Shown here piece by piece: positions 1-64,000 of a stretch of 64,000 nucleotides of DNA; position 1 is the first letter of the stretch; each line of letters starts with the position of its first letter. The position numbers and the translations under genes were made by a program. A model generated the notes under the pieces. It was not told the DNA's origin, did no database searches, and saw nothing but the letters and a program-made list of their open reading frames with translations. Origin of the DNA: Micromonospora peucetia (lineage in GTDB: Bacteria > Actinomycetota > Actinomycetes > Mycobacteriales > Micromonosporaceae); NCBI RefSeq assembly GCF_900091625.1, contig NZ_FMIC01000002.1, forward strand, positions 620,001 to 684,000. The letters are read 5' to 3'.

Positions 1-61
1 TGATCGCCCCGATCAGGTCGTCGAGGCGTACCGGGTTGTTCATCTGCACTGGCTCCGTCAT
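1..61 (-). CDS. 5' end of a gene leaving the window (possible Clp-N-type protein)
   Basis: The ATG at 61-59 opens a reading frame that stays open to the window edge and gives about 20 residues: MTEPVQMNNPVRLDDLIGAI. The short VRLDDLIGAI stretch resembles the start of actinobacterial proteins with a Clp N-terminal-like domain, but 20 residues are too few to be sure. The start is supported by a well-spaced promoter ending only six bases upstream of the ATG (see 64-108), which implies a leaderless transcript. The rest of the gene lies outside the window. Confidence 0.4.
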   Translation of the reverse strand, partial: MTEPVQMNNPVRLDDLIGAI

Positions 62-63
62 GC

Positions 64-108
64 GTCAACCATAGGTTGACGGCAGGCCATCGTCAACCCG
101 GAGTTGAC
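64..108 (-). promoter_or_regulatory. Leaderless promoter embedded in twin inverted-repeat operators
   Basis: Two related palindromes are present. One is GTCAACC-N3-GGTTGAC at 64-80 (perfect 7-bp arms); the other is GTCAAC-N5-GTTGAC at 92-108, centred 28 bp away. Read on the minus strand they contain TTGACG (96-91), a 17-bp spacer and TATGGT (73-68), followed six bases later by the ATG at 61. The -35 and -10 hexamers each lie within one operator, so a dimeric repressor bound to either site should block the promoter. The identity of the regulator is unknown. Confidence 0.6.
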
Positions 109-267
109 GATGGGCTGCCGCCGATCGGCGACCGGGGCGCCCGCACCCGCGACCCCGGCGGGCGGCGCGTAGAAAAGTTTCACCATTGCCCCGGCTCGTA
201 TAGAAGATTTACGATCCGGTCTTCATCGTCAACCGCCCCTCGCGGAGACGGAGCATCGGAGGCAACC

Positions 268-1236
268 ATGAGTGACACCCCGGAAACAGCGAGCCTGACC
301 GACGTGCCGGCCCGGCGCCGCACCCTCCTCGCGGCACTGGGCCTCGGCGTGGGCGTCGGGGTAGTCGGCCTGCCCAGCCCCGCGATGGCCGCCGCCGCCG
401 GCTGGAGCAACCCGACGCGTGGCACGCTGACCTCCGGCTACAAGACCCCCAGCCGCCCCACCCACACGGGCTGGGACGTGGCCGCCAGCCAGGGCACCCC
501 GGTCTATGCCACGGCCGCCGGAACGGTCCGGGACATCAAGACCAACTCGTACCCGGGCGACACGTCGAGCGGGCCCCTGCCCGGTCGCAGCGGCAACAGC
601 GTCCACCTCAACCACGCCGACAGCTACTTCTCGTACTACGGCCACCTCCACCGGGTGCTGGTCAGCGCCGGCCAGCAGATCAGCTGCGGACAGTTGATCG
701 GGCTGATGGGCAACACCGGCAACTCGACCGGCCCGCACCTGCACTTCGAGATCCACCGGCCCCGGCTGACCTCGGTCGACCCCCGGGTCTTCCTTGCCAA
801 CCGGGGCATCACCCTCGGCTCGACCGCCCCCGTCGGCAGCACCGGCTACCCCAGCGTCAGTCAGGGCGCCTCGGGGTGGGTGCCCCGGGTGATCCAGTAC
901 CTGGTGCGGGCACGCGGCATCTCCGTCGTCGTGGACGGCGGCTACGGAGCCGGCACCGTCAGCGCGGTACGCAGCTTCCAGAGCGGCCGGGGCCTCTACG
1001 CCGACGGCCTGGTCGGCCCGATCACCTGGACCGCACTCGTCCTGCCCCTGCGGGAGGGCAACTCCGGCGACCTGGTGCGCGGCCTGCAGACCGCACTCAA
1101 CGCCCGGGGGGCGAGCCTCCTCGTGGACGGCGGGTTCGGATCGGTCACCACCAACGCGGTGCGCAGCTTCCAGAGCCGCAACAGCCTCGTCGCCGACGGC
1201 CTCGTCGGCCCGGTGACCTGGAGCGTGCTCATCTGA
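268..1236 (+). CDS. Secreted M23 (LytM) endopeptidase with two peptidoglycan-binding domains
   Basis: A 322-residue cell-wall hydrolase. The start at 268 is chosen because GGAGG lies just upstream (258-262) and because the protein then opens with a twin-arginine-like signal (ARRRTLL around residues 15-21), a hydrophobic stretch and an Ala-x-Ala cleavage region near residue 43; an in-frame start at 76 would bury this signal. The LytM domain (about 50-190) has zinc/catalytic motifs HTGWD, YGHLH and HLHFE. Two tandem PG-binding repeats follow, each with a VDGGxG...AVRSFQ...DGLVGPxTW pattern. It should cleave peptide cross-links outside the membrane. A possible promoter (TTTCAC-N17-TAGAAG) spans about 178-206. 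It converges on the response regulator with only 9 bp between them and is probably not part of the biosynthetic locus. Confidence 0.88.
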   Translation: MSDTPETASLTDVPARRRTLLAALGLGVGVGVVGLPSPAMAAAAGWSNPTRGTLTSGYKTPSRPTHTGWDVAASQGTPVYATAAGTVRDIKTNSYPGDTSSGPLPGRSGNSVHLNHADSYFSYYGHLHRVLVSAGQQISCGQLIGLMGNTGNSTGPHLHFEIHRPRLTSVDPRVFLANRGITLGSTAPVGSTGYPSVSQGASGWVPRVIQYLVRARGISVVVDGGYGAGTVSAVRSFQSGRGLYADGLVGPITWTALVLPLREGNSGDLVRGLQTALNARGASLLVDGGFGSVTTNAVRSFQSRNSLVADGLVGPVTWSVLI

Positions 1237-1245
1237 GCGGCGCCG

Positions 1246-1851
1246 TCAGAGCCAGCCGTTGTCCCGGGCGGTGCGGAACGCCTCCGCCCGGTTGGCCACC
1301 CCGATCTTGCTGACCGCCGCCGAGAGGTGGTTGCGGACCGTGCCGGCGGAGAGGTGGGTACGCCGGGCCACCTCCGCCACCGGGGTGTCGTACTCGGCCA
1401 GCCGGAGCACGTCCAACTCGCGGGGCGTGAGCGGGCACTCCGGGGCGGTGAGCGCATCCGCGGCCAGCGCCGGGTCGACGTACCGGCCGCCGGCGTGCAC
1501 CCGGCGGATGACGTCGGCGAGCGTGCCACCCGGCGCGCCCTTGGGCAGGAACCCCTTGGCGCCGGCGGCCAGCGCGCGTTGCAGGTGTGGCGGCCGGCCG
1601 TGCCCGGTCAGGATCACCACCTTGCAGGCGGGCAGGACGCGAGCCAGTTCCGCGGTCACCTCCAGCCCGTCCAGAGCCGGCATCTGGAGGTCCACCACGG
1701 CGACGTCCGGCCGGTGGGCGAGCGCGGCGGTCACGGCCGCCCGCCCGTCCGGCGCCTCGGTCACCACCTCCAGGTCGGACTCCAGACCGAGCAGCGCGGC
1801 CAGCGCCGCCCGGATCAGGTCCTCGTCGTCGGCGAGCAGCACCCTGATCAC
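1246..1851 (-). CDS. NarL/LuxR-family response regulator (DesR-like)
   Basis: A 201-residue two-component response regulator. The receiver domain (1-120) shows the acidic pair D8-D9, phospho-acceptor D54 in VVDLQMP, T82 and K104. The C-terminal LuxR-type helix-turn-helix (about 138-200) contains LTPRELDVLRL and the recognition segment AGTVRNHLSAAVSKIG. Its ATG overlaps the kinase stop codon (ATGA at 1851-1848), so the two are co-translated and are a cognate pair. By analogy with DesK/DesR and exporter-linked systems it probably controls the ABC genes upstream in the same operon; the signal is unknown. Confidence 0.93.
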   Translation of the reverse strand: MIRVLLADDEDLIRAALAALLGLESDLEVVTEAPDGRAAVTAALAHRPDVAVVDLQMPALDGLEVTAELARVLPACKVVILTGHGRPPHLQRALAAGAKGFLPKGAPGGTLADVIRRVHAGGRYVDPALAADALTAPECPLTPRELDVLRLAEYDTPVAEVARRTHLSAGTVRNHLSAAVSKIGVANRAEAFRTARDNGWL

Positions 1852-3038
1852 GGGCGGGTCCGAACCGTCACGTCGAGGCGGAACACCCCGTCGTCGATCC
1901 GGTGGCGCAGCGTCCCGGCGGCCTCGGCCAGCCGCTCGGCCAGCCCGCGCAGCCCGAAGCTGTGCCGGTCCGGCGACGCCCCCTCGGCCCCGTCATTCGT
2001 CATGGTCATCCGTACCTCGTCCTCGTCCTGGCTGATCTCGATGGTGCACCAGGTGGCCCGGCTGTGCCGCAGCACGTTGGTGCTGGCCTCACGCAACACC
2101 GCGACCAACTGCCGGGCGATCTCCGACGGTACGTCGTCCGGGGGCAGCGCCACCGCGCAGCGGATGCCGGAGGAACGCAGCACCTGCTCCACCGCGGCGA
2201 TCTGGTCCCCGAGGTCCACGGCACGGTAGCCGTGCACCACCTCGCGCAGTTCGACCAGCGCCGACGCGGCCAGCCGCCGCACCTCCGCCGCCTCCCGGCT
2301 GGCCCGCCCGGCATCCGTGGCCGCCAGCCGGGACGCCAACTCGGCCTTGAGCGCGATCACCGAGAGGCTGTGCCCGAGCAGGTCGTGCACGTCGCGGGCG
2401 AAGCGTAGCCGCTCCTCGGTGGCGGCGAGGCGCCCCTGGGCGGCCCGCCCCCGCTGCGCCTCGACTAGCAGCCCCCACAGCCAGAGCTGGAGGGCGTTCC
2501 ACGCGGCCATGGAAAGGCCGGCGACCACCACGATCGTGACCTGACCGCGGACCGGCGCCCCGTTCCAGGCCGCCACCCCGGCGGCCGTCGCCACGGAGAG
2601 CAGCACCGCCGGGCCGGCGATCCACCACTGCCGCAGCAGGGACACCGAGCCGATCACCGACGCCCCCAGGAACCCCCAGGTCGCCCACTCCGGCCCGCCC
2701 ACGGGCCCGACCAGGGGTACGGAGAGCACGGCGGCCCAGACGAACGCGGTGAGCAGACGGCGCCGCGTCGACTCGGCCAGCCACGGGGTGATCGCTCCGT
2801 ACAGCACTCCGCTCTGCGCCGCGACGAAGAGGACAACCCCCACCGCGCCGGCCGCCGCCCAGCGCGGGTCGTCCTCCCGGGACAGCCCGACGGCGGCCAG
2901 CAGCAACGTCCCCAGGACCCCGCTGCCGACGGTGCTCAGCGTGACGGCACGGGCGCGGCGCAGGCCGACATCCCGCTCGACCTGCGCCCGTTCCATGCTC
3001 CCGCTTCCGATGCTCGGTGGCGTGATGACCTCGATCAT
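1848..3038 (-). CDS. DesK-type sensor histidine kinase
   Basis: A 396-residue membrane kinase of the HisKA_3 class. The start is placed at 3038, where ATGA overlaps the permease stop; the next upstream in-frame start would run further into the permease gene. Roughly residues 30-190 are hydrophobic, with about five or six membrane segments and no obvious large extracellular sensor. The DHp helix carries the phospho-acceptor in FARDVHDLLGHSLS. The ATPase domain has the N-box REASTNVLRHS and a GLRGLAERL G-box region. It should autophosphorylate and pass phosphate to the regulator at 1246-1851. Confidence 0.92.
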   Translation of the reverse strand: MIEVITPPSIGSGSMERAQVERDVGLRRARAVTLSTVGSGVLGTLLLAAVGLSREDDPRWAAAGAVGVVLFVAAQSGVLYGAITPWLAESTRRRLLTAFVWAAVLSVPLVGPVGGPEWATWGFLGASVIGSVSLLRQWWIAGPAVLLSVATAAGVAAWNGAPVRGQVTIVVVAGLSMAAWNALQLWLWGLLVEAQRGRAAQGRLAATEERLRFARDVHDLLGHSLSVIALKAELASRLAATDAGRASREAAEVRRLAASALVELREVVHGYRAVDLGDQIAAVEQVLRSSGIRCAVALPPDDVPSEIARQLVAVLREASTNVLRHSRATWCTIEISQDEDEVRMTMTNDGAEGASPDRHSFGLRGLAERLAEAAGTLRHRIDDGVFRLDVTVRTRP

Positions 3039-3871
3039 CCGTGCCGGGGCTCCCACCGGAAGTACCGGCCGGCCAGGAACAGCGACACCGCCAGCCAGAG
3101 CAGCAGCACACCGAAGGAGGGCAGCGTCTCGACGAGGGTCCCGGCGAAACTCAGTGCCTCGCCCTCGTCGGTGCGGGCGAGCCAGCCGACGCGCATGACC
3201 TCGGTGAACGGCCCGTTCGGCAGGAACCAGAGCACCCGTTCGATCGACTCCGGCAAGGCGCCGAGCGGCAGCAGCGCACCCGGCGTGGCCAGGAAGATCA
3301 CCACGGTCGGCAGGGTGGTCAGCATGGCCGCCTCGGAGCTGCGGGTGATCGCGGAGAGCGCCGCCGAGAACGCCGCCATGATCGCGGAACCGAACAGCAG
3401 CGCCACCGCCATGACCAGCGGGTTCTTCGGCAGCGGCAGACCGAGCACCAGGATGGCGTAGCCGGCCAGCACGACGAACTGGGCGAGGAAGATCGCCACG
3501 GTGCTGCTGGCCGTGCCGAGCAGGATGGTGCGGTCCGAGGCGAGCCCCGCGCGCAGCCGCTTGAGCACCAACTCCTGGCGGCGCGACGCGTAGACGGTCG
3601 TCAGGTGGTGGTGTACCAGGAAGACCATGATCAGGGTGGTGATGCTGACGACCCGGCGGACGCCGGCCACCGGCTCACCCCCGTACTCGCTGACGAGCAG
3701 GATGGCGATCATCAGTGGGGTCACCACGGACATCGCGGTGGCCGTCCAGTTGCGGCGCAGCGCCAGCAGCTCCATCTTCAGCATCGCGGCCATCTGCCAG
3801 AACGGCTTGGTCGCCCGGTCGCCCGAGGTGGCGGTGCTGGTGGGGCTCTGCGTCGTCATCGTCCCGCTCAT
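3035..3871 (-). CDS. ABC-2 type exporter permease
   Basis: A 278-residue membrane permease of the DrrB/ABC-2 type. The start at 3871 is chosen because its ATG overlaps the ATPase stop (ATGA); a longer frame to 4000 would overlap the ATPase gene by more than 130 bp. A short polar N-terminus (about 40 residues) is followed by roughly six hydrophobic segments, typical of the family. Together with the ATPase it should form a two-component efflux or lipid transporter. The substrate cannot be inferred from sequence. Confidence 0.9.
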   Translation of the reverse strand: MSGTMTTQSPTSTATSGDRATKPFWQMAAMLKMELLALRRNWTATAMSVVTPLMIAILLVSEYGGEPVAGVRRVVSITTLIMVFLVHHHLTTVYASRRQELVLKRLRAGLASDRTILLGTASSTVAIFLAQFVVLAGYAILVLGLPLPKNPLVMAVALLFGSAIMAAFSAALSAITRSSEAAMLTTLPTVVIFLATPGALLPLGALPESIERVLWFLPNGPFTEVMRVGWLARTDEGEALSFAGTLVETLPSFGVLLLWLAVSLFLAGRYFRWEPRHG

Positions 3872-4800
3872 CGGGCAGCCTCCGGTTCCGCGTGCTGGTC
3901 GGTCAGGTCGTGGTCGGCGGCGATGTCCAGGAAGACATCCTCCAGGGTGGCCGGTCGGGCCGACAGGGCCGCCAGCCGGATGTCGGCCGCGTTGGCCCAC
4001 TCGAGCAGCCGGGTGAGGTCGGTCTGGAGCTGGCGGGACTCGTAGGTGACCCGGTCGCCCTCGACCAGCCGGGCGGCGTGCGGCAGGTCGGGCAGCGCGT
4101 CCGTCGCCGGCAACCGGAAGCTGATCCGGGCGGGCAGGGTGCGCACCACGTCCTCCGGGGCCCCCGTGGCGACGATGCTCCCACCCCGCATGATCGCCAC
4201 CCGGTCGGCGAGGACCTCCGCCTCCTCCAGGTAGTGCGTGGTGAGCAGGACGGTGGTCCCACCCTTCTGGAGCTCACGGACGACGTCCCAGGTGCGACGC
4301 CGGGAGGCCGGGTCCATGCCGGTGGTCGGCTCGTCGAGGAAGAGCACCTCCGGCCGGCCGAGCACCGCCAGCGCCAGCTCCAGTCGCCGGCCCTCACCGC
4401 CGGAGAGCTGCTCGACCGCCACGTTCATCCGGTCGGCGAGGTCGACCAGTTCCAGCACCTCCCCGACGGTCTGCGGCCGGACGGTCAGCGACCGCCAGAT
4501 CTCCACCGTCTCCCGGACCGTCAGCGCACCGGTGAACCCGCCGTGCTGGAGCATCACCCCCGTCCGGGGGCGCACCACGGCCCGGTCCCGCACCGGATCC
4601 AGCCCGAGCACCCGGACCCGGCCGGAGGTGGCCGGCTGCAGCCCCTCCAGCACCTCGATGGTGGTGGTCTTACCGGCACCGTTGGTGCCCAGCAGGGCGA
4701 ACAGCTCGCCCCGGCGGATCCTCAGCGAGATCCCCCGCACCGCCTCAAACTCCCCGTAGCTGCGGCGCAGCCCGTCCACTTCGATCACGACGTCATCCAT
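3868..4800 (-). CDS. ABC exporter ATPase (DrrA-like)
   Basis: A 310-residue ABC ATPase. Walker A is GTNGAGKTT, the signature is LSGGEGRRLELA, Walker B is VLFLDEPTTGMD and the switch histidine is in LLTTHYLEEAE. The C-terminal 90 residues are the extra domain usual in drug-exporter ATPases. The start at 4800 places the beta-strand VIEVDGLRRSYG at the usual distance; an in-frame start at 4851 would add 17 residues and cannot be excluded, since neither has a strong ribosome site. First gene of the ATPase-permease-kinase-regulator operon. Confidence 0.9.
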   Translation of the reverse strand: MDDVVIEVDGLRRSYGEFEAVRGISLRIRRGELFALLGTNGAGKTTTIEVLEGLQPATSGRVRVLGLDPVRDRAVVRPRTGVMLQHGGFTGALTVRETVEIWRSLTVRPQTVGEVLELVDLADRMNVAVEQLSGGEGRRLELALAVLGRPEVLFLDEPTTGMDPASRRRTWDVVRELQKGGTTVLLTTHYLEEAEVLADRVAIMRGGSIVATGAPEDVVRTLPARISFRLPATDALPDLPHAARLVEGDRVTYESRQLQTDLTRLLEWANAADIRLAALSARPATLEDVFLDIAADHDLTDQHAEPEAAR

Positions 4801-4957
4801 GGCTATCAGGCTGCCGGCGACCGGCCACAGATCCAACCCCCGACGCGTCATGTTCCGACCGTGTCGTACTCATGCCTCACCCGTGCATCCCCCACGTGTG
4901 GAACGCGCGCGGCACGACGCCGAGCAGCCGGTGGGCCCGGCGGCCCCGCAATGGCGC

Positions 4958-6439
4958 TCACCGGTCGACGAGAGAGCCCACGCCGATGGGCTCCACGTCC
5001 ACCGGGAGATCCGGCAGCACCCCGGCGAGAGCCTCGACCTTCGACCACGTCATGGTCACCTGGTCGAGGTCGTTGTCCCCCAGTGGGACGCCCAGTTCGC
5101 CGAACGCCCGGGCCAGCCGCTCCCGCCGGACGGGGTCGACGCTGTCGGCGGGCGCCTCGGGGGCGCAGACGGGCGCCAGGTCCGGGACGACGTCCAGTTT
5201 CGGCTCGCGCTCGTGCCAGCCCGTGCGCCGCTGGTAGACGTCGGCGACGGCGGCCAGCTCGAAGTCGCGGCCGGGGGCGGCGGCCAGTTGCAGCGACAGC
5301 GGCAACCCGTCGCCGTCGGCGCCCATCGGCAGCGCCAGCGCGGGGAAGCCGACCGCGCTCCAGATGCTGGGCAGGAAGGAGATCGTCTGGAGGCTGGCCT
5401 GGTCGTCGTAGCGTGGGGCGGCGGACGGCCAGGCGGGCGTGGCGATGACGTCGACGTCCCGCAACCGGGCCCGCAGGGCGTCGGCGCCCCACCCGCGCAC
5501 CCGCTGGGCCCGCAGGTAGGTCTCCGCCGGGAGCACGCCACCGAGCGCGACGTTCCACCGGAACGGTCGTCCGTAGTCGGCCCAGCGTGCCCGCAACTGC
5601 GCCCCGTGCACCTCGAACGCCTCGACCAGCATCGTCACGAGCTGCGCGGCGAAGAGCGGGAACGCCTCGTCGAACGGCACGTCGACGACCTCGGCTCCGG
5701 CGGCCCGCAGCTCGTCGAGCGCGGCCTCGAAGGCGGCGGCGGTCTCGTCGGTCAGCGCGGCGGCATACCGCACGAGGTCTCCCGGGACGCCGACGCGTAC
5801 GCCCGTGAGGTCGGCGAGCGGCGGCCGGGACAGCTCGGCGGGCCGGTCCGCCATGACGGCGAGCAGCCGCGCACACTCCCTGGCCGTACGCGCCAGCGGA
5901 CCCGCCGTCTCCACCGACCGCGCCAGCGGGCGGACGCCGGCCGCCGGCAGGAGACCCTGCGTCGGCTTCAGCCCGGTCACGCCGCACAGCGCGGCCGGGA
6001 TCCGGATGCTGCCGTTGCTGTCGGTGCCGACACCCGCGTCGAAGAACCCGGCGGGGATGCCGTTGGCGCTGCCGCAGCTCGACCCGCCGGTCCACCGGTG
6101 GGGGTCCCACGGGTTGCGGGGCACCGGGAAGGTCGCGTCCGGGTCCGGCCGGGACAGCGCGTGCTCGGCCATCGTGGTCTTGCCCACGATCGTCGCGCCC
6201 GCGGCGCGCAGCCGCGCCACCACCGTCGCGTCACGGTCGGCCCACCAGCTCGCGTCGTGCACGACGCTCTGGCAGGTGCTCGGCGCTCCGGCGACGGCGA
6301 CGGCGTCCTTGACGCCGATCAGCGTGCCGCGCAGCGGCCCGTCCGGGCCTGGGTCGTCGATCGGGAAGCGGTGCAGGAAGGTGCCGAGCATCGGCGCGAG
6401 CCGGTCGGCCCGCTCGGCTGCGGCGGCGAGGCGGTCCAT
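4958..6439 (-). CDS. Amidase-signature family hydrolase
   Basis: A 493-residue amidase. The Ser-cisSer-Lys triad is readable: K44 in GVKD, cis-Ser S120 in GGSSCGSANG and nucleophile S144 in GTDSNGSIRIPAALCG. Length and motif order fit the amidase-signature family, which hydrolyses carboxamides and some N-acyl or ester substrates in the cytoplasm. Its ATG at 6439 follows the stop of the small VCBS-like gene by one base, so it is translationally coupled and shares the promoter region that also serves the NRPS arm in the other direction. That places it in the biosynthetic regulon. Possible jobs are releasing a protecting acyl group, hydrolysing an asparagine-type amide in the product, or self-resistance; the sequence does not decide. 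Confidence 0.9.
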   Translation of the reverse strand: MDRLAAAAERADRLAPMLGTFLHRFPIDDPGPDGPLRGTLIGVKDAVAVAGAPSTCQSVVHDASWWADRDATVVARLRAAGATIVGKTTMAEHALSRPDPDATFPVPRNPWDPHRWTGGSSCGSANGIPAGFFDAGVGTDSNGSIRIPAALCGVTGLKPTQGLLPAAGVRPLARSVETAGPLARTARECARLLAVMADRPAELSRPPLADLTGVRVGVPGDLVRYAAALTDETAAAFEAALDELRAAGAEVVDVPFDEAFPLFAAQLVTMLVEAFEVHGAQLRARWADYGRPFRWNVALGGVLPAETYLRAQRVRGWGADALRARLRDVDVIATPAWPSAAPRYDDQASLQTISFLPSIWSAVGFPALALPMGADGDGLPLSLQLAAAPGRDFELAAVADVYQRRTGWHEREPKLDVVPDLAPVCAPEAPADSVDPVRRERLARAFGELGVPLGDNDLDQVTMTWSKVEALAGVLPDLPVDVEPIGVGSLVDR

Positions 6440-6440
6440 G

Positions 6441-6650
6441 TCAGCTCACCGCCGGCTGGTCGGCCGCGACGGTCTTTGGCGCGGACCGGTCACCAGCCGG
6501 TTTCGGTTGCCCGTACGTTCCGGTGCCACAGAAGAAGTCACGGTGCGGAAAGGCGAACAACTCGGCCGCGCTGTCGTCCCGGACCACGACTTCCGTCTTG
6601 CCGTCACCGTTCGACGAATGGCGCTGATCTTTCCCCTTCAGGCGTGCCAC
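6441..6650 (-). CDS. Truncated VCBS/FG-GAP repeat protein, paralogue of the gene at 19121-20005
   Basis: A 69-residue product from a GTG at 6650 with GGGGAGGT six bases upstream. Its first 40 residues (VARLKGKD, then NGDGKTEVVVRD, then ELFAFPH) line up with the N-terminus of the 294-residue protein at 19121-20005 (VARMKGNG, NGDGRMDILVRD, ELLVFPH), after which the repeats are missing. Only one calcium-loop-like motif remains. Start codon, ribosome site and upstream leader are conserved between the copies, so this is a 3'-truncated duplicate. A longer frame to 6785 would run into the conserved leader and is rejected. It may now serve only as a translational lead-in to the amidase. Confidence 0.72.
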   Translation of the reverse strand: MARLKGKDQRHSSNGDGKTEVVVRDDSAAELFAFPHRDFFCGTGTYGQPKPAGDRSAPKTVAADQPAVS

Positions 6651-6728
6651 GAACACCTCCCCGCACGGGCCGCGGAATGCGCAGCCGAGGACCACGACAG
6701 GTCCGACGATGACGGGTACGGACTTCGC

Positions 6729-6756
6729 GGGGTAACCCCTACGGTCACCCCTCACC
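6729..6756. promoter_or_regulatory. Conserved leader motif, copy B (divergent promoter of the NRPS arm)
   Basis: Read on the minus strand, this block has GGTGAGGGGTG followed by AGGGGTTACCCC. A closely similar block sits at the same position relative to the GTG start of the VCBS gene at 20005 (copy A, 20064-20092), and a short TCGGAC(C)TGTCG match follows in both. The interval 6651-6880 is the divergent promoter region between the truncated VCBS/amidase pair and the exporter/NRPS operon. Clustered ACCCCT-like words 11-12 bp apart resemble the direct-repeat operators of SARP regulators, two of which are encoded in this window. Confidence 0.5.
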
Positions 6757-6880
6757 ACCCCGGAATAAAGCACTGCGGACGCCAATTCTCGCGGCTGCGG
6801 CCCCGGAATTCCTGGCTCACCGATCCACGGCGCTGCTAAATACTATTCGCATACCCGCACCGATCTAAATGGGGAAATCA

Positions 6881-7828
6881 ATGAGCAACGCAATCGGGAA
6901 CCTCGTGGCCACACCCACGCTCGGTGCGGTGGACCCACAGGCGATCGACGTGTCGGATGTGCACAAGAGATACGGTGACGTGCGCGCCGTCAACGGCGTC
7001 GACCTGCGGATCGCCCCCGGCGAGGTGGTCGCGCTGCTCGGGCCCAACGGCGCGGGCAAGTCCACGCTCGTCGACCTGATCCTCGGGCTCGCCCGACCCG
7101 ACCGGGGCGAGATCCGCATCTTCGGGCACACCCCGCGGGAGGCCGTCACCCGGGGCGTCATCGGGGCGATGCTCCAGGACGGTGCGCTGCTCGACGACGT
7201 GTCGATCCGCGAGCTGCTCACGATGGCGGCGTCGCTGCACGCCGCCCCGCTCCCGGTCGACGAGGTGCTGCGCCGCGCCGGTCTCACCGACATCGCCGAC
7301 CGTCGGGGCCGGCTCTCCGGCGGTCAGCGCCAGCGGCTGCGCCTGGCGATGACCCTCGTCTCCGACCCCAGGCTGCTGGTGCTGGACGAGCCGACGGTGG
7401 CGATGGACGTCGAGTCCCGCCACATCTTCTGGGCCTCCATGCGGGAGTTCACCGCCACCGGACGCACCGTGGTGTTCGCCTCCCACTACCTGGAGGAGGC
7501 CGAGGAGTTCGCCGACCGGGTGGTGCTCGTCCGCGCCGGGGTGGTCATCGCCGACGGCACGGTCGCCGAGATCCGCTCCGTGGTGGCCGGCCGGTCGTTG
7601 TCCGCCACCGTCCCGGGCGCGACGGTCGACCAGCTGCGCCTGCTGCCCGGCGTGAAGACCGCCGAGTCCCGCGGCAACCGCGTCGAACTCGTCTGCTCCG
7701 ACTCCGACGTCGCCGCCCGGGAGCTGTTCGCCCGCTACCCGGGGGCGTACGACGTCGAGATCGGCGCCCTCGGCCTGGAACAGGCGTTCCTGGCCCTCAC
7801 CTCCACGGAAAACGAGGCCGCCCGATGA
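6881..7828 (+). CDS. ABC exporter ATPase (DrrA-like) of the NRPS/PKS locus
   Basis: A 315-residue ATPase. Walker A is GPNGAGKSTLVD, the signature LSGGQRQRLRLA, Walker B LLVLDEPTVAMD and the switch histidine lies in FASHYLEEAEE. The ATG at 6881 is preferred over 6869 because GGGGA precedes it at normal spacing, while 6869 has no ribosome site. It overlaps the following permease by ATGA and heads the rightward operon through the oxygenase at 15301. As the first gene of a biosynthetic operon it is a good candidate for export of, and resistance to, the product. Confidence 0.92.
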   Translation: MSNAIGNLVATPTLGAVDPQAIDVSDVHKRYGDVRAVNGVDLRIAPGEVVALLGPNGAGKSTLVDLILGLARPDRGEIRIFGHTPREAVTRGVIGAMLQDGALLDDVSIRELLTMAASLHAAPLPVDEVLRRAGLTDIADRRGRLSGGQRQRLRLAMTLVSDPRLLVLDEPTVAMDVESRHIFWASMREFTATGRTVVFASHYLEEAEEFADRVVLVRAGVVIADGTVAEIRSVVAGRSLSATVPGATVDQLRLLPGVKTAESRGNRVELVCSDSDVAARELFARYPGAYDVEIGALGLEQAFLALTSTENEAAR

Positions 7829-8562
7829 GCACCGGTTTCCTCACGCTCGAAGTGAAGCGGGTGATCCGGGCCCGCAAGTTCTGGATCGTCGCGTTCCTGT
7901 TCCCGACGCTGCTCTACCTCATGCAGGCCAACCTGTTCCAGGGCGAGATCGTCGAGGGCACCGGCATCAACTTCAGCGAGCACCTGCTGGGCGGTCTCGC
8001 CGCCTTCGGGGCGCTCTTCGTCGCGCTGAACGTCGGCACCAGGGTGGCGATCGAGCGGTCGACCGGGTGGCAGCGCCAACTGCGCATCACCCCGTTGTCG
8101 CCGACCTCCTACCTGGCCGCGAAGCTGGCCGCGGCGATGGTCGTGGCCCTGCCGGCGATCACGGCGGTCGCGCTCACCGGCGCGCTGCTGGAGGGCGTCC
8201 GGCTGCCGCTGGGCGGCTGGCTCCAGCTGGTGCTCGGAATCTGGCTCGGCACGCTGCCGTTCGCGCTGCTGGGCGTCTTCATCGGCCAGGTCGCCACGGC
8301 CGAGAGCGTGCAGGTCCTCACGTCCGTCTCGCACATGCTGCTCGGGGTGCTCGGCGGCGCGCTGTTCCCGTCGGTCGCGTTCCCCGAGTGGCTCCAGGCG
8401 GTGTCCGCGGTCATGCCGAGCCACTGGTTGGCCGAGATCGGCCACAGCCCGTTCGAGGACAACTCCCGGCTCGCGCTCGCGGCACTGGTGCTCGCCGGGT
8501 GGACCGTCGTGCTCGGCGCCGCCGTGACCCTGCGCTACCTACGGGACAGCGCCCGCGTCTGA
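7825..8562 (+). CDS. ABC-2 type exporter permease of the NRPS/PKS locus
   Basis: A 245-residue permease with about six hydrophobic segments and a conserved ABC-2 region. Its ATG overlaps the ATPase stop (ATGA), giving coupled translation of the two exporter subunits. It is slightly shorter than the permease at 3035-3871 and not closely similar in sequence, so the two exporters are not recent duplicates. About 80 bases separate it from the thioesterase gene. Confidence 0.9.
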   Translation: MSTGFLTLEVKRVIRARKFWIVAFLFPTLLYLMQANLFQGEIVEGTGINFSEHLLGGLAAFGALFVALNVGTRVAIERSTGWQRQLRITPLSPTSYLAAKLAAAMVVALPAITAVALTGALLEGVRLPLGGWLQLVLGIWLGTLPFALLGVFIGQVATAESVQVLTSVSHMLLGVLGGALFPSVAFPEWLQAVSAVMPSHWLAEIGHSPFEDNSRLALAALVLAGWTVVLGAAVTLRYLRDSARV

Positions 8563-8641
8563 GCGCCCGCGACCGGGCGGACGGCACCCCGCACTTTCCT
8601 GCACGACGAACGTACGCATCGCTACGACGAGGGATCCCATC

Positions 8642-9463
8642 GTGAAGAAGAACTCCTGGCAGATACTGCGCAAGGGCGGGCCGGGCGGCCTCACGCTCAC
8701 CGTCGACTTCACCAGCACCGGCCGTACCCAGGCGTGCTTCCGGGACCTGGTTCCCCTGTTGAGCGCGCCCGGCGAGATCTGGGAGACCGTGGCACCCGCC
8801 GCCGGCGCCGAGGACACCATGTCCGGCGCCGACTACGTCGAGCGGTGGGCGAAGGGCGTCCGTCGGCGTGAGCGCACCGTCGACACCGTGATCGGCTACT
8901 GCGTGGGCGCGGTGTTCGCCGCCCCCCTCGCGTCCCGGCTGGCCGAGGCGCAGGACGAGGCGCCCAGGCTGGTCCTGCTGGATCCGGAGCTGCCGAACAT
9001 CGTCGGGCTGTACCGCGACTTCCACGCCGCCGCGGACGCGCTGCGCAGCATCCTCTCCCCGGAGGAGATCGCCGCGTTCCACGCGGACGGCCAGGCGGTC
9101 CAGGAGAGGTACGGGCTCGACGACCTCGCCCTCATCGGTCCCGCGCTCGCCGGGATCTTCCGCGACGCGATCGACGTCGCGGGCCGTCGGCTCGGGCTGG
9201 ACGACGACGTCCGGGGCGAACTGGGCGGCAGCTTCGCGTCGTTCGTCGGCTACCTGCGGGCGGCGGCGGAGATCGACCCGACCCCGCGGTGGGAGACGGC
9301 GACGGCCATCACCTCCGCGCACTCGACCCAGCGGGACCAGGTCTTCGGGCGCAACATCCGGCTCGACGTCGACCATGACCAGATGCTGCGCCACCCCGAC
9401 GTCGCGGCGGCGGTCTCCGGCCTGATGACCGGTGCGGACGCCGGCCTGCGGATCGCGGGGTAG
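8642..9463 (+). CDS. Free-standing thioesterase-like alpha/beta hydrolase with a cysteine nucleophile
   Basis: A 273-residue protein starting at a GTG (8642) with GAGGGA upstream. The nucleophile elbow reads GYCVGA (residues 85-90), so the usual serine of GxSxG is a cysteine (C87). D114 in LVLLDPE and H245 in DVDHDQM fit the rest of a hydrolase triad by position. The adjacent A-PCP and C-A-PCP genes suggest it acts on carrier-bound intermediates, either releasing the product or editing. Cysteine thioesterases are known to favour transfer to internal nucleophiles, as in obafluorin beta-lactone and sulfazecin beta-lactam formation. Since neither the NRPS nor the last PKS module has a TE domain, this is the only release candidate seen. 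Family assignment is firm at the fold level; the reaction is inference. Confidence 0.72.
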   Translation: MKKNSWQILRKGGPGGLTLTVDFTSTGRTQACFRDLVPLLSAPGEIWETVAPAAGAEDTMSGADYVERWAKGVRRRERTVDTVIGYCVGAVFAAPLASRLAEAQDEAPRLVLLDPELPNIVGLYRDFHAAADALRSILSPEEIAAFHADGQAVQERYGLDDLALIGPALAGIFRDAIDVAGRRLGLDDDVRGELGGSFASFVGYLRAAAEIDPTPRWETATAITSAHSTQRDQVFGRNIRLDVDHDQMLRHPDVAAAVSGLMTGADAGLRIAG

Positions 9464-9467
9464 CGCG

Positions 9468-11258
9468 GTGGCACCGAGCCGGGCGGGCCACGAGCCCGCG
9501 CTCTTCACCGACCTGTTCGCGGAGCAGGTACGGCGCACCCCGGACGCCACCGCCGTCGTGTGGGGCGAGCACCGCAGGACGTACGCCGAGCTGGACGCCG
9601 AGGCGAACCGGCTCGCACACCGGCTGGTGTCGCTCGGCGCGGGCCCGGAGCGGCTCGTCGCGATCGGGACCCGGTCCGCGCACCTGGTGGTGGCCGCGCT
9701 CGCCACCCTCAAGGCCGGGGCGGCCTACCTGCCGCTGGACCTGAGCCACCCGCCGCAGCGGCTGGAGCACATGCTCACCGACGCGCGGCCCATGTTGCTG
9801 CTGACCACCGCCGACGACCAGCACTCGGTGCCGGCGTCCGGCCCGCCACGGGTCCTGCTCGACCGGCCGGACGCGTACGCCGGCCAGCCGGCCACCGACG
9901 TCACCGACGCCGACCGGCTCGCCCCGCTGCGACCCGCCAACACCGCGTACGTCATCTACACCTCCGGCTCCACCGGCAACCCGAAGGGCGTGGTGATCGA
10001 GCACCGCCAGCTCGGCACGTACCTGCGCCACGTCGTGCGGGCCTACCCGGGCGTACGCGGGCGGGCGCTGCTGCACTCCTCGTTCGCGTTCGACCTGACG
10101 GTCACCGCGTTCTACGCGCCACTGATGACGGGCGGCTGCGTGCACGTCGGCGCCCTGGAGGAGATGGGCACGCCCGCCGCGGGGCCGGCCGGGCAGCAGC
10201 GGCCCACGTTCGTCAAGGTGACGCCGTCGCACATCCCGCTGCTCACCGCGCTGCCCGCCGAGGCGTCCCCGACCGGGGAGCTGATGGCCGGCGGCGAACT
10301 GCTGCTCGGCGAGACCGTCGACGCCTGGCGACGCCGGCACCCCGGGGCGCGGGTGATCAACGAGTACGGTCCGACGGAGACGACCGTCGGGTGCAGCACG
10401 GTGGTCATCGAGCCCGACCAGCCGGTGCCGCCGGGGCCGCTGCCCATCGGCCAGCCCATGCCCGACGTGCGCTTCCACGTGCTGGACGGGGACCTGCGCC
10501 CGGTCGCACCCGGCGAGATCGGCGAACTGCACATCGCCGGGGCCCAGCTGGCCCGGGGCTACCTGGGCAGGCCGGGGCTGACCGCCGAGCGTTTCCTGCC
10601 CGACCCGTACGGGCCGCCCGGCTCGCGCATGTACCGCTCCGGCGACCGGGTCCGGCCCACCGAGGACGGCGAGTACGAGTTCTGCGGGCGGGTCGACAAC
10701 CAGGCCAAGATCCGCGGCTACCGCATCGAGCTCGGGGAGATCGAGGCGGCGCTGCTGCGCCGCCCGGAGGTGCGGCACGCGGCGGCGGTGATCCGCACGG
10801 ACGCCCCGGAGGTCAAACAGCTCGTCGCGTACGTCGTGCCCGCGGCTGACACGAGGGTCGATCCGCAGCAGCTGCGCAAGGACCTCGCGGAGACCCTGCC
10901 CGACTACATGGTGCCGAGCGCCGTGGTCAGCCTCGCGGCGCTGCCGCTGACCGTCAACGGCAAGCTCGACCCGGCGGCCCTGCCGGCGCCGGAGGCCGCG
11001 GCGACCCCGGGCGGACGGGCCCCGGCCGACGAGTTGCAGGCCCTGCTGTGCGAACTCTTCGCCACCTACACGGCGGTCTCCTCGATGGGCGTCGACGACG
11101 ACTTCTTCGTCCGGGGCGGCACCAGCCTCGGCGCCGCCCAACTGGTCAACGAGGCACGCCGGCGCGGGCTCACGCTGTCGCTGCGCGACGTGCTGGAAAA
11201 CCGGACCGTGGCGCGACTCGCCGAGGTGTGCGCCGACACCGACCGAGAGGACGAGTGA
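9468..11258 (+). CDS. NRPS adenylation-PCP didomain, predicted to activate L-asparagine
   Basis: A 596-residue A-PCP protein; GTG start at 9468, four bases after the thioesterase stop. The A domain is intact: A3 YTSGSTGNPKG near residue 163, A5 NEYGPTE, A7 YRSGDR, A8 GRVDNQAKIRGYRIELGEIE, A10 NGKLD. Manual alignment to GrsA gives the pocket D-L-T-K-M-G-E-V-G-K, one residue from the asparagine code DLTKLGEVGK. The carrier domain has GGTSLGA with the phosphopantetheine serine. No condensation or TE domain is present. With an AsnO-like hydroxylase in the same operon, L-Asn or 3-hydroxy-Asn is the likely substrate. It could load its own PCP and possibly the PCP of the next protein, whose A domain looks dead. 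Confidence 0.88.
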   Translation: MAPSRAGHEPALFTDLFAEQVRRTPDATAVVWGEHRRTYAELDAEANRLAHRLVSLGAGPERLVAIGTRSAHLVVAALATLKAGAAYLPLDLSHPPQRLEHMLTDARPMLLLTTADDQHSVPASGPPRVLLDRPDAYAGQPATDVTDADRLAPLRPANTAYVIYTSGSTGNPKGVVIEHRQLGTYLRHVVRAYPGVRGRALLHSSFAFDLTVTAFYAPLMTGGCVHVGALEEMGTPAAGPAGQQRPTFVKVTPSHIPLLTALPAEASPTGELMAGGELLLGETVDAWRRRHPGARVINEYGPTETTVGCSTVVIEPDQPVPPGPLPIGQPMPDVRFHVLDGDLRPVAPGEIGELHIAGAQLARGYLGRPGLTAERFLPDPYGPPGSRMYRSGDRVRPTEDGEYEFCGRVDNQAKIRGYRIELGEIEAALLRRPEVRHAAAVIRTDAPEVKQLVAYVVPAADTRVDPQQLRKDLAETLPDYMVPSAVVSLAALPLTVNGKLDPAALPAPEAAATPGGRAPADELQALLCELFATYTAVSSMGVDDDFFVRGGTSLGAAQLVNEARRRGLTLSLRDVLENRTVARLAEVCADTDREDE

Positions 11259-11260
11259 GC

Positions 11261-14254
11261 ATGACCATCGCAGCCAGCAGGAAGGAAGCAGCCATGTGGC
11301 TGCTCGAGCGGCTGGTGCCGGACACCGGGGTCAACAACGTCGCGGTCGCCTTCGAGGTGGCCGGCAGGATCGACCGTGAGCTGTTCCCGGCGGCGCTGCG
11401 AGCGGTGCTGGCCCGTCACGAGGTGCTGCGCACCGTGTTCCGCTCCGACGACGCGACGCTGACCCGGGAGGTGCTCGCTCCCGACCGGGTCGACGTGCCC
11501 GTGCTGGAAATTCCGGCGGGCGACGACGGGCGGGACGCCGACCTGACCGCGTTCGCCGCCGAGCCGTTCGTGATCGACGGCCGCCCCCTGGTGCGGGCGG
11601 GCGTGCACGCGGGAGCGGACCGCGACGTGTGCTGCGTCGTCGTGCACCACCTGAACTTCGACGCCATGTCGACCACGATCCTGCTCCGCGAGCTGCTCGT
11701 CGCGTACGAGACGGTCGCGGCGGGACGCCGGCCGGACGACGCCCCGGTGGCCGCCCTCGCCGAGCGCACGCCGGACGAGCGCAGCGTCGCGTACTGGCGG
11801 AAGAACCTCGACGGGCTGCGGCCCGCCGAGTCGGGCCTGTGGTGCGCCCGGCCGCCCGTCGGGGCACCGTCCCTGCGCGCCCGGACCGTCCACCACGAAC
11901 TCTCCGCGCCGGCCCGCGCCGTGGTGCGCCGCTTCCAGCGCGAACTGCGCGCCTCCGAGGCGGTCGTGCTGCTCGCGGCGTACTCCCTGCTGCTCGCCCA
12001 GCACGGCGCGGGTTCCGACGTGGTCATCGGCACCCCGGTGAACGTCCGGGACCAGCGCGGCATGAACGCCATCGGCTACCACGCGAACCTGGTGCCGCTG
12101 CGGGTACGGCTCGACCCGGAAGCCGACTTCCGCGCCGTCGTCAAGCAGACCCGCAGCACCTTCCTGGAGGCGATCAGCCACGCCGACGTACCGCTGGAGC
12201 AGGTGTCTCCCGCCGTGCTCGGCGACGCACCGTCGTCGTGGCGCAGCTCGTTCTTCCGGCACCTGTTCAACTATGTGCCCGGCACCGTCGACGCCTCGCG
12301 GACGCTGACCGGGATGCCGGTGCGGCACGTCATGGTGGAGAACGGCTACAGCCGCTTCGACCTGGAGTTCTTCATCATGCCGGGTGAGGACGGGACCACC
12401 GTCCGCGCGGCGTTCTGTGTCGACGCCTTCGACGCGGCCGACGTCGGGCTGCTGCTGCAACGGTACGACGCGCTGCTCGTGCGGCTGGGCGACGAGCTGG
12501 ACCGGCCGGTGGCACAGCTGTCCCGCCGGGGCCCGAGCGACCTCGCCCTGCCGGCGTCGCCGCCGCGGACGGCCGCCACGACGTCCGTGCTCGACGCGGT
12601 GCACGCGACGGTCGCCGCGAACCCGGATCTCGTCGCGGTGCGGGACGACACGGATGCCGTCACGTACGGCCAGTTGTGGTCGGCGGCGGTCGCCACCCGG
12701 GACCTGGTCGCGGCCTCGGGTGGGAGCACGGTCGCCGTGCTGGCGCCGCGCGGCGCGCAACTGGCCGCCGCGTGGCTCGGTGTGTGGCTGGCGGGCGCGC
12801 GTTGCGTCCTGCTCGACCCGACCCAGCCGATTCCGGACCTCGCCGCGCGGCTGGCCGACTCGGGCGCCGCGCCGGTGCTGGCCGCCGAGGGCCTCCCCGT
12901 GCCCGGCGCGGCACGTATCCCCGCCATCACCGACGAGATCCGCGCCGACGCGCCGGCCGGTCCCGACCTCGACGCGGTGGCCTACCTGGCGTACCAGCCT
13001 GACGCGCCCGCGCCGCTCGCGGTGACGGTCACCCACCGGGCCCTGGCCGACGCCGTCGCGCGGCTCGCCGAGCGGGTCACCACCGGACCGGCCGTCACCT
13101 CGTGGCTGAGCAGCTCCGCCACCGACGCGGCGCTGACGGAACTGCTGGTCGCGCTGACCACCGGCGGCCGGGTCGTCGTCGCGCCCGAGGAGGCCCGCAC
13201 CGACGGCCACGCCCTCGGCGAGCTGGTGCGGCGGCACGGCGTGCAGGTGGTGCAGGCACCGCCGGCGGTGTGGCGCGAGGTGGTCGAGCAGGCGGGTGCC
13301 CGGCTCGCGGGCCGCGCCGTCCTGGTCGGTCACGAACCGCTCCCCCGCCCGCTGGCGGCGCAGTTGCACGCCACCGGCTGCACCCTGCACCACGGCTACA
13401 CCACACCCGGCGTCGCCGGGTACGCCGCGCTCGGCGGCGGATGGGACGGGGCGGGTGTCCTCCCGGCAGCCCGCGTGTTCGTCACCGAGCCCGGCACCGG
13501 GCACGAGCTGGGCATCGGCGTACGCGGCGAGCTGTGTGTCGCGGGCGACGCCCTGGCCGCCGGCTACCACGGCCGGCCGGAGCTGACCGCCGCCCGGTTC
13601 GGCGAGCACCCCACGCACGGGCGGTTCCACCGCACCGGAGACCTCGCGCGGCTGCTGCCGGACGGGCAGGTCGACGTCGTCGGCCCGCTGTCGGCCCAGG
13701 TACGGGTCGCCGGCCAGCGGATCCACCTCCGCGACATCGAGTCCGTGTTCGCCGCCCACCCGGACGTGGAGGCGGTCGCCGCCGTCGGGTCCGCCGTCGA
13801 CGGGCCGGACGTCACGGTCGTCGTGTTCGTCGAGTCCCGCAAGCCCGACGTGGCGGATCGGCTGCGCGAGCACGCCCGCGCCGCCCTGCCACTCACGCCC
13901 GAACTGGTCGTGCTGGACCAGTTGCCGGTCACCGTGGCGGGCACCGTGGACCGCGCGGCCCTCGTCGCGCGCGCCGCGACGAGGGCGCTGGCCGACGTCG
14001 ACCCGCCGGACGAGACGACCGTCGCCCTCGTCGGGATCTGGACCGAGATGCTCGACCGGCCGGGCCTGCACGCGGACTCGAACTTCTTCGCCAGCGGTGG
14101 CCACTCGCTGTTGGGCGCCCAGCTCGTGCAGCGGGTGCGGACCGATCTGGAGATGCCGGTCCAGCTCGCCGACCTGTTCGCCAACCCGACGCCACGGCAG
14201 CTCGCAGAGCACCTGCAGAACGCGTTCTGGGACGACGACGAGGACGACGACTGA
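11261..14254 (+). CDS. NRPS C-A*-PCP protein with degenerate adenylation domain
   Basis: A 997-residue protein two bases after the A-PCP stop. The C domain (about 10-430) keeps the catalytic motif HHLNFDA (H129, H130, D134). The A-like region (about 445-905) has the overall fold order but has lost its catalytic motifs: the A3 loop is replaced by AYQPDAPAPLAVTVTH, A5 YGPTE by YTTPGVA, and A10 NGKxDR by AGTVDR, so the catalytic lysine is gone; only TGDL at A7 persists. It should not adenylate an amino acid. The PCP (about 920-985) is normal with GGHSLLG. The C-terminus ends in an acidic run (DDDEDDD) that could be a docking tail. The PCP must be charged in trans or the module skipped. The C domain may join the PKS chain from module 7 to the asparagine unit. 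Confidence 0.85.
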   Translation: MTIAASRKEAAMWLLERLVPDTGVNNVAVAFEVAGRIDRELFPAALRAVLARHEVLRTVFRSDDATLTREVLAPDRVDVPVLEIPAGDDGRDADLTAFAAEPFVIDGRPLVRAGVHAGADRDVCCVVVHHLNFDAMSTTILLRELLVAYETVAAGRRPDDAPVAALAERTPDERSVAYWRKNLDGLRPAESGLWCARPPVGAPSLRARTVHHELSAPARAVVRRFQRELRASEAVVLLAAYSLLLAQHGAGSDVVIGTPVNVRDQRGMNAIGYHANLVPLRVRLDPEADFRAVVKQTRSTFLEAISHADVPLEQVSPAVLGDAPSSWRSSFFRHLFNYVPGTVDASRTLTGMPVRHVMVENGYSRFDLEFFIMPGEDGTTVRAAFCVDAFDAADVGLLLQRYDALLVRLGDELDRPVAQLSRRGPSDLALPASPPRTAATTSVLDAVHATVAANPDLVAVRDDTDAVTYGQLWSAAVATRDLVAASGGSTVAVLAPRGAQLAAAWLGVWLAGARCVLLDPTQPIPDLAARLADSGAAPVLAAEGLPVPGAARIPAITDEIRADAPAGPDLDAVAYLAYQPDAPAPLAVTVTHRALADAVARLAERVTTGPAVTSWLSSSATDAALTELLVALTTGGRVVVAPEEARTDGHALGELVRRHGVQVVQAPPAVWREVVEQAGARLAGRAVLVGHEPLPRPLAAQLHATGCTLHHGYTTPGVAGYAALGGGWDGAGVLPAARVFVTEPGTGHELGIGVRGELCVAGDALAAGYHGRPELTAARFGEHPTHGRFHRTGDLARLLPDGQVDVVGPLSAQVRVAGQRIHLRDIESVFAAHPDVEAVAAVGSAVDGPDVTVVVFVESRKPDVADRLREHARAALPLTPELVVLDQLPVTVAGTVDRAALVARAATRALADVDPPDETTVALVGIWTEMLDRPGLHADSNFFASGGHSLLGAQLVQRVRTDLEMPVQLADLFANPTPRQLAEHLQNAFWDDDEDDD

Positions 14255-14305
14255 CCGTTCGCTCAACCCCCACACCGTTTCGAACGTCAGCAGAGGAGGC
14301 TCGGC

Positions 14306-15301
14306 GTGACCGTCGACGTCCAGCCCACACGCAGTACCGACCGTTCGATCGTCCTGACCCGCGAGGAGAGCATCGAGGTCGACACGATCGCCCGCTACCT
14401 GGCGGGCCGACCGCCGCGCCTGGTGGACTCGGCCGCCTGGCTCGAGTCGGCCCGCGAGCTGTCCAGCAATCTGCCCGTACGGCTGCGCCAGATGGTGCGC
14501 CGCTTCGCCTGGGATCCCGGGCTCGACGCCGTGCTGCTGGTGCGGAACCTGCCCGTGGACGCCGACGAACTGCCCAGCACGCCCACCGTGGCCGGATCGG
14601 CGCAACGGGAGTCCACCGGGCCCGCCGCCGCGCAGGTGCTGCTCGGGCTGCAACTCGGGGAGCTCATCGCGTTCAGGGAGGAGAAGCGCGGCGCGCTGGT
14701 GCAGGACGTCGTGCCCGTGCCAGGCATGGAGAAGTTCCAGGGCAACGCGGGCTCGGTCAAGCTGTCCATGCACGTGGAGAACGCCTTCCACGTCTACCGC
14801 CCGGACTACGTGGGCCTGCACTGTCTGCGCAACGACCACGACAACGTGGCCGGCTTGCAGGTGACGTCGATCCGCAACGCGCTGCCCCTGCTGTCCGAGC
14901 AGGCCCGCAGGGTGCTGCACGAGCCACGGTTCTTCACCGAACCCCCGGCGTCGTTCGGCGACCTGCGCAGCGCGCCGGAGCCGCACGGCATCCTCAGCGG
15001 CAGCTTCGAGGACCCGGACGTACGGGTCGACTTCGAGAGCTCGTTCCCCCTCGACCCCGAGGCCGGGCAGGCGCTGTCGATGCTCGGCGACGCGCTGCGC
15101 ACCGTCCGCCGGACGTTCATCCTGAAACCCGGTGACCTCGCGTTCGTCGACAACCGACTGGCCCTGCACGGCCGGACCGAGTTCACGCCCCGCTACGACG
15201 GCCGCGACCGGTGGCTCCAGCGGATCTTCGTGCACCGTGACTTCCGGCGCTCCCGGGCCCTGCGCCCGGACGACGGGAACGTGCTCACCAGCGGGAGCTG
15301 A
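14306..15301 (+). CDS. Clavaminate-synthase/AsnO-type Fe(II)/2-oxoglutarate oxygenase
   Basis: A 331-residue oxygenase of the family of AsnO, VioC and clavaminate synthase, which hydroxylate amino acids at the beta carbon. GTG start at 14306 behind a strong AGAGGAGG. The iron site reads H156-x-E158 in the HVENAFHVYRPDYVGL block and distal H288 in NRLALHGR; an arginine near residue 302 (DGRDRWLQR) fits 2-oxoglutarate binding. Because the adjacent A domain has an asparagine code, beta-hydroxylation of L-Asn is the most likely role, as for AsnO in CDA biosynthesis; arginine (VioC) or a PCP-bound residue are alternatives. Last gene of the exporter/NRPS operon, followed by a strong terminator. Confidence 0.85.
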   Translation: MTVDVQPTRSTDRSIVLTREESIEVDTIARYLAGRPPRLVDSAAWLESARELSSNLPVRLRQMVRRFAWDPGLDAVLLVRNLPVDADELPSTPTVAGSAQRESTGPAAAQVLLGLQLGELIAFREEKRGALVQDVVPVPGMEKFQGNAGSVKLSMHVENAFHVYRPDYVGLHCLRNDHDNVAGLQVTSIRNALPLLSEQARRVLHEPRFFTEPPASFGDLRSAPEPHGILSGSFEDPDVRVDFESSFPLDPEAGQALSMLGDALRTVRRTFILKPGDLAFVDNRLALHGRTEFTPRYDGRDRWLQRIFVHRDFRRSRALRPDDGNVLTSGS

Positions 15302-15376
15302 CAGCCCGGCCCGGGCCGGAAGGTCGACGCCGAGTCCGTACGTGACGGACCGCCTCGTCGACGGCAGAGCAGTAAG

Positions 15377-15420
15377 ACGCGGTGGTGGGGCCCCTGGATC
15401 CGGGGGCCCCACCACCGCGT
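15377..15420 (+). terminator. Intrinsic terminator after the NRPS operon
   Basis: A perfect 18-bp inverted repeat (arms 15377-15394 and 15403-15420) with an 8-base loop, followed by TTTCG. It lies 76 bases after the oxygenase stop and should end the exporter/NRPS transcript. It is GC-rich with only a short T-run, as is common in actinomycetes. Confidence 0.85.
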
Positions 15421-15763
15421 TTCGCCATGTCCGGGAAATGTGCCACCGGCCACGACGAATGGCACGCGCCGCGGGCGAAACGCGACGGGAAGAGAAATCG
15501 TCCCGGGCCACGCCGTTAGCGATCCGCACGGGGTACGGGCACCGTTCCCGTCTCGCCCCGTGCGCGATTCACCCGGCTCGGATGACGCCCTCACGCCCCA
15601 CCACCCACCCACAATGCCTGACCAGCAACTCCACAACCACCACCCAATAACCCACACCATGCACCCCACACCTCCTACGGGGTGCCCTAGGGGTGCCCAC
15701 CCAATGACCACCAATGGGAACCTCAAACCCCACCAACAACACACCACACCCGGAGCACACCCC
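15421..15763 (+). promoter_or_regulatory. Upstream region of the small SARP gene, with 11-bp direct repeats
   Basis: A 343-base stretch with no supported gene. From about 15590 the top strand becomes poor in G and rich in C and A, matching the following gene. It contains two perfect copies of GGGGTGCCC at 15679-15687 and 15690-15698, exactly 11 bp apart, the periodicity expected for SARP operators. The complement (CACCCCT) resembles a word in the conserved leaders at 6729-6756 and 20064-20092. The frame of the SARP gene stays open upstream to about 15440, but that extension is low-complexity and lacks a ribosome site. Confidence 0.5.
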
Positions 15764-16543
15764 ATGAAATTCTCAGTCCTCGGCACCACCGAAGTCACCC
15801 ACCACAACCACCACCTCGAACTCGGCGGAATCAGACAACGCGCAATCCTCGGCTACCTCATCCTCAACGCCAACAAAGTCGTCGCCACCAGCCAAATCCT
15901 CAACGCCATGTGGAACGGCAACCCACCCCCCACCGCCCGCAAAATGGTCCAGAACGCCGTCTCCGGCATCCGCCGCATCCTCACCACCAACACCGACCCC
16001 ACCACCACCCCCCACCTCCGCACCCACCCACCCGGCTACCAACTCCGCATCGACACCGAAACCATCGACCTCTACCAATTCCGCCGACTCGTCCGCGAAG
16101 GACGCCACGCCACCACCAACAACAACCACACCCACGCCGCCCACACCCTCCACCAAGCACTCAACCTCTGGCGCGGACGAGCCCTCGCCGACCTCGTCGA
16201 AACCGGCACCAACTGGTCAGAACTCGCCGCCATCGAAGACGAACGACTCTCCGCACTCGAAGACCGCCTCGACGCCGAACTCCACTGCGGCAAACACCGC
16301 GAAATCACCCCCGAACTCGAAATACTCACCACCACCGAACCCCTACGCGAACGCCTCTGCCACCAATTCATGCTCGCCCTCTACCGCAGCGGACGCCAAG
16401 TCGACGCCCTCCGCGTCTACCGACGCACCCGCGAAGCCCTCATCGACAACCTCGGCCTCGAACCCGGCCGCCACCTCCAAGAACTCCAACAACGCATCCT
16501 CGAACACGACGCAAAAATCCAAACCCCCGTACTCATCGGCTGA
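15764..16543 (+). CDS. Small SARP-family transcriptional activator
   Basis: A 259-residue regulator with an OmpR-like winged-helix domain (about 1-95, beginning MKFSVLGTTEV) and a bacterial transcriptional activation (BTAD) domain (about 100-245, with GRALADL and FMLALYRSGRQ motifs). It lacks the NB-ARC/TPR half of AfsR, so it is a short SARP like ActII-ORF4. Start at 15764 with GGAG eight bases upstream. Base composition is strikingly unlike its neighbours: on the coding strand G is scarce and codons such as GAA, CAA, AAA, ATC and ACC abound. A similar bias occurs inside PKS A (54560-55400). It lies between the NRPS operon and the P450 and probably activates this locus. Confidence 0.92.
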   Translation: MKFSVLGTTEVTHHNHHLELGGIRQRAILGYLILNANKVVATSQILNAMWNGNPPPTARKMVQNAVSGIRRILTTNTDPTTTPHLRTHPPGYQLRIDTETIDLYQFRRLVREGRHATTNNNHTHAAHTLHQALNLWRGRALADLVETGTNWSELAAIEDERLSALEDRLDAELHCGKHREITPELEILTTTEPLRERLCHQFMLALYRSGRQVDALRVYRRTREALIDNLGLEPGRHLQELQQRILEHDAKIQTPVLIG

Positions 16544-16690
16544 CCCGACCCACACACCAGACACGATCGCCTCCGCGATTACCCGAGCGTGGACCGTCTG
16601 CGGGCAACATCATGAGCGCGCGGCGGTCCGTGACGTCTGGCGCACCGGAGGCTGACGGCGAGCCCGCCCAGCGATCACAGCGAGGACGAC

Positions 16691-17902
16691 ATGGCGAACA
16701 AGTGCCCGGTGCACGGGCATCAGCAATTGATGGACGACGACTACTTCGCGAGCCCGTACGCGGCGTACGAACTCTATGCCTCTCTGCACGAGAAGGGTGC
16801 GGTCCACCGGACCTGCCTCGACGACCACGGTCCGGTGTGGCTGGTCACCGGCCACGCCGAGGTCTACTCCGCACTGCGCGACCGGCGCCTCGCGCGTCCC
16901 CGCGAGTACAGCAACGGCGACTTCACCAGCCAGCGCTTCCCGGAGGGTTCGGCGACCGGCACCATCGTCACCCTCGACCCGCCGGAGCACACGCGACTCA
17001 AGAAAATGATCAACTTTACCTTCCTGCCCCGCAACCTGGAGACCTTCCGCCCCCGGGTGCACCAGCTGGTCGAGGCCCGGCTGGACGCCATCGAGGCGGC
17101 GGGCGGGGGCGACCTGGTCGAGGACTACGCGGCCATCCTGCCGATCACGATCGTCTGCGACGTGCTCGGCATCCGCGAGGAGTACCGCAAGGACCTGAAG
17201 CACTGGGCGGACCTGGTCTTCAGCGGCGACAACGAGACCAACGCGATGGTCCGCACGAAGATGTCGCAGTTCATGAACATGGTCCGGGAGGAGAAGACGA
17301 AGGATCCCGGCGACGACCTCTTCTCGTACTGGATCCACGCCAAGAACGCCGACGGGGAGCCCGAACTCAACGTCTACCAGGTGATGGCTCTGGCCCTGCT
17401 GACGATGCTGGGCGGCTACGACACCACCGCCGGCATGATCGGCCGGGGTGCGCTGGCGCTGCTCGACAGCCCCGAGACGCTGGACCGGCTCCGCCGGGAC
17501 CCGGACCTGTTCGACGTGGCCGTCGAGGAGTTGCTACGCAAGCACGGCTCCGTGCACCACGGCTTCCGGCGCTTCGCCACCGAGGACCTGGAGATCGACG
17601 GTACGAAGATCGCCAAGGGTGACACGGTGCTGCTGCACCTGACCGCCGCCGGCAACGACCCGAAGCGGTTCCCCGATCCGCAGGTGCTCGACATCGACCG
17701 CGCCGACAAGGCGCACGTGGCGTTCGGCGGCGGCCCGCACTTCTGCTCCGGCTCCGAGCTGGCCCGGATGGAGACGACCATCGCGCTACGCCAACTGTTC
17801 ACCCGCTTCCCCAACATCAAGCTGGCCGCACCTCGGGAGTCGCTGAGGGTGCGGCGTACCCCGCTGGTGCCCGCACTGGTGTCCCTCCCGGTCACGGTCT
17901 GA
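16691..17902 (+). CDS. Cytochrome P450 monooxygenase
   Basis: A 403-residue bacterial class I P450. The I-helix motif is GGYDTTAG (acid-alcohol pair intact), the K-helix ExxR is in EELLRKHG, and the heme loop is FGGGPHFCSG with the thiolate cysteine near residue 352. The loop after the cysteine (SGSELAR) departs from the usual LGxxLAR but keeps the structural glycine. It needs a ferredoxin; the 3Fe-4S ferredoxin at 18788-19033 is the nearest candidate. As the only P450 in the locus it is a likely tailoring hydroxylase or epoxidase for the polyketide. GAGG lies seven bases upstream of the ATG. Confidence 0.93.
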   Translation: MANKCPVHGHQQLMDDDYFASPYAAYELYASLHEKGAVHRTCLDDHGPVWLVTGHAEVYSALRDRRLARPREYSNGDFTSQRFPEGSATGTIVTLDPPEHTRLKKMINFTFLPRNLETFRPRVHQLVEARLDAIEAAGGGDLVEDYAAILPITIVCDVLGIREEYRKDLKHWADLVFSGDNETNAMVRTKMSQFMNMVREEKTKDPGDDLFSYWIHAKNADGEPELNVYQVMALALLTMLGGYDTTAGMIGRGALALLDSPETLDRLRRDPDLFDVAVEELLRKHGSVHHGFRRFATEDLEIDGTKIAKGDTVLLHLTAAGNDPKRFPDPQVLDIDRADKAHVAFGGGPHFCSGSELARMETTIALRQLFTRFPNIKLAAPRESLRVRRTPLVPALVSLPVTV

Positions 17903-17923
17903 GCCCTTTCCCCACCCCGCCCG

Positions 17924-18385
17924 CCCCGCATCGCGTACGCCGATTCGCGGCGGAGCGTGACCCGCGCGGAGTTGGCGGCCCGGACGGCGCGGCTCGCCGG
18001 CCACCTCGCCGATCTCGGCGTGTGGTTGGCGGACCGCGTCGTCGTCCTGCTGGACGGCGTCACGGCGGTGCAGGGCGTCCTCGCCGTCGTCCGGGCTGCT
18101 GATCCGGGCGCTCGACGAGGACCGGCCGGCGGGCTCCCGCCTGGTCGTGCTGACCCGCGGCGCCGTCCACGCCGACGTTCGCCCGCCACCTGGGGGCGCC
18201 CACGACGTACGCGAACTGGTCCTGGTGGGGCCGGACGACGTTCCCGCCGACACGCCGGCCGAGCTGGCGACGTTCGGCTGGAGGCGACGCTGGACGAGGT
18301 GGGGACGGCGGACGCGGCCGAGACGGACATCGCCGCGGCCCTGCAACGACTGCTGACGAAGTGGCGCGACAAGTCCGACCCGGCT
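17924..18385 (+). pseudogene. Decayed NRPS/PKS remnant
   Basis: Three coding-like fragments in two frames with no usable gene. About 17924-18100 reads as the N-terminal part of an adenylating domain (SVTRAELAARTARLAGHLAD, then DRVVVLLD and VLAVVRAA). About 18096-18285, in another frame, reads like the linker before a KR domain (SRLVVLTRGAV). About 18280-18385, back in the first frame, reads as a PKS C-terminal linker or docking segment (RLEATLDE, then IAAALQRLLTKWRD). The fragments come from different parts of megasynthases, so this is a scar of past module gain and loss rather than a gene. Confidence 0.6.
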
Positions 18386-18464
18386 CCAGCCGAGCGGGCG
18401 GGGCGGGGCGGTCGATCGGCTCGTCGTCGGGAGGCCAACGGCCTCACCGCGGACGCTGTCGAGC

Positions 18465-18620
18465 TGCCCCGTCCATGCGACCAACGTCCCCCAGGTGGCC
18501 TGCTCGGCCCTGCCCCATCTGTGCGGCCCGGCGTCCTGGGTGGCCGAGGCCGGCCCTGCCCCATCTGTGCGTGCCCGGCGTCCCCGGGTGGCGTGCTCGG
18601 CCCCGCCCCATCTGTGCGTG
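18465..18620. repeat. 46-bp tandem repeat, about four copies
   Basis: Copies begin at 18465, 18511, 18557 and 18604 (spacings 46, 46, 47 bp). The best-conserved core is TGCCCCATCTGTGCG, with a flanking GGCGTCCC(C/T)GGGTGGC; the first copy is the most diverged and the last fades after the core. Unit length is not a multiple of three and the frame is not kept, so it is a non-coding minisatellite. It sits between the decayed remnant and the terminator of the minus-strand operon. Confidence 0.8.
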
Positions 18621-18747
18621 CAGCTCGACAGGTCGCTTCGAGTTGACCGGAGCTGTCCCGGTGACCGACCCGGCCCCCGCCGCGGCACGCCGCGCCCGAC
18701 CAAATCCCGATTCGACGCCGAACTCGACTTCTCACCCGCCTCGAACC

Positions 18748-18782
18748 GGGCCCGCCGGGCGGGGAATCCACCCGGCGGGCCC
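18748..18782 (-). terminator. Intrinsic terminator of the PKS operon
   Basis: A perfect 12-bp inverted repeat (GGGCCCGCCGGG at 18748-18759 pairing with 18771-18782) with an 11-base loop, starting five bases beyond the ferredoxin stop codon on the minus strand. It should close the long leftward PKS transcript. Confidence 0.75.
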
Positions 18783-18787
18783 CGCCG

Positions 18788-19033
18788 TCACCGCTTCGGG
18801 GCGAGCTGCGTCCCGGTCTGCACGTCGAACACCGAGATGGCCTCCACCGGGCAGAACTCGGCGGCCTCGATCACCTTGTCGGACGGCGCGACCACGTCGG
18901 CCAGCGGCGCGGAGACGACGTCCATCGCGAAGTGGTCCGGCGCGGTGCCGACGCAGAAGCCCGAACTGATGCACCGGACCTGGTCCACTGCCAACCGCCA
19001 GCCGGCCTGGTCGCCGGATCCGTTCGGGCTCAC
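18788..19033 (-). CDS. 3Fe-4S ferredoxin
   Basis: An 81-residue ferredoxin with C21, C27 and C61 in the pattern C-x5-C ... CP (CISSGFC and EFCPVEAI), typical of the single-cluster 3Fe-4S ferredoxins that reduce actinomycete P450s. GTG start at 19033 behind GAGAGGGG. It is the last gene of the PKS arm and faces the P450 gene 0.9 kb away across the decayed remnant; it is the obvious electron donor. No ferredoxin reductase is encoded in the window, so a general reductase must serve. Confidence 0.9.
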   Translation of the reverse strand: MSPNGSGDQAGWRLAVDQVRCISSGFCVGTAPDHFAMDVVSAPLADVVAPSDKVIEAAEFCPVEAISVFDVQTGTQLAPKR

Positions 19034-19120
19034 CGCTGCCCCTCTCGTCGAACGTGCACTGTGCCGGGTCGGCGTGCCGCGGGCGGCGGTCCGCCCGGAT
19101 GCGGCGCGCGGCGGCCCACC

Positions 19121-20005
19121 TCAGGTCACCACCGAGTACTTCTGCCAGCCGGTCGCGACGACCTCCGGTGCGGACAGCGTCGCGGCCGGCCGGGCCGGGT
19201 CGAACGTGCCGTTGTGCAGGTGGACGACGAGCGTGCCGTCGGCGCGCAGGCCCAACAGGTCCGGCCGGCCGTCGAGGTCGATGTCGGTCACCGTGATGAT
19301 TTCGAACTCCTGCCAGCCCCGGCCGAGCGTGAACCACCGGCCCTCTCCGCGCCACCACGGGCCCTCACCGGTGGTGTCGTGCGCGAACTCGTACAGGTCG
19401 AGGTCACCGTTGGCGCGGCGCACCAGCAGATCAGGCCGGCCGGTGCCGGTGACGTCGGCCATCGCCAGCGGGAAATCCTCGACGTCGACCGTCACCAGGC
19501 GGTGCGCGGTGCGGTCGTACGTCTCGTTCTGCCGCACCTCCCGCTGGTTGAAGAACGCGTCCACGTGGCCCGCGTCCCGCTCGCGGCCGAACATGTCGTC
19601 ACAGCCGTCCAGGTCCACGTCGGCGATGCCGAGGGTCTCCCACTTCTTGTCGTCCCGCGCGCCGGAGATGCGGATCGGCTCGCCGAGGGTGTCGAGACCG
19701 TTCAGCCCACCCCTGTTCGGGTAGAGAAAGATCCCGTGCGTTTCGTTCATATGGCTCATGCTCACGCCGATGACGTCGGCGTAGCCGTTGCCGTTGACGT
19801 CGATGGTGCGGACAAGCCCGTGGTCCCGTTCCGGATGGAAGCGGGTGCTGATCAGCTCCGGCTCGCCGAAGGTATCGCTACCCCGGTAACTGCCACTGTG
19901 CGGAAAGACCAACAGCTCGCCCGTGAATTCGTCGCGAACCAGGATGTCCATCCTCCCGTCCCCGTTGAACGAACGGCAGTGACCATTTCCCTTCATGCGT
20001 GCCAC
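19121..20005 (-). CDS. VCBS/FG-GAP repeat protein without a signal peptide
   Basis: A 294-residue protein built of about five FG-GAP/VCBS blades, each with a calcium-loop-like acidic motif: NGDGRMD, DVNGNGYAD, DVDLDGCDD, DVTGTGRPD and DIDLDGRPD. Such repeats form beta-propellers. GTG start at 20005 with GGAGGT five bases before it; the same start context is found in the truncated paralogue at 6441-6650. There is no signal peptide or membrane segment, unusual for a family that is mostly secreted, so it appears cytoplasmic. It lies between the FMN enzyme and the ferredoxin. Its role in the pathway is unknown; a scaffold, a cyclisation catalyst or an immunity protein are all possible. Confidence 0.82.
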   Translation of the reverse strand: MARMKGNGHCRSFNGDGRMDILVRDEFTGELLVFPHSGSYRGSDTFGEPELISTRFHPERDHGLVRTIDVNGNGYADVIGVSMSHMNETHGIFLYPNRGGLNGLDTLGEPIRISGARDDKKWETLGIADVDLDGCDDMFGRERDAGHVDAFFNQREVRQNETYDRTAHRLVTVDVEDFPLAMADVTGTGRPDLLVRRANGDLDLYEFAHDTTGEGPWWRGEGRWFTLGRGWQEFEIITVTDIDLDGRPDLLGLRADGTLVVHLHNGTFDPARPAATLSAPEVVATGWQKYSVVT

Positions 20006-20063
20006 AAATTACCTCCACGTACGCCCCGAAATACGACAGTCCGATCATTGTGAGAGGCCCGGA

Positions 20064-20092
20064 GGGAGTAATCCCCACCTGCACCCCTCACC
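20064..20092. promoter_or_regulatory. Conserved leader motif, copy A
   Basis: On the minus strand the block reads GGTGAGGGGTG followed by GGTGGGGATTACTCCC, about 60-90 bases upstream of the VCBS start at 20005. It matches the block at 6729-6756 upstream of the truncated paralogue. The CCCC words are 11 bp apart here. It may be an internal promoter that gives the VCBS and ferredoxin genes extra expression under the locus regulator, or just homology left from the duplication. Confidence 0.45.
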
Positions 20093-20131
20093 CCCCGCGA
20101 AGACGGCACCACAGCCGGACACTGTGCGGAG

Positions 20132-21328
20132 TCAGCGAAACCTGACGTGTGAACGGTTCAGCTCGCCCACCGAGGACACCCCGAGCAGCTTCATGGTGAC
20201 CTCGATCTCCCGGCTCAGGATCTCCATTGCCCGTACGACGCCACGACGGCCGCCGGCCATCAGCCCGTACTGGTAGGCGCGTCCGACCACGGCGGCGGTG
20301 GCGCCCAACGCGATCGCGGCGACGATGTCCGCGCCCGAGGTGATGCCGGTGTCCACGAGCACCTCGACCCGGTCGCCGACCTCGTCGACCACGTGCGGCA
20401 GCAGCTCGACGGGCACCGGGGCCCGGTCGAGCTTGCGGCCGCCGTGCGTGGACAACCACACCCCGTCGACCCCGACGGCCGCGACCCGCCTGGCGTCGGC
20501 GACGCTCTGCACGCCCTTGGCGACGAGCTTGCCCGACCAGGCGCCGCGCAGCCACTCGACGTCCTCGATGGACAGCCGGGGATTGAACACCCGTTTGATC
20601 ATGTCGGACGCGGAACCGCCGGTTGCCTTGAGCACCTGCGGCGACGGGGTGCCGGCCCGCCACTGCCGCAACCACCAGCCTGGGTGCAGGAACGCCTCGG
20701 CGATGGTGCCGACGCTCATCGACGGCGGGATGGTGAGCCCGTTACGGATGTCGCGACGACGCGGCACGGAGATCGGCGTGTCCAGCGTCAGCAGGATGGT
20801 GTCGAACCTCGCCTCCTCGGCGAGCGCGAGCAGTTCCTTGACCATCGCCCGGTCCTCGGCGAAGTACAGCTGGAACCAGTGCCGGCCCTGCGGCGCGGCG
20901 GCCGCGACGTCCGCCAGCGACGTGGTCGCGAGGGTGGAGACCGAGTACGGGATGCCGAACTGCTGCGCGACCGAGGCCACCGCGGGCTCGCCCTCGGCGT
21001 GCATCACCCGGTTGAACCCGACGGGCGCCAGGGCGAACGGCAGCTTCTGCCGCTTGCCGAGCACCGTCCGGCTGGTGTCGAGGGCGGACACGTCGCGCAG
21101 CACCGACGGCTGGAACTCGATGTTGGCGAACGTCTCCCGCGCGCGGCTGAGACTGCGCTCGCTGTCCGCCGCCCCGTCGCAGTAGTCGAACACCATCCGG
21201 GGCACCGCCCTGCGGGCGACAGCGCGCAGGTCGGCGATGCCCGCCGCACGCAGCAGCCGACGTTCCGTCGGGTTCCACGCCATCTTTGGCGGCTTGATCA
21301 GCGTGCTCATCCGGGCGGACTTGCTCAT
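20132..21328 (-). CDS. FMN-dependent alpha-hydroxy-acid oxidase homologue, with altered FMN site
   Basis: A 398-residue TIM-barrel protein of the glycolate oxidase/lactate/mandelate dehydrogenase family. Visible conserved residues are Y155 in WFQLYF, K271 in VAKGV, the catalytic base H295 and substrate arginine R298 in STHGGRKLD. Two positions differ from the family: the usual SNHGGR asparagine is threonine, and the phosphate-binding GGxRxG loop reads TGITSG (327-332), so the arginine is threonine. It might oxidise an alpha-hydroxy-acid precursor, a glycine-derived unit, or an on-pathway hydroxyl; whether it still binds FMN normally is open. AAGGA precedes the ATG; 53 bases separate it from PKS D. 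Confidence 0.85.
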   Translation of the reverse strand: MSKSARMSTLIKPPKMAWNPTERRLLRAAGIADLRAVARRAVPRMVFDYCDGAADSERSLSRARETFANIEFQPSVLRDVSALDTSRTVLGKRQKLPFALAPVGFNRVMHAEGEPAVASVAQQFGIPYSVSTLATTSLADVAAAAPQGRHWFQLYFAEDRAMVKELLALAEEARFDTILLTLDTPISVPRRRDIRNGLTIPPSMSVGTIAEAFLHPGWWLRQWRAGTPSPQVLKATGGSASDMIKRVFNPRLSIEDVEWLRGAWSGKLVAKGVQSVADARRVAAVGVDGVWLSTHGGRKLDRAPVPVELLPHVVDEVGDRVEVLVDTGITSGADIVAAIALGATAAVVGRAYQYGLMAGGRRGVVRAMEILSREIEVTMKLLGVSSVGELNRSHVRFR

Positions 21329-21381
21329 GGGGCTTCCTTCCGAAGGGGGGTGACGAAGGGCCGCTCCTCGTCATGGGGTTG

Positions 21382-30627
<9,246 letters not shown>

Positions 30628-30653
30628 CAGTAGCCCTCCTCAGCGCGTCCGGC

Positions 30654-33600
30654 TCAACCGGTGCCGAGTTCGTCGTCGATGAACCGCAACAGGTCGTCGG
30701 CCGAGGCGGTCTTCAGCACCAGGCCCACGTCCAGGCCGTCGGGTTCGGTGTCCACGTCGGACCTGCCACGCCAATTCGACATCACCGCGTGCAACCGCTC
30801 GGTAATCCGTGCCTTGACCGGGTCCGCCAGACCCGCCGCGCCGGCCTGGGCGAAGGAGCGTTCCAGCCGGTCCAGCTCGGCCAGCAGCCCCGCCGCCGGG
30901 TCCACCTCGGCCGGGGTCAGCCCGGCCAGCAGGTGGTCGGTGAGCGCCGCGGCGGTCGGGTGGTCGAAGACCATGGTGGCGGAGAGCTTCAGGCCGGTGG
31001 CGGCCTTCAGCCGGTTGCGGAACTCGACCGCCGTCAGCGAGTCGAAGCCGAGCTCGGTGAACGGCCGGTCGGGGTCCACCGCGCCGGCGCCAGCGTGCCC
31101 GAGCACGGCCGCGGCCTGTGCCTTGACGAACTCCAGCGCGGTGTGCCGCCGCTGTGGGCCGCTCTGGCTCGCCAGGTGATCCCGCAGCGCGCCGGGCGAC
31201 TGCGCCGCCTGTTCCACCGCCCGTCGGGACGGGCCCCGCACCAGGCCCCGCAGCAGCGTGGGCAGCATGCCCACCCGGCCCAGCTCGCGCAGGGCCGCCG
31301 GGTCCACCGGCATCGGCACCAGCAACGGCTCGTCGACCAGCTCCGCCGCGTCGTAGAGCGCCATGCCCTGCCGCACCGACAGTTCCAACAGCCCGACGCG
31401 GGCCATCCGGGCCCGGTCGTTGGCGTCCAGGTGCGCGGTCATCCCGCTCGCCTCGCCCCACAGGCCCCAGGCGAGCGAACGGGCGGGCAGCCCGGCCGCG
31501 CGGCGCCGCGCCACGAGCGCGTCCAGGAAGGTGTTCGCCGCCGCGTAGTTGCCCTGCCCGGGGCCGCCCATCGTGCCGGCCGCCGCGGAGAACACCACGA
31601 ACTCGGCCAACTCGGCGTCCAGGGTCAGCTCGTGCAGGTTGACCGCGGCGTCGACCTTGGGCCGCAGCACCGCCTCGACCTGCTCCGGGGTCAGCGCGGA
31701 CACCAGGCCGTCGGCGAGGACGCCCGCCGTGTGCACCACGGCGGTCAGTGGGTGCGCGGCGGGCACCCGGGCCAGGGTCGCGGCCAGCGCCGCGCGGTCC
31801 GCCGCGTCGCACGCCACGACGGTGACCTGCGCGCCGTACGAGGTCAGCTCGGCCACCAGCTCGGCGGCCCCGGGGGCGTCCGGGCCACGGCGGCTGGTCA
31901 GCAGGAGGTGTCGTACCCCGCGTCGGGTCACCAGGTGACGCGCCAGCAGCCCGCCGAGCGTGCCGGTGCCACCCGTGACGAGCACCGTGCCGTCGGGGTT
32001 CCGCCGGGGCGGCGCGGTGAGCACGAGCTTGCCGACGTGCTTCGCCTTGGACATGAACCGGAACGCCTCCGGGGCACGGCGCAGGTCGTACGGCCGCACC
32101 GGCAGTGGCGTGAGGTGGCCCGCCGCGAACAGGGCGACCACCTCGCGCAGGATCGCGCCGACCCGGTCCGGGTCGATGGCGAGCAGGTCGAACGCCTGGT
32201 AGGAGACGCCGGGATGGTCGGTGGCGACCTGCTGCGGGTCGCGTACGTCGGTCTTGCCCATCTCGACGAACCGGCCGCCGGAGCCCAGCAGGCGCAGCGA
32301 GGCGTCGACGAACTCCTTGGCCAGCGAGTCGATCACCACGTCGATACCGGCCGCGCCGAACCGCTGCTCGAACTCCAGCGTGCGCGAGTTGCCGAGGTGC
32401 GTCTCCGGCAGCCCCATCCCGCGCAGCGCGTCCCACTTGCCGGGGCTGGCGGTGCCGTACACCTCGGCGCCGAAGTGCCGGGCGAGCCGGACCGCCGCCA
32501 TGCCGACACCGCCGGCGGCGGCGTGCACCAGCACCCGCTCCCCCGGCTTCACCTGAGCCAGGTCGACCAGCGCGTGGTAGGCGGTGCAGAACGCGATCGG
32601 TGTCGACGCCGCGGTCGCGAACGACCAGCCCGACGGCACCGGCACGACCATCCGCGCGTCGGCGACCACCTCGGTGCCGAAGGCGGCGTGGAACAGGCCC
32701 ATGACCCGGTCGCCGACCGCGACGCCGGTCACGTCCGGCGCGGTCTCGACGACGACGCCCGCGCCCTCGCCGCCCATCACCCCACCGCCGGGGTACATGT
32801 CGAGGGCGATCAGCACGTCCCGGAAGTTCAGGCCGGCGGCCCGCATCGCGATGCGCACCTGGCCCGGATCCAACGGGCGGGGCTCCTCCGCCTCGGGCAG
32901 CAGCGCGAGGTTGTCCAGCGTGCCGCGCTCGGTGACGTCCAGCCGCCAGCGGTCGACCGGCGGCGCCGCCAGCGCGGGGCTGCTGGCCGCGCGGGCGAGC
33001 CGCGGCGCCAGCAGGACACCGTCGCGGACGGCGAGCTGCGGCTCGCCGTCCGCGACCGCCGCCGCGAGCATCCGGTGCGGTTCGCGGTCGTCGACGTCGA
33101 GCAGGACGAAACGGTCCGGGTTCTCGCTCTGCGCCGACCGGAGCAGGCCCCACACCGGCGAGCTGGCCAGGTCGCCGGCCGCCTCGTGCACGCTCACCGC
33201 GCCCCGGGTGACGACGACCAGCCGGGCGTCGGCGAACCGCTCCTCCGCGAGCCATCCGCGCAGCACCGCGAGCGTGTCGTGGACGACCCGGTGGGCCGCC
33301 CCGGCGGGGTCGTCGGCCGAGTCGGCCACGCAGGGCAGGACGACCAGGGCGGGCGGCTGCGCGCCGTCGGCGACGCGGGCCCGCAGCGTCGCCAGGTCCG
33401 GGTAGGTGTCGGTGACGAGACCCGCGTCCTGCGGCAGGGTGCACCCGCCGAGGGCCGCCCAACGGACGTCCGGCGGGGCCGCCGGCGGGGCGACCGGAAT
33501 CCACTCCAGGCGGAACAGGGCGTCGTGGTGCGTGTTCGGCTGCGCGGGGGCGGTGGCCTCCCGCAGCACCAGCGACTCGACCTCGGCGACCACCGTGTTG

Positions 33601-36600
33601 GTCTGGTCGGCGACGGTCACCGCGACCGTGTTCCGGCCGCGCGGTCGCAGCCGGACGCGCAGTTCCGTCGCGCCGACGGCGTGCACGGACACCCCGCTCC
33701 ACTCGAACGGCAGCAGCGCCCCGGTGCCGCTGGTGACGAGCGCGAGCGGGTGCAGCGCGGCGTCGAGCAGCGCCGGGTGCAGGCCGTATCCGGCCGCCGT
33801 CCGGGCGGCGGCCGCCGGCAGGGCCACCTCGGCGAAGATATCCTCGCCCTGCCGCCACACCCGGCGTACGCCCTGGAACGTCGGGCCGTACGTGAGACCG
33901 GCCGAGGCCAGGGTGGCGTACAGCTCGTCGGACCCGACCGGCTCGGCCGTCGGTGGCCAGGCGGTGTCGAAGCTACCTGCCGGCTCCCCGGGGGCGAGCA
34001 GACCGACGCCGTGCCGCACCCACGGCGCCGCGTCGGTGGCGACCCCGTCCGGTCGGGAGTGGATGGTCAGCTGCCGCTGCCCGTTCCCGTCCGGCGCGCC
34101 GACCCGCATCTGCACCTGGACCCCACCCTTCTCGGGCAGCACCAGGGGCGCGGTCAGGGTCAGCTCCTCGACCCGGCCGCAGTCGACCTCGTCGCCCGCG
34201 CGGACCGCGAGATCCACCAGCGCGGTCCCGGGCACGAACACCTGCCCGCCGACCCGGTGGTCGGCCAGCCACGGGTGCGCGGCCACCGAGATACGGCCGG
34301 TGAACAGCAGGCCGTCGGTGTCGGCCAGCGCGACCGCCGCGCCGAGCAGCGGGTGCTCGGTGGCGCCGAGGCCCAGCCCGGCCGCGTCGGCGGTGGCCGC
34401 CCCGACGGCCGGCCAGTACCGCTCGTGCTGGAACGGGTAGCCGGGCAGCCGGACCCGGCGCGCGCCCTCGAACCCCCACGTCGGCTGGACGCCGTGGACG
34501 TGCGCCTCGCCGAGGGAGAGCAGGAAGCGCGTAAGGCCCCCCTCGTCCCGGCGCAGCGAGCCGACCACGGTGGCGGTGGCCTCCGCGTCGTCGATGACGT
34601 CCTGCACCCCGATGGTCAGCACCGGGTGCGGGCTGACCTCCACGATCGTGGTTACGCCCGCGTCGAGCAGGGCGCGGATGGCCGGCTCGTACCACACGGT
34701 CTGGCGCAGGTTGCGGTACCAGTACTCGGCGTCCAGCGCGACGTCGTCCAGCCAGCGGTCGTCCACCGTCGAGTAGAGCGGCACCTCGGGCCGGCGGGGC
34801 TCCAGCCCGGCCAGGACCTCGCGCAGCTCCTCGTGCAGCTCCTCCACGTACGCCGAGTGTGACGCGTAGTCCACGTCGATGCGCTTGGCGCGCACGCCGT
34901 CGCGCTCGCACTCGGCCAGCAGCTCGTCGAGGGCGTCCAGCTCGCCGGCCGCCACCGTCGAGCGCGGCCCGTTGACGGTCGCGACGGTCACCCGGCCGTC
35001 GAAGCGCTCCAACCGGTCCCGCACCTGTGCCACCGGCAGCGGCACGGACACCATGCCGCCCTTGCCGGACAGCCGCAGCAACGCCCGGCTGCGCAGGGCG
35101 ACGACCCTGGCCGCGTCCGCCACGGAGAGCGCGCCCGCCACGCAGGCGGCGGCGATCTCACCCTGGGAGTGCCCCACCACGGCGGCGGGCTCGACCCCGT
35201 GGGAGCGCCACAGCGCCGCGAGCGACACCATGACGGCGAACAGGACGGGCTGGACGACGTCCACCCGGTCCAGCTCCTCCCCCCGCCGCAGCACGGCCTC
35301 CAGGGACCAGTCGACGTGCGGCGCCAGCGCGGCCTCGCACTCGGCCATCCGCGCGGCGAACACCGGGGAGGCGTCGAGCAGCTCCACGGCCATGCCGATC
35401 CACTGCGAGCCCTGCCCGGGGAAGGAGAAGGCCACCTTCCCGGGCGTGCCGGCGGCGACCCCGGTGGCCAGGTTCGGCGCGGGCTCCCCCGCCGCGAGCG
35501 CGGCCAGGCCGGCGCGCAGCTCGTCGGCCCCGCCCACCACGACCGCGCGGCGCGAGTGGGTGGTCCGCAGCGACAGCGAGTACGCCAGGTCGCGGGGCGG
35601 CACGTCGGCCAGCAGCGGCTCGATCTCGGCGGCCTGCTGGCGCAGCGCGCCGTCCGACCGGGCGGAGAGCACCAGCGCGACCGGCCCGTCGTCGTACGGC
35701 CGGTCGGCCTCGGGCGGCTCCGGGGCCTCCTCGATGACGAGGTGGGCGTTGGTGCCGCTGAACCCGAACGACGAGACACCGCCCCGGCGCGGGTGTCCGT
35801 CGCGCCGCCACGGCTGCGGTTCGGCCAGCAGCCGCACCCCGCCCGACCAGTCGACGTGCGCCGTCGGCTCGGCCACGTGCAGGGTCCGGGGCAGTTCACC
35901 GTGCCGCAGCGCGAGCACCATCTTGATCACCCCGGCGACGCCGGCGGCGGCCTGGGTGTGCCCGATGTTCGACTTCACCGAGCCGAGCCAGAGCGGCCGG
36001 TCCGCGGCCCGGTCCCGGCCGTACGTGGCGAACAGCGCGTCGACCTCGATGGGATCGCCGAGCGTCGTGCCGGTGCCGTGCGCCTCGACCACGTCCACGT
36101 CGGAGGTGGACAGTCCGGCGTCGGCCAGCGCCTGCCGGATGACCCGCTGCTGCGACGGGCCGTTGGGGGCGGTCAGCCCGTTCGACGCGCCGTCGGAGTT
36201 GACCGCGCTGCCGCGTACCACGGCGAGGACCTGGTGGCCGGCGGCGAGCGCGTCGGAGAGCCGCTCCAACACGACCACGCCGATCCCCTCGCCCCAGTTG
36301 GTGCCGTCCGCGCCGGCCGCGAACGCCTTGCAGCGCCCGTCCGGGGCGAGCCCGCGCATCCGGCTGAACTCCAGGAACGCGCCCGGCGTCGACATGGCGG
36401 TCACGCCGCCCGCGACCGCCATCGCGCACTCGCCCGAGCGCAGCGCCCGCACCGCCAGGTGCATCGCCACCAGCGACGACGAGCAGGCGGTGTCCACCGT
36501 CACGGCCGGGCCCTCCAGCCCCAGCACGTACGAGAGGCGACCGGACATGATGCTCGCGGCGTTGCCGGTGGCCATGAAGCCCTCCGCGCTCGCCCCGGCC

Positions 36601-39600
36601 GCGCCGGTGATCCGGGCGTAGTCGATGTTGTTGGCGCCCACGTACACGCCGGTCGCGCTGCCGCGCAGCGTGGTCGGGTCGATGCCGGCGTCCTCGAAGG
36701 CCGTCCAGGACGCCTCCAGCACCATCCGTTGCTGCGGGTCCATGGCCTCCGCCTCGCGGGGGCTGATGCCGAAGAAGGCCGCGTCGAAGCCCGGCAGGTC
36801 GGCGAGGAAGCCGCCCTCGCGGACGTAGCTGGTGCCGGAGTGCTCCGGGTCGGGGTGGAACAGGCCGTCGAGGTCCCAGCCGCGGTCGGTGGGGAACGCG
36901 CCGATGCCGTCGCGTCCCTCGCGCAGCATCGTCCACAGTTGCTCGGGCGAGCTGACGCCACCGGGGAACCGGCAGCTCATGCCGACGATGGCGATCGGCT
37001 CGTCGGCGGCGACGGTGCCGACGACCACCTCCGTGCGGCCGGTCGCCAGCAGGTGCTCGGCCAGCGCGACAGGGGTCGGGTAGTCGAAGGCGACGGCCGC
37101 GGAGAGCCGTACGCCGGTGGCCTCGACCATCCGGTTGCGGAACTCCACGGCGGTGACCGAGTCGAAGCCGAGTTCCTTGAACGCCGAGGTCGACTCGACC
37201 GCCTCCGGGCCCGGATAGCCGAGCGTGAGCGCGACCTGCGTGCGGACCAGTCCGACGACGTGGTCGAGGCGGTCCGCCTCGGGCAGGTCGGCGAGCCGGC
37301 GGGCGAGGTCCGACGACGAGGACGTCCCGGTGGGCTCCTCGTCGGCGACCGCCTCGGGGATCGTGTCGAACAGCCGGCTGGGCCGCAGTGCGGTGAACGA
37401 CGGCACGAAGGTGGCCCAGTCCACGTCCGCCAGCACGACGGCCGGGTCACCGGCCGCCAGGGCGGTACGCATGGCCGCGACGGCGCGCTCCGGAGCCATC
37501 GGCGTCAGGCCCCGCCTGCGCAGGTTGGCCGACATCTCGTCGTCGACCAACGCGCTCTCGGCCCACGGTCCCCAGGCGAGGGCGGTGGCGACCTGCCCCC
37601 GGCCGCGCCGGGCCTCGGCGAGGGCGCACAGGTGGGCGTTGGCCGCGGCGTAGGCGGCCTGGCCGCCGCTGCCCCAGACACCGGCCACGGAGGAGAAGAG
37701 CACGAACTCGTCGAGGTCACGCTCCGCGAAGATCGCATCGAGGTTGGCGGCGCCGGCGACCTTCGCGGAGACCACCTCGGTGAACTCGGCGAGGTCCATG
37801 TCCACGATGCCGGTCAGCTGGGCCAGCCCCGCCACGTGCACCACGGCGCGCACGTCGGGATAGCGGTCGACCACCACGGCCAGGGCCGCGCGGTCGGCCA
37901 CGTCGCAGGCGACGACGTCGATCTCCGCACCCAGCCCACGCAGTTCGTCGAGGATCTCGGCGGGGGCGGTGCCGCGCCGGCTCAGCAGGACGACCCGCTC
38001 GGCGCCGTGCCCCGCGTACAGCCTGGCGACCTCGATGCCGAGGGTGCCGGTGCCGCCGGTGACCAGCACGGTGCCGGACGCGCCGGGCCAGCGTGGGGTG
38101 CCGGTCACCGGCGCGCGGTGCAGCCGGCGGACGAACACCCCGTCGGGGCGTACCGCGACCTGGTCCTCCCCGATGCCGGCGAGCACGCCGGCCAGCGCGG
38201 CGGCGCAGCGCCCGTCCAACTCGGCGGGCAGGTCGACCAGGCCGCCCCAGGTGTCGGGCAGCTCCAGCGCGGCGACCCGGCCGAGGCCCCACACCTGCGA
38301 CTGCGCCACCTGAGTCACCGGGTCGGCCGGGGAGGTGGTGACGGCGCCCCGGGTGAGACACCACAGCGGGACGTCCCGCCCGGCGAGGGTACGGATCAGG
38401 TCGAGGGTGGCGGCGGCGCCCGCCGGGACGCCGGGGCGGCCGGGCAGGAACGCCTCGTCGAGGGCGAGCAGGGACACCACGCCGGACAACTCCCCGTCCA
38501 GGTGTTCCGCCAGGCCGGCCGGGTCGGTGGTGACGACGGTGGCGCCGTGCGCGGCGAGCGCGTCGGCGACAGCGGCACCGGTTTCACCCGTCACCGGCGG
38601 CTCGCCGACCACCAGCAGCCAGGTGCCGGTCAGCGCCCCCGGGGTGCCGCCGGGGCGGCGCTCCCAACGGGCCTGGTAGCGCCAGCCGTCCAGCACGGAC
38701 CGCTCCTGCCGCCCCCTGCGCCACGCGGACAGCGCGGGCAGCACCGACGCCAGGGGCGCCTGCGGGTCCACGTCGAGGGTGGTGACCACCGTGTCGAGGT
38801 CACCACTGTCCACCGCCGCCCAGAGGCCGTCGTCGTCGCCGGCCGTACCGGCAACGGCCGGCTCGACGCTGTCGCGCCAGAACCGCTCATGCTGGAAGGC
38901 GTACGTCGGCAGGTCGACCCGGGAGGGTCCGGACCGGTGGTAGAACGCCTCCGGGTCCACCGTGACGCCCCGGGTCTCCAGCCGGGCCAGCGCCTGCACC
39001 AGGGCACGCGGCTCGTCGGAGTCGCGGCGCAGCACCGGCGTGGCCAGCGTGTCGCCGTCCAGACAGTCCGCCGCCATGGTGGCGAGCACCGAGTCCGGGC
39101 CCAGTTCGAGGAACGTCGTGGCGCCGGTGGCGGCGGCGGCGCGTACCGCGTCCGCGAAGCGCACGGTCGCGCGTACCTGCCCCACCCAGTACTCCGGCGT
39201 CGCCAGTTCGTCGCCCGCCAGCACGCCGGTGACCGTCGAGACCAGCGGGATGGCCGGCGGCGCGTAGGACACCGTCTCGGCCACCGCCCGGAACTCGGCG
39301 AGCATCGGGTCCATCAACGGCGAGTGGAAGGCGTGCGACACGGTCAGCCGCCGGGTCCGGCGGTCGGCGAACCGCGCGGCCAGCGCCGCCACCGCCGCCT
39401 CGGTGCCGGAGACGACCACCGAGTCCGGGCCGTTGACGGCGGCGAGGTCGACGTCCGCGCCGAGCAGCGGCGCGACCTCGTCCTCGGTGGCCTGGACGGC
39501 GAGCATCGCCCCGCCGGCCGGCAACGCCTGCATCAGCCGGCCCCGGGCCGCGACCAGGCGGGCCGCGTCGGCGAGCGGGAACACCCCCGCGACGTACGCG

Positions 39601-41501
39601 GCGGCCAGCTCGCCGATCGAGTGCCCGGCCAGCACCGACGGAGTGACGCCCCAGGACCGGACGAGCCGGTACAGGGCCACCTCGACGGCGAACAGGGCGG
39701 GCTGGGTCCAGCCGGTGCGGTGCAGGTCCTCGGTGTCGAGGACGTCGCGCAGCGGCCGGTCCAGGTGCGGGTCCAGGGCGGCACACACCTCGTCGAACGC
39801 CGCCGCGAACTCGGGGTACGCCGCGTACAGCCCGCGGCCCATGCCGAGCCGCTGCGCGCCCTGCCCGGAGAAGAGCATCGCGACCCGGCCGTCCGTTGCC
39901 CGGCCCCGGACCAGGTTGGCGGCCGGCTCGTCGGACGCCAGGGCGGCCAGGCCGGCGCCCAGTTCCGCGGCGGAGCCGCCGACCACGGCGGCCCGGTGCG
40001 CGAAGCGGGACCGGGTGGTGGCCAGGGCGTAGCCCAGCTCCGCCGGCTCGACCTGCGACACCACGGCGGAGAGCCGGCGCGCCTGGTCCCGCAGCCCGTC
40101 GGCGTCGCGGGCGGTGACCAGCAACGACGTCACCGGCGCCGAGGCCGGCTCGGGCACTTCGGCCGCCGGCGCCTGCTCCACGATCACGTGGGCGTTCGTG
40201 CCGCTGAACCCGAACGACGAGACCGCCGCCCGGCGTGGCTGCCCGGTCAGGGGCCACGGTGTGGCCCCGGTCAGCAGCCGCACGTTCCCGGCCGTCCAGT
40301 CCACCTGGTCCGACGGCTGCTCGGCGTGCAGCGTCGCGGGCAGCACGCCGCGCCGGATCGCCTCCACCATCTTGATGATCCCGGCGACCCCGGCCGCCGC
40401 CTGGGTGTGGCCGATGTTCGACTTCACCGAGCCGAGCCAGAGCGGGTCCTGGCGGTCCTGGCCGTACGTCGCGAGCAGCGCCTGCGCCTCGATCGGGTCG
40501 CCCAGCGTCGTGCCGGTGCCGTGCCCCTCGACCACGTCGACCTGGCGCGTCGACAGCCCCGCATCGACCAGTGCGGCCTCGATGACCCGCTGCTGCGACG
40601 GGCCGTTCGGCGCGGTCAGCCCGTTCGACGCGCCGTCCTGGTTGACCGCGGAGCCCCGGACGACCGCCAGGACGCGGTGGCCGTGCTGGAGTGCGTCCGA
40701 CAGCCGCTCCACCAGCAGCACGCCGGCCCCTTCGGCGAACCCGGTGCCGTCGGCGTCCGCCGAGTACGAGCGGCAGCGGCCGTCGGGTGACAGGCCACGC
40801 TGGCGGGAGAACTCGACGAACGTCAGTGGCGTCGCCATCACCGAGACGCCGCCGACGAGCGCGAGCGTGCAGTCGCCCCGGCGCAGGGCCTGGATCGCCA
40901 GGTGCAACGCCACGAGTGACGACGAGCAGGCGGTGTCGACGGTGACCGCCGGCCCCTCCAGTCCCAGCGTGTAGGCGACCCGGCCGGAGACCACGCTGCC
41001 GGAGCTGTTGCTGCCCGCGTAGTCGTGGTACATCAGGCCGGTGAAGACGCCGGTCGGGCTGCCGGCGAGCGAGGCGGGATCGATGCCGGCCCGCTCCAGG
41101 GTCTCCCACGCGACCTCCAGCAGCAGCCGCTGCTGCGGGTCCAGCCCGACCGCCTCGCGGGGGCTGATGCCGAAGAACGCCGGGTCGAAGTCCGCCGCGT
41201 CGTACAGGAAACCGCCGCGCGAGGTGTAGGAGGTGCCCTCCCGGCGCGACTCCGGGTCGTACAGCGACTCAAGGTCCCAGCCGCGGTCGGTCGGGAACGC
41301 GCCGGTGGCGTCGGTCCCGGACTCCACCAGCCGCCACAGGTCCTCGGGGCTTGCCACGCCTCCCGGGTAGCGGCAGGCCATGCCTACGATCGCGACCGGC
41401 TCGTGCGCGGACGCCTCCACCTCGTGCAGGCGCTGCCGGGTCTTCTGCAGGTCGACCGTGACCCGCTTCAGGTAGTCCCGGAGCTTGTCCTCGTTGGCCA
41501 C
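30654..41501 (-). CDS. Type I polyketide synthase C (modules 4 and 5)
   Basis: A 3615-residue PKS; GTG start at 41501 with GAGGAGGG upstream. Module 4: docking coil, KS (35-460; the usual EAHGTGT reads EGHGTGT), AT with GHSIGE and HAFH (malonyl), KR without an LDD motif ([16 protein letters not shown]), hence A-type, ACP near 1450; no DH, so an L-configured hydroxyl is expected. Module 5: KS (from about 1505), AT with GHSQGE and YASH (methylmalonyl), DH with [11 protein letters not shown] near 2410, ER (about 2850-3165) with [16 protein letters not shown] and the NADPH loop [13 protein letters not shown] with VLADG (B-type) and [11 protein letters not shown] near 3484. Full reduction is expected at module 5. 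A C-terminal helical docking region follows. 26 bases separate it from PKS D. Confidence 0.94.
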
Positions 41502-41523
41502 TAGGGTCGCCCTCCTCGCACTG

Positions 41524-44500
41524 TCATGAGATCCCAAGTTCGCTGTCGATGAGAGCGAAGACCTCGTCGTCGGTCGCGGATTCGATGTCGTTGCCGTTGG
41601 TCGCCGGCTCGCCGCCCAGCTTCGCCAGCACGTCGCGCAGCCGCAGCGAGAGCCGGGTGCGGGACTGCTCGTCGACGGCGGGCAGGGCCGCCTCGAGGCG
41701 GTCGAGTTCGGCGAACGCGGCCAGCACCGTGTTGGCCTCGTCCGACTCGCCGGCGAGCTCGGCCCGCAGGTATGCGGCGAGGGCCTTCGACGTCGGGTGG
41801 TCGAACACCAGCGTCGCGGGCAGCCGCAGCCCGGTCGCCGCGCTCACCCGGTTGCGTAGCTCGACCGCCGTGAGCGAGTCGAAGCCGAGTTCGGAGAACG
41901 GCCGGTCGGCGGCGACGGCGCCCGGGTCCGGGTAGGCCAGCACCCCCGCCACCTGGGTACGCACCAGGTCGAGCAGGATGACCTCGGCCTCCTCGGCGTC
42001 CCGGCCCGCGAGCCGCTGCCGCAGCGCGTCGACCGCTCCCGCCTCGGCGTCGGCCGCCCGTCTGGCGGGCACCCGGACCAGGCCGCGCAGCACCGGCGGC
42101 ACCAGGCCCGCGACGGCGCGTTCCCGCAGGGCCCGGTGGTCGAGCCTGATGGGCGCCACCAGGCCCCGGGTGTGCAGCGCCGCGTCGAACAGGGCCAGCG
42201 CCTCGTCGACGGAGAGCGCGCCGATGCCGGAGCGCGACATGCGCCGCAGGTCGGCCTCGGTGAGCTGCTCCGCCATGCCCGCCTGCTCCCAGCGGCCCCA
42301 GGCCAGCGACACGGCCGGCTGGCCGTTCGCCCGCCGGTGCTGGGCGAGCGCGTCCAGGTAGGCGTTGCCGGCGGCGTAGTTGCCCTGGCCGGGTCCGCCG
42401 AGCACGCCGGAGGCCGACGAGAACAGGACGAACGCGGTCAGGTCCCGGGTCAGCTCGTGCAGGTTCGTCGCGGCGTCGACCTTGGGCCGCAGCACCCGGT
42501 CGACCTGCTGGGGGGTGAGCGAGGAGATGACGGCGTCGTCGACGACGCCCGCCGCGTGCACCACCGCGCGCACCGGGTGCGCCGCGAGCAGCGCGGCGAG
42601 CGCGTCGGAGTCGGCGACGTCGCAGGCGGCGACGGTGACCTCGGCCCCCAGGGCGACGAGTTCGTCGCGCAGGTCGGCCGCACCCTCGGCGGCGGGGCCA
42701 CTGCGGCTGACCAGCAGCAACTCGCGGACCCCGTGCCGGCGGACCAGGTGCCGGGCGACGAGCCGGCCGAGCGCGCCGGTGGCCCCGGTGACCAGGACGG
42801 TCCCCTCGAACCCGGTCGCGGCGGGGTCGTCGGTGACGCCGGCCCGCGCCAGGCGGGGCACCAGGACGTCGGTCCCGCGTACGGCGAGCTGCGGCTCGTC
42901 GGAGCCGAGCGCGGCGGCCAGCCCGGTGCCGGCGTCTGCGTCTGCGTCTGGGTCTGCGTCGACCAGGACGAACCGGTCGCCGTGCTCGGACTGCGCGGAG
43001 CGGATCAGGCCCCAGGCCGCGGCCCCGGGCAGGTCGGTGACGTCGGCGTCGGGACGGGTGGCCACCGCGCCGCTGGTCAGGACGGCGAGGCGGGAGGCGG
43101 CGAACCGTTCGTCGGCGAGCCACTGTTGCGCCAGGGCGAGGACCTGGTGGGTGGCCGCCCGGGCCCGCGCGGCCACCGCCGGCCCCCGGTCCGGGGCGCA
43201 CCGCGCCACCACCACCTCGGGCACCGTGGCGCCGGCGTCGACGGCGGCGGCGAGGGCCGCCAGGGCCGGGTAGGCGGTTGCGTCGAGGCCGTCGATCCGG
43301 TCCCCGAGCACCGCGACGGTACGCGGCCGGGGCGACCCGGCCAGCGGCGTCCAGTCCAGGCGCAGCAACGACTCGTGCCGGTCGCGGCGGAGGGCGGCCA
43401 GTTGCTCCGGCGACACCGGGCGCACCGCCAACGCCTCGACCGAGGCCACCGGGGCGCCGGCCGCGTCGGCCAGGGTGATCGACACCGTGCCGTCGCCGGG
43501 CACGATCCGGGCCCGCAGCCGGTTGGCGCCCGCCGCGTGCACGGTGAACCCGCGCCACGAGAACGGCAGCGCCGGGTCGCCGTCGCCGGTCGACGCGACC
43601 GCGTGCAGGACGGCGTCCAGCAGCGCCGGGTGCAGGCCGAAACGGCCGGCGTCGTCGTGCGCCTGCTCGGGCAGGGTGATCTCCGCGAACACCTCGTCCC
43701 CGCGTCGCCACGCCGCGGTCAGGCCCTGGAAGACCGGGCCGTACCGCAGGCCGCGGGCGAACAGGTCGTCGTACGTCGCGGAAACGTTGACGGGGTCCGC
43801 GGCCGGCGGCCAGGCCCGCAGGTCGGCGCCGGTGGCCCCGGCCGGGGTCAGCCGGCCCACCGCGTGGGTGGTCCACCCGTCCTCGTCCTCGACCCGCGAG
43901 TGGACTCCCACGTCCCGGCCACCGTCCGGCGCCGGTTCGCCCACCGTCACACGCACCTGGACGCCGCCGGTGTCCGGCAGCACCAGCGGAGCTTCCAACG
44001 TCAGTTCCTCGACCCGCGGGCAGCCGACCTCGCGTCCGGTGTGCGCCGCCAGCTCGACCAGCGCCGCGCCGGGCAGCAGCACCAGGTCCGCGACCGCGTG
44101 GTCGGCCAGCCACGGGTGGGTGGTCAGCGCGAGCCGGCCGGTGAACACCGCGCCGCCGTCCGGCAGTTCGACCGCCGCGCCCAGCAGCGGGTGGTTCGTA
44201 CGCGCCTGGCCCAGTCCGCTCGCGTCGCCGGTGCCGGCGCCCGTTCGGGGCCAGTACGGCTGGTGCTGGAACGCGGACGTGGGCAGTTCCACCGTCCGGC
44301 CCGGCGCCACCGCCGACCAGTCGATGGTCGTGCCGTGCACCGCGAGCCGGGCGAACGCGGTGGCCACGGTCTCCGGCTCGGCGCGGCCCTTGCGGCACAC
44401 CGGGATCCAGGCGCCGTCGGCCACCTGCCGGCCGAGCGCGGTCAACACCGCGTCGGGGCCGATCTCCAGGAACGTGGTGGCGCCAGACGCGGCCAGTGTG

Positions 44501-47500
44501 GCGACCGCGTCGGCGAACCGGACGGGTTCGCGGACCTGCCGCACCCAGTGGTCGGCGTCGAGGGTGGTGGCCTCGCCGGTCACCGTCGAGACCAGCTCGA
44601 CGACCGGTTCCCGGCAGTCCACCTGGGCCACGACCGCGCGGTACCCGTCGAGCATCGGGTCCATCAGCGGCGAGTGGAACGCGTGCGACACGGTCAGCCG
44701 CCGCACCTTGCGGCCCCGCCGGGTCAGCTCGTCGGCCACGGCGAGGGTGGCGGCCTCCTCGCCGGAGAGCACCACCGACTCAGGCCCGTTCACGGCGGCG
44801 ACGGCCACGTCTCCGGAGAGCAGCGGTGCCACCTCGTCCTCGGTGGCGCGTACGGCCACCATCGCGCCACCGGTCGGCAGCGCCTGCATCAGCCGACCCC
44901 GCGCCGCGACCACCCTCGCGGCGTCGGCCAGCGACCAGACCCCCGCCACGTACGCCGCCGTCAACTCACCGATCGAGTGCCCCGCCACGAAATCGGGCCG
45001 CACCCCCCACGACTCGAACAACCGGAACAGCGCCACCTCCACCGCGAACAACGCCGGCTGCGCCCACCCCGTCTGATGCACCTCGTCGGTGCCCAACACC
45101 TCCCGCAACGGCCGTTCCAGATGCCGGTCCAACTCACCGCACACCTCGTCGAACGCCCGCGCGAACACCGGGAACACCAACAGCCCCTCGGCCATCCCGA
45201 CCCGCTGCGCCCCCTGCCCGGTGAAGAGCACCGCGAGCTTCCCGCCGTCGGCCGTACCGGTCACCACCTCGTCGCCGAGCAGCACCGCACGGTGTGGGAA
45301 CCCGGCCCGCCCGGTGGCGAGCGTGTACGCGACGTCGACCGGGCGCAGCGTCGGGTCGGCGGCGACGTGGGTACGCAGCAGGCCGATCTGCTCCCGCAGT
45401 CCCTCCTCGGTCCGCGCGGAGAGCAGCCACGGCGTGAACGGGATGTCCGGCTCGTCGGCCGGCGGCGCCGGGTCGGCCTGCTCCAGCACGACGTGGGCGT
45501 TGGTGCCGCTGATGCCGAAGGACGACACGGCGGCCCGCACCGGGCGGTCGGCGGCGGTGAGCGGCACCGGGGTCGAGGCGACGCGTACCGCGCCGGAGGT
45601 CCAGTCGACGTGTGGCGAGGGCTCGTCCACGTGCAGGGTCTGCGGGAGCACGCCGTGCCGCAGCGCCAGCACCACCTTCATGATGCCGGCCACCCCGGCG
45701 GCGGCCTGGGTGTGCCCGAGGTTCGACTTGACCGACCCCAGCAGCAGCGGCGCCGCACGCTCCTGCCCGTAGGTGGCGAGGACGGCCTGCGCCTCGATCG
45801 GGTCGCCCAGGGTGGTGCCCGTGCCGTGCGCCTCGACCACGTCGACGTCGGCCGGGGACAGCCGGGCGTCCGCCAGCGCGGCCCGGATCACCCGCTGCTG
45901 CGACGGCCCGTTGGGCGCGGTGAGCCCGTTGGAGGCGCCGTCGGAGTTGACGGCCGAGCCGCGGACCACCGCCAGCACGGGGTGCCCGTGGCGTCGCGCG
46001 TCGGACAGCCGCTCGACCACCAGCACGCCGACGCCCTCGGCGAGCGACGTGCCGTCGGCCGCGCCCGCGAACGACTTGCACCGCCCGTCGGGGGCGAGGT
46101 TGCGCTGCCGGGAGAACTCCAGGAACGTGCTCGGCGTCGACATCACCGACACGCCACCGGCGAGCGCGAGGGAGCACTCCCCGTTGCGCAGCGCGGAGAC
46201 GGCCAGGTGCAGGGCGACCAGGGACGACGAGCAGGCGGTGTCGATGGTCATCGCCGGGCCCTCCAGCCCGAGCGTGTACGAGATCCGGCCGGAGATGACG
46301 CCACCGGAGTTGCCGGTGGAGAGGAACCCGTCGACCGACTCGGCGGAGCCGTTCAGCACGGTGCCGTAGTCGTTGTACATGACGCCCGCGTACACGCCGG
46401 TCTGGCTGCCGCGCAGCGCGGTCGGGTCGATGCCGGCCCGCTCCAGCGCCTCCCACGACGTCTCCAGCAGCACCCGCTGCTGCGGGTCCATCGCCAGCGC
46501 CTCGCGCGGGGAGATGCCGAAGAAACCGGGGTCGAAGTGGGCGGCGTCGTAGAGGAAGCCGCCCTGGTCGACGTAGCTGGTGCCCGGGTTGTCCGGGTCG
46601 GGGTCGAACAGCGCGTCGAGGTTCCACCCCCGGTCGGCGGGGAACGGCCCGATCGCGTCGCCGCCGCCCACCAGCAGCCGCCACAGCTCCTCGGGCGTGC
46701 GTACGTCGCCGGGGAACCGGCAGGCCATGCCGACGATCGCGACCGGCTCGTGGTCGTGCCGGGCCACGGCGACGTCCGTCGTCGCGGTCCGCCCGCCGGC
46801 CAACTGCTCCACCAGGTGCCCGGCCAGCGCTTCCGGCGTCGGGTAGTCGAACACCAGCGTCGCGGGCAGCCGCAGCCCGGTCGCCACGCCGAGCTGGTTG
46901 CGCAGGTCGAGCGCGGTGAGCGAGTCGAAGCCCAGTTCCTTGAACGGCCGGCCGGCCGGCAGCCGGTCCGCCCGGGCGTAGCCGAGGACGGACGCGACCC
47001 GGGTGAGCACCGCCTCCAGCACGACCTCGGCACGACGCTCGGTGGGCACCTCGGCCAGCCGCTGGGCCAGGGAGGAGCCGCCCACCGCCCGGCGGGCCGG
47101 GGCACGGACCAGGCCACGCAGCAGTGCCGGCGGCTCCCGGTCGTCCCGGCCGAACGCGGCGAGGTCCACCGGCACCGGCGCCAGCAGGGCGTCGGTCGAC
47201 CGGATCGCGGCGTCGAACAGCGCCAGACCATCCTTGTTGGACAGCTCGCTCATGCCGCTGCGCGCCATCCGGCTCAGCTGCGCGCCACCCACCTCGGCGG
47301 TCATCTCGCTGCGCTCGGCCCACAGGCCCCAGGCGAGCGAGTGGGCGGGCAGGCCCGCGGCCCGGCGCCGCGCCGCGAGCGCGTCGAGCAGCGCGTTCGC
47401 CGCCGCGTACGCGCCCTGGCCGGGGCTGCCGAAGATGCCGGCGGCCGAGGAGAACAGCACGAAGGCGGTGACGTCACCGGCCAGTTCGTGCAGGTGCCAG

Positions 47501-50500
47501 GCCGCGTCCACCTTGGGGCGCAGCACCTCGGCGAGCCGGTCGGGGGTGAGCGTGGCGATGGTGGCGTCGGCCATCACACCCGCGGTGTGCACGACGCCGG
47601 TGACCGGGTGCGCCGCGAGCAGCGCGGCGACCTGGTCGCGGTCCGCCACGTCGCACGGCAGCACCGTCACGGTCGCGCCCAGCTCGGCGAGTTCGTCGCG
47701 CAGCTCGACCGCGCCGGCGGCGGCGAGGCCACGGCGGCTGGTCAGCACGAGATCGCGTACGCCGTGCCCGGTGACCAGGTGGCGGGCGACCAGCCCGCCC
47801 AGGGTGCCGGTGCCACCGGTGACGAGCACCCGGCTGTCCGGACCGAACACCGCCGGCCCGTCGACGTCCGGCTCGGGGACCCGGGCCAGGCGGGGGGCGC
47901 TCACCACGCCGTCGCGGACGGTGAGCACCGGCTCGCCGGTCGCCAGCGCCCCGGCCACCAGGTCGTCGGCGGTGTGGTCGGCTTCCAGCAGGACGATCCG
48001 GTCCGGGTTCTCCGCCTGCGCGGAGCGGACCAGGCCGTGCACCGCCGCGCCGGCGAGGTCGTCCGGGCGGGTCACCACGACGAGCCTGGTCTCGGTCTGA
48101 CCCGGGTCGGCGAGCCACTGCTGGATCGTGGTCAGCGCGTACGCCGTGACGTCGGGCACCGCGGCGATGCCGGGCGCGTCGGAGAAGCACGGCAGGAACA
48201 GCGTGTCGGCGGCCACCTCGGCCAGTGGCACCGGCGGGGCGTCGAAGACCGGCGTGCCGCCCAGCGTCTGCCAGCTGCCGCGCTCGCCCCGGCCGACGGC
48301 CAGCGGCGCCTGCTCCAGCCGGAACAGCGACTCGACGAGTCCGCTGCGTCCCTTCAGCGCCTGTGGGGCCACCGGTCGTACGGTGAGCGCCGCCACGGTG
48401 GCGACCGGGGCGCCCGTGTGGTCCGCGAGGAGCAGGGCGGCGCTGTCCGCCCCCGTCCTGGTGAGCCGGACGCGCAGGCTCGTCGCGCCCGTCCCGTGCA
48501 GCGTCACGCCGCCCCACGAGAACGGCAGCCGTGCCACGCCGTCCCCGGCCTCGGCGGCGAGGGCGTGCAGGGCGACGTCGAACAGCGCCGGGTGCAGGCC
48601 GAACCCGTCGACGTCGACGCCCTGGGGCAGGGCCACCTCGGCGAACGTCTCGTCGCCGCGCCGCCACGCCGCGGTAAGGCCCTGGAAGACCGGACCGTAC
48701 CGGAGGCCGAGGCCGGCGAGCCGGTCGTACAGGTCACCGAGGTCGACCGGCAGCGCGTCGGCGGGTGGCCACTCGGTGAGGCGCTCCCCGGCCGCCGTGG
48801 CGGGGGCGAGGACACCGGTGGCGTGCCGGGTCCACATGCCGATCCTCGCCTCGGTGTCCGTCTGCCCGTAGACGCCGAGCGCGCGGCGGCCGTGCTCGTC
48901 CGACGCCTCCACGGTGAGTCGCAGGGCCACCCCGCCGTGTGCCGGGACGACGAGCGGGGTGGTGATGACGAGTTCATCGACGGCCGGGCAGCCCACCTCG
49001 TCACCGGCGCGCACGGCGAGTTCGACCAGTGCCGTGCCGGGCAGCAGGACGGTGTCCAGGACGGCGTGGTCGGCCAGCCAGGGGTGCGTCTCCAGGCTGA
49101 TCCGGCCGGCGAGCACGACCAGGTCCCGCTCCGGGACGGTGAGCGCGGCCCCGAGCAGCGGGTGGCCGACGACGTCGATGCCGAGGCCACGCGCGTCCAC
49201 GGCGGACGCCGCCGCGAGCTGCCAGTACCGCTGGTGCTGGAACGCGTACGTCGGCAGCGGGGCCGGTACGCCACGGGTGTGCCGGGACCAGTCGACGGCG
49301 ACCCCACGGACGTGCGCCTCGGCCAGGGAGAGCAGGAAGCGCGGCAGGCCGCCCTCGTCGCGCCGCAGCGACCCGACGAGCGCGGCCGGGGCGTCGGCCC
49401 GGTCCAGGATCTCGCGTACCCCCATGCCCAGCACGGGGTGGGGGCTGATCTCCACGAGGACGTCGTGCCCGTCGGCGAGCAGGCGGTCGACCGCCTCCTC
49501 GAACCGGACCGTGCCGCGCAGGTTCGCGTACCAGTACCCGGCGTCGAGGCCGGCGGTGTCGACGACCTCGCCGGTGAGCGTGGAGTACAGCGGCACGTCG
49601 GCGCTTCGCGGCCGAACGTCGGCGAGGACGCGCAGCAGTTCGTCCCGGATGGTCTCGACCTGCGCGGAGTGCGAGGCGTAGTCCACCGGGATCATCCGCA
49701 TCCGGACGCCGTCGGCCTCGCACCCTGCCAGCAGTTCCTTGAGTGCGTCGGGCTCGCCGGACACGACGGTGGCGGCGGGCCCGTTGACCGCGGCGACCGA
49801 GATCCGCTCACCCCACCGGGCGAGGCGCGCCTGCACGTCCGCCCGGGGCGCCGCCACCGATGCCATGCCGCCCCGTCCGGCCAGTCCGGCGCCGATCGCC
49901 CGGCTGCGCAACGCGACCACCCGGGCGCCGTCGTCGAGGGTGAGCGCGCCGGCCACGACGGCAGCGGCGATCTCGCCCTGCGAGTGCCCCACCACGGCGG
50001 CGGGCTCGACACCGTACGACCGCCACAGCGCCGCCAGCGACACCATCACGGCGAACAGCACGGGTTGCACCACGTCCACCCGGTCGAGCGACGGCGCGCC
50101 GGGCACGCCCCGGACGACATCGAGCAGCGACCAGTCGGTGAACGCGTCGACGGCCTTCGCGCACTCGTCCATGCGGTCCGCGAACACCTCGGCGGTGTCC
50201 ATCAGCTCGACGGCCATGCCCGCCCACTGCGAGCCCTGGCCGGGGAACATGAAGACGACCCGGGGCGCGTCGCCCGGCGCGGCGCCGGTGGCGACGGTCG
50301 GCGCGGGTTCGGCCGCCGCGACGGCGGCCAGGCCGGCCCGCAGCTCGGCGGGGTCCGCGCCGACCACGACCGCCCGGTGCTCGAACCGGGCCCGCGCCGC
50401 CAGGGCGGCGGCGACGGCGGCCGGGGCAGCGGGGTGCAGGTCGAGGTGGGCCGCCGTCCGGGCCGCCTGGTCGCGCAGGGCGTCCGCCGTACGGCCGGAC

Positions 50501-51894
50501 AGCACCCAGGGCACCGGTCCGGTCGACGCGACGCCGGGCTGCGCGGTCTCCCGCTCGGGCGGCTCCTCCAGGATCACGTGGGCGTTGGTGCCGCTCACGC
50601 CGAACGACGAGACACCGGCGCGGTACGGCTCGGCGCCCCTGGGCCAGGCGACCGCCTCGGTCAGCAGGTCGACCGAGCCCTCGGTCCAGTCGACCTGGTC
50701 GCTCGGGGCGTCCACGTGCAGCGTCTTCGGCAGCAGCCGGTGCCGCATGGCGAGCACCATCTTGATGATGCCGCCGACGCCGGCGGCGGCCTGGGTGTGG
50801 CCGATGTTCGACTTGATCGAGCCGAGCCGGAGCGGCCGTTCCCGGTCCTGGCCGTAGGTGGCGAGGAGGGCCTGCGCCTCGATCGGGTCGCCCAGGGTGG
50901 TGCCGGTGCCGTGCGCCTCGACCACGTCGATCTGGTTGGCCGACAGCCGCGCGTTGGCCAGCGCCGCCTGGATCACCCGCTGTTGCGCCGGCCCGTTCGG
51001 CGCGGTCAGCCCGTTGGACGCGCCGTCCTGGTTGACCGCCGACCCTCGGACGACGGCGAGCACCGGGTGTCCGTTGCGGCGGGCGTCGGCGAGCCGCTCC
51101 ACGATCAGCATGCCGACGCCCTCGGCGAAGCCGGTGCCGTCGGCGGCGGCGGCGAAGGACTTGCAGCGGCCGTCCGGCGACAGCCCGCGCTGCTTGGAGA
51201 ACGCGACGTAGGTCTCCGGGGTCGCCATCACGGTGACGCCGCCGGCCAGCGCGAGCGAGCACTCGCCGTTGCGCAGGGCCTGCACGGCCAGGTGCAGGGC
51301 GACCAGCGACGACGAGCACGCGGTGTCGACGGTGACGGCCGGCCCTTCCAGGCCGAGGGTGTACGCCACCCGGCCGGACGCGATCGCGCCGGTGGCGTTG
51401 TTCTCCGGGTAGTCGTGGTACATGACGCCGGCGAAGACGCCCGTGTCGCTGCCGCGCAGCCCGGTCGGGTCGATGCCCGCGTTCTCGAAGGCCTCCCACG
51501 AGATCTCCAGCAGCAGCCGCTGCTGCGGGTCCATGGTCAACGCCTCGCGTGGGCTGATCCCGAAGAACTCCGGGTCGAACTGGGCCGCGTCGTGCAGGAA
51601 GCCACCCTCCCGGGTGTACGACCGGCCCGGCGTACCGGGCGTGGGGTCGTAGAGCTCGGCGACGTTCCAGCCACGGTCGGTGGGGAAGGCGGTGATCCCG
51701 TCCCCGCCGGCGGCGACCAGGTCCCACAGGTCGTCCGGGGTCCGCACCCCGCCCGGGTAGCGGCAGGCCATGCCCACGATGGCGATCGGCTCGCGCAGCG
51801 TCGAGTTCAGCTTGCGGTTCTGCTCCCGCAGCCACTCGTTCTCCTTGAGCGAGGCCCGCAGCGCGGTGACGAGCTTCTCCTCCGAGTTGGCCAT
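41524..51894 (-). CDS. Type I polyketide synthase B (modules 2 and 3)
   Basis: A 3456-residue PKS starting four bases after PKS A. Docking coil (1-33), then module 2: KS (35-460, C193), AT with GHSQGE and YASH (methylmalonyl, 547-845), DH (about 905-1180, H943), KR with VMADA and QGAYAAAN (B-type), ACP near 1655. Module 3: KS (1717-2140), AT with GHSIGE and HAFH (malonyl), DH, KR with VVDDA and QGNYAAGN (B-type), ACP near 3370, then a helical docking tail. Both DH domains keep histidine and the distal LFDVALH or LLDAVLH aspartate, but the HxxxGxxxxP glycine is aspartate in each ([10 protein letters not shown] and [10 protein letters not shown]). If they are active, two double bonds result. 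Confidence 0.94.
44832..45231 (-). repeat. AT-domain tract of module 3, near-identical to module 7
   Basis: Partner of 23435-23835. The highest identity is at 44977-45231, with only a handful of differences across about 255 bases. The adjacent KS-AT linker and the end of the AT domain diverge, so the exchange covers the front half of the AT domain. Confidence 0.8.
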
Positions 51895-51898
51895 GTGG

Positions 51899-54800
51899 TC
51901 AGCTCCCCGCTTCCGTCGTCGCTTCACCGAGGTCGGCGAGCGCCATGCTGATCAGTGCGTCGGCGTCCATGTCGTCGATGGATCCGGCCGGTGCGTCGAC
52001 CGGTGCGTCGGCGGCGACCCGGACGCCGCCCAGTTCGAGCAGGCTGTCCATCAGGCCGGCGTCCCGGAGCCGGCCGAGGGGGATGGCGAGCAGGATGCGG
52101 CGGACCTCCTCCTCGGGCAGCCCGGCGTCGGTGCCGGTGTCCGGTACGAGCCGCTCGTACAGCAGCTCGGCGACCGCGCGGGTGTTCGGCCGGTCGAAGG
52201 TCAGGGTCGCGGGCAGCCGCAGGCCGGTCACGGCGTTGAGCTGGTTGCGCAGTTCCAGCGCGGCGAGCGAGTCGAAACCCAGCTCGGTGAAGGCGCGGCC
52301 GGGGTCGACGGCGTCGGGGTCGCGGTGCCCGAGCACCGCCGCGACGTTCGTGCGGACCAGGTCCAGCAGCAGGTCCGTGCGCTCCGGCCCGGAGAGGCCG
52401 GCCAGGCGTGCGGCGAGGTCGTTGCCGGTGGACGCCGCCCGCCGGGTCCGGGCGCGGACCAGGCCGCGGTAGATCGGGCCGTCGACCACGCCGAGGTCGA
52501 GCCCGACGGGCACCAGGACCGGCGCGGCGCAGCTGATCGCGGCGTCGAAAAGGCGCAGGCCCTCGTCGACCGGCAGGGCACGCACGCCCGACCGGGCCAG
52601 CCGCTGCCGCTCCGCACCGGTCAGCTCGCCCGCCATCCCGCCGTCCCACATGCCCCACGCCAGGGACTGCCCGGCCAGGCCGGCAGCGCGACGGCGCACC
52701 ACCAGGGCGTCCAGGAACGCGTTGGCCGCGGAGTACGCCGCCTGACCCACGTTGCCGAACACGCCCGCAGCCGACGAGAACACCACGAACGCCGACAGCC
52801 CCATCCCGGCCGTCAACTCGTGCAGGTGCCACGCCGCGTCCACCTTCGGCGCCAGCACCCGGTCCAGCCGCTGTGCCGACAACGACGCCAGCAGGCCGTC
52901 GTCCACCACACCGGCGACGTGTACCACCGCCGACAGGTCACGGCCGGCGACCAGTGCCGCCACGGCGTCCCGGTCGGCCACGTCGCAGGCCGCCCAGCGC
53001 GCCGACGCGCCCGACGACGCCAGCTCCGCCGCCAGTTCGACGGCACCCGGCGCGGCCTCCCCACGGCGGGACACCAGCAGCAGGTCGCGGACCCCGTACG
53101 CCGCCACCAGGTGCCGGGCCACCACCGCGCCCAACGCGCCGGACGCACCGGACACCAGCACCGTCCCGGCGCCGAAGTCCGCGGGTACCGGGTCGTCGGC
53201 GCGTACCCGGGCCAGCCGGGCGGCGTGCGGGACGCCGTCGCGGACCACGAGCTGGGGTTCGTCGTCGGCCAGCACGACGTCGCCGTCGACCAGCACGACG
53301 CGGTCGGGGTGCTCGGCCTGGACCGAGCGGACGAACCCCCACACGGCGGCGCCCGCGAGGTCGGTGACGTCCTCGCCGGGCAGGGCCACCGCGCCCCGGG
53401 TACGCACGACGATCCGGGCGCCGGTGGGTTCGGCCAGCCACGAGGTGAGTTCGTCGAGTACGCGGTGCAGGGCGGCGCGGACACCGGCGGGGGTGTCCGC
53501 CGAGGCGGGGTCGATCGGGAACGTGGTCGTGTCGAGCACCGGCACGTCCCCCGCCGGCTCGCCGGCGGCCGGCACGGGGGTCCAGGTCAGCTCGTACAGC
53601 GAGTCGTGGTGGGTCGGCCGGGCGTCGAGCGCGCCGACGGGTCGGGTCTCCAGCCTGCCCACCGACACCACGGGGGCGCCCGTGCCGTCGGTCGCGGTGA
53701 TCGTCCAGCCGGAGACGACGGGCACGATCCGGACCCGCAGGGCGGTGGCGTGGGTGGCGTGCAGCACCACCTGCTGCCACGAGAACGGGAGCACGGTGCT
53801 CCCCGTACCGGCCTGGTCGGCCAGCAGCGGGGCGTGCAGCGCCGCATCCAGCAGGGCGGGGTGCAGCGCGAACCGCTCATCCACCTCGGGAAGGGTGACC
53901 TCGGCGAAGAACTCGTCGCCGCGTTCCCACACCGCCGTGACGCCCCGGAACGCCCGCCCGTACTCGTAGCCCCGGTCCGAGAGCCGGTCGTAGGCGTCGG
54001 TCAGGTCGACCGGCCGGGCGCCCGCGGGGGGCCACTCCAGCACGGTGTCCGGCGCGGTGACCGGGTCCGCGGTGACCAGCCCGGTGGCGTGCGCCGTCCA
54101 GGCCTCGGTGTACTCGCCGCGCGAGTGGATCTCGACCGTGCGGCGGCCCGCCTCGTCCGGCTCGCCGACCCGCAGCCGCAGTTGCACCGCGCCGTCCTCG
54201 GGCAGCACCACCGGGGCCAGGGTGGTCAGTTCCTCCAGCACCGGGCAGCCGACCGCGTCCGCGGCGTGGACCGCGAGTTCGACGAGCGCCGCGCCGGGAA
54301 CGAGCACGGCGCCCGCGACGACGTGGTCCGCGAGCCACGGGTGGGTGCCGGTCGACAACCGTCCGGTGTAGACGACGCCGTCGAAGTCGGGCAGTGCGAC
54401 GGCCGCGCCGAGCAGGGGGTGCTCGGTGTCGGCGAGCCCGAGTCGGCCGGCCGCTCCCGTCGCGGTCGCGTTCTCCGCCCAGTACCGCTGGTGTTCGAAG
54501 GGGTAGGTGGGCAGGTCGGTGCTCCGGGCGCCGGCGAACCAGGTGGGCCAGTCGACCGGGATCCCGATGGTGTGCAGTGCGGCGACGGCTTTGGTGAGGG
54601 TGTGGGTTTCGGGTTGTCCTCGGCGGGTGGTGGCGATGGCGGTGGTGGTGTCGCCGGTGGTGGTGGCCAGGACGGTGTCGGGGCCGATTTCGAGGTAGGT
54701 GGTGATGTGGTGGTCGGTGCTGAGCTTCTGGACGGCGTCGTGGAAGCGGACGGTGTGGCGGACCTGGGTTACCCAGTAGTCGGGGGTGGGGTCGAGGGGT

Positions 54801-57094
54801 TGGCCGGTGACGGTGGAGGTGACGGGGATGGTGGGTTTGTGGTGGGTGATGGAGGCGGCGACGGCGCGGTAGTCGTCGAGCATCGGGTCCATCAGGTGGG
54901 AGTGGAAGGCGTGGGAGACGGTGAGGCGTCTGGTGCGGTGCCCGGCGTCGGCGAGTCTTTGGGCGGCGGTCAGGGTGGCGGCTTCGTCGCCGGAGATGAC
55001 GAGGTTGGTGGGGGTGTTGATGGCGGCGAGGCCGACGCGGTCGCTGAGGTGGGGGGTGACTTGTTCTTCGGTGGCTTCGATGGCGACCATGGCGCCGCCG
55101 GTGGGTAGGGCTTGCATGAGTCGGGCGCGGGCGGCGACGAGGGTGGCGGCGTCGGTGAGGTCCCAGACGCCGGCGATGTGGGCGGCGGTGAGTTCGCCGA
55201 TGGAGTGGCCGGCGACGGCGTGCGGGTGGATGCCCCAGGATTCGAGGAGTCGGTAGAGGGCGACTTCGAAGGCGAACAGGGCGGGTTGGGTGTAGCCGGT
55301 CTGGTGCAGTCCGTCGGTGTCGATGACTTCCCGCAGTGGCCGGTCCAGATGCTTGTCCAACGCGGTGCACACTTCGTCGAAGGTGGTGGCGAAGACGGGG
55401 TACGCGGCGGCGAGTTCGGTGCCCATACCCAGGCGCTGCGCACCCTGACCCGTGAACAGGAAGGCGAGCCGGCCGCCGGGAGCCGCCGCGGTCGGCTGCA
55501 CTCCGGCCTCCAGCGCGCGTACCAGCTCCTCGGTGTCGCGGCCCACCACGGCGGCGCGATGCTCGAACGCGGTACGCCCGACGGCCAGCGTGAAGCCGAC
55601 GGCCAGGGTGAACCCGAAGTCCTCGGGGTCACGGCCCGCCACCGCGCCGGCCAGCCGCGCGGCCTGTGCCCGCACCGCCTCCGGCGTCCGCCCGGAGAGG
55701 ATCCACGGGATCACCGGCGGTGCGACCACGGGCACCGGCTCGGGGGACTCCGCCGGCTCGGGCTCCTCCAGCACCACGTGTGCGTTGGTGCCGCTGATCC
55801 CGAACGACGACACGGCGGCCCGGCGCGGACGGTCGCCGGCGGGCCACGCCACCGGCTCGGTCAGCAGCGACACCGCCCCCGCCGACCAGTCCACCTTCGA
55901 AGACGGCTCGTCGACGTGCAGGGTGCGCGGCAGCAGCCCGTGCCGCAGCGCGCCCACCATCTTGATCAGGCCGGCGACGCCGGCCGCGGCCTGGGTGTGG
56001 CCGATGTTCGACTTGATCGAGCCCAGCCAGAGCGGGCGGTCCCGGTCCTGGCCGTAGGTGGCGAGGATGGCCTGGGCCTCGATCGGGTCACCCAGGGTGG
56101 TGCCGGTGCCGTGCGCCTCGACCACGTCGACCTGGCTCGCCGACAGCCGCGCGTTGGCCAGCGCGGCCCGGATCACCCGCTGCTGCGCCGGCCCGTTCGG
56201 GGCGGTCAGCCCGTTGGAGGCGCCGTCGGAGTTCACCGCCGTGCCCCGGACCACCGCCAGCACCCGGTGACCGTTGCGCCGCGCGTCCGACAGCCGCTCC
56301 ACCACGAGTACGCCGACGCCCTCGGACCAGCCGGTGCCGTCGGCGGCGGAGGCGAAGGACTTGCAGCGGCCGTCCGGCGACAGCCCGCGCTGCCGGGAGA
56401 ACTCGACGAACGTCTCCGGGGTCGCCATCACGGTCACGCCACCGGCCAGCGCCAGCGTGCACTCGCCGTTGCGCAGCGCCTGCCCGGCGAGGTGCAGGGC
56501 GACCAGCGACGACGAGCACGCCGTGTCGACGGTGACCGCCGGCCCCTCCAGGCCGAACGTGTACGCCACCCGGCCCGAGGCGATCGAGCCCGTGGCGCTG
56601 TTGCCCGCGTAGTCGTGGTACATCATCCCGGCGAACACACCGGTGGCACTGCCCCGCAGTCCGGCCGGGTCGATGGCCGCGTTCTCCAGCGCCTCCCACG
56701 AGGTCTCCAGCAGCAGCCGCTGCTGCGGATCCGTCGTCAACGCCTCGCGCGGGCTGATCCCGAAGAACTCGGCGTCGAAGTCCGCGGCGCCGGGCAGGAA
56801 GCCGCCCTCCCGGGTGTACGACCGGCCGGGGGTGCCGGGGGTCGGGTCGTACAGCTCCCCCACGTTCCAGCCCCGGTCGGTGGGGAAGCCACCGATCCCG
56901 TCGCGTCCGGTGGCGACCAGGTCCCACAGGTCCTCCGGCGTACGCACGCCGCCCGGATACCGGCATGCCATGCCGACGATCGCGAGTGGCTCATGGGCGG
57001 CCTCCTCCGCGTCACGCAGCTTCCGCCGCGTCTCGCGCAGCTCCGCTGTCGTCCGCCTGAGGTAGTCGAGCAGCTTTTCCTCGTTGTCGGGCAT
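51899..57094 (-). CDS. Type I polyketide synthase A (module 1, no loading domain)
   Basis: A 1731-residue single-module PKS; start at 57094 because [14 protein letters not shown] is the usual N-terminal docking coil. KS (35-460) is a normal extender KS with C193, H328 and H366, not a KSQ. AT (541-850) has GHSIGE (S631) and HAFHS, so malonyl. DH (885-1165) has H924 in [13 protein letters not shown] and D1083. KR (1308-1490) has VVDDG (B-type) and Y1454. ACP has LGFDSL (S1609), then a docking tail. There is no loading AT, CoA ligase or KSQ, so the starter must come from another protein. The AT region carries foreign base composition (54560-55400), and a hexapeptide GFTLAV is duplicated before it. 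Confidence 0.94.
54560..55400 (-). other. Compositional island covering the module 1 AT domain
   Basis: Within an otherwise G- and C-rich PKS gene, the coding strand here becomes poor in G and rich in A and C, giving Thr-, His- and Pro-rich codon runs (residues about 565-845). Edges coincide with the AT domain and its following linker. KS, DH, KR and ACP on both sides have the normal composition of the locus. The bias is the same kind as in the SARP gene at 15764-16543. The simplest reading is replacement of the AT domain by recombination with DNA of another source. Confidence 0.72.
55579..55614 (-). repeat. 18-bp in-frame tandem duplication in the KS-AT linker of module 1
   Basis: Two 18-bp copies (55579-55596 and 55597-55614) differ at two positions and encode FTLAVG twice in a row (about residues 495-506). 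Other modules have this segment once. It lies just upstream of the AT compositional island. Confidence 0.85.
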
Positions 57095-57261
57095 CGACGT
57101 CACTCCAAGAGCGGACCGGTGGGGGATCGGGTGACAGAGCGGGGATGCTCCGGTGCGTGCCACGCCGCCGGACGGGTCCGGCGGCGGGCACGGAGACGAG
57201 ACGGGTGCGGGTGTTCCCCGGCGGACGACCTTCGTGCCGGGGGCCCGCGGGTTCATCGCGG

Positions 57262-58830
57262 TCAGCTCACCCTGCGCTCGTGGCCCTGCCAGAACCGCTC
57301 ACGCAGCTCGCGGCGCAGGATCTTGCCGCTGGGGTTGCGGGGCACCCGGTCGATGAACTCGTAGTGCAGCGGCTGCTTGAAGGCGGCGAGCCTGCCGCGC
57401 AGGTGCAGGGCCAGGTCGCGTTCGGTGAGCTGCTGGCCCTCCACCGGCACCACGAACGCGTGCACGGCCTCGCCCCAGCGCTCGTCCGGCACACCCACGA
57501 CCGCCGACTCGGCGACCAACGGGTGGCGGCCGATGACGTGCTCGACCTCCGCCGGGTAGACGTTCTCCCCCGCCACGATGATCATGTCCTTGATCCGGTC
57601 GCGGATGAACAGGTAGCCGTCCTCGTCCAGCACTCCGGCGTCCCCGGTCACGACCCAGCCGTCGACCAGCGTCCTCGCCGTGGCCTCCGGCAGGTTCCAG
57701 TACTCCACCATCGCCGCCGGCGTACGCAGCCAGACCTCGCCGACCTCGCCGGGTGGCAGCGGCTCGCCCTGGCCGTCGGCGACCTTGACCTCGAAGCCCG
57801 GGTAGGGGCGTCCCGCCGCCTGCATCCTGCCGCTGTCCGGCCGGTGGTCGGCCGGGGGCAGGCAGATGGCCGTGTTGCCGGTCTCGGTCAGGCCGTAGAT
57901 CTGGGCGAACTCGCAGCCGAAGCCCTCGACGCAGCGGGCGAGCAGCCCGGCCGAGATGGGCGCGCCGCCGTAGACCACCTTGCGCAGCGAGGTGAAGTCG
58001 TCGCTGGAGACGCCGGGTTCGGCCAGCAGCAGCCGCAGCATCGCGGGCACCAGGCAGGCGGTGGTGACCCGCAGCGTCCTGATCAGCTCGACCGCGCCCG
58101 CCGTGGTGAACTCGCGCATCACCACGTTCGTGACGCCCGACACGAAGCCCTGCGTCGCCCACCAGAGGCCGCCGATGTGGAATCCGGCCATCCCGACGAG
58201 GCTGACGTCGCCCTCGCGCCAGTCGATCCAGTCCAGTTCCGCCGAGGCGAGCGCCGCGCGTACCGCGAAGAAGCTGCGGTGGGCGAGGACGACGCCCTTG
58301 GGCAGCCCCGTCGTGCCGCTGGTGTACATCTGCACCAGCGGCGTGTCGGGGGTGATCCTGGCCAGCACGTTGGCGTCCGGCTGCGCCGCCACCCAGGCCG
58401 CGAAGCCGGCACCGGCGGTGCCCGGCTCGTCGAGCCCGACCACCCGCTTCAGGGTCGGCAGTTCCGGCGCCAGCTTCTCGGCGGTGGCGGCCGAGTCGGA
58501 GTCGACGAACAGCAGGGCGGCGCCGGAGTCGCGCAGGATGTGTTCGACCTCGCCGGCAGCCAGCCGCCAGTTGATCGGCACCAGCACCACACCGGTCTTG
58601 GCGGCGCCGAAGAGCAGCTCGTAGTAGTGCTCGGACTCCTTGCCCAGGTAGGCGATGCGGTCGCCGGGGCGCAGGCCTGCCGCCTGAAGGCCACGCGCGA
58701 CCTGGTTGCTGACGCGGTGCAGGGTGGCGTAGTCGACGCGCCGGCCCTCGCAGACCACGGCGACGACGTCCGGCTGCTGGACGGCGTGCCTGCGCACCAC
58801 GTCGACGAGGGTGCGCAACTGAACAGTCAC
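57262..58830 (-). CDS. FadD-type acyl-CoA/acyl-ACP ligase, likely starter-unit activation
   Basis: A 522-residue AMP-forming ligase. Motifs: [48 protein letters not shown] and the catalytic lysine in [12 protein letters not shown] start at 58830 with GAGGAGG upstream. It belongs to the fatty-acyl ligase family rather than NRPS A domains and has no fused carrier. It lies directly after the FcoT-like gene and before PKS A, which lacks a loading domain, so its most likely job is to activate the carboxylic acid starter as a CoA or carrier thioester. The same ligase-plus-FcoT pairing occurs in isonitrile lipopeptide loci (ScoC/ScoD, FadD10/FcoT). No free-standing ACP is visible. Confidence 0.9.
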
Positions 58831-58866
58831 CGGGTCCTCCTCAGGGGACGTACGGGTGGGGGCGGC

Positions 58867-59439
58867 TCACGCCGCGTCGGCCTGGAAACGCATGCCGGGC
58901 GGGTTGACCAGCGCCATCCGCACCTCGCCCTCGGCGACGCCGCCCTGGGTGTCCCAGAAGCGCCACGGCATGTCGATGATCTGGACCGGCCGGCTGCGGT
59001 TGCGCTCGCTGAACTCGGCGAAGGACACCTCGCCGTGGAACGACGACGAGTCGATCGGCCGCCGGAACTTGCTGGTGAAGTTCGCGATGAGCATGTCCGG
59101 AAGCTGCTTGGCCCAGTAGTCGTCCATGGTCCACGCGGCCAGCGCGGGAACGGCCCGGTCCTGGACGCACTTGGCGATCAGGTAGTACATGAGCTGGTTG
59201 AAACAGATGTTCACCTCGACCGAGTTGAGGTGCCCTGTGTCGTCGATGTAGCACGGGTACGGAATGGCGAACTCACCCTCGGCGCTCGCCAGCCCGTTGG
59301 CGACGGTGACCGTCGCGGACTTCAGGTACTGGGTCCTCGGCCTCGCGTACGGGCGCAGCACGTCCGAAAGCAGTCCCGGGTCGTTGGCGAAAGTCGCACG
59401 CCCGATCGACACGCTGTTCTTCACCGGCGATGTGGTCAT
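58867..59439 (-). CDS. FcoT/CmiS1-like hot-dog enzyme (thioesterase or glycine Michael-addition type)
   Basis: A 190-residue protein; start at 59439 with AGGAGG upstream. It carries the hallmark segments of Mycobacterium FcoT (Rv0098): GHLNSVE (69-75), CFNQL (79-83), then SKFRRPI and FWDTQGGVAEGE. Family members are long-chain acyl thioesterases or, in isonitrile lipopeptide (ScoD) and cremimycin (CmiS1) biosynthesis, add glycine across an alpha,beta-unsaturated acyl thioester to give an N-carboxymethyl-beta-amino acid. Here it sits 36 bases before the acyl ligase and close to PKS A, so it probably makes or trims the starter unit. No CmiS2-like glycine oxidase or ScoE-like oxygenase is seen. 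Confidence 0.85.
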   Translation of the reverse strand: MTTSPVKNSVSIGRATFANDPGLLSDVLRPYARPRTQYLKSATVTVANGLASAEGEFAIPYPCYIDDTGHLNSVEVNICFNQLMYYLIAKCVQDRAVPALAAWTMDDYWAKQLPDMLIANFTSKFRRPIDSSSFHGEVSFAEFSERNRSRPVQIIDMPWRFWDTQGGVAEGEVRMALVNPPGMRFQADAA

Positions 59440-59494
59440 TGCTATTCCTCCTATGCGCACGAGTGCGAAATTGAAGGTAATCGCGGCCGGTCCA

Positions 59495-60523
59495 TCACCC
59501 GGTAACAGCGGAAGAACTCAGCCGACGCCCATGACGGACCCGACCGACGAGCCGGTCCAGCAGCATGTCGGAGGTGAGCGACAGATCGGCGAGAAGCGGG
59601 TCGGGCGACAACAGCGCCAGGTGCAGTGCCTGGATCCGCTCCGAGGGCTCGATGCCGAGCTCGCCCATCATCCGCCGCCGGAACCGCAGATAGACCTCCA
59701 GCGCGGCCGGCGTGCGACCGGACCGGTGCAGCGCGAGCATCAGCATCGTGTGCGCCGACTCGTGCAGCGGGTGCTCCACGACCAGCGACGCGAGCTCGGA
59801 GGTCGCCTCCCGGTGCCGGCCCAGGCACAGGTCGGCGTCGATCCTGGTGGTGTACGCGTAGAACCGCCGCTCCTCCAGCCGCGCCGCCTGGGCGCGCAGC
59901 TGCGGGCCCCACTGGCCCTGGTGCACGACGTTGCCGCGCCACAGCGCCAGCGACCGGCGCAGGTGCGCGCCGGCCTGCTCGTAGTCGCCCGCGTGCATCG
60001 CCGCGGTGCCCGCCGTGACCAGCTCGTCGAACTCGACGATGTCGAGCTGCTTCGGGTCCACCCGCAGCGTGTAGCCCCCGGAGCAGGTCAGCAGGACGTC
60101 CCGCGCGATGTCCTCGACGGACCCGCCGAGCACACCGCGGAACAGCTTGCGCACCTTGAACATGTACGTCTGAAGGGTGGCGTGGGCGGTGCGTGGTGCC
60201 CCCGAGCTCCACAGCTCCCGCACCAGCACCGACGCGCCGACCGGCTGGTTCGCGTTGAACAGCAACGCGGACAGGACCAGTCGCAGCTTCGGTGCGCTCG
60301 GGGCGATGTCGACCCCGCCGTGCCGGATGACCAGGGGGCCGAGCAGCTCGAAGCGCAGCCCGGCGAGCGGGTTTCCCGCCGGGTGCCGGGGCGGCACGGC
60401 AGGTGGCGGCTCGGTACGCCGGACCTCCGTCGCGGGGTCGGCCGCCGACTCCAGCAACGCGGCGAGGAGCGTCAGTTTCTCCTCGTTCGACATCGATCCC
60501 AGTTCCGCAAACTTGGTAACCAT
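59495..60523 (-). CDS. SARP-family regulator of the PKS operon
   Basis: A 342-residue SARP with a non-typical N-terminal extension of about 50 residues, an OmpR-type DNA-binding domain (about 55-150, with LRFELLGPLVIR and TLQTYMFKVRKLF), a BTAD domain (about 155-300) and a 40-residue tail. GAGG precedes the ATG at 60523; an internal start at 60493 is also possible. It is the first gene of the leftward arm, 55 bases before the FcoT-like gene, and divergent from the azole-peptide locus. Its composition is normal for the locus, unlike the second SARP at 15764-16543. It probably activates the PKS operon. Confidence 0.9.
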   Translation of the reverse strand: MVTKFAELGSMSNEEKLTLLAALLESAADPATEVRRTEPPPAVPPRHPAGNPLAGLRFELLGPLVIRHGGVDIAPSAPKLRLVLSALLFNANQPVGASVLVRELWSSGAPRTAHATLQTYMFKVRKLFRGVLGGSVEDIARDVLLTCSGGYTLRVDPKQLDIVEFDELVTAGTAAMHAGDYEQAGAHLRRSLALWRGNVVHQGQWGPQLRAQAARLEERRFYAYTTRIDADLCLGRHREATSELASLVVEHPLHESAHTMLMLALHRSGRTPAALEVYLRFRRRMMGELGIEPSERIQALHLALLSPDPLLADLSLTSDMLLDRLVGRVRHGRRLSSSAVTG

Positions 60524-60815
60524 TTCGCCGACCTCGCTATCAGTCGGAACGACCGCACTTCCCGCCGCCGACTAGTGGTGTCGGCGTACTGGTTCCGCGA
60601 CGGGAGCGACGATTCCGACCAGGGGGAGTCAGGACAGGGTTCCACGCTATTCCAAGCGAAGGTCGAGCCGATAGTGACCGCGTCATGCACCGGAGTGACC
60701 AAACGAGGGACAGCACGTGACGGCGGCACTTGCCCGCACCGTGCGCTGCCGGAAGGCTGGGCTGGAGGCACGCTGGAGTGTCGCTGGAGCGGCACTGGTC
60801 GAGCAGGGAGCAGCC

Positions 60816-63122
60816 ATGTCGGGTGGGGATGCACAGCTGCGCGTCGGGTTCAAGCGGCACCTTCGGGCCCACGTGGTGCGCGGTGACGCCGTCTACCTGC
60901 TGTCCGAGCGCGGGGCGACCTCGGTCAGCGGGGCACACGTCGAGGCCCTGGCCCCGTTGCTGGACGGCACCCGTGACCTCGCGGCACTCGTGCGGGACAG
61001 TCCTGCCGGGATCTCGCCCGCCGAGATCGGCGCGGTCGTCCGGCGGCTCGTCGACGCCGGCCTGGTGACGCTGCGGCCCGCGCAGGAAACGGGATCCGAC
61101 GAGTCCGCGCTCGCGTACTGGGAGTCGGCGGGCCTGGACCCGGCCGCCGCCGTACGGGCCACCACCGCCGCCCGGGTCGACCTGGTCCGCGTCGGCGGCC
61201 GTTCGGAGGATGCCGCGGCGGCTGGTGACGCGCTGCGCGCGGCCGGCCTGACCGTCACGCGGGTCTCCGGGAACTTTTCCGCCCCGCCCTCCGACTTATC
61301 GGTTGTGCTCTGTGACGACTACCTCGACGAGGAGTTGACTGCCGTCGACGCCGCACATCGCGCCGCAGGCCGGCCCTGGCTCCTCGCGAAGCCCGGTGGC
61401 GCACAGGTGTGGGTGGGGCCGGTGTTCGACCCGGCCGCCGGGACGGGATGCTGGCACTGCCTGGCGCACCGGTTGCGCGGTCACCGCCAGGCCGAGACGC
61501 GCCTGCGCGCCGTCGTCGGCTCCGGCACCCAGATCACCGCTCCCCCGGTGTCGCTGCCGCCGCTCGGCGCCGCCGCCCTGCATCTGGTGGCCCTGGAGGC
61601 CGCCAAGTGGACGGCCGGGCTCCGGCACGACGGGCAGCGGGCGGTGTGGACGATGGACAGCGTCACCCTGCACGGCACCCACCACGAGGTACGCGCCCGG
61701 CCGCAGTGCCCGGGGTGCGGCGATCCCGGCGTCGAGCGTGAACGGGCGTTCCGCCCGGTGCCGCTGCGCAGCCGGCCGAAGGCGTCCCGCTCCGGCGGCA
61801 GCCACCGCGCTCTGCCGCCGGAGCGGGTGCTGCACGACTACGGGCACCTGGTGAGCCCGGTCAGCGGCGTGGTCAAGGAGATCACCCGCGACGGGCGGGG
61901 CCCGGCCTTCCTCAACTCGTTCCGTTCCGGCCCCAACCTGGCGATGACCACCCGCAGGAACGCCGAGCAGATGCGTTTCGCGCTGCGGGCCGAGAACGGC
62001 GGCAAGGGCATCACCCCCGTGCACGCCGAGGTGAGCGCGCTGTGCGAGGCCATCGAGCGGCACAGCGCCTACTTCCACGGCGACGAGGCCTACGTCACCG
62101 GCAGCTACACCGAGCTGGCCGACACCGCCGTGCACCCCGACCGCTGCCTGCTGTTCGACGAGCGGCAGTACGCCGACCGGGCACGCTGGAACGCCACCTG
62201 CTCGCCGTTCCAGTATGTGTGCGCGCCGTTCGACGACGCGGCCGTGACGAGCTGGACCCCGGTGTGGTCGCTCACCGAGCAGCGGCACCGCCTGCTGCCC
62301 ACCCCGATGCTCTACTTCAACGTGCCGGAGCAGCACGGCGGCATGTCGCTGTGCGCGGACTCCAACGGCAACGCGGCGGGCAGCAGTCTGGAGGACGCGC
62401 TGCTCCAGGGCCTGCTGGAGCTGGTGGAACGCGACGCGGTGGCCCTCTGGTGGTACAACCGCACCCGGGCCCCCGCGGTCGACCTGGACAGCTTCGGCGA
62501 CCGCTGGATCGACGAGCTGCGGGAGGTCTACGCGGGCCTGCACCGCGAGGTCTGGGTCCTGGACGTGTCGTCGGATGTCGGGATCCCCACCATGGCCGCG
62601 CTGTCCCGGCGCACCGACAAGCGGTGCGAGGACATCATGTTCGGCTTCGGCGCACACCCGGATCCGCGGGCGGCGCTGGTCCGGGCCCTCACCGAGATGA
62701 ACCAGTTGATGCCGACCGTCGCTGAGGTCGGTGGCGACGACGACGACCGGTACGGCTGGTCCGATCCCGACGCCGTGCGGTGGTGGCGCACCGCCACCTG
62801 GGCCGGGGACGCCTACCTGCGGCCCGATCCCGCGGTGCCGGCCCGCCGGCTCGCCGACTACCGCCACACCCCGACGGACGACCTGCTCCAGGACGTCCGC
62901 TCGGTACAGCATCGGCTGGAGGCACTGGGGCTCGACGTGCTCGTGCTCGACCAGACCCGTCCGGACGTCGGGCTTCCCGTGGTGAAGGCCATCGTGCCGG
63001 GGATGCGCGGCTTCTGGGCGAGGTTCGCGCCGGGCCGGCTGTTCGACGTCCCGGTGCGGCTCGGCCGGCTCGACCGCCCCACGAAGTACGAGAACCTCAA
63101 CCCGATACCACTTTTCGTGTAG
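60816..63122 (+). CDS. Fused TOMM cyclodehydratase: RRE/E1-like partner plus YcaO
   Basis: A 768-residue protein; start at 60816 with AGGGAG six bases upstream (a GTG at 60717 lacks a ribosome site). Residues 1-90 look like a winged-helix leader-peptide binding (RRE) domain with YLLSERG. An E1-like domain carries structural zinc cysteines CWHC (near 212) and CPGC (near 298). The YcaO domain (about 345-768) has the ATP-binding acidic motifs SALCEAIER and LELVERDA and ends in NPIPLFV, the proline-rich tail typical of azoline-forming YcaO enzymes. It should convert Cys/Ser/Thr of a precursor peptide to azolines using ATP. No precursor peptide is visible in the window; it presumably lies further right. 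Confidence 0.92.
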   Translation: MSGGDAQLRVGFKRHLRAHVVRGDAVYLLSERGATSVSGAHVEALAPLLDGTRDLAALVRDSPAGISPAEIGAVVRRLVDAGLVTLRPAQETGSDESALAYWESAGLDPAAAVRATTAARVDLVRVGGRSEDAAAAGDALRAAGLTVTRVSGNFSAPPSDLSVVLCDDYLDEELTAVDAAHRAAGRPWLLAKPGGAQVWVGPVFDPAAGTGCWHCLAHRLRGHRQAETRLRAVVGSGTQITAPPVSLPPLGAAALHLVALEAAKWTAGLRHDGQRAVWTMDSVTLHGTHHEVRARPQCPGCGDPGVERERAFRPVPLRSRPKASRSGGSHRALPPERVLHDYGHLVSPVSGVVKEITRDGRGPAFLNSFRSGPNLAMTTRRNAEQMRFALRAENGGKGITPVHAEVSALCEAIERHSAYFHGDEAYVTGSYTELADTAVHPDRCLLFDERQYADRARWNATCSPFQYVCAPFDDAAVTSWTPVWSLTEQRHRLLPTPMLYFNVPEQHGGMSLCADSNGNAAGSSLEDALLQGLLELVERDAVALWWYNRTRAPAVDLDSFGDRWIDELREVYAGLHREVWVLDVSSDVGIPTMAALSRRTDKRCEDIMFGFGAHPDPRAALVRALTEMNQLMPTVAEVGGDDDDRYGWSDPDAVRWWRTATWAGDAYLRPDPAVPARRLADYRHTPTDDLLQDVRSVQHRLEALGLDVLVLDQTRPDVGLPVVKAIVPGMRGFWARFAPGRLFDVPVRLGRLDRPTKYENLNPIPLFV

Positions 63123-63164
63123 AGCGGGCGTACGTGGCACCGCCACGCCCGTCAAGGAGCCAGG

Positions 63165-64000
63165 TTGCCATCCGACGCCGACACGTCCCACCCCGGACCG
63201 AGCCTGTCGCTGTGGTCCTTCCGGGACGACGTGACCATCGAGACGGCTGAGGACGGCAGTCTGACCGTCCTCAGCCGCTGGGGTGACGTCCCGGTGGGCC
63301 GGCCCGCGCCCTCGGTCGAGGAGGTCCTGCACCGCATGACCTACGGGCCGGTCGCGCTCGGCAACGTCGCCGGACTGGACCGGGACGTTCTCCGGTCGGT
63401 ATTCGACCGGCTGCCCGGCCGGATAGTCCGATCGCTCGGCTCGCGGGACTCGCCGGTTCCGCTGCTCTCCGTCCAGCCGGTGTCCCCGCTGGGGGTGTTC
63501 GAGCTGCCGGAGGTGGCCGGGGACCAACCGATCAGGCTGTCCCGGTTCGCGTTCGCCCACCAGCGGGAGGGCGAACTGGTGCTCGAGTCTCCGCTGTCGC
63601 ACCACCGGGTGGTGCTGCACCGGCCGCAGGCGTCGCTGGTGCTCGGCGCGCTCCCCCGCGCGACCACCAGCGTCGAGGTCGGGCGGAAGGTCGGCCTGGC
63701 GCTCCCGGTGGTGGCCGATGTCGTCGCCTACCTGGTCGGCGCGGGCATGGTCGCCGCCGGTGAGGCCGGCACGTCGCGGTTCCACGAGGACTCCGACCCC
63801 ACACTGCTGGTGTGGTCGCCGTACGACCTGCTGTTCCACTCGCGCAGCAGGCTCGGCACGCACGACGATCCCGCCGGTGCGACGTTCCGCCACGTCGCGA
63901 CCCTGCCGCCGCCGGCGGCGGCCAAGCCGGCGCCGGCGGGGCCACGGATCCCGATGTACCGGCCGCCCGTCCCGGTTCCGCACGGGATGCCCCTCACCGA
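63165..64000 (+). CDS. SagB-type azoline dehydrogenase, N-terminal part (cut by window end)
   Basis: TTG start at 63165, preceded by AAGGAG, 42 bases after the YcaO gene; the frame is open for 278 codons to the window edge. The N-terminal region (LWSFRDDVTIE, then LLFHSRSRLGTHDDP and a proline-rich IPMYRPP) matches the pattern of SagB-family FMN nitroreductase-like dehydrogenases, which oxidise azolines to azoles in TOMM pathways. The FMN-binding domain itself lies outside the window. The adjacent YcaO gene supports the call. Confidence 0.82.
   Translation, partial: MPSDADTSHPGPSLSLWSFRDDVTIETAEDGSLTVLSRWGDVPVGRPAPSVEEVLHRMTYGPVALGNVAGLDRDVLRSVFDRLPGRIVRSLGSRDSPVPLLSVQPVSPLGVFELPEVAGDQPIRLSRFAFAHQREGELVLESPLSHHRVVLHRPQASLVLGALPRATTSVEVGRKVGLALPVVADVVAYLVGAGMVAAGEAGTSRFHEDSDPTLLVWSPYDLLFHSRSRLGTHDDPAGATFRHVATLPPPAAAKPAPAGPRIPMYRPPVPVPHGMPLT

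Follow-up and report, generated by a model that had tools for sequence, protein, structure and literature searches.

The tetramate side of this locus has its closest described counterpart in the bripiodionen (bpd) cluster, which likewise combines an Asn unit, A-T and C-A(silent)-T proteins and a free-standing NcmC-like Dieckmann cyclase, but its PKS is short and takes a branched acyl-CoA starter, and its gene table is without the AsnO, amidase, FMN oxidase, P450, VCBS, FcoT and ScoE genes that are all present here (PMC10956176). Nocamycin, tirandamycin and streptolydigin also share a PKS-NRPS chain released by an NcmC/TrdC/SlgL-type cyclase; in the parts of the published accounts available to us, nocamycin differs in its single glycine-coded C-A-PCP, and isonitrile genes are not mentioned for any of the three. 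On the starter side, the ScoA-E isonitrile lipopeptide pathway has in common with this locus a ScoE above the family cut-off, a putatively ScoD-type FcoT, a ScoC-like ligase, and an ACP and NRPS nearby, but here FcoT and the ligase lie in a row of modular PKS genes, an NRPS TE replaces the reductase and FcoT scores under the ScoD cut-off. Cremimycin similarly primes its PKS through CmiS1/CmiS2, with an FcoT-family enzyme adding glycine to an enoyl thioester in a Michael reaction (PMC11284099), whereas among the cluster proteins scanned here we recognised neither a CmiS2-type FAD oxidase nor enzymes for amino protection or macrolactam release.

Positions 4958-60523 of the window (the whole 64,000-nucleotide stretch of Micromonospora peucetia DNA that was analysed) carry seven PKS modules, an FcoT-family enzyme, an AMP-forming ligase, an Asn-coded A-PCP and a C-A-PCP with a degenerate A domain, as well as an AsnO homologue, a P450, an FMN oxidase, an amidase, a VCBS propeller protein and a SARP regulator. 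The seven KS domains and every gene named in a first-pass annotation lie where it had placed them. This locus likely encodes most of a nine-module PKS-NRPS line. The protein annotated there as a Cys thioesterase (8642..9463, plus strand) is instead an NcmC/TrdC-type Dieckmann cyclase homologue, whose Cys-Asp-His triad aligns with that of NcmC (PDB 6e6t, E=3.4e-44). Its PDB matches at E<0.001 are all to NcmC, and on this basis we rejected the reading of this protein as a beta-lactone or beta-lactam former. It is followed on the same strand by the A-PCP (9432..11258), identified by domain search, with the specificity code D-L-T-K-L-A-E-V-G-K, nine of the ten positions agreeing with what we take to be the Asn code, and by the C-A-PCP (11261..14254, with a start codon of our choice; the longest frame begins at 11048). 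In the A domain of the latter the A3 motif is gone, and the A10 Lys is gone too (G-T replaces G-K); we read it as silent on the roles that we presume for these two motifs. The Asn code, taken as above, and the silent A domain are kept in 7/7 clusters at the sequence level. An A-PCP, a silent C-A-PCP and a free cyclase would thus correspond to the bripiodionen arrangement, likewise with Asn. Furthermore, module 9, the last PKS module, has no KR and would leave a beta-keto group, and it has no C-terminal TE. The earlier suggestion of a tetramic acid built on an Asn unit gains strong support from the cyclase and from the split NRPS of bripiodionen type, and this half of the reading is well supported.

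Several candidate tailoring genes surround this arm. The AsnO-like Fe/2-oxoglutarate oxygenase (14306..15301, plus strand) has 2og5 as its best PDB match (E=5.8e-82; 279 bits versus 159 for the next solved structure), with an H-x-E metal motif in the aligned block. The FMN-dependent 2-hydroxyacid oxidase family protein (20132..21328, minus strand) had been called altered, a description that its alignment with mandelate dehydrogenase does not uphold: the aligned Tyr, Tyr, Asp, Lys, His and Arg, which we presume to be the catalytic residues, are all kept, and the sole change is Thr for the Asn beside the His. The amidase (PF01425; 4958..6439, minus strand), a possible side-chain amide hydrolase, is a core gene with 58-95% identity in 6/6 other clusters. 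A cytochrome P450 (16691..17902, plus strand) and a ferredoxin (18788..19033, minus strand) are also present, together with an ABC-2 exporter pair (6869..8562, plus strand; ATPase 6869-7828, permease 7825-8562) that is kept in Micromonospora sp. C31, Saccharothrix and G173, and two SARP/BTAD regulators (regulator 1, 59495..60523, minus strand; regulator 2, 15764..16543, plus strand). The FG-GAP/VCBS protein (19121..20005, minus strand; no signal peptide by eye) is predicted to form a beta-propeller (mean pLDDT 93), and fold searches with this model return assorted propellers, matches that would say nothing on function. The window also contains a VCBS relic.

Seven clusters were compared: this one, four from close Micromonospora relatives, one from a Saccharothrix MAG and the divergent G173. 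Eleven genes have homologues of at least 45% identity in all six other clusters, namely those for the amidase, NcmC homologue, A-PCP, C-A-PCP, AsnO, P450, VCBS protein, FMN oxidase, ligase, FcoT and ScoE, and this co-occurrence is not chance. The tetramate arm and the starter/PKS arm, which might have been unrelated pathways, travel together in 7/7 clusters, in support of their belonging to one pathway. In G173, whose ligase and AsnO were found by tblastn, the tetramate cluster contains both FcoT and ScoE; ScoE adjoins AsnO and the NRPS arm, and FcoT adjoins the ligase, upstream of P450-PKS0. Searches of this cluster for YcaO, SagB, SBP, ACP, hydrolase and P-type ATPase gave no matches (for the ScoB-type ACP, none at E<=1e-6 in 99.5 kb), and the NRPS-TE query matched only tetramate NRPS and ligase genes in the same 99.5 kb; these genes are therefore not core. 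A weak ACP-like match (E=0.007, 39 residues) was seen in G173. The G173 genome also has a PvcA-type isocyanide synthase, so the isonitrile logic there may differ.

The first-pass annotation had named an FcoT-like starter enzyme. Its placement stands, but its significance was undersold, as the genome also encodes a ScoE isonitrile synthase to go with it, at 76093-76974 in window numbering, roughly 16 kb to the right of the annotated region and outside its coordinates. FcoT (58867..59460, minus strand) is of FcoT/ScoD/SAV606 type, scoring 192 bits against PF10862 (cut-off 27) and 210 bits against the ScoD equivalog NF049938, below the cut-off of 250, and given this score it could be CmiS1-like or another FcoT. 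ScoE passes NF049937 (NCBIfam; 464.9 versus a cut-off of 400) and retains, by alignment, Tyr96, Tyr97, Tyr101, Arg157, Lys193, Arg195, His299 and Arg310, the residues named in the part of the ScoE account available to us (PMC7949033). The ScoC-like ligase (57262..58830, minus strand) has intact A3 and A10 motifs and shares 62% identity with a ligase from an isonitrile lipopeptide locus. Of 160 Micromonospora genomes, 7 have FcoT and the same 7 have ScoE; five of them carry this PKS, G173 carries a divergent one, and G190 has a plain FcoT-ScoE locus. Beyond Micromonospora, ScoE and FcoT are paired with a PKS and ligase in three of the five FcoT loci read (in G386b, ScoE and the ligase were recovered by tblastn). 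In G300, FcoT lies beside a PKS and no ScoE match was found in 52 kb, so FcoT beside a PKS does not alone imply an isonitrile; in the FcoT tree, G300 groups with two ScoE-bearing loci (100/98). From these observations we infer an isonitrile starter for the PKS line.

Alternatively, two pathways could share genes, with the ligase, FcoT and ScoE serving the neighbouring NRPS-TE and ACP in making a copper-binding isonitrile peptide, and the PKS making its tetramate from an ordinary acid. ScoE, ACP, NRPS-TE, MFS, SBP, FecE and P-type ATPase genes are indeed grouped right of the window; in six clusters ScoE adjoins its own NRPS (C-A-PCP-TE in this genome), an ACP and a P-type ATPase, and the grouping resembles the isonitrile lipopeptide-type locus G386a (FecE, SBP, NRPS, ACP, ligase, FcoT, ScoE, ATPase). 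This genome, moreover, has only one FcoT. However, FcoT and the ligase head the PKS genes in 7/7 clusters, FcoT, the ligase and ScoE all lie in the tetramate cluster of G173, where neither that NRPS nor that ACP turned up in the sequence read, and the NRPS here ends in a TE, as opposed to the reductase in G386a, so that the reductase release of the Sco pathway is not encountered beside ScoE. We regard sharing between two pathways as unlikely, though the most serious of the alternatives. An A-PCP-R protein encoded at 6.398 Mb is without a C domain.

It is also conceivable that, like CmiS1 in cremimycin synthesis, FcoT supplies a beta-amino acid to start the chain and that the FMN oxidase takes the part of CmiS2 by removing the carbon unit of glycine, with ScoE unrelated. 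The FMN oxidase is among the core genes, the G300 FcoT adjoins a PKS in 52 kb without a ScoE match, and the best PDB matches of our FcoT are 5wsx/5wsy, which we take to be SAV606. SAV606 is a CmiS1 homologue (discussed in PMC11284099). On the other hand, the proteins scanned included no recognisable FAD glycine oxidase, macrolactam TE or set of aminoacyl-protecting enzymes, the G173 FMN oxidase gene adjoins the NcmC/NRPS arm and not FcoT, and ScoE is found in 7/7 FcoT-bearing Micromonospora genomes, making this route improbable.

With the isonitrile starter as the preferred reading, the chain would be extended by four subunits encoded on the minus strand of the window. PKS1 (51899..57103, probably starting at VTSM as in C31; the longest frame reaches 57256) consists of a docking domain and module 3, KS-AT(malonyl)-DH-KR-ACP. 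PKS2 (41524..51927) contains module 4, KS-AT(methylmalonyl)-DH-KR-ACP, and module 5, KS-AT(malonyl)-DH-KR-ACP; PKS3 (30654..41537) contains module 6, KS-AT(malonyl)-KR-ACP, and module 7, KS-AT(methylmalonyl)-DH-ER-KR-ACP; and PKS4 (21382..30627) contains module 8, KS-AT(methylmalonyl)-DH-KR-ACP, and module 9, KS-AT(malonyl)-ACP. The order and AT types of these seven modules agree with the chain proposed earlier, but its triene-ol is incomplete, as PKS0, a first subunit of about 4325 residues, contains the loading part and two further DH-KR modules. Because PKS0 adds these from another locus, the domain order predicts a pentaene-ol. We rejected a purely local seven-module line, since PKS1 begins with a docking domain and has no loading part; PKS0 fits.

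In three Micromonospora relatives, PKS0 comes after the P450. In the present cluster this 13-kb gene survives only as four collinear fragments (17926..18401, plus strand), with blastn identities of 80-90% to the PKS0 of C31, where the gene is local, and to an intact copy at 6.40 Mb of the same genome, and 88-91% to G151. The distal copy is an open frame with a dN/dS of 0.39-0.42, against 0.39-0.40 among resident copies, pairwise values that average over the time before and after the move of PKS0; with PKS2 at 0.22-0.30, PKS0 is less constrained. The distal copy is nearer to that of C31 (92.9%) than the main cluster is (88.7%, PKS2), and PKS0 may therefore have come with its own block. PKS0 is also absent from the main cluster of G136, and both this genome and G136 have an open distal PKS0. 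That the cluster is decaying, with PKS0 lost and the seven remaining modules making nothing, would be consistent with the PKS0 and VCBS relics and with the missing PKS0 of G136, but is very improbable given the open distal copies in both genomes, with dN/dS like that of resident copies, and the open frames of the other core genes in the window. At E<=1e-100, PKS0 is present in 6/7 genomes compared, and in the seventh, G173, a homologue of 50-54% identity immediately precedes a subunit whose docking end is of PKS1 type. With a methylmalonyl-type first AT, this subunit is no straightforward orthologue of PKS1. The docking N-end of PKS1 matches that of PKS2 at 16/33 positions, PKS4 at 21/33 and PKS3 at 18/35, and such short ends would discriminate only weakly. 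The ligase part within PKS0 is missing its A10 Lys in 6/6 copies, and its C-terminal part is missing in G173; the free ligase retains the Lys. The presence of PKS0 wherever PKS1-4 occur, and its position beside a docking partner in G173, suggest that PKS0-PKS4 form one assembly line.

We therefore favour, by a modest degree, a nine-module line making a long polyene with an isonitrile start and a pentaene-ol chain, closed on Asn as a tetramic acid. Domain order, homologies, the relic, the intact distal PKS0 and co-inheritance are read from the DNA, and from them we infer each chemical step as follows. The ligase would load an enoic acid on a carrier, FcoT would add glycine across the double bond and release an N-carboxymethyl beta-amino acid, and ScoE would convert this to a beta-isocyano acid, which the ligase would put on the PKS0 ACP. 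PKS0, supplied from 6.40 Mb, would run modules 1-2 and pass the chain to PKS1, and PKS1-4 would run modules 3-9. The A-PCP would charge Asn, or beta-hydroxy-Asn made by AsnO, and hand it to the C-A-PCP in a putative T-to-T aminoacyl transfer, and the NcmC homologue would free the chain as a 3-acyl tetramate. Least certain are the last steps, in which the CH(OH)-CONH2 side chain may be a substrate of the amidase and FMN oxidase, and the polyene may be oxidised by the P450 with ferredoxin. The fuller proposal is more tentative, and we hold it as possible rather than probable: a copper-related hybrid in which an isonitrile and an acyl tetramate, two metal-binding heads, are joined by a polyene, with a beta-isocyano starter on a modular PKS and the first subunit acting in trans from a second chromosomal locus after its loss from the cluster. 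No isonitrile tetramate was found in the open-access literature searched, a body that covers few subscription journals, and like the first-pass annotation we recognised no known product. If correct, FcoT/ScoE isonitrile chemistry supplies starters to modular PKSs, and FcoT, ScoE and an NcmC-type cyclase together provide a mining rule for isonitrile polyketides, whose products could be chemically tagged. Nature would then also offer a clean example of an assembly line that remains complete after its first subunit has moved, and in which the chain is mispredicted when cluster limits are set by gene adjacency.

A YcaO cyclodehydratase with a leader-binding domain (60717..63122, plus strand) is a conserved neighbour, and next to it lies a SagB-type dehydrogenase (63165..64000, plus strand, continuing to 64634 beyond the window), identified through its 91% identical C31 homologue. 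A search for a precursor peptide for the two at 59400-71500 gave 64 small frames, 23 of them mainly outside called genes. Eleven frames have matches in at least three of five clusters, and in our view these reflect non-coding similarity or frames that run opposite a gene missed in gene calling.

PKS1 to PKS4, four minus-strand genes in the window (G000:C2:620001-684000), carry seven KS domains, and Pfam scans of the window proteins confirmed every gene named in the first-pass annotation. By the motif rules that separate malonyl from methylmalonyl AT domains, PKS1 holds module 3 (malonyl, DH-KR), PKS2 modules 4 and 5 (methylmalonyl then malonyl, each DH-KR), PKS3 modules 6 (malonyl, KR) and 7 (methylmalonyl, DH-ER-KR), and PKS4 modules 8 (methylmalonyl, DH-KR) and 9 (malonyl, lacking a KR). 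PKS1 starts with a docking domain, and no loading module was found in the window. In the related Micromonospora sp. C31, the gene after the P450 encodes PKS0, a protein of 4325 aa with an AMP-ligase part, an ACP and two DH-KR modules. PKS0 was found in six of the seven genomes searched (E<=1e-100): within the main cluster in C31 and two close Micromonospora (G103, G151), on contig C91 with FcoT and interrupted by the contig end in a Saccharothrix MAG, and far from the main cluster in the host (genome of 7.37 Mb) and a further Micromonospora, G136. The host copy (C2:6404671-6417645) lies 5.7 Mb away along the 7.27-Mb contig, and window 17926-18401 contains four collinear PKS0 fragments, seen again against G151. 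PKS0 is gone from the G136 main cluster too, where the P450 is kept. Both distal copies are open frames; dN/dS, from simple pairwise counting in high-GC genes and thus not branch-specific, is 0.39-0.42 for PKS0 pairs with a distal copy, 0.39-0.40 among resident copies and 0.22-0.30 for PKS2. In the divergent Micromonospora cluster G173, the protein encoded immediately ahead of a subunit with a PKS1-type docking start is a 2351-aa PKS0 homologue (ligase part, ACP, one module). The C-end of PKS0 shares 32/87 identities with that of PKS2, 23/82 with PKS3 and 16/77 with PKS1; the docking partners of PKS2 and PKS3 are already accounted for. PKS0 is well supported as the likely first subunit of the assembly line, and we conclude that its two further DH-KR modules make the predicted chain a pentaene, not the triene first proposed.

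The distal host block (G000:C2:6398085-6419177; L042, L043) also holds an A-PCP-R, a second ligase (87%), a P450 (88%), a ferredoxin and a VCBS gene (90%), and its G136 counterpart includes FcoT and P450 remnants as well. In PKS0 of Saccharothrix and G103, KS1 reads DTACSSS and AT1 HAFH, and in the other four KS1 reads DTACSAS and AT1 has no HAFH match, a motif difference that hints at a swapped module 1. Saccharothrix has a carboxyltransferase gene between the ligase and PKS1 (L028:972-2360), G103 a gene of similar size at this site (G103:C1:5063951-5065360). Saccharothrix PKS1 (L039:1-7793, L028:2404-4041) seemingly has one module more than Micromonospora PKS1, with contig ends inside AT domains. 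Elsewhere on the host contig, 33 KS matches within ~170 kb (G000:C2:6093882-6265189) mark another, very large modular PKS locus.

In all seven clusters, the A-PCP has the specificity residues DLTKLAEVGK, which read as an Asn code, and the C-A-PCP has an A domain that has lost A3 and the A10 Lys. NcmC (PDB 6e6t) matches the 8642-9463 product over its full length (E=3.4e-44) with Cys, Asp and His aligned, and the Pfam scan gave no match for this product; the enzyme first annotated as a Cys thioesterase is an NcmC Dieckmann cyclase homologue. Bripiodionen, as published in PMC10956176, shares the A-PCP and silent-A C-A-PCP pair, the NcmC-like cyclase and the Asn unit; AsnO, the amidase and the FMN oxidase are extra in the window cluster. 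From the cyclase match and the bripiodionen-type Asn NRPS pair, a tetramic acid would be expected as end group, which homology makes nearly certain and which bears out the tetramic acid reading of the first-pass annotation; this half is already a known kind of chemistry. We infer only that AsnO, the amidase and the FMN oxidase, a member of the 2-hydroxyacid oxidase family, may act in turn on the side chain of the ring, an attractive order because beta-hydroxy-Asn presents a 2-hydroxy amide.

At the head of the PKS genes are FcoT (58867-59460) and a ligase (57262-58830). FcoT scores 192 bits with PF10862; with the ScoD model it reaches 210 bits, short of the cut-off of 250. According to the review PMC11284099, members of the FcoT family catalyse glycine addition to enoyl thioesters in isonitrile and beta-amino-starter pathways alike. 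A ScoE homologue ~16 kb to the right of the locus (L029) scores 464.9 bits, above its model's cut-off of 400, matches PDB ScoE at E=1e-127 and keeps the eight residues named in PMC7949033 (positions counted by hand). Of 160 Micromonospora genomes, seven have FcoT and the same seven have ScoE (E<=1e-60), fewer than seven independent cases given shared descent: five have the window-type PKS, G173 the divergent one, and G190 a plain locus in which FcoT adjoins ScoE. All six full-type PKS0 proteins lack the A10 Lys in their ligase part, whose C-terminal portion is missing from the G173 homologue; since the free ligase keeps both A3 and A10, these motifs make it the likely loader of PKS0.

The deciding comparison for the starter is G173, with 11 core genes at 45-70% identity. 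There ScoE (2529978-2530907) directly follows AsnO and the NRPS arm, and the FcoT match (2580109-2580597) adjoins the ligase match (2578520-2580082) upstream of the P450 and PKS0. Within 2500500-2600000, no match to a ScoB-type ACP reached E<=1e-6, and a search with NRPS-TE gave the tetramate NRPS pair and ligase-type genes alone. Given this gene order, and with neither a ScoB-type ACP nor a separate NRPS-TE matched in that stretch, the PKS is most likely what FcoT, ligase and ScoE supply. Among the options we infer for the starter, an isonitrile ranks first; searches of one open-access library on isonitrile or isocyan topics listed no isonitrile tetramate. The FcoT-PKS gene row of G173 also holds a PvcA-type isocyanide synthase and TauD partner (L050:16117-17900), which may point independently to isonitrile chemistry or may instead mean that the G173 product differs.

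In six of the seven clusters, ScoE lies beside NRPS-TE, ACP, binding protein, ABC ATPase, MFS, hydrolase and P-type ATPase genes, the last of copper type by its motif. These genes may provide a second, copper-related isonitrile output that uses the same starter, or they may modify one and the same molecule. The row of NRPS C-A-PCP-TE, ACP, ScoE, hydrolase and P-type ATPase at L029:7940-16000 (window numbering 71940-80000) looks like a chalkophore-type block without its own FcoT and ligase. YcaO and SagB genes lie between FcoT and the ScoE-side genes; at window 60717-64634 they encode a YcaO cyclodehydratase with a TOMM leader-binding domain and a SagB dehydrogenase, beside FcoT in six of seven clusters, and no precursor peptide was found for them.

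Across the class-wide draw, FcoT was present in 10 of 394 genomes, and five loci outside the genus were read from four of the nine others. One (G386a) is an isonitrile lipopeptide-type locus with C-A-PCP-R. In three (G386b, G385, G517; L120:8915-18761, L121:8800-19438, L123:8832-18970), ScoE adjoins FcoT, followed by a PKS (one module in G385 and G517) and a ligase 51-61% identical to that of the window. In G300, FcoT lies beside a PKS, with no ScoE match within 52 kb. NcmC and FMN_dh matched in none of the five. The FcoT tree (13 rows) joins G173 with the six full-type sequences (support 92/89); its root forks are weak (67/38). The G385 FcoT carries its own ACP.

A relic of a second VCBS gene (window 6474-6647) adjoins the amidase, and the Saccharothrix MAG has an intact copy at this site (L016:7168-8046). 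SARP 2 (window 15764-16543) lies where the GC skew is strongly negative (-0.13 to -0.16 at 14-18 kb) and the codons look C/A-rich by eye; its matches are at 62-88% in G136, G151, Saccharothrix and G173, against no more than 31-32% in C31 and G103.
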